Assembly (NCBI RefSeq): GCF_000420245.1
Contig: NZ_ATUO01000006.1
Location: 1 to 46,998 of the forward strand
Direction: 5' to 3'
Source of the DNA: Psychromonas hadalis ATCC BAA-638
Lineage (GTDB): Bacteria; Pseudomonadota; Gammaproteobacteria; Enterobacterales; Psychromonadaceae
Length of the DNA stretch: 46,998 bases
In this document: positions 1 through 46,998 of the stretch, piece after piece
Position numbering within the stretch: the first letter of the stretch is position 1
Layout of the letters: the number at the start of each line of letters is the position of its first letter
The notes under the pieces: generated by a model
The model's input: the letters and a program-made list of their open reading frames with translations, nothing else
Databases searched by the model: none
What the model was told of the DNA's origin: nothing
Program-made: the position numbers and the translations under genes

Positions 1-135
1 TAAATTGTTTCCAAAAAGCCTTAAGTGACTGGCTATGTTAAAAAAAATCGCAAGTAATGCTGAAGCCAATCCTAAATGACGGGTTATTTTGAAAACAAAA
101 GCGCAAGTAATTTTGAAGCCGATCCTAAGTCGTTA
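1..135. repeat. Imperfect tandem repeat in the intergenic DNA downstream of ychF
   Basis: No gene is visible here. Two imperfect copies of a roughly 30-base unit beginning GCAAGTAAT lie at 50-80 and 103-132, about 53 bases apart, and a weaker third version may start near 15. The copies share GCAAGTAAT, TGAAGCC and ATCCTAA. The last copy stops just short of the ychF stop codon. Function is unknown; it may be part of a larger repeat beyond the window edge. Confidence 0.45.
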
Positions 136-1227
136 TTAAACGTTAAAACGGAAGTGGATAACATCACCATCTTGAGTGATATATTTCTTACCTTCTAAGC
201 GCCATTTTCCTGCTTCTTTAGCACCTGCTTCACCGTTAAACTCGATAAAGTCGTCAAAGCTAATAAGCTCTGCACGGATAAAACCACGTTCAAAATCAGT
301 ATGGATAACACCGGCCGCTTGTGGGGCTGTTGCACCAATTTTAACGGTCCAAGCGCGTACCTCTTTAACACCTGCGGTAAAGTAAGTTTGTAGGTGTAAT
401 AGTTGGTAACCACTGTAGATAACACGATCTAGTCCTGATTCTGTTTGCCCAATCGCTTCTAAAAATTCAGCTTTATCTTCTTCATCAAGTTCTGAAATAT
501 CAGACTCAATAGAAGCACAGACAGGCACAACAACCGCTCCCTCTTTTTCAGCAATCTCACGCACAATATCTAAAAATTTATTGTTTTCAAAACCATCTTC
601 AGCAACATTGGCAATATACATGGTTGGTTTGCCGGTTAAGAAGTTAAGATAGCTAATCGCTTCTTTTTCCTCTTTTTCTAAATCAAGACTACGTACCATG
701 CCATCATTTTCAAGGTGTGCTTTGATTTTCTCTAAAACAGGCAGTTCAAATTTAGCATCTTTATCACCCCCTTTCGCTTTTTTAACAATACGTAAAACAG
801 CACGATCACAGCTCTCTAAATCAGCAAGGGCAAGCTCGGTGTTGATAATCTCGATATCATCTTGAGGATCGATTTTACCAGAGACATGGACGATGTTTTC
901 ATCTTCAAAACAGCGCACAACATGAGCAATTGCATCTGTTTCACGGATATTTGCGAGGAATTTATTACCTAAGCCTTCACCTTTAGATGCACCTTCAACC
1001 AGTCCTGCAATATCAACAAATTCCATCGTTGTTGCGAGTACACGCTCAGGTTTGACAATCTCAGCAAGTAGATCAAGACGTGGATCTGGCACTGGTACGA
1101 TACCTGTATTTGGCTCGATAGTACAAAACGGAAAGTTAGCCGCTTCAATACCCGCTTGTGTTAGTGCGTTAAAGAGTGTTGATTTACCTACATTTGGTAG
1201 ACCGACAATGCCACATTTGAAACCCAT
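136..1227 (-). CDS. ychF: Redox-regulated ATPase / GTPase-like protein YchF (OLA1 family)
   Basis: Universally conserved TRAFAC-class P-loop NTPase that binds ribosomes and in this family prefers ATP to GTP; linked in other bacteria to stress and iron or redox responses. The protein is 363 aa, the usual full length. The P-loop GLPNVGKST is at residues 9-17, the switch I segment [10 protein letters not shown] follows, and the G4 position reads NVAE rather than NKxD, which fits the relaxed nucleotide specificity of YchF. The C-terminal part (about residues 280-363) is the TGS-like domain. It lies 18 bases downstream of pth on the same strand, the common gammaproteobacterial pth-ychF order, and is probably cotranscribed with pth and rplY. 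Confidence 0.97.
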
Positions 1228-1245
1228 GATATAACCCTTTTAAAT

Positions 1246-1836
1246 TTATTGTGCTTTAAAACTATGTAAGCGATTCATCGCTTTAGCTAACCCGTCTTGC
1301 CCTAAAATATGGGTACAACGTGCAGCTTCATCAATACTTTGGTCAATCAGGTCTTGTTCCGCTCTAGGCGCTTTACCTAGTACAAAACCACTGACTCTAT
1401 TTTTGTCACCAGGGTGACCAATGCCAATACGCAGACGGTAAAAATTTTTATTATTGCCAAGCTTATTAATAATATCGCGTAACCCATTATGCCCGCCATG
1501 ACCACCACCTAGTTTAAACTTCGCAACACCGGGAGGAAGATCAAGTTCATCATGTGCAATGAGGATCTCTTCGGGTTTAATACGATAAAAATTTGCCATG
1601 GCAGCAACAGATTTGCCACTTAGGTTCATAAAGGTAGTTGGAACAAGAAGACGTAGATCATTGCCTGCAAACTGAATTCTACCCGTTAAACCATAGAATT
1701 TGGCTTCTGCTTTTAGCTGGGTATTTTCTTGTGAGGCGAGTTGGTTTAGATACCATTGTCCAGCATTGTGTCTGGTTTGAGCATATTCGGGGCCTGGATT
1801 AGCCAGACCCACAAGCAGTTTAATCGTTGTTGACAC
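1246..1836 (-). CDS. pth: Peptidyl-tRNA hydrolase
   Basis: Releases peptides from peptidyl-tRNAs that drop off the ribosome, recycling tRNA in the cytoplasm. The protein is 196 aa, normal for the family. Active-site residues appear as N13 and H23 (ANPGPEY...TRHNAG), N71 (TFMNLSG) and D96 ([10 protein letters not shown]), each exactly three residues beyond the E. coli N10/H20/N68/D93 positions. The start codon is GTG at 1836. Only two bases separate it from the rplY stop codon (TAA at 1839-1841), and the end of rplY supplies a GAG ribosome-binding core, so translation is probably coupled to rplY. Confidence 0.97.
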
Positions 1837-1838
1837 GA

Positions 1839-2477
1839 TTACTCAGCTGTTGCTTCTTCTTCTGTTACTGGAGCTACTGGTGCTCCTTCTTCTATTTCTG
1901 CTACTTTCTTAGCAAGTGCAATTGTTGCAATAGGTTGGTCATGTGCAGTGCCTTTAGAAAGCTCAATAGATTCAACACCTTTTGGAAGTATAAGATCAGA
2001 AAGATGTACTGTTGCACCCAGTTCAACATTTTCTAAGTCAACTTCAACGAAAGAAGGAAGATCAGCCGGTAGACAAGATATTTCTACATCATTAACGATG
2101 TGAGAAACAACACCACCATTTTTAACTGATTCCGCTTTATCTTCATTGATGAAGTGTAGTGGTACCGTTGTGTGTAGTTTTTTGTTTGCATCAACACGTA
2201 GAAGATCTAAATGTTGGATCTGCTCTTTGAATGCGTGACGTTGAAGAGCTTTAAGCAATACTTGCTCTGAAGTTCCATCGATTTCAAGTTCAAGGATAGA
2301 AGAGTAGAAAGCTTCAATACATTCAACTTTACGTAGCTCTTTTTGCTCGAATGTAAGTGATACTGGCTCTTTGCCTGCACCGTATACGATTGCTGGTACT
2401 AATTCTGCATGACGAAGGCGGCGGCTCGAACCTTTCCCAAGTTCTGTACGTGTTTGTGCAACTAATTTAATAGACAT
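1839..2477 (-). CDS. rplY: 50S ribosomal protein L25 / general stress protein Ctc family
   Basis: Ribosomal protein that binds 5S rRNA. The protein is 212 aa, the long TL5/Ctc form: an N-terminal L25 beta-barrel (about residues 1-90, starting [16 protein letters not shown]) plus a C-terminal beta domain and an acidic, Ala/Glu/Pro-rich tail, unlike the 94-aa E. coli L25. The reading frame is open upstream to 2555, but I place the start at the ATG at 2477 because GGAG lies just before it and homology begins there. It is followed directly by pth. A short hairpin (2498-2503 with 2509-2514) lies just upstream of the ribosome-binding site. Confidence 0.95.
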
Positions 2478-2630
2478 TGTGTAACTCCAATAACGACAAA
2501 GCATTGATTGCTTTATCAAAAAAATAGATTTTATCTTGCGACCAGATAAAACCACCTAATCACCAAAAAATCGGCATATAAAAAAGGCGCGCCATAATAA
2601 CGCACCCACTAATTTTGTACAAACAAAAAG

Positions 2631-2657
2631 CAAAAAAAAACGCCTTAAAGGCGTTTT
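2631..2657 (-). terminator. Rho-independent terminator, probably of the prs transcript
   Basis: On the minus strand an eight-pair stem AAAACGCC/GGCGTTTT (2650-2657 with 2637-2644) with a five-base loop is followed by a run of T residues. It lies downstream of prs and upstream of rplY, so it should separate ispE-prs transcription from rplY-pth-ychF. Confidence 0.85.
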
Positions 2658-2683
2658 AATAATGAAATATTTCATATCAAACC

Positions 2684-2804
2684 CTAATTGTTCAGAGCTA
2701 AGCAATTTAATATTAATTCAAGGCGGGAAAGCGGAGCTTAGTTTACTAAGTGAGCATTTCCCAACGCAGAAGTAATTTTCAATTGCAACGCTCTGGGCAA
2801 TTAG
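2684..2804. repeat. Palindromic repeat element abutting the prs stop codon
   Basis: A 121-base imperfect palindrome. Its ends CTAATTGTTCAGAGC (2684-2698) and GCTCTGGGCAATTAG (2790-2804) are inverted copies matching at 13 of 15 positions, and the centre (near 2735) is a second palindrome around CTTAGTTTACTAAG. The right end contains the prs stop codon (TAA on the minus strand, 2801-2803). It resembles in size and fold the TACC-ended elements elsewhere in the window but has different ends. A 2-base TA duplication is possible, not provable. Confidence 0.6.
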
Positions 2805-3748
2805 TAGTGAAACATTGCTGAAATAGACTCTTCATTGCTCACACGACGAATCGCTTCAGCTAACATGCAACTGAGTGTCAGTTGCTTAACTTTACCCGTT
2901 GCAATGATCGCTTCTGAAAGAGGAATTGAGTCGGTAACAATGAACTCATCAATCACAGAGTTTTTGATGTTTTCAGCCGCTTTTCCTGAGAATACAGCAT
3001 GGGTTGCATATGCATAAACAGACAGTGCGCCACGTTCTTTTAAAGCAACAGCTGCTTGACATAAAGTACCACCTGTATCAATCATATCATCAACGATAAT
3101 ACAGTTACGGCCTTCTACATCGCCAATGAGGTGCATTACTTGCGCAACATTTGCTTTTGGACGACGTTTATCGATAATCGCAAGATCTGCATCATCTAAT
3201 AGCTTAGCGTGGGCACGCGCACGTACTACACCACCAATATCAGGTGAAACTATCATTGGGTTATCTAGTTTTTTATCTAACATATCTTCAAGCAGTACTG
3301 AGCTGCCAAATACGTTATCAACAGGCACATCAAAGAAGCCTTGAATCTGCTCTGCATGTAAGTCTACCGTTAACACACGGTCAACTCCTACATTAGATAA
3401 GAAATCAGCTACTACTTTTGCTGTAATTGGCACACGGCTAGAACGCACACGGCGATCTTGGCGAGCATAACCAAAGTAAGGGATAACGGCAGTAATACGA
3501 CCCGCTGAAGCGCGACGCATTGCATCGATCATGACGATCAATTCCATTAAATTATCATTGGTTGGTGCACAAGTAGATTGTACGATGAAAATATCATCGC
3601 CACGTACGTTTTCGTTAATCTGTACGTGGATCTCTCCATCACTAAAGCGTCCTACTTCTGCGCTTCCTAATTTAATGAAAAGACGATCAGCAATTTTCTG
3701 TGCTAATTCTGGTGTCGCGTTACCTGCAAATAGTTTCATATTTGGCAC
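2801..3748 (-). CDS. prs: Ribose-phosphate pyrophosphokinase (PRPP synthetase)
   Basis: Makes 5-phosphoribosyl 1-diphosphate from ribose 5-phosphate and ATP for nucleotide, histidine, tryptophan and NAD synthesis. Near-identical to the enterobacterial enzyme over its whole length: the [11 protein letters not shown] metal-binding loop, the KRRPKAN flexible loop and the PRPP-binding loop [10 protein letters not shown] are all present. An in-frame ATG exists at 3766, but I choose the GTG at 3748: it gives exactly 315 aa, the family length, the protein then starts VPNMKLFAG in register with E. coli MPDMKLFAG, and GAGG lies about seven bases upstream. It is downstream of ispE and ends at a strong terminator. 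Confidence 0.97.
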
Positions 3749-3836
3749 TTTGAGGACCTCTGTCATCCTGATAGTTGATGTTAAAAAGCAACATGCTAAT
3801 TAACATGAGTGATTGAGGTTAATCAATCACAATAAT

Positions 3837-4703
3837 TTATTCTAGGGACGATAAAAGTGTGTTCATGGGGGAGCAGTTTAAACCTTTACAGGTGAAAGCC
3901 GTTAACCATGGTGGACTTTTATCTAATACAACTTGCGCTTCTTGGGCTGTTGAAAATGTGCTAAACACACATGCACCAGTACCAGTCAATCGAGTTGGTG
4001 CGTATTCTAGCAACCAGTCGATAACCTTGGCAACCTTAGGATAACTATTTTTTACACAAGGTTCGCAATCATTGAGCCAATTTTGACTCATTAGCTCGGT
4101 TAATGAACGTTTTTTAGTATCACGAATAAGTGCACTATTTTGAAACACTACAGGCGTAGATATATGACATGCAGGCATTGCGACAAGGTAGTGGTTTTCT
4201 ATTGGTGCTACCGTTGTTAGCTGTTCACCAACACCTTCTGCTAGCGAGGCTTTTCCTGCGATAAAAATGGGCAGATCAGCCCCTAAAGTGAGGCCTATTT
4301 GTGCAAGTTGCAATTTTGTTAAATCGAGATCCCAGTGATAATTTAATGCTAGTAATGTTGTTGCTGCATCAGAGGAACCACCACCAAGCCCACCTCCCAT
4401 GGGTAAATTTTTCTCAATATGAATATTTGCACCTAAATTTTTATCTATCTTTTCAGCCATATTGTTTTTTAACATCATCGCTGCTTTGTAGATCAGGTTT
4501 TCATTGACGGGCAGATCTTTAATTTCAGGCGTGAGTGTTATCTCTCCTGATAAATTTGGGCTGATTGTTAAATAATCACATAAGTCAATAAATTGAAATA
4601 ACGTTTGTAATTCGTGATAGCCATCTTCACGTTGACCATTTATATAAAGAAATAGATTCAATTTGGCTGGTGCGGGCCAACAAATAGGGTCTAATTTTAG
4701 CAT
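3837..4703 (-). CDS. ispE: 4-diphosphocytidyl-2-C-methyl-D-erythritol kinase
   Basis: GHMP kinase that phosphorylates CDP-methylerythritol in the non-mevalonate (MEP) isoprenoid pathway. The protein is 288 aa. The GHMP ATP-binding motif PMGGGLGGGSSDAA is at residues 101-114, and the catalytic Lys and Asp are K14 (PAPAKLNLF) and D143 (GADLPIF), matching E. coli K10 and D141. It starts 13 bases after lolB and is followed by prs, the classic lolB-ispE-prs order. Confidence 0.96.
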   Translation of the reverse strand: MLKLDPICWPAPAKLNLFLYINGQREDGYHELQTLFQFIDLCDYLTISPNLSGEITLTPEIKDLPVNENLIYKAAMMLKNNMAEKIDKNLGANIHIEKNLPMGGGLGGGSSDAATTLLALNYHWDLDLTKLQLAQIGLTLGADLPIFIAGKASLAEGVGEQLTTVAPIENHYLVAMPACHISTPVVFQNSALIRDTKKRSLTELMSQNWLNDCEPCVKNSYPKVAKVIDWLLEYAPTRLTGTGACVFSTFSTAQEAQVVLDKSPPWLTAFTCKGLNCSPMNTLLSSLE

Positions 4704-4716
4704 GTTTTCTTCTGAT

Positions 4717-5322
4717 TTATGTTTTTGGTGGAAGGTGCCACTGAGAGATTGAAAATTTCAAACGTAGATCACCGCGTGTTAATTGTAGTTTATGGGGGAG
4801 ATTAGTTTGATTAACGGTGCGGTAGTCGTTGTAAGTAATTGACCAAAGCTCTGTATTTTGAGTGCCCCCTAATAAATTACTCACTTGTTGTCTGTCATTA
4901 AGCTGGTAACTTGCATTACTTGGGTTACCTTTTATCCATTGTTGTAAATATTCAATGGGTAATACGAACCCTGTTAAATCAGTGATTAACTGCTCTGTGT
5001 CATTTGAATGGTGACGTTGACCATCCATATCTATAATAACTGTTTCATTGCCTCGCTTTTGTATATCGATGGATTTTAACCCCAAAAGGGCACTCAAACG
5101 TATATGGAAGTCCTGACCTGATTGTTGCCAGTATATATCAACACTATCACGGTTATTGGGGGTGAAAATACCGAGTTTACCAGAGAGGGACCAGTGAGTT
5201 AGTTGTTCAAGTTGTGCTTGTTGAATAGTCCATGTACTATTTTTTGGTAACGCTGAATTTGGATGTTGTGCACAACCAGCAAAAAGAAGGGGCAATAACA
5301 GATAAAGAAAACGCAATTTCAT
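4717..5322 (-). CDS. lolB: Outer-membrane lipoprotein receptor LolB
   Basis: Accepts lipoproteins from the periplasmic carrier LolA and inserts them into the outer membrane. The chosen start gives a 201-aa precursor with a compact lipoprotein signal: MKLR, a leucine-rich core and the lipobox LFAGC. In-frame ATGs at 5340 and 5364 would add 6 or 14 residues, and none has a strong ribosome-binding site, so the start is uncertain. The mature part shows the LolB pattern HWSLSGKLGIFTP and LTGFVLPIEYLQQWIKG. The position directly upstream of ispE supports the call. Confidence 0.93.
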   Translation of the reverse strand: MKLRFLYLLLPLLFAGCAQHPNSALPKNSTWTIQQAQLEQLTHWSLSGKLGIFTPNNRDSVDIYWQQSGQDFHIRLSALLGLKSIDIQKRGNETVIIDMDGQRHHSNDTEQLITDLTGFVLPIEYLQQWIKGNPSNASYQLNDRQQVSNLLGGTQNTELWSITYNDYRTVNQTNLPHKLQLTRGDLRLKFSISQWHLPPKT

Positions 5323-5401
5323 ATTGATTAAACCCATCATAAAAAAACTATGATAACGGATCATGACTTATGAAGGTATTCTTTAAAGCAAAAAGTTTAA
5401 A

Positions 5402-6475
5402 TCAAAAAAACTCAATATCGGACTCAATGGCGTTTTCTTTCTTCGCTGTTATTTTATTATCTCTAATTAAATTTTCAAACATATGAACTTGGTTCCTACC
5501 ATGTTCTTTCGCGTAATACAGTGCAGTATCAGCCGCTTCAATAACATCTCTTGGATCAATCTGATTGGTTATCTCTGTGCCACCAATACTTATCGTTAAT
5601 GATGATATTTTTGCATATTGATGTGTCGCTATCACAATACGAATGCGTTCAAATGCGAATAATGCATCATCCGCATCATATGATTTAACTAAAATTACAA
5701 ATTCCTCCCCACCGAAACGAAAAATTTTGTCGAATTCTCGTACACTCTTTTCTAATAACCGAGCCACTAAAATAAGAATTTCATCACCATAAATATGGCC
5801 ATATTGATCGTTTATGGCTTTAAAATGATCAATGTCTAGAATACATAGCCAATGTTTTAAAGATCCTTTATATTTTCGTGAATCCGTTTGCCTCTCGAAA
5901 GAGGAGGGGGAGTTGTTAATGTTAGGCATATTATTACTGATAAGAATGCGTGTTATTTCTGCGTCTAATGTTTCACGATTTAATAGACCAGTCAATTTGT
6001 CACGTTTGGTTATCTCAATCATCTCAAGGAAGTTGGAGTAGATACGTAAAAAACCGTGCACTAAATGTTGTGTCTCATAATCAGATTGTTTGGTGGCCTG
6101 AATCAATATTGCAAAGATGTCATCGTTGGCATTAAATGCAGGGTAGATAATTTGTATCTCTTTATTACTTTTCTCTGATTCAATGGTGATTATTTTTCCC
6201 GTTTCAATCACCTCAACTAATGCATCCTCAATATACTGAGGTAGTGCATAGTGGTGTATGTTCTCTGCGGTAGTGATATTGTCGTTAGCAGCGTAAGCGA
6301 GCAAACCAAGTTTTAATTCAGGTTCACAGCTTAATACTTGATATAAACGAAAACTACTATCATTTTTAAATTCCAGTAATGTTTTTAGCAGGCTCTGCTC
6401 AATCACTTCCCTGTCACGATAACGGGTGATTTCAGCAAGTGAGTCGATAAACTTAATGGAGTTAATTTTTTTCAT
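5402..6475 (-). CDS. GGDEF-domain diguanylate cyclase, soluble
   Basis: Predicted to make cyclic di-GMP from two GTP. The protein is 357 aa with no signal peptide or membrane span. Residues 1-150 form a GAF-like sensory region of unknown ligand. The GGDEF domain runs from about 158 (RDKLTGLLNRETL) to 340, with the active-site loop GGEEF at 255-259, the metal-binding DIDHFK at 214-219 and an intact inhibitory site RxxD (REFD, 246-249) exactly five residues before the loop, so product inhibition is expected. A 25-30 residue Asn/Ser-rich insertion (about 180-207) lies early in the domain. It begins 22 bases after the HD-GYP gene, so opposing c-di-GMP enzymes are probably in one operon. Confidence 0.92.
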   Translation of the reverse strand: MKKINSIKFIDSLAEITRYRDREVIEQSLLKTLLEFKNDSSFRLYQVLSCEPELKLGLLAYAANDNITTAENIHHYALPQYIEDALVEVIETGKIITIESEKSNKEIQIIYPAFNANDDIFAILIQATKQSDYETQHLVHGFLRIYSNFLEMIEITKRDKLTGLLNRETLDAEITRILISNNMPNINNSPSSFERQTDSRKYKGSLKHWLCILDIDHFKAINDQYGHIYGDEILILVARLLEKSVREFDKIFRFGGEEFVILVKSYDADDALFAFERIRIVIATHQYAKISSLTISIGGTEITNQIDPRDVIEAADTALYYAKEHGRNQVHMFENLIRDNKITAKKENAIESDIEFF

Positions 6476-6497
6476 TGAATTTTCTCAATTTAGATGC

Positions 6498-7583
6498 TTA
6501 ATTGGGATGTTTTTTTCGTATGGTAAGAAATTTTGGCAGATTATTTTTGAGTAACGTGACAAGTTTAGGATCAAAATGGTGACCTTGCTGATCATCAAAT
6601 AGCGTGAGTATTTTGTCAAGTGGCCACGCTTTTTTATAAACTCTATCACTGGCTAACGCATCAAATACATCGGCAATCGCGGTAATGCGTCCGTAGAGGT
6701 GGATCTCTTCACCTTTGAGTTGTTGCGGATAACCTGAGCCATCCCATTTTTCATGGTGCTGATAAGCGATAATAGCAGCTGTTTGTAAAACAGGCCGAGT
6801 AGAGTGGTTAAGCAGATTAAAACCGATCTCTGCATGGGTTTTCATTACCTCAAATTCAGCTTCGGTTAATTTCCCTGATTTTTTTAGAATATTATCAGGA
6901 ATACCCACTTTTCCTATGTCGTGCATCGGTGAGGCAAGTTTAATTAACTCCGCTTCATTTTTATCTAATCCCGCAAGCTCTGCTAATAATTGTGAATATT
7001 CAGCAACACGGCGGACGTGATCACCTGTCTCTTTAGATCGTGTTTCACCTATCTCACCCATAGTGTAGATAATCTCTTTTTGAGTCTCTAATATCTCTTT
7101 GTTGAGGTTAATTACTTCACTGATATCTGAGCCATAAACGACGACGCCGTCTAGTTCAACCGAGCCACGTATAATAAGCGAGTAAATATGTGTGTCGTCA
7201 AGGGGAAATGTGTGTGTTTCAATTCGTTCTTGGCTGATAATCTCGTTAATTGGACTAGGGATAAGATCGCTAAAATGTTTAACATCGGAGAATATTTTTT
7301 TAGCGGGTTTATTAGAGAATGCCAATGTATTGTCCGCTCTAAAAATAAAAACGGGTTGTGGGTTGTAGCGAGGTAAAAAGTTAACAAATAGGTTTTCCTG
7401 TGTGCATTGACTCTGTTTATTAAACAGGTGCATCAATGGGCATTTATAGGTAAGTCCGGTGTAGAGCAATATTATTCCAATAGGAATAAGGACAAACCAA
7501 AAAATATGGGTGCCGATGCAGAGTAAAATCGTGGCGATAATGACTCTAATATTACTTTCATATTTACTTAAATTTATTAACAT
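6498..7583 (-). CDS. DUF2892-PAS-HD-GYP cyclic di-GMP phosphodiesterase
   Basis: Predicted to hydrolyse c-di-GMP. The protein is 361 aa. Residues 1-55 resemble DUF2892, the YgaP-type two-helix membrane hairpin: it opens NLSKYESNIRV, has spans at about 12-28 and 29-44, and ends in the signature KCPLMHLF. A PAS-like domain follows (about 68-160; PVFIFRADNTLAFSN). The HD-GYP domain spans about 170-350, with the metal-binding HD in MHDIGKVGIPDNIL (221-222) and the full HHEKWDGSGYP motif at 276-286, so it should be active. It is upstream of the GGDEF gene. The DUF2892 anchor on a signalling enzyme is the unusual point. Confidence 0.9.
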   Translation of the reverse strand: MLINLSKYESNIRVIIATILLCIGTHIFWFVLIPIGIILLYTGLTYKCPLMHLFNKQSQCTQENLFVNFLPRYNPQPVFIFRADNTLAFSNKPAKKIFSDVKHFSDLIPSPINEIISQERIETHTFPLDDTHIYSLIIRGSVELDGVVVYGSDISEVINLNKEILETQKEIIYTMGEIGETRSKETGDHVRRVAEYSQLLAELAGLDKNEAELIKLASPMHDIGKVGIPDNILKKSGKLTEAEFEVMKTHAEIGFNLLNHSTRPVLQTAAIIAYQHHEKWDGSGYPQQLKGEEIHLYGRITAIADVFDALASDRVYKKAWPLDKILTLFDDQQGHHFDPKLVTLLKNNLPKFLTIRKKHPN

Positions 7584-7680
7584 AACCTATTATTTTTATA
7601 AGCGACTTTAAAAAGAATAGGTCTAATGTCAGATGTTGCAACTTAAGGTGATAATTCTCGTTATTTATTTGTAAAAGGTA

Positions 7681-9354
7681 TCAGCGCACTAACAACTCCT
7701 GTGCATTGGCTAGAGTATGCGCAGTAATGCTGTCACCCCCTAATAAACGAGCTAACTCGTTCAGACGATCTTTCTCATTTAATTTAACCATGGTGGTATT
7801 GGTGTTTTTGCCATTGCTTTGTTTATCAACGTACATCTGTTGATGGCCATTACCTGCTACCTGTGGAAGGTGAGTAACACAAAGTATTTGTGTACTTTCT
7901 CCTAAACTGCGCAGTAGTTTACCTACCACTGAAGCGGTTGCTCCACTGATACCTACATCAACTTCATCAAAAATAAGCGTCGGTGTTGCAATCTGTTGAC
8001 TGATGATCACTTGCATTGCGAGACCAATGCGTGAAAGCTCGCCACCTGATGCAATTTTAGCTAAGTTTTGCAGTGATTGGCCTGCGTTTGTTTTTACTTG
8101 AAATTCTATGTTGTCAAGACCAAGAGGGCTTAACGTTCTATTATTATTTTCAGCAAGTTCAATGTGGAAAACACCCTGTTGCATGTTTAATTTTTGAATA
8201 CTATGAGTAATTTTTTTACTTAACTCTTTAGCGTAACGGCTTCGGCTTTTACTGAGTTTTTTAGCATGTTGGTAGTAGTCGTTTTCTGCACTTTGTAAAT
8301 CTGTGCTGAGTTGCTCTATCAGTTGGGCGCTATTGTTGAGTTGGCTGAACTCTTTGTTTAATTTTTGGTGGTGAGCGTACAGAAGTTCAGGTTGAACCTG
8401 ATGCTTACGCGCAAGGGAGAGCGCATCACTCATACGTGTTTCTAATTGCTGAAACTGCTCTGGGTCAAGCTCTAGGTTTTCACTAAACTGACGTAGCTCA
8501 TAACTGGCGTCTTCTATTTGAATCACAGCTTCTTGCAGTGTAGTGATAATGTTTTCTAAGTTTTTATCATTTTCCACTTGTTTTTCAATCGTGCTAACAC
8601 TGCTACGAAGCAAGCTTAATGCATCGAACTCTTCACTATCACAGAGCTGATTTAAGCCCATTTGGCAACTCTCTAATAGTGCGCCACTGTTGGCTAAGCG
8701 TTTATGCTCCGTTTCAATCTGCTCAAACTCGTTATTATTGAGTGCAAACTCATCTAACTCTTGGATCTGATATTCTAATAACTGTTTACGTGCTACTTTT
8801 TCTTGTTGATTGAGCTGTTGTTGCTTTAACTGCTTATTTAAAAAATGCCAACCTTGATAACTGTCTTTTACTTTTTGTAGTAGTTGATGGTGTGCTGCAT
8901 ATTCATCAATGATAGAGAGTTGAATATCACTTTTAAGCAGGCTTTGATGTGCATGCTGACCATGAATATTAACAAGTAGTTGACCAAGGCTTTTTAGTTG
9001 TGAAAGTGGGACGGGTGTGCCATTAATATAAGCACGCGAACGACCCTCTTTATTAATAGTGCGACGCAGTAAACACTCATTGATATCATCTTCATTTTCA
9101 AGATCGTTATTCACTAACCATTGTTTGGCATTAGGTGTATCTAATAGTGTAAAACGTGTACTTATCTCTGCTTTGTCTGTTCCGACTCTCACCATACTGG
9201 CATCTGCACGAGCACCTAAACATAAACCTAATGCGTCAATAGCAATCGATTTACCCGCACCTGTTTCACCCGTTATGGTGGTCATTCCTGCGCTGAACTC
9301 TAGCTCTAGAAATTGAACAATGGCAAAATGTTGTACGGTTAACTGATTAAGCAT
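7681..9354 (-). CDS. recN: DNA repair protein RecN (SMC-like ATPase)
   Basis: SMC-family ATPase acting in double-strand-break repair and sister-chromatid cohesion under SOS control. The protein is 557 aa, normal length. Walker A GETGAGKS is at residues 29-36, the central 170-370 region is Gln/Leu-rich coiled coil, and the C-terminal head carries the signature ASGGELSRIGLAMQ and Walker B TLIFDEVDVGISG. A ribosome-binding site AAGG lies about ten bases before the ATG. Two LexA boxes stand upstream at 9389-9427. Confidence 0.97.
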   Translation of the reverse strand: MLNQLTVQHFAIVQFLELEFSAGMTTITGETGAGKSIAIDALGLCLGARADASMVRVGTDKAEISTRFTLLDTPNAKQWLVNNDLENEDDINECLLRRTINKEGRSRAYINGTPVPLSQLKSLGQLLVNIHGQHAHQSLLKSDIQLSIIDEYAAHHQLLQKVKDSYQGWHFLNKQLKQQQLNQQEKVARKQLLEYQIQELDEFALNNNEFEQIETEHKRLANSGALLESCQMGLNQLCDSEEFDALSLLRSSVSTIEKQVENDKNLENIITTLQEAVIQIEDASYELRQFSENLELDPEQFQQLETRMSDALSLARKHQVQPELLYAHHQKLNKEFSQLNNSAQLIEQLSTDLQSAENDYYQHAKKLSKSRSRYAKELSKKITHSIQKLNMQQGVFHIELAENNNRTLSPLGLDNIEFQVKTNAGQSLQNLAKIASGGELSRIGLAMQVIISQQIATPTLIFDEVDVGISGATASVVGKLLRSLGESTQILCVTHLPQVAGNGHQQMYVDKQSNGKNTNTTMVKLNEKDRLNELARLLGGDSITAHTLANAQELLVR

Positions 9355-9388
9355 AATTTTTACACCTTAAAGCGACTGTCTACAAAAG

Positions 9389-9404
9389 CTGTTTATAAAC
9401 ACAG
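9389..9404. promoter_or_regulatory. LexA (SOS) box 1 upstream of recN
   Basis: CTGTTTATAAACACAG matches the gammaproteobacterial LexA consensus CTGT-N8-ACAG exactly. It lies 35 bases upstream of the recN start codon. A TATACT hexamer (minus strand, 9403-9408), a plausible -10 element, partly overlaps it, so LexA bound here should block RNA polymerase. Confidence 0.9.
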
Positions 9405-9411
9405 TATAGTA

Positions 9412-9427
9412 CTGTTTTTTTAAACAG
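9412..9427. promoter_or_regulatory. LexA (SOS) box 2 upstream of recN
   Basis: CTGTTTTTTTAAACAG is a second exact CTGT-N8-ACAG site, embedded in a longer palindrome (TACTGT...ACAGTA). It begins seven bases past box 1 on the side away from recN. Paired SOS boxes ahead of recN are known in E. coli; the second site probably covers the -35 region. Confidence 0.9.
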
Positions 9428-9470
9428 TACAGTTAATCTATTATTCTTTAAAGAATGACACGTTTAATCG

Positions 9471-10782
9471 TTGCTTTTTATCTATGATAAACAGGGAATT
9501 AATATTGTACATGCCTCATCCCCTAAAAATCAGGTAAAAAACTTACTTACTTTAAAAGATTCAAATGGCGTATTTATCATTAAAGAGCTGATTAGAGCAG
9601 GCCAGTCTGGCGGTGGTTTTCTTAAATATGTATACGCTAAACCGGGTGTGACAGGCCCACAGCCTAAGCTAAGTTATAGCGCTCCTATTAAAGGGGGAGA
9701 TTGGTATATTGGGACAGCGTTCTATATCGATGATATTGAACGCTTAACACAAATTTATAGTGATAAAGTGATAGCACAAATGCATTCACAGTTACGCTCT
9801 GCTTTTTTTAGCGCAATTATTTTGAGTGCATTAACTATTTTCATTATGCTATTTGTAGCACAAAAAATATCTCAACCTATTAATGCGATGTTAGAAACGT
9901 TAAATGATATTGCTGATGGTGAGGGGGGGTAACTCGTCGTTTAAAAATAGAGGGCAAAGATGAAATTGCTCAGTTAGGTGATACGTTTCATCGTTTTGCT
10001 AGTAAATTGCACTCTATTATTAGTGATGTTTCAGATGCAACAGAGCAAGTTTCTACTGCCGCCACTCGCATTAATAGACAAAGCTGCATGTTGAACAACA
10101 ACTAGAGACACATAATAATGAAACAGAGCAAGTTGTCACCGCTGCTACTGAGAATGAGTTCCACTCCCATGAAGTTGCTGAAAATGCGAATAATGTTGCT
10201 AATGATTCACAAGCTGCTGCTAATGATTCACAAAAAGCACAAAAAATTGTGACTTTATCTGCACAGTCGATCAATGCACTCGTTGGTGAAGTTGATCAGG
10301 CGGGTGAACATATGGACTCTTTACATGAACAATCACAAAAAATTGATGGCGTATTACAGGTGATTGGTGCGATTGTGGTCGTTGCCGATGAGGTGCGTAG
10401 CCTACGCAAGTAGAACGCAAGCAAGTACCTGAGAAATTAAAGAGATGCTTGATAAGCTTTACTATTTAGTTTCACAGGCAGTCGCTTCGATAAAATCGAG
10501 TAAAGATACCAGTAATGAAACCGTTGCTTCATCAAATAAAATAAGTGAGAGTCTCTCTCAGTGACAAATGCGCTGCAAGCTATTAATGATATGACTACTC
10601 ATATTGCTACCGCAGCAACGGAGCAAAGCTCGGTAACCGAGGAGATTAATCGTAATATGGTTGCTATTAAAGGGATTGTTGCTGAGTTGTTAGAGTCGAA
10701 TCATGAGTCTGCCTCTATTTCTCAAGAGATTTCTGGTGTGGGCAATAAATTAAAAAGCTTAGTGGTTCAATTTAAACTGTAA
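9471..10782 (+). pseudogene. Degenerate methyl-accepting chemotaxis protein
   Basis: Remains of a chemoreceptor. The first reading segment (9471-9932) encodes the end of a Cache-like sensor domain (GGDWYIGTAFYIDDIERL), a membrane span (AFFSAIILSALTIFIMLFV) and the start of HAMP. A frameshift at a run of seven G (9923-9929) breaks the HAMP domain. The next segment continues IEGKDEIAQLGDTFHRF, then shifts again near 10080 and runs to VVADEVRSLRK-stop at about 10413. About 26 residues of the highly conserved signalling tip (normally EQTNLLALNAAIEAARAGE) are missing just before VVADEV. A further shift near 10560 leads to the normal MCP end (VTNALQAINDM...VVQFKL). The sensor N-terminus is also absent. 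Several independent lesions make simple sequencing error unlikely. Confidence 0.9.
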
Positions 10783-10848
10783 ACGTTGCAAGCTTCACTT
10801 GCTATTGCATGAAAAGGGCCGTGAGTGAGTATCTTTTCTTATAACTAA

Positions 10849-11007
10849 TACCAATTGGATTAAGTCTGTGATCTAAATTTTACGCAGGGGGAATAGTTTA
10901 ATTCAAGGCTGAAGTTGACGTAGTGGTTGTTCCCTTTGTAAAACTTACAACGAAAAAGTAAGTTATTTTAACCAGTAAAATAGTTCAGCGATTTGTTCCG
11001 ATTGGTA
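10849..11007. mobile_element. TACC-ended palindromic MITE-like element, copy A (159 bp)
   Basis: Starts TACCAATTGG and ends CCGATTGGTA, with arms that are imperfect inverted copies (TTTTACGCAGGG on the left, CCAGTAAAA on the right). It is flanked by a 3-bp direct repeat TAA (10846-10848 and 11008-11010), read as a target-site duplication. It carries no coding capacity. It occupies the middle of the 364-base gap between the chemoreceptor remnant and the cbiB-like gene; the rest of the gap holds nothing I recognise. Confidence 0.85.
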
Positions 11008-11146
11008 TAACTCAAGATATTCATTATTTGTACTGATTTTTACGTTCAAAAACAATGAACCATGAAGGAAAAATAAGAGTAATAGGGCTTCCATGTTTTA
11101 GGTGTACTCGGTCGTGACGTTGTAATTATAGTTTTGAACTAATAAG

Positions 11147-12115
11147 TTAAAATGTCATAAGCTCAATGAGTAGTGGGAAAAAGGTATAACCGCTGAAGCA
11201 AAATAACCAAAACCAAGCACTTAAACTTAAGCGTTGCAGTGATAATTCTATTTTATCAATAGCGGGTGCTGAGTGGCAACCCAAAGTGGCGTAGGTGATT
11301 TTTTTATTTTGATAAAGACGGACGCCACCCAATTCTAGTTGCATACTTAATGCAAAACTTGAGAGCATTAAACCCGAAGAAAAATGGTGCCATAGTAGGC
11401 TCTGTTTGAATTTTTTAGGAATGTTTTTTACTGGTTCGTCATACAGTGAAAAGGTAAAGCTGATTAATATGTGTACCGGGAATAACAGTGCGGAGTAGAT
11501 AAAACTGGGAATCGACGTTAATGCAGTAAATTCATTTTTTTTGGCATTCCACGTCTGCGCGCAAATTTGTACGGTACGATAAAAAAGTGCGCCATAAATT
11601 CCGGTTAACATATACCAAAAAATCACTGCAAACCAAGATGCACAGAGCTGTAAGACCATTGACTCAATGGTCGCTTTATTTATACCCATTAAAGAGAGTG
11701 GTTTTGTGTCTCGCTCAGTTAATGACGCTAATTTAAATTTTGCTTGTGCTAAATTATTACGCTTTAATGCATGACTTATTTGCAGATACACCTGTTTTTT
11801 ATCGTGCCATGAAAGTAGTAAAAATAGGATCAGAATATCGATAGTGATAGGTTGATAAACGATGTTATATAATTGGCTGATGATTAGCATGCTAGGGAAG
11901 TAGATAAGGCTGATGGATAACAGGCTAGCCAAACGTTTGTAACCATCGCTACGTTCATCTAAATTCACTTTTACTGCTATTTGTTTAAAAATAAGCTCAA
12001 TAGCAGAGAGTGGGTTAAGATCTTTAGGTAATGATACAAAAAAAGAGAGCAGGGCAACCCCTATTAAAGAAAAATAGGTGCTGTACTGCGCTATAAAGTC
12101 AATTAAATCTTGCAT
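11147..12115 (-). CDS. CobD/CbiB-family membrane protein (adenosylcobinamide-phosphate synthase-like)
   Basis: CbiB-type proteins attach the aminopropanol arm in cobalamin synthesis or salvage. The protein is 322 aa, the right length, with several hydrophobic spans and the family core RDTKPLSLMGINKAT-ES...FWYMLTGIYGALFYRTV (about residues 135-185). The core diverges: the usual polar stretch after ES (NTSDG type) reads QLCASW, so substrate or activity may differ, and the related AmpE branch is an alternative. Its ATG follows the mtnN stop codon directly, so the two are surely cotranscribed, an arrangement also found in vibrios. Confidence 0.75.
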   Translation of the reverse strand: MQDLIDFIAQYSTYFSLIGVALLSFFVSLPKDLNPLSAIELIFKQIAVKVNLDERSDGYKRLASLLSISLIYFPSMLIISQLYNIVYQPITIDILILFLLLSWHDKKQVYLQISHALKRNNLAQAKFKLASLTERDTKPLSLMGINKATIESMVLQLCASWFAVIFWYMLTGIYGALFYRTVQICAQTWNAKKNEFTALTSIPSFIYSALLFPVHILISFTFSLYDEPVKNIPKKFKQSLLWHHFSSGLMLSSFALSMQLELGGVRLYQNKKITYATLGCHSAPAIDKIELSLQRLSLSAWFWLFCFSGYTFFPLLIELMTF

Positions 12116-12814
12116 TTAATCAAGTCTGTTGAGAATTGCTTCTACAAGCACAGAAGCATTTTTAGCCGCGATAGGGAGAAACTGCTCAAAGGAAAGCTCT
12201 GATTTTTTACCTGCAATATCAGAGAGTGAACGAATAATGACAAAAGGAATATTAAACTGGTGGCAGACCTGCGCAATTGCTGCTGCTTCCATCTCACAAG
12301 CTGCCATGGTAGGGAAATTATTACGTGCGATTTCTGCTTTTTTAGGATCCGCCATAAAAATATCACCCGTACAGATAAGACCTTGAATAATTTTTAGATC
12401 TTTGATTGTCTCTGCTGCATTTTGTGCAATATCAATCAGTTTTTTATCTGCTTTAAACGCCGCTGGCAATTGTGCCATCTGCCCAATTTCATAACCAAAA
12501 GCGGTTAGATCAACATCATGAAAACGTACTTCGGTTGAGATAACAATATCGCCAACATTTAAATTTGTATCGTAGCCACCTGCTGAGCCAGTATTGATAA
12601 TAGTATCTGGCTGAAAACGTTCTAATAATAGTGTTGTTGCAATAGACGCTGCAACTTTACCGATACCTGATTTAGTTAAAATTACCTGTTTGCCATTTAA
12701 TTGGCCTTGGTAAAACTCACAACCCGCAATGATTGTTGTTTCACAATTTTGTAATTTTGCTTTTAGGAGCGTTACTTCTTCATCCATTGCACCGATAATG
12801 CCTATTTTCATCAC
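12116..12814 (-). CDS. mtnN: 5'-methylthioadenosine/S-adenosylhomocysteine nucleosidase
   Basis: Cleaves adenine from methylthioadenosine, S-adenosylhomocysteine and 5'-deoxyadenosine, feeding methionine salvage and autoinducer-2 precursor formation. The protein is 232 aa. It opens MKIGIIGAMDEEV, carries the substrate loop NTGSAGG, the ribose-binding EMEAAAIA and the catalytic Asp in RSLSDIAG. Two ATGs stand in tandem at the start; the second gives the usual N-terminus. It is the first gene of a two-gene unit with the cbiB-like gene. Confidence 0.96.
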   Translation of the reverse strand: MMKIGIIGAMDEEVTLLKAKLQNCETTIIAGCEFYQGQLNGKQVILTKSGIGKVAASIATTLLLERFQPDTIINTGSAGGYDTNLNVGDIVISTEVRFHDVDLTAFGYEIGQMAQLPAAFKADKKLIDIAQNAAETIKDLKIIQGLICTGDIFMADPKKAEIARNNFPTMAACEMEAAAIAQVCHQFNIPFVIIRSLSDIAGKKSELSFEQFLPIAAKNASVLVEAILNRLD

Positions 12815-12954
12815 TTAACTCTCTGTAAACTCATCATAAAAGCTTAATGTTAGCACAATTGCGATAACTTCTTCATACAATGGTTTTTTTGTTTCACTTA
12901 ACTGTGTAAAATCGTTAATCATATTTTAAAATAGTTAAATGATTAGGGATCACC

Positions 12955-14226
12955 ATGAATGCTTTACTTGAAGATTTAAAAGCGCGCGGCCTTGTTGCAC
13001 AAACAACAGCCGATGAAGAGTTACATGAACATTTATCAAGTGGTTGTCAAACACTGTACTGTGGTTTTGATCCAACGGCAGATAGCTTACACATTGGCAG
13101 TTTAGTGCCACTGTTAACATTGAAACGTTTTCAAGATGCGGGTCATAAACCATTGGCATTAGTGGGTGGTGCGACAGGCTTAATTGGCGATCCAAGTTTT
13201 AAAGCCGCTGAGCGTAAACTCAATACCGATGATGTTGTTGAGGATTGGGTCGGGAAAATAAAACAGCAGGTCAGTGCTTTTATTGAATTTGGTGATAAAG
13301 AGAATGCTGCTGAAGTGGTGAATAACCTTGATTGGATTGGCAAAATGGATGCTATCTCATTTTTACGTGATGTGGGTAAACACTTCAGTGTTAATGCAAT
13401 GATTCAAAAAGAGTCGGTAAAACAGCGTATTGACCGCGAAGGATCGGGGATCTCATTTACCGAGTTCAGTTACATGTTACTGCAATCTTATGACTTTGCT
13501 GCCCTTAATAAGATGAACGGTTGTTCATTGCAAATTGGTGGGTCGGATCAGTGGGGGAATATTACTGGTGGTATTGATCTAACACGTCGTATGAATCAAC
13601 AGAAAGTGTTTGGTTTAACACTGCCTTTAGTGACCAAAGCCGATGGCACCAAATTTGGTAAAACAGAGTCGGGTACTATCTGGCTTGATGCCGGTAAAAC
13701 GTCACCTTACGCATTTTTTCAATTCTGGGTAACCACGCTTGATGCCGATGTTTACAAATTTTTACGCTACTTTACTTTCCTTTCAATTGAAGAGATTGAA
13801 GCGATTGAAGCTAAAGATAAAGAGATTAAAGGTCGTCCTGAAGGTCAGGGTATTTTAGCCAAAGAGGTAACACGTTTAGTGCATGGTGATGAGGGTTTAG
13901 CGTCAGCAGAGCGTATTACAGAAGCACTATTTTCAGGGGATTTAAGTTCATTAAGTGAATCAGATCTCGCGCAACTTGCGCAAGATGGTTTGCCATCAAC
14001 AGAAGTGACAGAAGCAGAGAAAACCCTAATTGAGTTATTAACCAGTTGTGAGTTGGCTAAGTCCAATAAAATGGCGCGTGAATTTACTAAAAATGGCGCG
14101 GTAAGTATTAATGGTAAAAAAGTGACTGATAGCGAGATGCTACTACAAAAGTCTGATGCATTGTTTGGAAAGTATACGGTGATCAAACGTGGTAAACGTT
14201 TATTTAACCTCTTTATCTGGAAATAA
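12955..14226 (+). CDS. tyrS: Tyrosyl-tRNA synthetase
   Basis: Class I aminoacyl-tRNA synthetase that charges tRNA-Tyr. The protein is 423 aa. The HIGH-type motif is HIGS at 46-49 ([10 protein letters not shown]), the tyrosine-binding region reads [12 protein letters not shown], and the KMSKS-type loop is KFGKT at about 233-237. The C-terminal S4 RNA-binding domain occupies about 355-423 ([10 protein letters not shown]-like region, [11 protein letters not shown]). It is divergent from mtnN with 140 bases between, and is followed after three bases by a small exported-protein gene. Confidence 0.97.
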
Positions 14227-14229
14227 AAT

Positions 14230-14898
14230 ATGATTTTAAAAAAATGTGCGGTTACATTGTTAACGCTTTTTTCTGCATCACTGGTTGCTAATGTGAATAC
14301 ACAGGTTCAAAAAGAGGAAACATGGTATGACTTAAGCGACCCCCGTACTGTTTATTCTAGCTTAAGTGTTGCCGCTGGCAATGAAGGGGTCAATATCTCT
14401 GCTAGTTATGGTGGTTACTTAAATGGTCAGTATAAACATAAAATAACCGTTGAAGCGATGAACGACCTTGAGTATTACAACCTAGATTATATGCTGGTTA
14501 ATGCGAGTACAGACTCTGGTTTTACCGTTGAAAGTACATGGGATAGAGATATTTGGGGAATTAAAAACCTTAACGATACGTCATTGGGCGTTTTTGCAAA
14601 AATTCCACTGCTTAATAATAAATTAAATATTTATCCAAAATTAAATTTAGGTATGTTGTGGGGCGATGATGTTAAAACAACGACCTATATAAAATTTGAT
14701 GCAACAACACGTTACACCTTTAATCGTATGTTTTGGGTGGGTGTTACACCCACTTATACTTATGCGATGAAAGGTTATAATGTAAGAGAGTGGGATGCTT
14801 CATTAGATGCGGGTGTACAACTTTCACCCGCATTTGCGCTTGCCGCTCACGTCAATACCGAAGAAGAGTTTTGGGTTGATGTGATTTTTGCTTTTTAA
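14230..14898 (+). CDS. Exported, probably outer-membrane beta-barrel protein of unknown function
   Basis: I do not recognise the family. The protein is 222 aa with a signal peptide (MILKKCAVTLLTLFSASLVA, residues 1-20). The mature part alternates polar and aromatic residues in short beta-like strands (YGGYLNGQYKHKITVEAM, LNIYPKLNLGMLWG, FWVGVTPTYTYAM) and ends in phenylalanine (FWVDVIFAF), the signature of barrels folded by the BAM complex. It starts three bases after the tyrS stop, with GGAA inside the tyrS end serving as ribosome-binding site, and is closed by a strong terminator, so it appears cotranscribed with tyrS. Confidence 0.8.
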   Translation: MILKKCAVTLLTLFSASLVANVNTQVQKEETWYDLSDPRTVYSSLSVAAGNEGVNISASYGGYLNGQYKHKITVEAMNDLEYYNLDYMLVNASTDSGFTVESTWDRDIWGIKNLNDTSLGVFAKIPLLNNKLNIYPKLNLGMLWGDDVKTTTYIKFDATTRYTFNRMFWVGVTPTYTYAMKGYNVREWDASLDAGVQLSPAFALAAHVNTEEEFWVDVIFAF

Positions 14899-14933
14899 AT
14901 AATATTGAGATTTAAGTAAAAAGTGATTATTTT

Positions 14934-14960
14934 AGGCCACTTAAATTGAGTGGCCTTTTT
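14934..14960 (+). terminator. Rho-independent terminator of the tyrS operon
   Basis: A perfect eight-pair stem AGGCCACT/AGTGGCCT (14934-14941 with 14949-14956) with a seven-base loop is followed by a T run (TTTTTATTTTTT). It ends the tyrS and outer-membrane protein transcript. Confidence 0.93.
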
Positions 14961-15070
14961 TATTTTTTCAAAAAAGTGTGAAGACTCGCAAGTAACGTCT
15001 ATTATAAAATTACCTTTCGTTAAACAGTACGTTAAAATTAGCGCTCAGTTTTGTTTCGGAATTAATAATA

Positions 15071-17602
15071 ATGTTCACACGACTCTCATATTTTATCCTA
15101 TTTTTTCTGCTCTCTTCTCCTGCTTTTGCAGTGTTAAATGAATCCACTAAACCAAGTGGGATTAGCATCTATTTACAGCAAAATTTACCTTATTCAGGGT
15201 TTAATGCACATAAACAAGCGCAAGGATTATATGTTGATTTTTGGAATGCTTGGTCCTTAAAAACAGGCATTAGTGTTAAATTTCATCCCTATCTGCAACA
15301 GGATATTCACTTACTTTTATTAGAAAATAACCCTGCTGTTTATAGCGGTTTACAGCCTTTATTTTCAGAGAGTCAACAACTAAGTAAAATCCCATTAATA
15401 GCGATTAAAAGCGATCTATATAGTGTGTCTTCTCACAGTAATAGAGTTTCCAAAGCATTGGTGGATAAGCAAACTGAGATTATTGTTGGTGGACTTCTAC
15501 CTGAAGCACATCAATTACCCTTATTAAGAGATAAAAAAAATATTATCTACCAAGAGTATCCCGGTTTATTAGAGTTACTGCTGGATCTTTATAACGATAA
15601 AATTGATGCACTTATTCTTTTTAATATTGGCGAGGATAGTGTTGGTTTATTAGATAGTTTGTTAACCACGCTATTAAACAAAACATCTATTGATGGTCGT
15701 CATAATCAACTGTTTGCTTTTTTACCCGCCGATCAGGAAAATTTATTTAAATGGTTACAGTGGGGAAAACAGTTTAAACAGTTGGATGATAAATTACGCA
15801 TCGCATTGGTGGAAAAAAATCAGCCCTGGTGGGGGGCTTCAGCTACCATGACGCGTAATGTTTTGTTAGCAAGTGGTCTGTTTTTTATCTTTATTCTTGT
15901 TGGTCGTTCAAAGCGTAAAAAAGATCGTCAGTTTAAAGATGTCCTTGACTCCTCCCCTTATCCCCTTGTTATTTTTGCTTTAGATGGTAACGCCATCTTT
16001 TATCTTAATGATGAAGTAAAATCGCTGTTTCCTTTTAAAAAGAAAAAGAAAAAATTTATTTTTGAAGAGGCTGAAAACCAACTGTTATTATCTCGCTTTA
16101 TCAATAAAGTCAGCCATCAATCCATTATTGAAAATGCCTTGGTACGTTTATTGGTCAATGATACTTTTCATGATATCGAGATTTTTGCGAAACGTATCCA
16201 TTATAAACGTCAAACTGCTTGGTTATGCCATCTTAAAGATGTGACTGCGTTGTTAAGCGCTGAGCGTAAGTTGACTGAGGAACGAGAGCTATTACGTAAG
16301 GTACTTGACTCTATTCCAGAGCAAATTGCTTTTAAATCTCCTAAAGGCACGATTATTGGATGTAATACCGCATGGGCCCAAGCCAATAATACAACGGTTT
16401 CACATGCGACCGGACGAAGTGTTGCCGATATGATGACTCTTCCTGAAATAAAAAAACAGAAACAGCAGGAAGCAACGGTGTGGACGGGGGAAACCTATAA
16501 TACCCAAGAATGGATCCAGCAAAATAAATCCGTTAATTTGAGTTTGGTTAATATTACCAAAGTGCCGTTATACAACAATAAAGGCACTATTTTTGCCATT
16601 TTATCGATCGACAGTGATATTACCGCGTTGCATAATTTAACCAAGCAGTTAAAAGATGAAAATCTGCAACGTAAAGAAACAGAAAAAGCGCTCTCTAAAC
16701 AGAGTGTTTTATTAAGCACAGTATTTGCAGCTAGCTACGATCCGATTGCGTTATTAGATCATGAGGGGCGTATCCTTGGTGCAAATAACTCTTTTGCAAA
16801 ATTGATGAACTCTGATCCTGATGAGATGGTTGGTAAGTTGCAAAGTGAGTTTTTATCTTCTGATAAAGCAGATTGGGCAGATCGCCAAAATCAAGAAGTA
16901 CTCGCGTCTGGTAAGCCTATTATTTTTGAAGAGTTACTCTTTATTGGCGATAAGAAAACATGGTACGAAGTACATAAAGCGCCGTTTAAAGATGCTGAAA
17001 GTCACTCGCAAGGTATTGTTATTATGGCGCGAGACATTACAGTGCGTAAATTAACAGAGGAAAAATTAAGCTCTGATGCTTCTGATTTTGAGCAGAAGGT
17101 GCTTAATGATCAACTCACTAATATTGCTAATCGATGCTCTTTTGATGCACACTTTACCAAATTATGGCAGGAGGCATGTGATGAACAAGAGATGCTTTCT
17201 GTGGTGATGTGTGATATTGATTATTTTAAATCTTACAATGATAATTATGGTCACCAAATGGGCGATGAAGCCTTAAAAATTATCGCTACTGCATTACAAG
17301 CAACTGCCAATGAGATGGGCTGTTTTACTGCACGTTACGGTGGTGAGGAGTTTGTGGTGATTATCAAAGGGGGCAATGCCACTAAAGTATTTAGAGCGGT
17401 TGAAAAATTACATGAAGCGATTAAACAAACAAAAGTGGAACATCTCTATTCTGATGTGAGTCGTTATGTCACTATGAGTATGGGCTTATCGAGCCTTTTT
17501 CCAAGTGATCTTAATACCATGAAAATACTTATTGCAGAAGCTGATGCTGCTTTATATGATGCAAAAATGTCAGGACGCGATCAAATAAGTGTGCATGATT
17601 AA
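15071..17602 (+). CDS. Periplasmic-sensor, multi-PAS GGDEF diguanylate cyclase
   Basis: Membrane receptor predicted to make c-di-GMP. The protein is 843 aa. It has a signal peptide (1-20, ending SPAFA), then a periplasmic region of about 240 residues resembling a bacterial substrate-binding protein family 3 (SBP_bac_3) fold, and one membrane span at about 263-279 (NVLLASGLFFIFILVG). Three PAS-like domains follow, near 288-390, 406-520 and 546-660. The GGDEF domain starts at about 679 (DQLTNIANRCSFDAHF), with metal-binding DIDYFK and the active loop GGEEF at about 757. No RxxD inhibitory site precedes the loop (the stretch reads NEMGCFTARY), unlike the other GGDEF protein here. Ligand unknown; amino acids or peptides are typical for this sensor type. 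Confidence 0.88.
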   Translation: MFTRLSYFILFFLLSSPAFAVLNESTKPSGISIYLQQNLPYSGFNAHKQAQGLYVDFWNAWSLKTGISVKFHPYLQQDIHLLLLENNPAVYSGLQPLFSESQQLSKIPLIAIKSDLYSVSSHSNRVSKALVDKQTEIIVGGLLPEAHQLPLLRDKKNIIYQEYPGLLELLLDLYNDKIDALILFNIGEDSVGLLDSLLTTLLNKTSIDGRHNQLFAFLPADQENLFKWLQWGKQFKQLDDKLRIALVEKNQPWWGASATMTRNVLLASGLFFIFILVGRSKRKKDRQFKDVLDSSPYPLVIFALDGNAIFYLNDEVKSLFPFKKKKKKFIFEEAENQLLLSRFINKVSHQSIIENALVRLLVNDTFHDIEIFAKRIHYKRQTAWLCHLKDVTALLSAERKLTEERELLRKVLDSIPEQIAFKSPKGTIIGCNTAWAQANNTTVSHATGRSVADMMTLPEIKKQKQQEATVWTGETYNTQEWIQQNKSVNLSLVNITKVPLYNNKGTIFAILSIDSDITALHNLTKQLKDENLQRKETEKALSKQSVLLSTVFAASYDPIALLDHEGRILGANNSFAKLMNSDPDEMVGKLQSEFLSSDKADWADRQNQEVLASGKPIIFEELLFIGDKKTWYEVHKAPFKDAESHSQGIVIMARDITVRKLTEEKLSSDASDFEQKVLNDQLTNIANRCSFDAHFTKLWQEACDEQEMLSVVMCDIDYFKSYNDNYGHQMGDEALKIIATALQATANEMGCFTARYGGEEFVVIIKGGNATKVFRAVEKLHEAIKQTKVEHLYSDVSRYVTMSMGLSSLFPSDLNTMKILIAEADAALYDAKMSGRDQISVHD

Positions 17603-17613
17603 TTTTCAAAGAG

Positions 17614-17646
17614 AGCTAGAAGCGCGAAAGATTCTAGCTTTTATTT
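17614..17646 (+). terminator. Terminator between the GGDEF receptor and folE2
   Basis: A perfect eight-pair stem AGCTAGAA/TTCTAGCT (17614-17621 with 17632-17639), ten-base loop, then TTTTATTTAT. It sits between two convergent genes and its T tract serves the plus-strand gene. Confidence 0.8.
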
Positions 17647-18565
17647 ATGCTTGGTAGCCGTCTTTAATACCTTTAGTGGTAATAGACACTGCATCATGTG
17701 CATGTAAACTTTCATAATGGTTAACACGCAACCAAAAATCATCAAATTTAGTTTGTGGGTGTAGCATATATTGTAGTTGTCGTGCTGCATCTTCACAAAA
17801 CATCAGGTTTTGACCATTTAAGCGTGCAAACTCTTGTTCATCTTCTCGTTTTACCGCTGCTTGGACAGGTGTTTTAAGCGTATTTTCAATTAAGTCAATC
17901 AACTCAATTACAGGGAAAGATTGATTCTCTTTATTCAGTTTTACTTTCACTTCAACCACGCTACGCTGACTGTGTGGTGTTGCCACAATGCCTTGTGTAG
18001 AGCCTAACCAATTTAAAACTTCCTCTTTATCGATGCTATTTTGTTGGTTATATTTTTTTGCAAACTCTTCTTGAATCAATTGTCGTGCCAGCGCTGCTGA
18101 GCAAGGGCAAGTTGATGAGTAGGGAACATTTACTTGTAATTCAAAGTTGAATTGTCCATTGATTAACTGGCCAATGATAACCACAGGGTAAGCCTTCCAA
18201 CCACGCTTTTCACTGATCAGTGATTTACGGCGTAGGTGGTAATCAAATGAGAATTTCACAAAAGCTTGTTGGCTTAACTCGTGATGACTTTCTATAAAAC
18301 CTTCAAGTAACGTAGTTAATGTTTGTAGTGTTAACTCTGACTCAGTTGATAACTGGTCAAGTTGCAGATACAAACGTGACATATGTATCCCTTTAGCTTT
18401 TGCGTCGCCAAGGTTAACAAACAGTTCAGCACTTGCGCTAACTTGTTGTGGCGCACAATTATCTGTTTGTACCATAAGGGGTAGTTCAATGTTGCTCATT
18501 CCAACACGATCAAGTGTACCTTCAGTTTGAACTTGTGCGCTATTTGCGATATCTGGCATTGCCAT
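17645..18565 (-). CDS. folE2: GTP cyclohydrolase IB (FolE2 / COG1469)
   Basis: Converts GTP to 7,8-dihydroneopterin triphosphate, the first step of folate (and queuosine) synthesis, as the metal-flexible alternative to zinc-dependent FolE. The protein is 306 aa, typical. The signature CPCSAAL follows the strand YSSTC, with the catalytic/metal cysteine at C153 or C155, and KGIHMSRLY (residues 58-66) is the other family motif. In many bacteria folE2 is induced by zinc limitation through Zur; I looked upstream (18566-18815) for a classic Zur palindrome and did not find a convincing one. Confidence 0.95.
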
Positions 18566-18815
18566 GAGGAAAAACTCCCATTAACACGGTATAAAAATAA
18601 GTAAATTTAGGCGATGCATTATAAACGGGTTCGTCACAATTAAAAACCACCAAATGAAAAGGATTATCAGTGATTGACTTGATCGCTTATTTATTGACCA
18701 TTAACTTGCTCTGTTAAGGTAATAACTGAAAATTAATTTAGAAAATGTGTAATAACCTGAATAATTTAAGGGCGATATTGCTTACAATTGGACTTTATTT
18801 TTAATAGAGATTGGC

Positions 18816-21074
18816 ATGAGCATTTTTAACTTAAAAACTTGGGTACATTATTACGTATCACTCTTAAAGCGTTTAGGAGCATTTCGTTTTAGTCTACAGC
18901 TTGCTTTTGCCATTATCTTTGCAGACTCAGTTTTACAGGTGTCTTTGGCGTACTATTTTCATGATCCTCTTGATATTATTGATGTGTCACGTTCATTTTT
19001 CCTCGGTTTATTAATTACCCCTTGGGCGGTCTATTTTTTAACCGTGGTAGTGGGGGACCTTGAAGAAGCACGTCAACGTTTAGACAATACGGTTGCGCAT
19101 CTGCAAGAGATACTTGCCAAAGATCAGCAAAAAACACGTGAGCTTGAATCAGAAATAATCGAACGCCAAAAAAGCCAGATGCTCTTAGAGGAGCACACTA
19201 TTTTACTGCACTCTTTTTTAAATACCTCGCCAGATCTGTTTTTTCACCGCGATCTAAAAGGCGCTTTTGTTAGCTGTAACAAAGCAATGGAATTGGTCAC
19301 GGGGCGCAGTGAATCAGAACTAATTGGTCTTACCCCCTTTGATATTTTCCCTAAAAAGTATGCACAAGAGGTGGTCACGCGCGATCAAAAAGCACAGCAG
19401 ACAGAGCAAGAGCAGATCCATGAACATTGGTTACATTACCCGAATGGTCGCCAAGCTTATTTTGAAGTCCGTGCTTTACCGCTTTATAACGCGCAAAAAG
19501 AGTGTGTGGGTATTATCGGTTTTGGTCGTGATATTACCGAGCGTAAAAAACATCAAGAATCGTTAGAGAAAGCCAGTCGAGATAAAACCACTTTTATCTC
19601 GACTATTAGTCATGAGCTACGTACTCCCCTTAATGGTATTGTGGGTTTAAGTCGTATGCTGCTTGATGAACCGTTGACCTTTGAACAAACTAAACACTTG
19701 AAAACGATCCATATGAGTGCCGTTACTTTGGGTAATATTTTTAATGATATTGTGGATCTTGATAAGTTGGATCGTCGTCGTCTTAATTTAGTGAGCAACC
19801 ATATTGATATGTTTGATTTTATGAGTGACTTGGAAAGCCTTGCTTTTATTCAAACGGAGCAAAAAAAATTAACGCTCAGTTTTGAACAACAGGGGGTACT
19901 GCCTAATTATATTGAGGCCGACGATACACGTTTACGTCAAGTGCTGTGGAACCTTATTACTAATGCCGTTAAATTTACCGATCAGGGAGAGGTGAAGATT
20001 CGCTGTTTTTGTGAACGTGGAGATGCGAATCAGACTCTGCTCTGTTTTGAAGTACAAGATTCAGGCATTGGTATTCCAGCGGATCAACTAGAAAAAATAT
20101 TTGCCATGTATTACCAAGTAAAAGGCAATCGTCATGCCACAGGGACTGGTATCGGGCTTGCGGTTTCCAAACAGATTGTTGATGCCATGGGCGGAAAAAT
20201 AACCGTCAGCAGTGAAGAGGGTAAAGGTAGTTTATTTAAACTTTGCCTACCTGTTGATTGCCCGAATAAAACCGTTAATAAGCTTGCTGAACAGATAAGA
20301 TTACCCGCGCTTTCTGTTTTACTGGTGGAAGATATCGAGTTAAATGTGCTGGTTGCCAAAGCATTATTAGAGAAATTAGGCCATCGAATTGATGTTGCTG
20401 TAAATGCTGAGCAAGCGTTACAAAAAGTAGCCGATCATCAATATCAGTTAATTTTAATGGATATTCAACTGCCTGATATGGATGGTTATCAGATAACGCG
20501 CTTATTGCGTGAGCGACATAAACAACTTCCCCCTATTGTGGCGTTAACGGCTAATGCTTTTTCAGATAAAGCGAGTTTTATTAAAAAAGGGATGGATGAC
20601 GCGTTGGGTAAACCACTCACTGTGGACTCGTTTAATACCATGATTAAACACTTTTTTACCAAGCAATCGTCCTCTGAGAAAGTGACCGCTATTAAAGCGA
20701 ATTGTGCAAAAAATAAATTACAGACAACGCTTTTTGATGATGCTATGTTACTGGAGTTATTAGATTTTTTACCCACTTCGGTCATGTTAGAGAACATTGC
20801 ATTGTTCAGCAAACTGATGCCTGATTATATGCAAATATTGGAATCAAATATGGTGGCCAAAGATAAAAAGGGCATTGTCAGTGAGGCACATAAAATCAAA
20901 GGGGCTGCAGGCTCGGTGGGGCTAAAACGTATTCAGCAACTTGCACAAAAAATGCAATCACCCGAACTGCCTGCATGGTGGGATAATATTGATGATTGGG
21001 TTGAGTTAATAAAGTCTCATTATGAAAGTGATGTTATTGAACTTAAAAGATGGGTGGTAAAGCAGGGCAGATAA
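18816..21074 (+). CDS. arcB: Aerobic respiration control sensor kinase ArcB (hybrid, tripartite)
   Basis: Senses the redox state of the quinone pool and phosphorylates ArcA to control respiratory genes. The protein is 752 aa (E. coli 778). There are two membrane spans (about 24-46 and 60-78; FFLGLLITPWAVYFL is the hallmark), a short leucine-rich linker, and a PAS domain at about 125-240. The histidine kinase has H266 in SHELRTPLNG with N and G boxes (NLITNAVKF, DSGIGI, GTGIGLAV). The receiver has D549 in LMDIQLPDMDG, and the HPt domain has H692 in EAHKIKGAAGS. Of the two redox cysteines of E. coli, C180 is kept (C154 here) but C241 is replaced by Y215 with no gaps in the alignment; the nearest other Cys is C230. 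The linker is shorter than in E. coli. Confidence 0.97.
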   Translation: MSIFNLKTWVHYYVSLLKRLGAFRFSLQLAFAIIFADSVLQVSLAYYFHDPLDIIDVSRSFFLGLLITPWAVYFLTVVVGDLEEARQRLDNTVAHLQEILAKDQQKTRELESEIIERQKSQMLLEEHTILLHSFLNTSPDLFFHRDLKGAFVSCNKAMELVTGRSESELIGLTPFDIFPKKYAQEVVTRDQKAQQTEQEQIHEHWLHYPNGRQAYFEVRALPLYNAQKECVGIIGFGRDITERKKHQESLEKASRDKTTFISTISHELRTPLNGIVGLSRMLLDEPLTFEQTKHLKTIHMSAVTLGNIFNDIVDLDKLDRRRLNLVSNHIDMFDFMSDLESLAFIQTEQKKLTLSFEQQGVLPNYIEADDTRLRQVLWNLITNAVKFTDQGEVKIRCFCERGDANQTLLCFEVQDSGIGIPADQLEKIFAMYYQVKGNRHATGTGIGLAVSKQIVDAMGGKITVSSEEGKGSLFKLCLPVDCPNKTVNKLAEQIRLPALSVLLVEDIELNVLVAKALLEKLGHRIDVAVNAEQALQKVADHQYQLILMDIQLPDMDGYQITRLLRERHKQLPPIVALTANAFSDKASFIKKGMDDALGKPLTVDSFNTMIKHFFTKQSSSEKVTAIKANCAKNKLQTTLFDDAMLLELLDFLPTSVMLENIALFSKLMPDYMQILESNMVAKDKKGIVSEAHKIKGAAGSVGLKRIQQLAQKMQSPELPAWWDNIDDWVELIKSHYESDVIELKRWVVKQGR

Positions 21075-21132
21075 GATGTTTTTTTGAGGAGTGTTGCCTT
21101 GTGTAGCAACACTTCCTGTGAACAATTTAAAT

Positions 21133-21990
21133 CTATTCTCCTGCAATCAGGTTTTCAAACTTTTCATTGCCTTTTAAGTTTTCAAAATCTGCTTCATCAG
21201 CGGCTAACTCTTTAAGTGCAATACGGCCTGCAATGGCGCGGGTTAAATCTGAAATTGCTTGTTCTTCCACCCCTAAACAGGCATAAGCACACGCGCGCTG
21301 ATAAAGTGCATTTTCGTTACTATCATCAACTTCTAAGACACGATTACAGATACTCAGCGCCCAGTGAAATTCGCGCATCTCCATGACCGTATCCGCTTTA
21401 GACGTGAGCGCTTCTAAATCACCCGGACGCACTTTTAAAATTTGATCATAAACCTCAATTTTTTGTTCGGGGGTGGGGGATTTTTGCGCACGTAACCATA
21501 AATTGTGTATCTCATTGATCTTTTCAATCTCAATATGGTTGTCTGCAATACGTCGTGTTTTACGTCGTAAGTCTTGCTCTAATGTTTGAAACTGCTTCTC
21601 GTATTGTTCTGAGATACGTTTAATCTGCAGATTCGCTGTTTTTTTAGTGTTATCACGAATTTCACGCAGTGATTGCCAACCAATCATTGCAAGCAGTGAG
21701 GCAACACCTGCAATAATATAGAAAAAATAGGTAACGGTATTTGATGCGTAACCGAGCGCTCTATCAGCTACTGATAACTCTCTGTCAGTGATCTCAATGA
21801 TTAAACGTCGCTCTAAATCTTGAAAGTCGTGGCGTAATGATTTCAGTTCATCAAGCACATAACGTTCCACTAAAGGTTTTTCATATAACCCTCTCTCTGC
21901 ACCTCCGTTGGTCTCTAACTTTGGATTTTCGACTGCTAAAAGCAGTGTTGGCATTAAGCATAAACTGAGTAAAAATAGTAACTTTCGCAC
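21133..21990 (-). CDS. Membrane-anchored coiled-coil TPR protein
   Basis: Function not known. The protein is 285 aa: signal peptide or first anchor at 1-19 (LLFLLSLCLMPTLLLA), a charged helical segment (35-80), a membrane span at about 84-104 (NTVTYFFYIIAGVASLLAMIG), a basic coiled coil at about 107-160, and two or three tetratricopeptide-like repeats in the C-terminal half (QKIEVYDQILKVRPGDLEAL, HWALSICNRVLEVDDSNENAL, EEQAISDLTRAI). If the first segment is cleaved, the TPRs face the cytoplasm. It is divergent from the S49 peptidase gene with only 73 bases between, suggesting a shared promoter region. Confidence 0.75.
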   Translation of the reverse strand: MRKLLFLLSLCLMPTLLLAVENPKLETNGGAERGLYEKPLVERYVLDELKSLRHDFQDLERRLIIEITDRELSVADRALGYASNTVTYFFYIIAGVASLLAMIGWQSLREIRDNTKKTANLQIKRISEQYEKQFQTLEQDLRRKTRRIADNHIEIEKINEIHNLWLRAQKSPTPEQKIEVYDQILKVRPGDLEALTSKADTVMEMREFHWALSICNRVLEVDDSNENALYQRACAYACLGVEEQAISDLTRAIAGRIALKELAADEADFENLKGNEKFENLIAGE

Positions 21991-22063
21991 AATGATTTTC
22001 CCTTGTTTTGTAGAGCTTATGTGGTAATTTAATAACGATAAAATTATAGATCAGGATAAAACA

Positions 22064-23023
22064 ATGAGCGAAAATAATAAAGCAGAAGATCAATGGGTGA
22101 AAGGAATAATTAAAGAGACCTTTGCAGAGCAAAAAAAAGCACGTCGTTGGGGGATTTTATTTAAAGGTTTAACCTTCACCTATCTCTTTGTTACGCTATT
22201 ACTGATTTTAGATAAAGCGCCTAATAGTGATACAAAAGCAGAGCAATCACACACTGCAATGGTACAGGTAAATGGCGTGATTGCAGCAGATCAAGAGGCT
22301 AACGCGAACAGTATCGTAACGGGGTTACGTGCCGCGTTTAAGAATGAACACAGTAAAGCGGTGATGTTAGTTATCAATAGTCCCGGTGGTAGTCCTGTGC
22401 AGTCGGGCTATGTTTATGATGAGATAAAACGCTTGCGCACTTTGTATCCTGATAAAAAACTGTATGCAGTGATTGCAGAGCTAGGTGCTTCGGGTGGTTA
22501 TTATATGGCGGTGGGCGCTGATGAAATTTATGCAGATAAAGCCAGTTTAGTGGGCTCAATTGGTGTTACCGCATCGAGTTTTGGTTTTGTTGATTTGATG
22601 GAAAAAGTGGGTGTTAAACGTCGTCATTTTACATCAGGAGAGCACAAAGCCTTTCTAGACCCCTTTTCTCCTGAAAAAGAGGATGAAGCCGAGTTTTGGC
22701 AGCAAGTATTGGATGTCACGCATCAGCAGTTTATTAAAGTGGTTCAAGAGGGGCGTGGCGATCGTATCAAAGAGGCTGAGAAAAAAGGAAAACTTTATTC
22801 AGGGCTTATTTGGAACGGTGAGCAAGCACTTACTTTAGGTTTGATTGATGGCTTGGGCAGTCCCGGTTTTGTTGCGCGTGAAATTATTGGCGCCGAAGAG
22901 ATTGTTAACTACTCGGTTAAACCCTCTGCATTTTCTGAGATTATCGAAAAGTTGGGGATCTCAATTGGCAGTGGTATTGCAAATCAACTTGCAACTCAAA
23001 CAAGTAACCTCAGGTTAAATTAA
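22064..23023 (+). CDS. Signal peptide peptidase SppA-like S49 family serine protease
   Basis: Inner-membrane protease that degrades cleaved signal peptides or other membrane peptides. The protein is 319 aa, the single-domain (short) SppA form. One N-terminal anchor lies at about 31-49 (GILFKGLTFTYLFVTLLLI). The nucleophile is S143 in ELGASGGYYMA and the general-base lysine is K195 in TSGEHKAFLDPF, the Ser-Lys dyad pattern of Bacillus SppA. The oxyanion region INSPGGSP is at 104-111. It is divergent from the TPR protein and followed by a palindromic repeat. Confidence 0.92.
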   Translation: MSENNKAEDQWVKGIIKETFAEQKKARRWGILFKGLTFTYLFVTLLLILDKAPNSDTKAEQSHTAMVQVNGVIAADQEANANSIVTGLRAAFKNEHSKAVMLVINSPGGSPVQSGYVYDEIKRLRTLYPDKKLYAVIAELGASGGYYMAVGADEIYADKASLVGSIGVTASSFGFVDLMEKVGVKRRHFTSGEHKAFLDPFSPEKEDEAEFWQQVLDVTHQQFIKVVQEGRGDRIKEAEKKGKLYSGLIWNGEQALTLGLIDGLGSPGFVAREIIGAEEIVNYSVKPSAFSEIIEKLGISIGSGIANQLATQTSNLRLN

Positions 23024-23041
23024 GGTATAAGCCTTAATATA

Positions 23042-23116
23042 ACCACGAAGTCGCTAACGCTACACAGAAGGTACGAAGAAAAATAGCGTTGGATTGTTTC
23101 TTCGTACCTTTGTGGT
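23042..23116. repeat. Palindromic ACCAC-type intergenic repeat
   Basis: Outer ends ACCAC (23042-23046) and GTGGT (23112-23116) enclose a perfect 14-base inverted repeat AAGGTACGAAGAAA (23068-23081) and its complement (23097-23110), separated by 15 bases. Transcribed, it would form a long hairpin just after the S49 gene and could protect or terminate its mRNA. It does not share ends with the TACC-type elements and no target duplication is visible. Confidence 0.75.
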
Positions 23117-23173
23117 AAATTATTTTTAATATCAAATGACAGTTAATCTATTTAATAGAATCAAGGCGTTGAA

Positions 23174-23769
23174 ATGAGCAACAAAGTATCTTATTTTTCT
23201 GTTTAGTTATTGATCGATAGAGCATTAATCAATAAACAGTTAGTGTGTAAAGAGAAACTCTATGACTTTAATTTCTCTCGCCCTAGTGAGGGAGAAAAAC
23301 GTAAAGCTATTTTGAAATCTCTGTTTGGGGACGTTAAAAACACTCATATTGAGCCACCTTTTTATTGTGATATGGGCGAAAATATCTATTTTGGAGAGGG
23401 AGGCTTTATTAATTGTGATGTAAAAAGTTTAGACATTGCCAAGGTCACTATTGGGGAGTATGTATTAATTGCCCCCAATGTACTGATAAGTACCGTTTCT
23501 TATCCTGTTGATTTGGCTGAGCGTGTCAAACCCTACGCATGTGTCGAGCCTGTTACGATTGGTGATAGTGTTTGGTTAGGCGCAGGTTGTGTGGTGCTAG
23601 GTGGGGTAACCATCGGTAATAGAAGTGGGGCAGTATTGTCACTAAAGATATCCCGAGTGACGTCATTGCGCTAGGTAGCCCTTGCCGTGTAATTTAAAAA
23701 ATAGAGCATAGCGAGATGCCCTCAGAAGCACAACTCGCCGAATGGTGGGAACCTGCTATGGGTAATTAA
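23174..23769 (+). pseudogene. Maltose/galactoside O-acetyltransferase family protein, disrupted
   Basis: A left-handed beta-helix (hexapeptide repeat) acetyltransferase of the Maa/NodL/LacA type. It opens at the ATG at 23174 (MSNKVSYFSV) but has an in-frame TAG at 23204. The frame then runs through the family core FNFSRPSEGEKRKAIL, PFYCDMGENIYFGEGGFINCD and the catalytic-loop region APNVLISTVSYPVD; the usual acetyl-transfer His in that loop is not visible (the loop reads STVSYP). A one-base loss near 23628 shifts the frame just before SIVTKDIPSDVIALGSPCRV, and a second in-frame stop (23695-23697) follows CRVI, after which the frame continues to AEWWEPAMGN. Three lesions imply a real pseudogene. 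Confidence 0.88.
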
Positions 23770-23771
23770 AG

Positions 23772-25166
23772 TTAAAGTGACCACTCACCCTTACCAAATC
23801 GGTAGATGATTGAACTACTGATGTGATTTCCATGGGTTTCTTCACGGGTGCTGTAATAGTGTCGCCAATCTGTCTGAATCGCCCAGTTATTATTAATTTT
23901 GTAGTGCAACCCTAATCCTGCATTGACCTGAAAACGTTTTTTGCTGTACTCTTCATCACTCATCATCTCGCCTAAACCTGCGGTGATAAAAGGTCGCCAA
24001 TCATTTTCGCTATTAAAGTAATATTGACCATCAATACCGTAGTTTTCATAAATACTACTATCACCACCCTGTGCGTTATCAAGTGTGGCACGGGTATAAT
24101 TTAGGCGTGTTGAAAAACTACGTGTAAAATAGAGCCCAAGTGACCATTGATAACCTAACGCACTTTTTTTACCCCATTTACTGTCTACATCAACCCAAGT
24201 TACCCCTGAGGAAAGTCCGATAATGCCTGTATCAATGGGATCATCTGTACGACTTTTATAACGAGAGTGAACAACACGTTTAGCACTGATACCAGGCAGT
24301 GCAAGACTACCGTCGTCACCAAAGATATAACTGACTTTTAAACCAATCTGGTTTTCAGTTTCATTACCATAAGCAAGTGGGACTTGATTAAAGGTAAAAT
24401 AACCCGTTCCTGCTTTAATAATATCTTTACCAAATAGGTGATTTAAATTACGTCCGAGGGAATCAACGGGATCTAACAAGAACAGTGCCGTATTACCTAA
24501 ATATTCAGAGCCTAAAACCGTGCCTCCATGGATCCAAATATCTTGTTCAGTGGTATAAGCCCATTCACCGTATGCCCAACCAAGTACTGGTGTAACGACT
24601 AAGTCTTGTAGAGAAGGGACTTCGGCAAACGCTTCAATACCATATTCCCAGAAAAAAGTAGACATCATGGTGGAGTAGATAAATGCATCCCACTGACGAT
24701 ACCCAGATTTTCGTGCAGATTGGTAAAAAACGCCACCAAAATAGGGGTGCATGATATAGTTCAAAAAGACATCATCCCTGTCCCATACAGGGCCCGCTGA
24801 AACATTTTCTATCCACTTATTTGCCAAGTTTAAATCATTTTTTTCCCAGTTGGTTATCTCTTCCGGCATCACTGCTAATACAGCAATTACGCCGACACCT
24901 AGACCAAAAATAGAGTATGTTTGTGACAGTAACCTATCGGAGTCTTCACCATTTTTAGCGTTAAAAAGAGAGATCTGGTACGGGTCTTCATAAAAAGAGG
25001 GATCTATCTCTTTCTCCTCCCAAGAGGAGTTAGTAGCTTTGATTTGGTAGATTTCAATACTATTTTCGCTGAGGTCAGGAGATTCAATGGTACTATTCGC
25101 TGAAACCGATGTAACAAAAGCGAACGTTATGACAATAATTGCTTTTTGATAAAATGTTGAAGACAC
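23772..25166 (-). CDS. DUF3943 outer-membrane-associated protein
   Basis: The protein is 464 aa with a signal peptide (1-23, ending SVSA). The middle region (about 125-270) fits DUF3943: HPYFGGVFYQSARKSGY, a FWEYGIEAFAEVPSLQDLVVTPVLG core and GEWAY. The last 180 residues look like an outer-membrane beta barrel (alternating aromatic strands such as WSLGLYFTRSFSTRLNY and WAIQTDWRHYYS). Molecular function is not established for the family. Its stop lies two bases from the end of the broken acetyltransferase gene, convergently, with no terminator between. Confidence 0.8.
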   Translation of the reverse strand: MSSTFYQKAIIVITFAFVTSVSANSTIESPDLSENSIEIYQIKATNSSWEEKEIDPSFYEDPYQISLFNAKNGEDSDRLLSQTYSIFGLGVGVIAVLAVMPEEITNWEKNDLNLANKWIENVSAGPVWDRDDVFLNYIMHPYFGGVFYQSARKSGYRQWDAFIYSTMMSTFFWEYGIEAFAEVPSLQDLVVTPVLGWAYGEWAYTTEQDIWIHGGTVLGSEYLGNTALFLLDPVDSLGRNLNHLFGKDIIKAGTGYFTFNQVPLAYGNETENQIGLKVSYIFGDDGSLALPGISAKRVVHSRYKSRTDDPIDTGIIGLSSGVTWVDVDSKWGKKSALGYQWSLGLYFTRSFSTRLNYTRATLDNAQGGDSSIYENYGIDGQYYFNSENDWRPFITAGLGEMMSDEEYSKKRFQVNAGLGLHYKINNNWAIQTDWRHYYSTREETHGNHISSSIIYRFGKGEWSL

Positions 25167-25256
25167 GTATGCACCAAGTGATATAAATGAAACTTAGGCG
25201 CGCAAATTTACAGCAAAAAGCGATCTAGTTCAAAGATTTAATCTATATTTGTGTTT

Positions 25257-26231
25257 TTATTGCTCATCTTCAGGGAATTTAACGCCCGTTAGACGTCTTA
25301 TCTCTGTGATCACTGAAGCGGTTATTTTTGAGCGTAACATTGTTTCACTATTGATTTTTTTCTCTGTTATTTGCAGAGCAAAAAATTCTGCTTCGTAACA
25401 CATGCTATTTTCAATTTGTGGTTGTGTTAAATCAGTAAGATTTGGATTCAATAAATGGACTTTTTCACACAAGGCAACATGTTTGATTAAGAGACTGCCA
25501 TTTTCCCCCTGAATCTCATTATCAAGCTGTGAGTTACTTATTTTTGAGTGATCGATGGTCACAGAAAAATCACCATAATTGAGTATTGCTGTGCCACACC
25601 CATCAACACCAGACTCAAGTAGATAAGCACTGGCTTGAATGTGCGTAGGTTTGCCAAACAGGGCAACGGTAAAAGCGATGCAGTAATAACCAATATCCAT
25701 GATTGAACCATTAGAAAATGCGGGATTAAAGGTGTTAGGTTTTTTTCCTGCTAGATAGGCGGGATAACGTGAAGAGTATTGGCAATAGTGAATATTGGCT
25801 TTACGCAATTTACCCAGTTTCGACAAGTTATCTTTAATCTGTTTGAAATTGGGTAGATGCGCGGTCATATAGGCTTCAAAAAGAATAACGTTATTGTCTA
25901 TCGCTGTCTGAAAAAGCAGTTCAACCTGTTTGGCGTTAGAAGCGAGTGGTTTTTCACAAATGACATGTTTGCCTGCTTTGAGCATCATCAGTGATTGCTC
26001 AAAATGCAATGAGTTGGGGCTGGCGATATAAACGGCTTCAACCTCATCCGCTTGGCTGAGTACCTGCAGGTCATCGTAACAATCAGTGACTGAAAATTTA
26101 TCAGCAAAAAGTTGTGCGCTTTGTTGTGTGCGGGAGTAAACTGCGCACAATGAAAGTTCATTTTCAAAGCGTGTCGCATTAACAAATTTTTCGGTTATCC
26201 AGTTTGTTCCAATAACGGCAAAGTTGATCAT
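25257..26231 (-). CDS. Gfo/Idh/MocA-family NAD(P)-dependent oxidoreductase
   Basis: The protein is 324 aa. An N-terminal Rossmann fold (FAVIGTNWITEKFV) binds NAD(P), though the usual GxGxxG is altered to GTNWIT. The family lysine motif EKP is at about 95 (HVICEKPLASNA), and the C-terminal alpha/beta domain carries MDIGYYCI, where this family usually has its active-site D-x-G-x-H/Y. The substrate, probably a sugar or polyol, cannot be told from sequence. It is divergent from tex, 48 bases apart. Confidence 0.88.
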   Translation of the reverse strand: MINFAVIGTNWITEKFVNATRFENELSLCAVYSRTQQSAQLFADKFSVTDCYDDLQVLSQADEVEAVYIASPNSLHFEQSLMMLKAGKHVICEKPLASNAKQVELLFQTAIDNNVILFEAYMTAHLPNFKQIKDNLSKLGKLRKANIHYCQYSSRYPAYLAGKKPNTFNPAFSNGSIMDIGYYCIAFTVALFGKPTHIQASAYLLESGVDGCGTAILNYGDFSVTIDHSKISNSQLDNEIQGENGSLLIKHVALCEKVHLLNPNLTDLTQPQIENSMCYEAEFFALQITEKKINSETMLRSKITASVITEIRRLTGVKFPEDEQ

Positions 26232-26279
26232 TTAAACCTCTCAAGTTTTTGCTAAATAAAAAAGGATATAGTGTAACTC

Positions 26280-28457
26280 ATGAATGCTCCAGCAATAAAT
26301 AGACAACTTAGTGTCGCGTTATCAATCTCAGAAGATCAGGTTGATGCTTTTAGCAAACTTTATGATGACGGAAATACTGTCCCCTTTATTGCGCGTTATC
26401 GTAAAGAGCAAACTAAAGGGCTTGATGATAAACAACTGCGCTTATTAGAAACGCGTTTAAACTACCTACGTGAGCTGGAAGTTCGTCGTAAAGCTATTTT
26501 AAAGGCACTCACCGAGTCAGGCAAGCTAACAGTGCAATTAAATAAACAGATAATAGAGAGTCGCAGTAAAACGGGGTTAGAGCAGTTGTATCTTCCTTAT
26601 AAAAGTAAACGTATTAATAAAGCCCAAGTTGCGATTGATGCAGGGCTTGAGCCCCTTGCTGATAAATTATGGTTTCAGCCTGAAAGTGATAAAAACCGTT
26701 TAGCCAAGCAGTCTATTTGTGCGACCTTTTCTACGGTGGAAACTGTCTTAATTGGCGCTTCACAGATCATCATTGAGCGGTTTTCTGTTGATATAAACTT
26801 AGTTGATAAACTGAAAAAACAGCTCATTAACAAGGCTAATTTCAATGTGAAGGTGGTCAAAGAAAAACAGCAAGAAGCACTTAAATTTAAAGATTATTTT
26901 GATTATAGCGAGCCCGTGAAACGTATCTTACCACATCGTTTATTGGCTATTTTACGCGGTAAAAATGAAGGCTTTTTACGTCTGAAATTAGATGCTGATC
27001 CTGGTCAAGATAAAAGTATTAAAACCGCTTATGGCGAAGTAATGATAGCCACCCACTTAGGTTTTTCATTAAAAGGCTTATCAAGCACAAATTGGCGCGT
27101 TGAAGTGATAAAAAAAGCGTGGAAATCGAAACTATTACCCATGCTAGAAACGCAAATTATCAGCACGTTAAAAGAGAAAGCCTATACCAATGCGATTGAC
27201 TTGTTTGCCACTAATTTAAAAGATCTGTTAATGAGCGCACCTGCGGGGCGTAAAGTGGTGCTTGGCTTAGATCCGGGTTTTAAAAGTGGTTGTAAAGTTG
27301 CCATCATTGATAAAACAGGACGATACCTCAGCTGTGAAACACTCTACCCACATGCGCCACAAAAAAATTGGGATGGTGCAAAGCAGCAAGTGGTCTCACT
27401 GTTAAAGCAGTATAATGTGGATCTTATCGCCATTGGTAATGGCACTGCTTCTCGTGAAAGTGAAGCATTTGTTAATGCGTGTTTAAGTGAAATTAATGCG
27501 GATATTAAAACCTTGATTGTCAGTGAAGCGGGTGCTTCTGTTTACTCAGCATCTGAACTGGCAAGTCATGAATTTCCTGATTTAGATGTCTCTATTCGAG
27601 GCGCGATATCGATTGCAAGACGTTTACAAGATCCCCTTGCTGAGCTGGTTAAAATAGATGCCAAAGCAATGGGGGTCGGTCTTTATCAGCATGATGTTAA
27701 CCAAATTGAACTCAGTAAACGTCTGCAAGCCGTGGTGGAAGATTGTGTGAATGTAGTGGGTATTGATCTTAATAGTGCTTCGGTTGCGTTGCTCACGTTT
27801 ATTGCTGGATTAAACAATACTATCGCACAAAATATTGTTGATTATCGTGAAAAAAATGGCTTGTTTCATTCGCGCAGTGATCTGAAAAAAGTACCTCGAT
27901 TAGGTGCTAAAGCATTTGAGCAAAGTGCCGGTTTTTTACGTATAACAGAGGCTAAAAACCCACTGGACAATAGTGCCGTTCACCCTGAAAGTTATTATCT
28001 TATCAATAAGATGGCCAAACAGTTAGGTGTCTCACTAAGCCATCTATTAACGCATACCCCCTTGCTTGAACAGTTAGAAAATAGTGAGCTGGTGGACAAA
28101 CAATTTGGTTTGTTATCGATACAGGCCATTAAAGAGGAGTTACTTAAACCAAGCCGTGATCCGCGCCCTGAGTTTAAAACCGTGAGCTACGCCGAAGGTA
28201 TTAATAAAATTACCGATTTAGAAGTGGGCATGAAGTTACAAGGGGTTATCTCTAATGTGACTAACTTTGGCGCGTTTGTGGATATCGGTGTGCATCAAGA
28301 TGGTTTAGTGCATATCTCACAGCTTGCGGATAAATTTGTTGCTGATCCCACCCAAATAGTTAAAGCGGGGCAGATTGTTTCGGTCAGTGTCGTTGATGTT
28401 GATATCAACAGAAAACGTATTGCTTTGAGCATGAAAAAGAGCATGCACGGTGAGTGA
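26280..28457 (+). CDS. tex: Transcription accessory protein Tex / YhgF (S1 RNA-binding)
   Basis: Conserved nucleic-acid-binding protein with roles in transcription and tolerance of toxic expression. The protein is 725 aa. Order: N-terminal helical Tex region (VPFIARYRKEQTKGLDD), YqgF/RNase H-like domain around 325-450 (GLDPGFKSGCKVAIID), helix-hairpin-helix pair at about 490-560 (NIVDYREKNGLFHSRSDL, VPRLGAKAFEQSAGFLRI), and an S1 domain at about 645-720 (GVISNVTNFGAFVDIGVHQD). It ends right after the S1 domain, about 50 residues shorter than E. coli YhgF, which has a low-complexity tail. It overlaps the next gene by eight bases. Confidence 0.96.
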   Translation: MNAPAINRQLSVALSISEDQVDAFSKLYDDGNTVPFIARYRKEQTKGLDDKQLRLLETRLNYLRELEVRRKAILKALTESGKLTVQLNKQIIESRSKTGLEQLYLPYKSKRINKAQVAIDAGLEPLADKLWFQPESDKNRLAKQSICATFSTVETVLIGASQIIIERFSVDINLVDKLKKQLINKANFNVKVVKEKQQEALKFKDYFDYSEPVKRILPHRLLAILRGKNEGFLRLKLDADPGQDKSIKTAYGEVMIATHLGFSLKGLSSTNWRVEVIKKAWKSKLLPMLETQIISTLKEKAYTNAIDLFATNLKDLLMSAPAGRKVVLGLDPGFKSGCKVAIIDKTGRYLSCETLYPHAPQKNWDGAKQQVVSLLKQYNVDLIAIGNGTASRESEAFVNACLSEINADIKTLIVSEAGASVYSASELASHEFPDLDVSIRGAISIARRLQDPLAELVKIDAKAMGVGLYQHDVNQIELSKRLQAVVEDCVNVVGIDLNSASVALLTFIAGLNNTIAQNIVDYREKNGLFHSRSDLKKVPRLGAKAFEQSAGFLRITEAKNPLDNSAVHPESYYLINKMAKQLGVSLSHLLTHTPLLEQLENSELVDKQFGLLSIQAIKEELLKPSRDPRPEFKTVSYAEGINKITDLEVGMKLQGVISNVTNFGAFVDIGVHQDGLVHISQLADKFVADPTQIVKAGQIVSVSVVDVDINRKRIALSMKKSMHGE

Positions 28458-29130
28458 GCTTAAAAAAGTAAAATTAGGTAAACGATTAAGCGTGATTGCA
28501 GCGTTGGTTGGTGATGATTATGATCATATATGGGATTGCTGTTGTGATCATGGTTTGTTGGGGTTGCAACTGCTTGGAAAGAGCAAAGCAAAACATATCC
28601 ATTTTGTGGATATTGTCTCACCATTGCTCATTGAAATTGAAACTAAACTGAAACGCTTTTATCAGGGTGAACATCATTGGCATGTTCATTGTCTTGATGT
28701 CGCATTATTACCCCTTCAGCCGTATAAAAATGAAAAACAACTTATTATTATTGCAGGTATTGGCGGGCTGTTATTAGTTAAGTTATTAACAACATTGCTT
28801 CCCTTGACCAAAGCGTTAAATGTTGAGTTTATTTTGTCTCCCGTTCACCATCACTATCAACTGCGCCATTTTTTAAATGAAAAAGGTTGTGGCCTGATTG
28901 ATGAGTGCATCGTTGCAGAAAATGGTCGATTTTATGAAGTGATCCATATTAAGCCGGGTAGTGGCTTACCTATCTCGCGGGTTGGAGATAAAATGTGGGA
29001 CTTTAGCAACGTACAACATCAAACTTACCTGCAACAAACGATAAGTCACTACCAACGGCTCACTAAGAACCCTAATAGTGATGTCAGTGAAATGATTAAA
29101 GCCTATCAAGATTTGACGCCACCTGTATAA
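28450..29130 (+). CDS. tRNA (adenine(22)-N1)-methyltransferase-like protein (TrmK family)
   Basis: SAM-dependent Rossmann methyltransferase of the TrmK (DUF633) family, which methylates A22 of tRNA in Gram-positives; the target in gammaproteobacteria is less certain. The protein is 226 aa. It opens KLGKRLSVIAALVG, followed by SAM motif I in the form WDCCCDHGLLGLQL and the acidic HFVDI; IIAGIGGLLLVKLL is the family motif IV region. The start is a GTG at 28450 inside the end of tex, so the two are translationally coupled. Confidence 0.82.
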   Translation: MSELKKVKLGKRLSVIAALVGDDYDHIWDCCCDHGLLGLQLLGKSKAKHIHFVDIVSPLLIEIETKLKRFYQGEHHWHVHCLDVALLPLQPYKNEKQLIIIAGIGGLLLVKLLTTLLPLTKALNVEFILSPVHHHYQLRHFLNEKGCGLIDECIVAENGRFYEVIHIKPGSGLPISRVGDKMWDFSNVQHQTYLQQTISHYQRLTKNPNSDVSEMIKAYQDLTPPV

Positions 29131-29161
29131 TCGCCTTTTTTTCTAGCGAAGTTGCCTTATT

Positions 29162-29701
29162 ATGCGCTTATTAAGATCCACCCTTCACCCAGAGATCAGC
29201 TCACTTGAACAGAGTACTTTTGAGCGACTTGCTACCCGCGCAATTGTCTTAAAAGGGGATGAAATTCTACTTTTATATACCGCGCGTTATGACGATTATA
29301 CACTGCCGGGTGGGGGTGTTGATGCCGGTGAAGATCTTATTGAAGGTTTTAAACGCGAACTGCTTGAAGAGACGGGCGCTAAAAATATTCGTAATATCAA
29401 AGAGTTTGGCTTGTACGAAGAGTTTCGTCCTTGGTACAAAGATAATTTTGATATCATGAAGATGCAGTCATACTGCTTTAGTTGTGAGATTGATGAGCAG
29501 TTAGGCGTTACCAAGTTTGAAGATTACGAGATAAAAAATGGCATGAAAGTTGTGTGGTTGCCGATAATTGATGCGATAAAACACAATGAAAAAACCATTC
29601 GTCAAAGTGATAAAAAAGGGATGTCTGTTGAGCGTGAATTGTTTTTACTGAAACTGATTGAAAAAGAGTTACTCCCTCAGCGTGTTCATTCAACTCTTTA
29701 A
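29162..29701 (+). CDS. Nudix hydrolase
   Basis: Hydrolyses a nucleoside-diphosphate-linked substrate that cannot be named from sequence. The protein is 179 aa. The complete Nudix box G-x5-E-x7-RE-x2-EE-x-GA is present around residues 50-72 (GGVDAGEDLIEGFKRELL then EETGA). The gene follows trmK by 31 bases and may be read from the same transcript. Its stop codon overlaps the stop of the convergent gene (shared TTAA at 29698-29701). Confidence 0.92.
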   Translation: MRLLRSTLHPEISSLEQSTFERLATRAIVLKGDEILLLYTARYDDYTLPGGGVDAGEDLIEGFKRELLEETGAKNIRNIKEFGLYEEFRPWYKDNFDIMKMQSYCFSCEIDEQLGVTKFEDYEIKNGMKVVWLPIIDAIKHNEKTIRQSDKKGMSVERELFLLKLIEKELLPQRVHSTL

Positions 29702-31092
29702 TCTACGTAACTCTGTTTGTTAAGCACGGTCTCAATACCGTATAACGACAGTGCTTCGAGTGTGCTCCGATTTTGCTGTAACGTGGCAACAATATTTACC
29801 TGCTCTGTTTGCGCCTGTTCAATAAAGGTTAATAATGTGTCAGAGGGATCAGCGAGTAGTTGATGGCTTAACTGTTCTGACAAAATAACATCTGAGACCG
29901 GGAAGTTTTTAAGAATATCGCTGAGTAGGTTATTTTCATTTTCAATTAACCAGTAAATTTTCCTGTTTGCTAAGCGTGCCATTACCATGGCAGAAAAGAA
30001 GAGCGAGGTACGTTGTATCTCTTCTGGGTACTCAATACAGATATCAACATGGTGGAGTTCACAATTTAGATCTCTTGCCAACTGCTCACGAATATCACGT
30101 TTTATACCATCAGGAAACCAATCTTGTAAACTACGAGCATTGATAATATGACGCATGTTAGGTACTTTAATGAGTGCTGCAATCTGTTTTTTAGTCATAC
30201 CATACAGACAAAAATAGCTAATAACAGAGTCGGTTTGTAAGTTAAATAGTTTATATGCACCTGTTTTAATGGTTTCTTCATTGACCCAATGTTTTAAATA
30301 TACTTTAGAAAAGAGAGATGAAAAAATTTTCCTCCAATATGCTTTGTCGGGCACAGAGGTGAGACTTGCAAAAATAGGAAAACCATTATTTTCAATTAAC
30401 GTATAAGTCGCACGGCAAACATTCGCGGGTAATTGGCCATAAATAATAACAATAGGGAATTGGTCGTCGTTTGCTAAACGTTTTAAAATATCAATAAGGG
30501 GCAACTCAATAGTATTAATATCGATGATCAGTAGTTGTTTATTCTTGATATCAGTCAGTGCCGATTGTGCTGTAAAGTAGTCAATATTTCCTAAACCAAT
30601 ATTGATGAAATCAGTATGGTGCTGTTTTTTTTTCTGCTCATTTTCAATGATAAATGCAACACGATATTGCTTTAACCAGTGGTTAAACGTTCGTGTCCGA
30701 TAATTTTGCCAGTAAGTAATATTATTTTTGAGGTCTGTTTCATCGCGACAGTGAATAAAAACCGTTAAATTAGTCTCCATACTCGGCAACTGACCTAACC
30801 AAAATACACGAATATCTGAGCGTTGATTTAACAGGTTAATAAGCTTATCTAATGTTGGCTCAGACTCAATGCTATTGGGTAAAATGACGGCAACACCACG
30901 TGGGCTAGCACTGAGCATCAAAATGAGTTGTTCAAGCGTGTATGAGAGTCGTAATTGACAGTGAGGTAACTCTACTTGGTATTGATAGCTATAAAGAGTA
31001 AAAGCATTGCTTACTTTACTGGTTGAGTCAGATGCCAACAGTTGCAACTCTTGCTCAGTTAAAATTGAACTTTGTTGTTTAATTATTGGCAT
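29698..31092 (-). CDS. Uncharacterised protein with a putative degenerate EAL domain
   Basis: I do not recognise the whole protein. With the ATG at 31092, eight bases after the DUF2913 stop, it is 464 aa; an in-frame ATG at 31173 would overlap that gene. The C-terminal ~100 residues keep the spacing of the second half of an EAL domain: FPVSDVILSEQLSHQLLADP, then TLLTFIEQAQTEQVNIV and STLEALSLYGIETVL line up with the FPVD-x-IKID, DP, VVAEGVE and L-x-x-LG-C blocks. The catalytic DDFG, KID and AEGVE residues are replaced, so it would be catalytically dead. Upstream, LLIIDINTIELPLIDILKRL resembles a receiver-like strand-helix and GMTKKQIAALIKV a helix-turn-helix. No signal peptide or membrane span. 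Confidence 0.6.
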   Translation of the reverse strand: MPIIKQQSSILTEQELQLLASDSTSKVSNAFTLYSYQYQVELPHCQLRLSYTLEQLILMLSASPRGVAVILPNSIESEPTLDKLINLLNQRSDIRVFWLGQLPSMETNLTVFIHCRDETDLKNNITYWQNYRTRTFNHWLKQYRVAFIIENEQKKKQHHTDFINIGLGNIDYFTAQSALTDIKNKQLLIIDINTIELPLIDILKRLANDDQFPIVIIYGQLPANVCRATYTLIENNGFPIFASLTSVPDKAYWRKIFSSLFSKVYLKHWVNEETIKTGAYKLFNLQTDSVISYFCLYGMTKKQIAALIKVPNMRHIINARSLQDWFPDGIKRDIREQLARDLNCELHHVDICIEYPEEIQRTSLFFSAMVMARLANRKIYWLIENENNLLSDILKNFPVSDVILSEQLSHQLLADPSDTLLTFIEQAQTEQVNIVATLQQNRSTLEALSLYGIETVLNKQSYVD

Positions 31093-31099
31093 CTGTTGA

Positions 31100-31759
31100 T
31101 TACTCGGCTTCTGGCTTAATTGGAAACTCGGGAAGTTTATCCCCATCATTATTTGGGTAGATAATAAACTCACCGTGATATTTTACTTTAGATTTGTAAT
31201 CGGTCATTTTATGAAGTAGTAAGTTTTGCTCAAAAGCACAGTTAACTAACTCTGATAAATCACCACGCAGGTAAAGTGAAAGAGGTTTGATTAATGTACC
31301 TTGCTCATCAAAACAGTCGTGCATTTGTGTTTCACAAATAATCAATGATGAAGCACCCCCACTGTGGCGGTTTAATTTATTGCCCACCACTAAATCGGTA
31401 TTGACCATCCACTGTTCATTTTCAAGCTGTGCAATAAGCGCTTGTAGTTTTGTAAGGTTGACGGCTTGTACCTGTTTATTCTCATCTAATACTTGGTTGT
31501 AACACTGCTGTAGATAGATAAACTGCTCTTTAAGTTGTGCTCCTTTGCCAAGGCTACGCGCTTTGCTCTGCCATGCTTTAAGTGTCGGCAGAACAATGGT
31601 ATCAAAGCGTTTCTGTTTCATCGCCGTGGTGACCCAAGCTCCAAAATAGTGCGCTTCATTAAGTGGGTTTTTCGGTGTGCGCCCCGAGGCTTGAGATGCT
31701 TCTAATTCTGTTAATGCGGTTGAGATTAATGTATAAATTTGTTGCGAAAAAAGAACCAT
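31100..31759 (-). CDS. DUF2913 family protein
   Basis: The protein is 219 aa with the ATG at 31759, preceded by AGG; the frame is open further upstream to 31912 but that extension is the mobile repeat at 31783-31893 and not gene. The N-terminal part (ALTELEASQ...AHYFGAWVTTAMKQKRF, LGKGAQLKEQFIYL) fits the DUF2913 pattern known from Vibrio and Shewanella. Function unknown; mostly helical, soluble, no signal peptide. It is followed after eight bases by the putative degenerate-EAL gene, so the two probably form an operon. Confidence 0.7.
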   Translation of the reverse strand: MVLFSQQIYTLISTALTELEASQASGRTPKNPLNEAHYFGAWVTTAMKQKRFDTIVLPTLKAWQSKARSLGKGAQLKEQFIYLQQCYNQVLDENKQVQAVNLTKLQALIAQLENEQWMVNTDLVVGNKLNRHSGGASSLIICETQMHDCFDEQGTLIKPLSLYLRGDLSELVNCAFEQNLLLHKMTDYKSKVKYHGEFIIYPNNDGDKLPEFPIKPEAE

Positions 31760-31782
31760 AAAAGACCTGTTTTTAAAATTGA

Positions 31783-31893
31783 TACCAAACCCAATAAATA
31801 TGTGATCTTTTGGGACGTGAGACTTTAGTCTCGCCTTTACTATTGGCGCAGCTAAAGCAGTACGATATGACCAGTTAATTAATGGAATTGGTA
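31783..31893. mobile_element. TACC-ended MITE-like element, copy B (111 bp, short form)
   Basis: Starts TACCAAACCC and ends GGAATTGGTA, flanked by TGA on both sides (31780-31782 and 31894-31896). It is shorter than the other copies and has an internal hairpin GAGACTTTAGTCTC. It lies immediately upstream of the DUF2913 start, so it may carry or disrupt that gene's promoter. Confidence 0.8.
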
Positions 31894-32015
31894 TGAGTAT
31901 AAAGATAAGCAACAGTATACAAGAATATTAGCTGTATCAGTAATAAGATCAATGAATAATAGTTGACTTAAATGCTAGGATATTGGCTTTATAGCAATTA
32001 CATTAGAGGAAAAGT

Positions 32016-32498
32016 ATGGATACATTAACGGGTTACACCATTGCGCGTGCATTACATGTATTAGCGGTGGTTTTATGGATTGGTGGTGTGGCGTTTGTGA
32101 CCACTATTTTAATTCCCTCTTTAAAGCAAATCCCTGATATTCATGATCGCTTAGCATTGTTTGAAAAGTTAGAAGGAAAGTTTGCTATTCAAGCGCGTAT
32201 TACCACGGTGATCACTTTTTTAACCGGGCTTTACCTGATCGACTTGATGCAGATATGGGGGCGTTTTTTACAGGCGGAATTTTGGTGGATGCACATGATG
32301 GTGGGGGTATGGCTCATTTTTACACTGGTATTATTTGTATTTGAACCGTGGTTTTTGCATGCATGGTTTAGAAAAATGGCATTAATCGACAGTAAAAAAA
32401 CATTTAAACGTCTGCATATTATGCATATCGTTTTATTGAGTGTGAGTTTGATAACGATTTTTGGTGCCATGTTAGGCGTACACGGTTTTCGTTTTTAA
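32016..32498 (+). CDS. CopD/HemJ-like four-helix membrane protein
   Basis: The protein is 160 aa with four predicted membrane helices. The first, RALHVLAVVLWIGGVAFVTT, has the His-in-helix pattern of CopD-type and HemJ-type proteins that bind haem or copper; further histidines lie at the third and fourth helices (WWMHMMVGVW, RLHIMHIVLL). The exact role (copper handling, haem-linked redox) is not decidable from sequence. It stands alone on the plus strand, preceded by GAGGAAAAGT as ribosome-binding site. Confidence 0.7.
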   Translation: MDTLTGYTIARALHVLAVVLWIGGVAFVTTILIPSLKQIPDIHDRLALFEKLEGKFAIQARITTVITFLTGLYLIDLMQIWGRFLQAEFWWMHMMVGVWLIFTLVLFVFEPWFLHAWFRKMALIDSKKTFKRLHIMHIVLLSVSLITIFGAMLGVHGFRF

Positions 32499-32505
32499 AT
32501 CAAGC

Positions 32506-32923
32506 ATACCCGTTACCATCCAAAATGCTTTATTCAGTCACTAGCTCGGATACCAAGGCGAGGCGTAACATGATGCTCTTACGAGCGATTAATAAAAAAG
32601 ACATTAACCCTCTATCGGTAGAATGAAATAAAAGACTTTCATTCTTTAATGGCTAGCCCTTCTCGAATGTTGCAACGCTGAATTGCCATGGTTACACAAG
32701 AGGCGAGCTAGCGACCCGTAGGGCAAGCTTTGAGGCAAACATCTTCGTTGTCTTTCGAGAGATTAACAAAAAGACGTTAATCCTCTATCGACATTGATTA
32801 AATGCCTGCATTTAGCAATTCGTTAGAAAGTATCGATTGAACCAGTTAGACCTTCAACTTTCTGCCTAGAATCTGTTCACCTCACAGCTTGCTGAATTTT
32901 TCATTTTGGATGGTAACGGGTAT
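32506..32923. mobile_element. 418-bp element with 22-bp perfect terminal inverted repeats
   Basis: The ends ATACCCGTTACCATCCAAAA (plus TG) at 32506-32527 and its exact complement at 32902-32923 enclose a non-coding interior. Inside, two direct copies of a 35-36 base unit (32582-32617 and 32756-32790; both begin CGAG and end CTCTATCG) match at most positions. No open reading frame of useful length is present and no target duplication is seen (GCA versus TAT). It fills most of the 483-base gap between the CopD-like gene and yajD and looks like a non-autonomous transposable element. Confidence 0.75.
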
Positions 32924-32981
32924 ATACCCTGTACCCTGATCGCGTTAAACTAAGGAAAATCCTTAAAAGTGAAGAATAAAT

Positions 32982-33317
32982 ATGGCTTATATCCCTACTA
33001 ATTATAAAAGTTTAGAAAATGATTACCGCGATAAAGCGCTTAAATTATTCCCGTGGGTATGTGGAAAATGTACGCGTGAATTTGTTTACTCTAATCTAAA
33101 AGAGCTCACTGTACATCATGTGGATCACGATCACAGTCATAACCCTGCGGATGGCAGTAACTGGGAAATGCTGTGTATTTATTGTCACGATCATGAGCAT
33201 GATAAGTACACTCAGGCTGATTTATATGGAAGCAGTGTTGAAGCGGGAGATGACCTGAAAACAGACAATGCCACCTATAATCCGTTTGCTGATTTGATGA
33301 GTAAAATGAAAAAATAA
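32982..33317 (+). CDS. yajD: HNH nuclease family protein YajD
   Basis: The protein is 111 aa, closely matching E. coli YajD from end to end (PTNYKSLENDYRDKALKLFPWV; KYTQADLYG; YNPFADL). It has a CGKC zinc pair, the HNH-type core VHHVDHDH followed by GSNWEMLCIYCHDHEH. Biochemical role is not established; a putative structure-specific or repair nuclease. A TACC-type mobile element has inserted two to five bases after its stop codon without damaging it. Confidence 0.93.
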   Translation: MAYIPTNYKSLENDYRDKALKLFPWVCGKCTREFVYSNLKELTVHHVDHDHSHNPADGSNWEMLCIYCHDHEHDKYTQADLYGSSVEAGDDLKTDNATYNPFADLMSKMKK

Positions 33318-33321
33318 CTCA

Positions 33322-33478
33322 TACCATTCCGCTTAATATAATGATCAGGTTTTACGCAGGGTAAATGACTAAGGTCAAGGCGCATGATTGAGTAATAGCC
33401 GGCTATTGCGATTGAATGCAACGCAGATATTAGTCATTTAAACCAGTAAAAACGATCAGTTACTTAGGCGGATTGGTA
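33322..33478. mobile_element. TACC-ended palindromic MITE-like element, copy C (157 bp)
   Basis: Starts TACCATTCCGC and ends CGGATTGGTA, flanked by TCA on both sides (33319-33321 and 33479-33481). The arms are imperfect inverted copies around the centre AGCCGGCT (near 33400). Its first ~100 bases match the copy at the window end (46897-46998) except for one base, so this subfamily spread recently. Confidence 0.9.
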
Positions 33479-33539
33479 TCATTTAACAGAGACAATGAGT
33501 AAAGGACATTTGCTCCTTTTTTATCGCTTTTATTCGCGC

Positions 33540-33914
33540 TTAAAACATCGAAGCTGCACGTGATTGTCGGCCACTGATCCAATCCTGATAAAAGGCCCAC
33601 CCTCGCGGGTAGCGATCACAAATATTTCTGTAAGTCAGGCCTTTTGCACCTAAAATATAAGCATTTTTAGGTTCACAGTAGAAAAGCAGTGCTTGTTCAT
33701 ATCCAGCAAGATAAGCACCATAATTAACCTTCTTTTCAGAGAATCTGGCACTCATTTTTTGTAGGTTTTTTTCTGATTTTTCAATAAAACCATTCCCCGC
33801 ATCATATTCACCCACCGCAAACCAGTTGCCTGTTTTTATCTCATTTTGTACAGTTGTAGAGGTACAAGAAAATAGAGCGAGTGATAAACTGGCCGTTATT
33901 ATAAATCGTTGCAT
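33540..33914 (-). CDS. DUF2799 lipoprotein
   Basis: The protein is 124 aa from the ATG at 33914, chosen because AGAGG lies four to eight bases upstream and the protein then opens with a lipoprotein signal (MQRFIITASLSLALFSC, lipobox ALFSC). The DUF2799 signature is visible: YLAGYEQALLFYCEPKNAYILG followed by KGLTYRNICDRYP. Function unknown. It follows motY by 28 bases on the same strand and is probably cotranscribed with it. Confidence 0.82.
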   Translation of the reverse strand: MQRFIITASLSLALFSCTSTTVQNEIKTGNWFAVGEYDAGNGFIEKSEKNLQKMSARFSEKKVNYGAYLAGYEQALLFYCEPKNAYILGAKGLTYRNICDRYPRGWAFYQDWISGRQSRAASMF

Positions 33915-33942
33915 ATAACCTCTTTTTATATGAAGTATGAGC

Positions 33943-34812
33943 CTAAATATCCTCTCTTTCAATGGAGATCACTACACGGCGATTTTGCATTCTTCCTAAA
34001 ACATTCCTATTGTCGGCTACATGATGCTTTTCGCCGTAACCTCTCACTTGAATTTTATCATCGTCTAACCCAAGTTGCGCTAGGTAATTTTTTACTGAGG
34101 TTGCTCGTTGCTCAGAAAGTTGTAAATTTCGATATTTAGCGCCGTAACTATCTGAGTAACCTGACACCAAAATGACACTGATATTCTCATCATGTTTAAT
34201 ATAATCGCCGATCATTTTTAAACGTTTCTTAGAGAAAGAGGTTAGCTTCGTGCCATTTTTATTATATTTAAGAATACTGTAAGCGATATCATCAAAGTTA
34301 TAGGGCAAAAGTTGATCAATACAGTTATTAAACTCATCGTAACTTTTTAAAAAGTTGATCGAGGAGAGGCCAACGCTGGTTATCTGGTCGTTGTTATACC
34401 AATCTTGGTAATAAAACGTAGGGTATTTACCATCTTCAAGCTCACTTAACATACGCCATGCTTTTTGGCGTGTTACATAACCATCAAACTGCTGGTGAAA
34501 TTTTACTTTACCCAGTGTGTAAGCTTCACTGCCTGGTTTCCAGTGTGGAGGTACTGATTTAAGGGTGACTAAACGCATTTTAGGTAGCACTTTTTTACTG
34601 TGCAAAATAAAATCTAAGTTGACATTTTTACTCGCTTTTACTTCAAAGTACGCTTGTCCATAACGTGGAATTGGGTGCTCAAGGGTGCATTGAATAGGGG
34701 TTGAGCTAGAAATATACCACAATGAGTTTTCTATGTTGGCGTTGTAACTTTTATTTTCAGCCACCACACTATTGATACATAACAGTAGTATTACCATCGT
34801 CTGTATTTTCAT
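33943..34812 (-). CDS. motY: Sodium-driven flagellar motor protein MotY (T-ring)
   Basis: Periplasmic T-ring component that, with MotX, holds the PomA/PomB stator around polar sodium-driven flagella. The protein is 289 aa. Signal peptide 1-18 (ending SVVA). The N-terminal MotY domain shows LWYISSSTPIQCTLEHPIP, a KFHQQFDGYVTRQKAW block and ELEDGKYPTFYYQDW. The C-terminal OmpA-like peptidoglycan-binding domain (about 170-289) has ILVSGYSDSYG, LSEQRATSVKNYL, VRGYGE and NRRVVISIE. It is divergent from rnt, as in Vibrio, which supports the assignment. Confidence 0.95.
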   Translation of the reverse strand: MKIQTMVILLLCINSVVAENKSYNANIENSLWYISSSTPIQCTLEHPIPRYGQAYFEVKASKNVNLDFILHSKKVLPKMRLVTLKSVPPHWKPGSEAYTLGKVKFHQQFDGYVTRQKAWRMLSELEDGKYPTFYYQDWYNNDQITSVGLSSINFLKSYDEFNNCIDQLLPYNFDDIAYSILKYNKNGTKLTSFSKKRLKMIGDYIKHDENISVILVSGYSDSYGAKYRNLQLSEQRATSVKNYLAQLGLDDDKIQVRGYGEKHHVADNRNVLGRMQNRRVVISIEREDI

Positions 34813-34949
34813 AATTTCTCATCCATTTGGCTCTATAATTAAGCTATCTAATAAACTATCGGCACTGTTATTAGTTTCTTTAGTTTAATTTAACCTGTTT
34901 GAGACATTATCTGGCATAATCCTTCCTCATTTTTGATCCTGAGTATTTT

Positions 34950-35564
34950 ATGGAAAACTTATTAGCCAAACGTTTTCGTGGTTACTACCCCGTTGTTATT
35001 GATATTGAGACGTCTGGGTTAACAGCACAAACAGACGCAATATTAGAGATAGCTGCCATTTTACCTGCAATGGACGAGCAGGGTTATCTTTATTGTGCTG
35101 AAAAAATTCATTTTCATGTGCAGCCCTTTGAAGGCGCAAATTTAGATCCTAAAGCACTTGAGTTTACAGGTATCGACCCATTTAACCCTCTACGTGGTGC
35201 GGTTGATGAACGTGATGCGTTAACGGCTATCTTTAAACTAGTACGTAAACATCAAAAATTAAATGGCTGTAATCGTTCAATTATCGTGGCGCATAATGCC
35301 ACTTTTGATCAAGGCTTTATTAATCAAGCCACTAAGCGCTGTCATTTAAAACGTGTTCCTTTTCATCCCTTTGCAAGTTTTGATACTGCCAGCATGGCGG
35401 GACTTATTTTAGGGCAAACCGTGTTAGCAAAAGCGTGCGCACAAGCAAATATCCGCTATGATAATAAAGAAGCGCACTCTGCGCTGTATGACACTGAGGT
35501 GACTGCTGAGCTGTTTTTTTATATGGTGAATAAATTAAAATCACTCGGCGGTTGGCCTGTTTAA
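34950..35564 (+). CDS. rnt: Ribonuclease T
   Basis: DEDD-family 3'-5' exonuclease that trims tRNA and other stable RNA 3' ends. The protein is 204 aa. Exo I has D18 and E20 ([10 protein letters not shown]), Exo II lies in HNATFDQGF, and Exo III in [11 protein letters not shown]. It is divergent from motY. Confidence 0.96.
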
Positions 35565-35596
35565 ATTTTTATATTTTTTTAGTTAGTAGGAACACT

Positions 35597-37282
35597 ATGT
35601 CATCAATTAATACAAGTCAGACATTATTAGATCTCTCCACCCAAACATTTTCTCGATTTTCAGATCGTGTGTTTTTGGCAAATGTGGGTGGTGACGAGAT
35701 AACGTATGCGCAAGCATTACAAAAATTACAGCAGATACAACAGTTGCTCGCTGTTGCTGGTATTAAGCAAGGTGATAAAGTGTCGATTTGCAGTGAAAAT
35801 ATGCCACATTGGGGCATCGTTTATCTTGCAATTACTAGTATGGGCGCTGTGGTGGTGCCGATTTTACCTGATTTCCACAGCAATGAGATCCACCATATTG
35901 TGAAACACTCAGAAGCAAAAGTGATTTTTGTTTCTGATAAGATTAATAATAAATTGGCAGAAGATGATTTTACTTCATCATTGCAGTTTGTTTTCTCATT
36001 AGAAACATTACAAGCGTTAGAGGATTTTTCAACTAGTCCTGATGCTCTGAGTGATAAATTTGCACAAATAAAAGCCAAATTGACCAAAAAAGAGATTGTG
36101 GCTGATACGCTTGTTATCGATGAAAAAGATCTGGCTGCCATTATCTATACATCGGGAACAACAGGGCAGTCTAAAGGGGTAATGTTATCGCATCAAAACC
36201 TCGTTGCTCAGGTGCAGCAAGCACAAGGTTTAACACCCATTAATGAAAATGATCGCTTCTTATCGATATTACCGCTGGCGCATGCTTTTGAATGCTCTGT
36301 GGGTTTTTTAGTGCCTTTTTCTAGTGGAGCGTCTATCTATTACATTAATAAAATACCCGCGCCTAAAATTATTTTAAAAGCGATGTTACAGGTGAAACCA
36401 ACGTGTATGTTAAGTGTGCCTTTAGTGATTGAAAAAATTTATAAATCTAAAGTACAAGCCAGTTTTAATAAAAACAGACTGATTAAATACCTGTATAACC
36501 ATGTGCCTTTTGTACGTAAAAAATTACACAAAATGGCGGGTAAAAAACTGATGGAAAGCTTTGGTGGTGAGATGCGGTTTTTTGGTATTGGTGGCGCAAA
36601 ATTATCTCCCTTTGTGGAGCAGTTCTTACAGGAGGCTAACTTCCCCTACGCGATTGGTTATGGATTAACAGAAACTGCGCCTATTATTGCCGGGGCAATA
36701 CCGGGTGAAACCGCGGTGGGTACGACGGGCGTGTTAGCGAAATGGGTGGAGCATCGTTTTGTACAACATGGTCAAGAAAATAAAGATGCTGAGCTACATG
36801 TGCGAGGCCCAAATGTGATGATGGGATATTACAAAGATAAAGAGCGCACAGAAGAGGTCTTAGATAAAGATGGCTGGTTTAATACCGGCGACCTTGGTTG
36901 CATGGATGAAAACGGGGTCTTGAGTATTAATGGACGCAGTAAAAATGTAATCATTGGTGCAAGTGGTGAGAATATTTATCCTGAGGCGGTTGAGTCTGTG
37001 ATAAATCAACATGCGTTGGTCGTGGACTCATTAGTTTATGAGCTAGACAGTAAAGTGGTTGCTAAGATATACATCGATTATGATCTGTTTGATGAAACAC
37101 ATAATATCAATAAAACCAGTGATTCTGTACTGCACACTGAGATTGTAGAGATGCTAGAGCAGATAAAAAAGGAAGCAAATACATTACTCGCAAACTATTC
37201 AAAAATAGCGACCGTATTTGAACAAACAGAGCCTTTTATGAAAACACCCACCAAAAAAATAAAGCGTTATCTGCATATCTAA
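35597..37282 (+). CDS. AMP-forming acyl-CoA synthetase (long-chain fatty acid CoA ligase-like)
   Basis: Adenylates a carboxylic acid, probably a fatty acid, and transfers it to CoA. The protein is 561 aa from the ATG at 35597, which has AGGA upstream; the open frame reaches back into rnt. ANL-superfamily motifs: A3 IIYTSGTTGQSKGVML (about 185-200), A5 GYGLTETAP, and A7 GWFNTGDLG, with the C-terminal lysine region KTPTKKIKRYL. Its form resembles the AMP-binding proteins annotated as FadD-like or FAA1-like. It is 32 bases after rnt and ends at a terminator. Confidence 0.9.
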   Translation: MSSINTSQTLLDLSTQTFSRFSDRVFLANVGGDEITYAQALQKLQQIQQLLAVAGIKQGDKVSICSENMPHWGIVYLAITSMGAVVVPILPDFHSNEIHHIVKHSEAKVIFVSDKINNKLAEDDFTSSLQFVFSLETLQALEDFSTSPDALSDKFAQIKAKLTKKEIVADTLVIDEKDLAAIIYTSGTTGQSKGVMLSHQNLVAQVQQAQGLTPINENDRFLSILPLAHAFECSVGFLVPFSSGASIYYINKIPAPKIILKAMLQVKPTCMLSVPLVIEKIYKSKVQASFNKNRLIKYLYNHVPFVRKKLHKMAGKKLMESFGGEMRFFGIGGAKLSPFVEQFLQEANFPYAIGYGLTETAPIIAGAIPGETAVGTTGVLAKWVEHRFVQHGQENKDAELHVRGPNVMMGYYKDKERTEEVLDKDGWFNTGDLGCMDENGVLSINGRSKNVIIGASGENIYPEAVESVINQHALVVDSLVYELDSKVVAKIYIDYDLFDETHNINKTSDSVLHTEIVEMLEQIKKEANTLLANYSKIATVFEQTEPFMKTPTKKIKRYLHI

Positions 37283-37350
37283 AACCTAAAGCAGAGCGTT
37301 CTCGATTTGCTAACTGCTGTCATTTAATGGAAAGTCTCTATTTAAAAAAC

Positions 37351-37375
37351 ATCATCGATTACGATGATATTTTTC
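37351..37375 (+). terminator. Terminator after the acyl-CoA synthetase gene
   Basis: Seven-pair stem ATCATCG/CGATGAT (37351-37357 with 37362-37368), four-base loop, then ATTTTTC. It is 68 bases after the stop codon. Confidence 0.8.
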
Positions 37376-37449
37376 TATTTATAAAGCCATTATCATTGTT
37401 TTAATTTTTTTGGGGGGAGCAATTTAGCCCTTATTTATCAAGGATTGAA

Positions 37450-38549
37450 ATGATGCCCCTTTTTCAAAAAACACTCATCACCGCGCTTATTTTAACAAGT
37501 CATGCTGTTTACGCGAGTGCACTACTCCCCGCAGAATTAGCATGACTAACGCCACGTGGAAATACAATAAACAATCAGCCTATGCACTGCAACATGATGA
37601 TTATTGTGCTGGTACACAAGGTAGCATTGATGAAATTGTGGTGCTTGCTCTTTTAGCGCGTGATTTAACGGCTTCATTTGGGGTAATTGCAAAAACCTGT
37701 TGGGGGGCGTTATGGGGAAAAGCACGCTCACATGTGGAGGCTGGTTTTACCCGGTATCATTATTCTATGCACCACACGCCTGCTTTTAAACCCTCTTGGG
37801 AAAAGAGTGATTTTAAGGTTATTTGGGATAACAAGCGTGATATTACAGATGCCAATAAAAGAATAAAGGATAAAACAGGTTATACCCCAACATTAATGGC
37901 AATGCCCTACGATATTGGTAGTGATGAAAGTTATCAATATGTGCGTGACCATCCTGAATTAATTGCAATGCGTGCACCCGTGGAAAACAATGGGGTATGG
38001 GTTGGAAATGTAGGCGTTAATAGTAAAAACTTTCACAATAGTTACAAACTAAAAGTGGAAATTTTTCATAAATGGAGCCCGTATTGGAAGCTGGGTAAAA
38101 ATAGGCGTTTAGCTGCATTCTTAAACGATACTATCGAACGAGAAGGATTTGGCCTGCAATATTTTCATGGTGTTGCCGATGAATCCTACGTCTCCATTGC
38201 AAAATCAGAATACCTGAATTTTTTAGATAAACTCAAAAAAGCCTCTGATGAACATTTAGTCTGGGTGGCCGATGCCAGTGAGATAGTAAACTATCGTTTC
38301 GCACGTGAATATTGCAGTTTAGTAGAAACGTCTCAAACAGAAAAGAGCCGATTATTTTCCGTTCAGGGAACGGTAACAAAAACGGACAACTGTACCAATG
38401 TAGACAGAGAGTTAACTGCGATGGCGATTGTCACACTCACAGTAAGTCATGTTAAACAGGGCGGAGCTGATTTAGTTTTTACTCAGATTGATGGTGTATT
38501 ACAGTTTGAATATCAGATCAATAAAGGTGATGTTGAGGTGGTTTTTTAG
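37450..38549 (+). pseudogene. Polysaccharide deacetylase-like exported protein, frameshifted at the signal peptide
   Basis: The first 31 codons (37450-37545) encode a good signal peptide (FQKTLITALILTSHAVYA) that stops at TGA. The rest is in a different frame from an ATG at 37542 overlapping that stop (ATGA) and runs 335 aa without a signal. The body has features of NodB-type deacetylases: ALQHDDYC in place of the first Asp motif and YHYSMHH for the H-x3-H metal site, with a C-terminal beta-rich domain. Either a one-base frameshift killed an exported enzyme, or the two parts are recoded or misassembled. The body shows no other stop, so the lesion is recent. Family call moderate. Confidence 0.6.
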
Positions 38550-38613
38550 GGGCTATTGGTTACTAATTAGCAACAATTAAAAAGTAAACTTTATCTTGGC
38601 GATCATTTAATAT

Positions 38614-38632
38614 AGCCCTCTAAAAGAGGGCT
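38614..38632. other. GC-rich hairpin between the deacetylase and ettA remnants
   Basis: Perfect eight-pair stem AGCCCTCT/AGAGGGCT with a three-base loop, between convergent genes. No T tract of note follows on either strand, so it may be an attenuated or bidirectional terminator. Confidence 0.5.
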
Positions 38633-38646
38633 CTCATTATTAGATG

Positions 38647-39194
38647 TTATGAAATACGTTTGTATTTAATGCGATGTGGCTCAGCTGCTGCAGCACCAAA
38701 GGTTTTCTTCAGGCACACTTCATAATCACTGTAGCTACCCTCAAAAAAGTTGATTTTCCCTTTGTCACGGTAATCAATGATATGGGGCGCAATTTTGTCT
38801 AAGAACCAGCGATCATGCGAGATAACCAATTTTAGTCCCTGTTAATGCGCGTGTTTCTCCTTCAAACTCTTTATCAATGCCCGCCATAATACGCAGTAAG
38901 GTGGATTTACAGGAGCCGTTCAAACCTAATACCAATAACAGTAAATATCTGATCTATTTTACTGGTTAAAACAACTCACTTCCGCGTTGTAATTTTCGTA
39001 AAGGGAACGTCAACTTACGCCTTGAATTAAGCTGTTTCCCCTGCGGAAAATTTAGATCACATACTTAATGTAATTGGTATAACACGCCAATTTTAGCGCC
39101 GGGGGAAAAAACTCAGTGAGATGTCTTTCAGGATTGTACGTTTAGGTGGAAGCACCTTGCTGACTTGATTCATGGTAAAAATAAACTGTGCCAT
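38647..39194 (-). pseudogene. ettA: ettA remnant (ABC-F translation factor) with mobile-element insertion and large deletion
   Basis: EttA is the ABC-F protein gating the first steps of translation elongation, normally about 555 aa. Three pieces remain on the minus strand. From the ATG at 39194, MAQFIFTMNQVSKVLPPKRT to SFFPGAKIGVL is the intact N-terminus. Copy D of the TACC element interrupts it. Then GLNGSCKSTLLRIMAGIDKE to KIGYL is the first Walker A (with Cys replacing the last Gly of GxxGxGKS). Next a deletion of about 420 codons joins to VISHDRWFLDKIAPHI and the natural C-terminus ending RIKYKRIS. The junction sequence GGTTATCT fits both sides, so the deletion probably arose at a short direct repeat, and it changes the frame. 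Confidence 0.92.
38930..39079. mobile_element. TACC-ended palindromic MITE-like element, copy D (150 bp), inside ettA
   Basis: Starts TACCAATAACAG and ends GTAATTGGTA, flanked by TAA on both sides (38927-38929 and 39080-39082). It is the same type as copy A, in reverse orientation (shared AAATTTAGATCACA, CCTTGAATTAA and CCAGTAAAA-type blocks on the complement). Removing the element plus one TAA restores the ettA codons for GVLGLNG, which proves the insertion and the 3-bp duplication. Confidence 0.92.
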
Positions 39195-40307
39195 TTTTGA
39201 TCTCTTAAATACAGATAAAAGTAAGTTATTAAAATAGAGGTAGTTACTGTAAGGCGGGGTTGCCGTGGGGGATTTGAGTTATCGTTTAGGACCCTACTTA
39301 ACTTGGATTTTGATTGATAATCATATAAATTTCAGCACTGAATGTTAAAATTTATAATATCCGATTTAAAGTGCCATTAATGAGAATATAGGCATTGATT
39401 AACAACTTATATTACATCCGCATTCAAATGTTTTGGATATTTTTATGTGCCAATTCTGCTCGTAGTAATCACACTAAATAACAGATAAATGTTAGCATTA
39501 ATACAATGCTTCGTCTTAATGTTGCATTAATTAATCGTAAAGTCAGTTGTTTTTTTTGATGTTAAAAATTGGTTAATGAAAGGTTAAAATTTGAAGTTAT
39601 TTATTTTAAATTTGCTATTTGTTAGTTATCTACTACGCTTTAAATTTTGTCATTTTTTATGGGGTTGTTATTCCCTGTCTTTCCTACTGTCGTTTTTTAT
39701 TATTTGATTTTTATACTTCTCTGAGATTGTGTTATACGTTGATTTAGTTGACTTTATTATTATATTTTAAATCATATCGTAATGCTAAAGATATCGCCTT
39801 ATATTGTTTGAAATGTTAAATATATGTTGTTTTTTATATTTAGATGCAAGTCGCTTTTACCTTTGTTATTTTTAATTCCCCTGTGGATGCTTATTTTATT
39901 GAGTTTTGTTGGTTTTTTTGTCTCAAAATCTAAGTGTAATAAATAATGTAAATGTGATCATTGTTTCTGTTTTAAAAATTACCATGTATTTTAATTGTTT
40001 AACAAGATCCATTCGTGTATTTTTATATTCTGTTTTTTTTGATATTTATAGTTTTAGATATAAAGGTATTGTTTTTTATTTTCTTTTGTTGTTGACCATA
40101 AGGTGATCTTTCTCTTCGCTTTTTAGATGAATTTCAAGTTATAAAATAATGTATGGAAAGGTCGGGTGAATAACAAAAAATCAGTGGTATAGGTTCTTGC
40201 ACAATGAAAATCCATGATCTGCATTGTGCGTATTAACTGGCGTTGCTATTAGTGACAACAACATAATCCGAAAGCTAGAGCTAATAAAAGAGAAGTGCGA
40301 GTACGAT
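39195..40307. other. AT-rich intergenic stretch with no recognisable gene
   Basis: About 1.1 kb between the ettA remnant and fimT. The plus strand is strongly T-rich, particularly 39540-40110, with many stop codons in all frames; the one open frame near 39906-40106 is low-complexity Phe/Val/Ser and not credible as a gene. It must contain the promoter of the pilin cluster, but I cannot single one out. No tRNA, repeat family member or coding remnant was recognised. Confidence 0.6.
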
Positions 40308-40796
40308 ATGAAAAATTTAGGTTTTACAATGATCGAGGTATTGGTCGTGCTAAGTATATTGGCTATTTTATTAGCGATAGCACCTTCTGGTTTTACAACC
40401 TTTATTAGAGGTAGCGAAATGGTCGCTAATAGCAATGATATAGTGGGCGCATTTAACTATGCGCGTATGGAAGCGGTCAAGCGTGGAAGCCCTGTCCAAC
40501 TGGGGCAACGAAATGGATCAACTTGGACAGGAGGAATGGTTGTTTGGATCGATAAAAATTCTAACGGCTCCTTTGATGTCGGTGTCGATGAAGTGTTGCG
40601 ATTTTGGGAGGCTTATAATAGTGGTAATAGTTTAATCAGTGATCATGGTATTACCCAATTTACATTCGATGCAACCGGAGGCATTGATAATGCAGATGTA
40701 CTCAGGCTTTGTGATAACCGGTCTGGAGAAGTGGGGCGAGACATTTCTGTTTTATCATCGGGCGCGATTTTTGCGGATAAGGTAAATTGTGTTTAA
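40308..40796 (+). CDS. fimT: Type IV pilus minor pilin FimT/GspH-like
   Basis: Minor pilin of the pilus tip or priming complex. The protein is 162 aa from the ATG at 40308; the open frame extends upstream but the class III leader is right at this start: MKNLG|FTMIEVLVVLSILAILLAIA, with Glu at mature position 5. The C-terminal part (NARMEAVKRGSPV-like FNYARMEAVKRGSPVQL, NGSFDVGVDEVLR) is the GspH/FimT domain. It is the first gene of the cluster and overlaps pilV by eight bases. Confidence 0.92.
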   Translation: MKNLGFTMIEVLVVLSILAILLAIAPSGFTTFIRGSEMVANSNDIVGAFNYARMEAVKRGSPVQLGQRNGSTWTGGMVVWIDKNSNGSFDVGVDEVLRFWEAYNSGNSLISDHGITQFTFDATGGIDNADVLRLCDNRSGEVGRDISVLSSGAIFADKVNCV

Positions 40797-41307
40797 AACT
40801 GATAACAACAAACCGAAATTAAAACATCTTTTTAAGCTAATAACTAAGAAGCATAGAGGTAGTACGTTACTCGAGGTTTTAGTTGCATTACTCATTGTTG
40901 CAATTGGATTTTTAGGGTTAGCTTCGATGCAATTGATAAGCTTAAAAAACCTCAATAATGCACAATTTCGTACGTTGGCTACCGCTTATGCATATGATAT
41001 GGCAGAACGTATGCGCACTAACCGGGCTGCGGTATCAGCTGGTTTTTACGATGCCATTGATGCGACGGAAACTGATCCCGGATGTAGCTCTTGCTCCGTT
41101 GAGCAAATTGCTCAGTTAGATGCTTACCAATGGAATCAGCTAATAGGAAACAGCATTATTTCAGGCGGGCTACCGACCGGAACGGGCAAGGTCGAAAGTA
41201 AGGGGGGGGGAGTGTTTGAGATAACGGTGGCCTGGAGGGAACAACAACAATCGAGTTCTGGCGGTAAAATTGATAATGTTAATTTCATTGTAAGATTGCA
41301 ACTTTAA
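40789..41307 (+). CDS. pilV: Type IV pilus minor pilin PilV
   Basis: The protein is 172 aa. The start is a GTG at 40789 inside the end of fimT, so translation is coupled. The unusually long, basic leader (KLKHLFKLITKKHRG) precedes the cleavage site G|STLLEVLVALLIVAIGFLG, with Glu at +5. NAQFRTLATAYAYDMAERMRTNR is the typical PilV continuation. A CSSC pair is present at about 99-102. The protein is part of the tip complex with PilW, PilX, FimT and PilY1. Confidence 0.92.
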   Translation: MFKTDNNKPKLKHLFKLITKKHRGSTLLEVLVALLIVAIGFLGLASMQLISLKNLNNAQFRTLATAYAYDMAERMRTNRAAVSAGFYDAIDATETDPGCSSCSVEQIAQLDAYQWNQLIGNSIISGGLPTGTGKVESKGGGVFEITVAWREQQQSSSGGKIDNVNFIVRLQL

Positions 41308-41366
41308 ATTCAACTAATTGATATGAAGTAACTATTTTATCTGACTCAATTGATAACAGGGGCACT

Positions 41367-42344
41367 ATGCGTATTCATATAGCCAAAAATCATGATATTT
41401 ATATCATAAGACAAGGTGGTTTTTCATTAATAGAATTAATGATAGCAATAACGCTCGGGTTATTAGTGTTGTTTTCCGTTTCGCAAATGTTTCTTGCCAG
41501 TGTGCAGAGTATGCATTTACAAAATGCGTTTTCTCGTGTGCAAGAAAATGGGCGTATCTCATTAGAATTAATAAGTCGCGATATCCGCGGCGCTGACTTT
41601 TGGGGATGTCTGCACAATACAAGTTTGATAGTGAATCATTTAGATACCACTGACTCGGATTATAATGCCAGCGCTAATCCAAGTGGTCAACAGGGTGTAA
41701 CGGGTGGAAATGATGTCACAGCTCGTACCATCGCGACGATATCAGTGGTTGATAATACCGATACCCTAACCTTGCGAGGAGCGAGAAGCTTTTCTGATGT
41801 AAAAGTTATTACGCCGTTTATGGCAACTCCATCTGCGGATATTAATATCGTTAATGGGGCGGGTATTTCGAAGGGAGATGTGGTCATGATAAGTAATTGT
41901 CAGGGGGCGGATCTGTTTTCAGATACGGATGCAGCGTCTACTATTCTTGGTCACAACATTGCTCCACCATCAGCGGGTGCAGTAAAAAATGTGACTCAAG
42001 CATTTTCTCAGACTTATACCAGTAGCGCTCAAATACTTGTTCCTTATGTTAAAACCTATTTTGTAGGCACAAACATAGCGGGCAGTACTTCTCTTTATGT
42101 AAGCGAGGATGGCACAGCCAAAGAGTTAGCTAGAGGAATAAGTGATTTACAAATAATGTACGGTGAAGATACAGATGGTGACAATAGCGCAGACACGTTT
42201 AGTACCGCTTCTGGCGTTGGTGATATGAATAAAGTACTTTCGATCCGCTTTGAATTGGTTAGTAAAAACAGCAATGGTGCTTCTAGTCAGGTAGAAAAAC
42301 ACTATGCGCTTACCGCTAATATACGTAACAGAACATTGCAATAA
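41367..42344 (+). CDS. pilW: Type IV pilus minor pilin PilW
   Basis: The protein is 325 aa, a large minor pilin. The class III leader is IIRQGG|FSLIELMIAITLGLLVLF, with Glu at +5, followed by the PilW block FSRVQENGRISLELISRDIRGADFWGC. The C-terminal domain contains DLQIMYGEDTDGDNSADTF, a pattern also found in other PilW proteins. It is followed 13 bases later by pilX. Confidence 0.93.
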   Translation: MRIHIAKNHDIYIIRQGGFSLIELMIAITLGLLVLFSVSQMFLASVQSMHLQNAFSRVQENGRISLELISRDIRGADFWGCLHNTSLIVNHLDTTDSDYNASANPSGQQGVTGGNDVTARTIATISVVDNTDTLTLRGARSFSDVKVITPFMATPSADINIVNGAGISKGDVVMISNCQGADLFSDTDAASTILGHNIAPPSAGAVKNVTQAFSQTYTSSAQILVPYVKTYFVGTNIAGSTSLYVSEDGTAKELARGISDLQIMYGEDTDGDNSADTFSTASGVGDMNKVLSIRFELVSKNSNGASSQVEKHYALTANIRNRTLQ

Positions 42345-42357
42345 AATGGGTAATAAC

Positions 42358-42888
42358 ATGTATAAAAAACAGTGTGGTGCCGTGTTAGTCGTTAGCTTAA
42401 TTATATTATTCTCAGTTACTTTATTAGTGTTTTCAGGTAATAAATCGGTACTCATGCAAGAAAAAATGGCCATGGCAGTACGCGACGCGCATGTGGCGTT
42501 GCAAATGTCAGAGTCAGGAATAAGAGATGCTGAAAAACTTATTGAAACCTACGTTAGCACTGTCGCCTTTAATGTGCAGGGAACGGGTGGGCTCTATAGC
42601 CAAGATAATGGGCCGTCCAATATTTTTGATACGAATGCCTGGCTTAGTAGTAACACCATTGACGCCAGTACGCAGGTATCGGAATCGGGCCGTGTTGCGA
42701 GTTATTTCATTGAACACCTTGGGTTATTGTCAGTGCCTAATGCGAATTTAGATGCTCTTAATATCAACGGATACGGTCAAACGTCAGGTGGTGGTGATGT
42801 GAATATATTCAAAATTGTTTCTCGTTCTCAGGGAGATAACGGTGATGCTGAGCGAGTTGTGGTTAGTTATTATGGAAAGCGTTTTTAA
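42358..42888 (+). CDS. pilX: Type IV pilus assembly protein PilX
   Basis: The protein is 176 aa from the ATG at 42358, which has GGGT upstream; ATGs further upstream lie in the pilW end and lack a ribosome-binding site. The N-terminal helix follows the PilX pattern (CGAVLVVSLIILFSVTLLVFS, QEKMAMAVRDAHVALQMSESGIRDAEKL), with no Glu at +5. It acts with PilW and PilV in presenting PilY1. It is followed 28 bases later by pilY1. Confidence 0.92.
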   Translation: MYKKQCGAVLVVSLIILFSVTLLVFSGNKSVLMQEKMAMAVRDAHVALQMSESGIRDAEKLIETYVSTVAFNVQGTGGLYSQDNGPSNIFDTNAWLSSNTIDASTQVSESGRVASYFIEHLGLLSVPNANLDALNINGYGQTSGGGDVNIFKIVSRSQGDNGDAERVVVSYYGKRF

Positions 42889-42916
42889 TGATGCCAGAAA
42901 TGAAAGGAAAGCAACA

Positions 42917-45900
42917 ATGAACAAACTATCTACAAAGGTATCTCTCATTAAGATGGCGATTGTTGTCGCCCTTGGTTATTCAAATATTACCTTTGCAACT
43001 GCCTTGGTACTCCCCACAGAGCCTTTAATTACCGCCACATCTGTGCAGCCTAATATGATGCTATTGATCGACAGTTCTGGGTCAATGGGTAATATTGTCG
43101 AGCCCGATGCTTATGATGCAACGGTAGACTATTATAACTGTCCGAACAATAGAGAGTTTAGTGGTGGTACGGTGACTATTCGTATTAAAGCGAATGGTGA
43201 GGTTAAATTTAATGGCAAAAGATTTGGTACAACGGGCAATCGACGCTGTTTTAATGATGATACGCTTTATGATGCACAGCTTAATGCAAATGCAAATGAC
43301 GGTTCATATAAAGTCCCTGCGAATGATTACTCGAGCAATGGTGGTACTTACTACGGCACGGCATCCTATAAAGGTAATTTTTTAAATTGGTACTTTTCTG
43401 ATGCAAATTTTGGCGTTGGAGCACGAAAAAAGCCAGGCACAAAAATACGCATGGAAGTGGCTCAAGAAGCAGCAACTGCGCTGATTGATAGTTTACAAAA
43501 TATACGCGTTGGTATTGCAAGGTTTAATGGAGGCACTGGCGCAAGAATTATCGGCAATGTTACTGATTTAACTCTCAGTAACAAAACAGCCTTTAAAACC
43601 GCGATTGATTTAATCACATTTGGTGGTGGAACACCCCTAGGTGAAGCGCTGTCACAAATAGGACGTTATTATACGCGGGGTTATTCTGCTGAGAGTAACT
43701 TACTTATTCACCCAAATACTGCGCCCACTTCGATTAAAACTAACAATGTATTTATACAAAGCCCGGCATACGCATCAGGGTTAAGTGCCCCTGACGCTGT
43801 CATTCAAAACTGGTGCCAACCCAATTTTGTCGTTGCAATGACAGATGGGCAGCCTTCATCGGATAGTAACGTAAGTACTTATTTACGAGACTATGATAAT
43901 GGCACCGGGTCGATACTCGACGATGTGGCACTCGCAATGTATGAGATTGATTTGCGACCAGATCTAGACGATAGCGGCGAAGAGGTAATCAATAATGCCT
44001 CCACTTATATCATTGGATTTGCAGATGAAAGTGTAACAAGTAGTACCTTGTTGCAAAATACTGCTAGCAATGGGGGCGGGGAGTTTATCGGGGCATCAAA
44101 CGCTAGCGAATTAGCGCAAGCCTTTAAGAAAACGCTTGACAATATCTTTGCAAAAGTTGCCTCGCGTTCGGGGGTTTCTTTTAATGCGCCTTCACTGAGC
44201 ACCGATAACGCAGTTTATTCAGCCAACTTTAATAGTGCTCAATGGTCGGGAAGCTTACAGGCATTTGAACTCTCTGGGAGTGGTGAAATCGCTACAACAG
44301 CGACTTGGGATGTAACGACTAAGCTTGATGCCATACTTGATGCAAACCTTAGCACAACAAGGAATATTTTTACTTACAATCCGGTGACTAAAAAGGGGGT
44401 TCCATTTACCAGTGGCAGTTTAAGTCCTGCGCAATTAGCTGATCTTAGCAAAGGACCAGAAGGTAGCACGGGCATCGACAACTTAATTAATTATATTAGC
44501 GGTAAAAGAGCAGATGAAGGAGAGGGTGTCGCAGAGTATCGCGTTCGCTCAAGCCGACTGGGTGATATCGTCAATTCAACGTCCGTTTACGTTGGTGCGC
44601 CACAATTAAATTGGCCGAATTGGACCAGTGCTAATAAAATAGGAGCAAGTAGTGCTAACTATTCAGCGTTTAAAACGGCTCAGGCGAGTAGAACACCAAT
44701 GCTCTATGTCGGCGCTAATGATGGTATGTTGCATGGTTTTAATGCCTCGCTAACTGGCGTGGATGCAGGTAAAGAAAAGTTTGCCTATATCCCCAATATC
44801 GTCTATTCCACAGAGCCGAAAGCTGGGCTAAATTATCTCGCTAATAAAAATTATGCGCATCAGTTTTATGTTGATTTAACGCCGACAGTGAGTGACGTAT
44901 ACATAAATAGTGCATGGCGTACCGTGCTTATTGGTGGGTTACGTAGCGGAGGAAAAGGGTTATTTGCACTGGATATTACTGACCCCACTAAATTTTCAAG
45001 TTCAACAGCCAATGCACAGAAATTAGCCCTATGGGAATTTAGCAGTACAGATGATAGCGATTTTGGTTATAGCTACAGTAAACCAACGGTTGTTATGATG
45101 GCTAATGGTAAATGGGCGGTGATCGTTGGTAATGGTTATAACAATGCGGGCACAGATGGTAATGCCAAGCTGTTTATTTTATTCCTTGAGCCTCAAGACT
45201 CGAATGATGTTTGGAATAAAGAGGTTGATTATTTTGTAATTGATACAGGCGCAGGTACTGCCGGTACACCTAATGGCCTTTCTACGCCGAGTGTAGTTGA
45301 TACCAACGGTGATGGTGTTGCAGATAGAGTCTACGCCGGTGATTTAGAGGGCAACATGTGGGCATTCGATATTAGTGCTAGTAATGCGAGCAACTGGAAG
45401 GTGGATTACGGTACTGTCAGCGCACCTAAGCCCCTCTTTACTGCGAAAGATAGCACGGGCAAAGCACAACCTATTACCAGCGCACCTATTATCTCTAAAA
45501 ATGTATCGCCAACGGGCAGTGCTCCTGATTTATTAGTTTTTTTTGGAACGGGTAAATATATTGAAGAAACAGATAAAAGCAATGTCGATGTAATGAGTTA
45601 TTACGCTGTTATAGATAAAGGGAACCAGGAACAACTTCGAGGCAATTTAACCCCAAGAACGCTGAATACTTTTGATAGTAACAAACGCTTGATCACTGGA
45701 GCTTCATTTAGCTGGGCTACCTCGTCGGGTTGGTACTTTGACCTCAATAATAATAGTACGGCGCAAGGGGAACGCGTGATCTCAGACTCTCTTATTCGTA
45801 ATAACGTGTTGTTTTTCACTACTGTCATTCCAGACCTTGATAGTGGGGATGTCTGTACCGCTAATAGCGATAGCTGGATAATGGGGGTTGATTTAGCGAC

Positions 45901-46183
45901 AGGGAAAGCGCCTACATTTGGGGTTTTTGATGTTAATTTTGATGGTGTTATTGATGACTCATCGGTAGCCGCCACCGCATTAAATGATAAAAATAATAAT
46001 GGAATTGTTGATGATCTGGAGTCGAGTGGGGTGAAAACGGCTAATTCAATGGTTGCTGAGGTGAATATTTTGGGTAATAACGCCTACCTCAACGATGCAG
46101 ATGGCCAAACAGAAATAAAAATGATAAATACCGGTCCAAGTGCACAAGAGGGAAGGCTTTCTTGGGAAGAACAAATTCGCTAA
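42917..46183 (+). CDS. pilY1: Type IV pilus tip adhesin / assembly protein PilY1
   Basis: Large exported, calcium-binding tip protein needed for pilus extension, twitching and surface sensing. The protein is 1088 aa from the ATG at 42917, with AAAGGA upstream and a signal peptide (1-28, ending ITFA). The N-terminal von Willebrand A domain has the MIDAS motif MMLLIDSSGSMG (about 48-59) and AMTDGQPSSDS. The C-terminal PilY1 beta-propeller (about 560-1000) opens MLYVGANDGMLHGFN and carries the calcium loop DTNGDGVADRVYAGDLEGNM. A second EF-hand-like stretch follows (DVNFDGVIDDS, DKNNNGIVDD). Confidence 0.95.
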   Translation: MNKLSTKVSLIKMAIVVALGYSNITFATALVLPTEPLITATSVQPNMMLLIDSSGSMGNIVEPDAYDATVDYYNCPNNREFSGGTVTIRIKANGEVKFNGKRFGTTGNRRCFNDDTLYDAQLNANANDGSYKVPANDYSSNGGTYYGTASYKGNFLNWYFSDANFGVGARKKPGTKIRMEVAQEAATALIDSLQNIRVGIARFNGGTGARIIGNVTDLTLSNKTAFKTAIDLITFGGGTPLGEALSQIGRYYTRGYSAESNLLIHPNTAPTSIKTNNVFIQSPAYASGLSAPDAVIQNWCQPNFVVAMTDGQPSSDSNVSTYLRDYDNGTGSILDDVALAMYEIDLRPDLDDSGEEVINNASTYIIGFADESVTSSTLLQNTASNGGGEFIGASNASELAQAFKKTLDNIFAKVASRSGVSFNAPSLSTDNAVYSANFNSAQWSGSLQAFELSGSGEIATTATWDVTTKLDAILDANLSTTRNIFTYNPVTKKGVPFTSGSLSPAQLADLSKGPEGSTGIDNLINYISGKRADEGEGVAEYRVRSSRLGDIVNSTSVYVGAPQLNWPNWTSANKIGASSANYSAFKTAQASRTPMLYVGANDGMLHGFNASLTGVDAGKEKFAYIPNIVYSTEPKAGLNYLANKNYAHQFYVDLTPTVSDVYINSAWRTVLIGGLRSGGKGLFALDITDPTKFSSSTANAQKLALWEFSSTDDSDFGYSYSKPTVVMMANGKWAVIVGNGYNNAGTDGNAKLFILFLEPQDSNDVWNKEVDYFVIDTGAGTAGTPNGLSTPSVVDTNGDGVADRVYAGDLEGNMWAFDISASNASNWKVDYGTVSAPKPLFTAKDSTGKAQPITSAPIISKNVSPTGSAPDLLVFFGTGKYIEETDKSNVDVMSYYAVIDKGNQEQLRGNLTPRTLNTFDSNKRLITGASFSWATSSGWYFDLNNNSTAQGERVISDSLIRNNVLFFTTVIPDLDSGDVCTANSDSWIMGVDLATGKAPTFGVFDVNFDGVIDDSSVAATALNDKNNNGIVDDLESSGVKTANSMVAEVNILGNNAYLNDADGQTEIKMINTGPSAQEGRLSWEEQIR

Positions 46184-46228
46184 TAATTGATTTAACGATA
46201 AAAACTGCATTACAGTAAGGGAATAGTT

Positions 46229-46714
46229 TTGAAAAATAGGAAAGGTTTCACGCTTATTGAGTTACTGGTTGTGATAGCTATCATTGGCATATTAGCAATG
46301 ATAGCTTATCCCTCCTATCAGGAGAGTGTGAAAAAATCACGGCGGGTTGATGCACAATCAGCACTGCAAGGCTTAGCGCTGGCGCTCGAACGTTGGTATA
46401 CCACCAAGGGAACCTATACGGGTGCTGCCACAGGAGGCGCTAATACCGGTGCCCCTGTTATTTTTTCGACAAAGTCACCAATAGATGGCGCGGGTACTTA
46501 CTATCACCTTAAAATTCAGTCTGCATCTTCAAGTACTTATGTTATTGGGGCAGAGCCTGTCGGTGCTCAATCTGGAGATGGGGTATTAATATTAAAATCC
46601 ACAGGCGCAAGAGGTTGGGATATTGATAATGATGCGAATGGTCTTCTTTCCGGACTCGGGGCATCACCAAACGAAGTTGAATCGACAGAAATGTGCTGGA
46701 AAAGTAGCTGCTAA
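46229..46714 (+). CDS. pilE: Type IV pilin PilE-like
   Basis: The protein is 161 aa. The start is TTG at 46229, preceded by AAGGGAATAG; no ATG or GTG exists between the pilY1 stop and the leader. The leader is the very short KNRKG|FTLIELLVVIAIIGILAMIAYPSYQE, with Glu at +5, followed by ARVDAQSAL-type (SRRVDAQSALQGLALALERWY) and a C-terminal CWKSSC disulphide pair. It ends the minor-pilin cluster, as in the fimT-pilVWX-Y1-E order of Pseudomonas and Shewanella. Confidence 0.93.
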   Translation: MKNRKGFTLIELLVVIAIIGILAMIAYPSYQESVKKSRRVDAQSALQGLALALERWYTTKGTYTGAATGGANTGAPVIFSTKSPIDGAGTYYHLKIQSASSSTYVIGAEPVGAQSGDGVLILKSTGARGWDIDNDANGLLSGLGASPNEVESTEMCWKSSC

Positions 46715-46822
46715 CTCACTTTAAGTGTGTCATACCTTGACGGTTTCAAGATGAAAAAGACGAGACTGATAAAGAATTGGAAACCTATTTTAAACCGTTT
46801 CATCCTCGAATTTTAGGCGTAA

Positions 46823-46896
46823 TACCCTTCCGCTTAATATAATGATCAGGTTTTACGTGGGATAAATTACTAAGATCAAAGCGCATGATTGAGTAA
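46823..46896. mobile_element. TACC-ended element, copy E (left half only, interrupted)
   Basis: Starts TACCCTTCCGCTTAAT after TAA (46820-46822) and matches copy C, with several substitutions, as far as GATTGAGTAA. There copy F begins, so copy E was the target of a second insertion. The right half lies beyond the window end. Confidence 0.8.
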
Positions 46897-46998
46897 TACC
46901 ATTCGCTTAATATAATGATCAGGTTTTACGCAGGGTAAATGACTAAGGTCAAGGCGCATGATTGAGTAATAGCCGGCTATTGCGATTGAATGCAACGC
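46897..46998. mobile_element. TACC-ended element, copy F (left 102 bases, runs off the window)
   Basis: Starts TACCATTCGCTTAAT and matches copy C base for base except for one missing C, through the AGCCGGCT centre to the window end. It sits at a TAA (46894-46896) within copy E, consistent with the TNA target rule. Confidence 0.85.

Follow-up and report, generated by a model that had tools for sequence, protein, structure and literature searches.

The window analysed here, 46,998 nt of Psychromonas DNA, is the entire contig C6 of a 3.98-Mb draft genome in 351 contigs, and it contains several copies of a small repeated element with TACC/GGTA ends. Copy A (10849-11007, plus strand, 159 bp) is flanked by TAA on both sides (10846-10848 and 11008-11010), copy B (31783-31893, plus strand, 111 bp) by TGA (31780-31782 and 31894-31896), copy C (33322-33478, plus strand, 157 bp) by TCA (33319-33321 and 33479-33481) and copy D (38930-39079, minus strand, 150 bp) by TAA (38927-38929 and 39080-39082). 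These positions and flanking triplets had been given in an earlier, sequence-only reading of the window and were found to be exact when the sequence was read again. Two further partial copies had been placed at the end of the window. Both are present, but they are nested rather than separate: the left part of a C-type element, E (46823-46896, plus strand, preceded by TAA at 46820-46822), is interrupted by another C-type copy, F (46897-46998, plus strand), which is inserted in E at TAA (46894-46896) and truncated where the contig stops. The last part of the window (46770-46998) overlaps the end of contig C109 (L007), which carries the remainder of E and a complete F; there, both elements are flanked by TAA on each side, and the far end of E reads GGTG, not GGTA. 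The assembly of contig C6 breaks inside this nested pair. The one-base difference noticed between C and F is a single deletion in F over 103 positions, and A and D, which lie in opposite orientation, have an identity of 78%.

A scan of the window for the arrangement TNA-TACC...GGTA-TNA, with at least 13 of 20 terminal bases matching, recovered exactly the copies A to D, compared to a maximum of one and a mean of 0.005 in 200 dinucleotide shuffles of the window. The elements had been described as near-palindromic, and RNA folding against 200 shuffles agreed with this for A, C and D (z-scores of -5.5, -7.2 and -3.6, respectively), but the z-score of -2.5 for B means that this copy is weakly palindromic. 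Rfam gave no match above the gathering scores for the mini-elements. That they have no coding capacity holds in substance, although a mechanical open frame (31100-31912, minus strand) crosses B. A and C are intergenic. D sits within a gene fragment on the minus strand (window 38500-40223), which, to judge by its motif, may be ettA, and because the insertion falls between GVL and LGLNG of this fragment, the TTA codon at that point is the duplicated triplet. A stretch related to the interrupted fragment (90% over 131 bases) is found in contig C109.

The elements are 111-160 bp in length and non-coding, and their ends follow the pattern TACCAAT...TAA...TGATC. In their own genome, the C type was matched in at least 44 places (40 of 170 candidates scored) and the A/D type in at least 41 (40 of 151 candidates scored), so that the two commoner types together occupy at least 85 matched places, with fragments counted and with overlapping contig ends possibly counting one copy twice, as for F. 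A 25-base pattern matched 40 stretches in the genome collection, all of them in Psychromonas, and the A type was present in 23 of 24 Psychromonas genomes at E<=1e-10. A distant-mode search of plasmids and phages gave no match to copy C. Three viral contigs (L121, L122 and L123) contain a 19-base core pattern, and the scan of these contigs listed no element with a duplication. In one genome, G013, dozens of A-type copies with equal scores are spread over many contigs, as if from a recent burst, and only weak transposase fragments were matched there. The A and D types differ at bases 9-11 of their ends, yet the arms remain complementary, as if they changed together.

We tabulated the flanks of 37 near-full copies in the draft genome, 35 of which have both flanks and two of which are cut by contig ends. 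Identical 3-bp TNA repeats were found in 32 of the 35 (18 TTA, 12 TAA, 1 TCA and 1 TGA) and none had a repeat of 4 bp or more; the three others (L005, L029 and L044) differ by one base each. All 32 copies that have TNA at both flanks repeat its middle base, where permutation gave 14.7 on average (p<=1e-5). Named loci were scanned as well and gave 27 rows, all TTA or TAA, the duplication being itself a condition of that scan. Insertion beside an existing copy seems common, as 7 of the 37 copies abut another element across a common TNA, for example the tandem elements in L031 and L045.

The state before insertion was examined in relatives that lack an element, by asking whether they hold TNA once, TNA twice or TNA-TA-TNA. 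Among 11 comparisons covering seven insertion events, with the empty sites chosen from among the matches listed, TNA once was the best model in 10 (six of the seven events), by 4.5 to 10 bits above the next model. The set includes copy B, compared with two relatives lacking the element, and a tandem pair D-TTA-B, for which three repeats (window 74-122 among them) served as the empty state. The exception is L163 against L090, in which TNA-TA-TNA was ahead by 4 bits beside a local ACTAGTT duplication. Copy C had no clean orthologous empty site among the relatives examined. A different repeat occupies the first 122 bases of the window. Contigs C33 and C184 have stretches similar to it (L042 and L046), and a further copy of this repeat (L045) carries an inserted tandem pair of mini-elements. 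The claim of the sequence-only reading that these are miniature inverted-repeat elements (MITEs) with 3-bp TNA duplications is borne out by the 32 of 35 flanked copies and by the empty sites: they are short, non-coding, present in many copies, and carry terminal inverted repeats and target site duplications.

A partner for the MITEs was found through their ends. The right end of copy B (27-29 bases) recurs at contigs C185, C111, C104, C88 and C85, and a fragment of an IS630-like transposase adjoins the B-like end at four of these five (not at C111); the last 29 bases of B are identical to the element end that adjoins such a fragment in C185. The protein at C88 matched the IS630 profile NF033545 with 138.9 bits (cut-off 100) and also DDE_3, and NF033545 was above cut-off in all four further DDE frames scanned (138.9-150.6 bits overall), which places the transposase in the IS630 family by profile. 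Among solved structures, the Sleeping Beauty transposase was the single match, and a weak one (E 0.0065). The genome studied here has, in its draft contigs, no complete autonomous copy but only parts, at C18, C85, C88, C104, C165 and C185; the one in C18 (L312, 22757-22918) is a decayed copy in which a piece of the upstream transposase frame is tandemly repeated. Other Psychromonas and further genera do have complete autonomous elements, 1072-1121 bp long in the 33 copies that show a duplication. Two frames overlap in these elements: the upstream one contains helix-turn-helix domains, and the downstream one, which lies in the +1 frame, is a DDE frame of about 208 residues. An A7 run lies in the overlap in all five copies inspected. 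At E<=1e-20, the transposase was matched in 48 of 394 genomes of the order, in 10 of 115 genera. Eight of the 24 Psychromonas genomes had no match at this threshold, and seven of these eight have the A-type MITE.

The consensus ends of the MITEs and of the autonomous elements agree in TACCAAT, in TAA near position 14 and in TGATC at positions 21-25, the last being weaker in the right ends of the autonomous elements (exact GATC in 8 of 30). Seven of the eight ends of A to D match some end of an autonomous element at 21-25 of 26 bases, compared to at most 18 for 362 other 26-mers of the window that start with TACC; the right end of A, with 18 of 26, equals the best of this background and does not exceed it. 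The MITEs thus have ends in common with an autonomous element at seven of eight ends.

For the footprint of the autonomous elements, ends were chosen by a rule blind to the footprint, which reduced 86 near-full DDE matches, including duplicates, to 55 unique copies with both ends and left 15 rows without. Identical 3-bp repeats flank 33 of the 55 (16 TTA, 13 TAA, 3 TCA and 1 TGA), and by label these copies belong to seven genera (g1, g6, g16, g21, g25, g79 and g87). TNA stands on both sides in 50 copies, and no repeat of 4 bp or more was seen; the middle base agreed in 33 of these 50, where permutation gave 19 on average (p<=1e-5). The other 22 copies had no identical repeats under the blind rule. 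Four of them (L155, L214, L237 and L241) are picks of a wrong end and appeared with a duplication in other scans, and in 17 of the 55 copies the two flanking TNA differ in their middle base. Among the misses there are also some pairs with exchanged flanks, for example L242 (TAA/TTA) with L245 (TTA/TAA), a pattern that recombination between copies would produce. To judge from these sequences, both the MITEs and the autonomous elements duplicate three bases, T-N-A, on insertion, usually TTA or TAA, and the empty site holds the TNA once. In place of the 2-bp TA duplication of IS630, the partner element has a 3-bp TNA.

Canonical relatives behaved differently. Of 30 canonical IS630 loci fetched as controls, seven had clear CTAG ends (L254, L255, L258, L259, L261, L262 and L265) and showed no outer 3-bp repeat; the rest had no usable ends or other ends and were not counted. 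A second repeat family in the window (32507-32922, 416 bp, with 22-base perfect inverted ends, TACCCGTTACCATCC...) has at least 70 matches in the genome (40 of 92 candidates scored), and none of its 12 unique copies had a 3-bp repeat or TNA on both sides; it looks like a MITE of the ordinary TA type. In a tree of 32 DDE sequences, which was built without the controls L254, L258, L259, L281, L282 and L275 missed by the motif filter, a branch with support of 99/98 separates 20 members labelled TNA from eight labelled TA or CTAG. Identical repeats flank 18 of the 20, the other two (L125 and L160) having TNA with differing middle bases. Two sequences of undecided label group with the TNA members, and some end branches are long. 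In the closest outgroups, which are 34-42% identical to the query, the flanks of L319 and L325 look like TA by eye, L320 is ambiguous, and L280 and L132 are undecided.

From the ends and the footprint that are common to both, we infer that the MITEs are very probably moved in trans by this branch of the IS630 family (Tc1/mariner-like), whose elements of about 1.1 kb have the same ends. The sequence-only reading had proposed instead a transposase of the IS5 family elsewhere in the genome. A 3-bp TNA duplication is the habit of the IS1031 subgroup of IS5, and the duplication observed here fits it. The search for a transposase with matching ends did find one, but in IS630 and not in IS5: among 14 loci with the IS5 profile PF01609, several of them cut by contig ends, none had a TACC/GGTA pair with a 3-bp repeat. 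Because elements that encode an IS630 transposase and have such ends exist in this genome and in its genus, the footprint that had suggested IS5 would lead to a different enzyme, and an IS5 partner is, by the PF01609 loci, very improbable, although the identification of the MITEs and of their duplications stands. Copies of the MITE are also abundant in some genomes without a strong transposase match, such as G022, which consists of one contig and has 35 MITE matches but no transposase match at E<=0.001. This would be expected if a different TNA-duplicating transposase moved the MITEs and if the likeness of their ends to those of the IS630 branch came from convergence or old descent. The ends that the MITEs and the IS630 branch have in common, with the TGATC box, and their exactly matching footprint argue against this, and we consider it unlikely.

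It might also be supposed that these are ordinary IS630 elements with a 2-bp TA duplication (TA|CC...GG|TA) that merely prefer TNATATNA targets, because the profile of the transposase is that of IS630, each end has a TA, the TA model is preferred at one of the 11 empty sites (L163 against L090), and 17 of the 55 autonomous copies have unlike middle bases between the two TNA. This is quite improbable, since the relatives hold TNA once in the other 10 comparisons and since the middle base agrees far above the permutation mean in both the MITEs and the autonomous copies. The strong RNA hairpins of A and C and the position of both copies between genes would suit repeats selected for structure or regulation, such as hairpins or terminators, which are not transposable at all. 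Such an origin is hardly credible in view of the TNA duplications, the empty sites, the nested and tandem insertions and the insertion into a gene fragment, and Rfam holds no match above gathering scores. Empty sites with exact duplications argue against structural repeats as the origin, whereas single copies may have taken a later role.

If the IS630-family branch moves the MITEs in trans, its transposase would bind the common terminal repeat and the TGATC box and then excise the element. Its 3' ends would then be joined to T-N-A with a stagger of 3 bp, compared to the 2-bp TA of canonical IS630, and the TNA would be duplicated by repair. In TNA-TA-CC...GG-TA-TNA, the TA on the inside at each end may be a former TA target that became fixed in the element. 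As to the cut sites, a 1-bp duplication with the ends ATACC...GGTAT would look the same as a 3-bp duplication with TACC. We consider it reasonably likely that a branch of IS630 shifted from a 2-bp TA to a 3-bp TNA, with the old TA fixed in its ends, and spread with large MITE families through several genera, which would be a natural change of stagger within the bacterial Tc1/mariner group.

In the parts of the literature available to us, IS630 and its relatives are described as duplicating TA (PMC2170065, PMC10045372), and a table for Thermus gives a duplication of 2 bp for IS630 (PMC6352166). ISY100 and IS630 resemble the autonomous elements here in the NF033545 and DDE_3 profiles, the N-terminal helix-turn-helix, the length of about 1.1 kb and the terminal inverted repeats, but they duplicate TA in the passages seen (PMC2170065) and not a 3-bp TNA. 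Departures from TA are on record in the wider group, again as far as the available parts of these papers go: TAA for Fot (pogo), TATA for Sailor and 3 bp for Zator/ISAzo13 (PMC7386202, PMC8533490, PMC10045372). These lie in or near the IS630-Tc1-mariner group, but are other transposase lineages; in NCBIfam, which may or may not include an ISAzo13 model, the DDE frames of our elements matched only IS630. The closest parallel in organization, from the portions available of its description, is RUP of Streptococcus pneumoniae, a small non-coding repeat paired with IS630-Spn1 through its ends, which differs in that it targets TA and has another sequence and other hosts (PMC2229807). A search for the term 'IS630' in the paper describing the P. 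ingrahamii genome (PMC2405808) found no occurrence in its text, and our literature searches, which did not extend to ISfinder entries, found no report of TNA duplications for an IS630 element. We therefore regard the TNA duplication as new for an IS630 element as far as the literature was searched, while exceptions to TA in the wider group were already known.

By the usual rules of thumb, IS630/Tc1/mariner elements are recognized by a TA duplication, and a TNA duplication suggests IS5; the IS630 branch described here breaks both rules. For this reason, MITE families that are assigned from their footprint and nothing else may have been attributed to the wrong transposase. Since relatives of both kinds exist, with TA and with TNA, it also becomes testable which part of the transposase sets the choice of target and the stagger.
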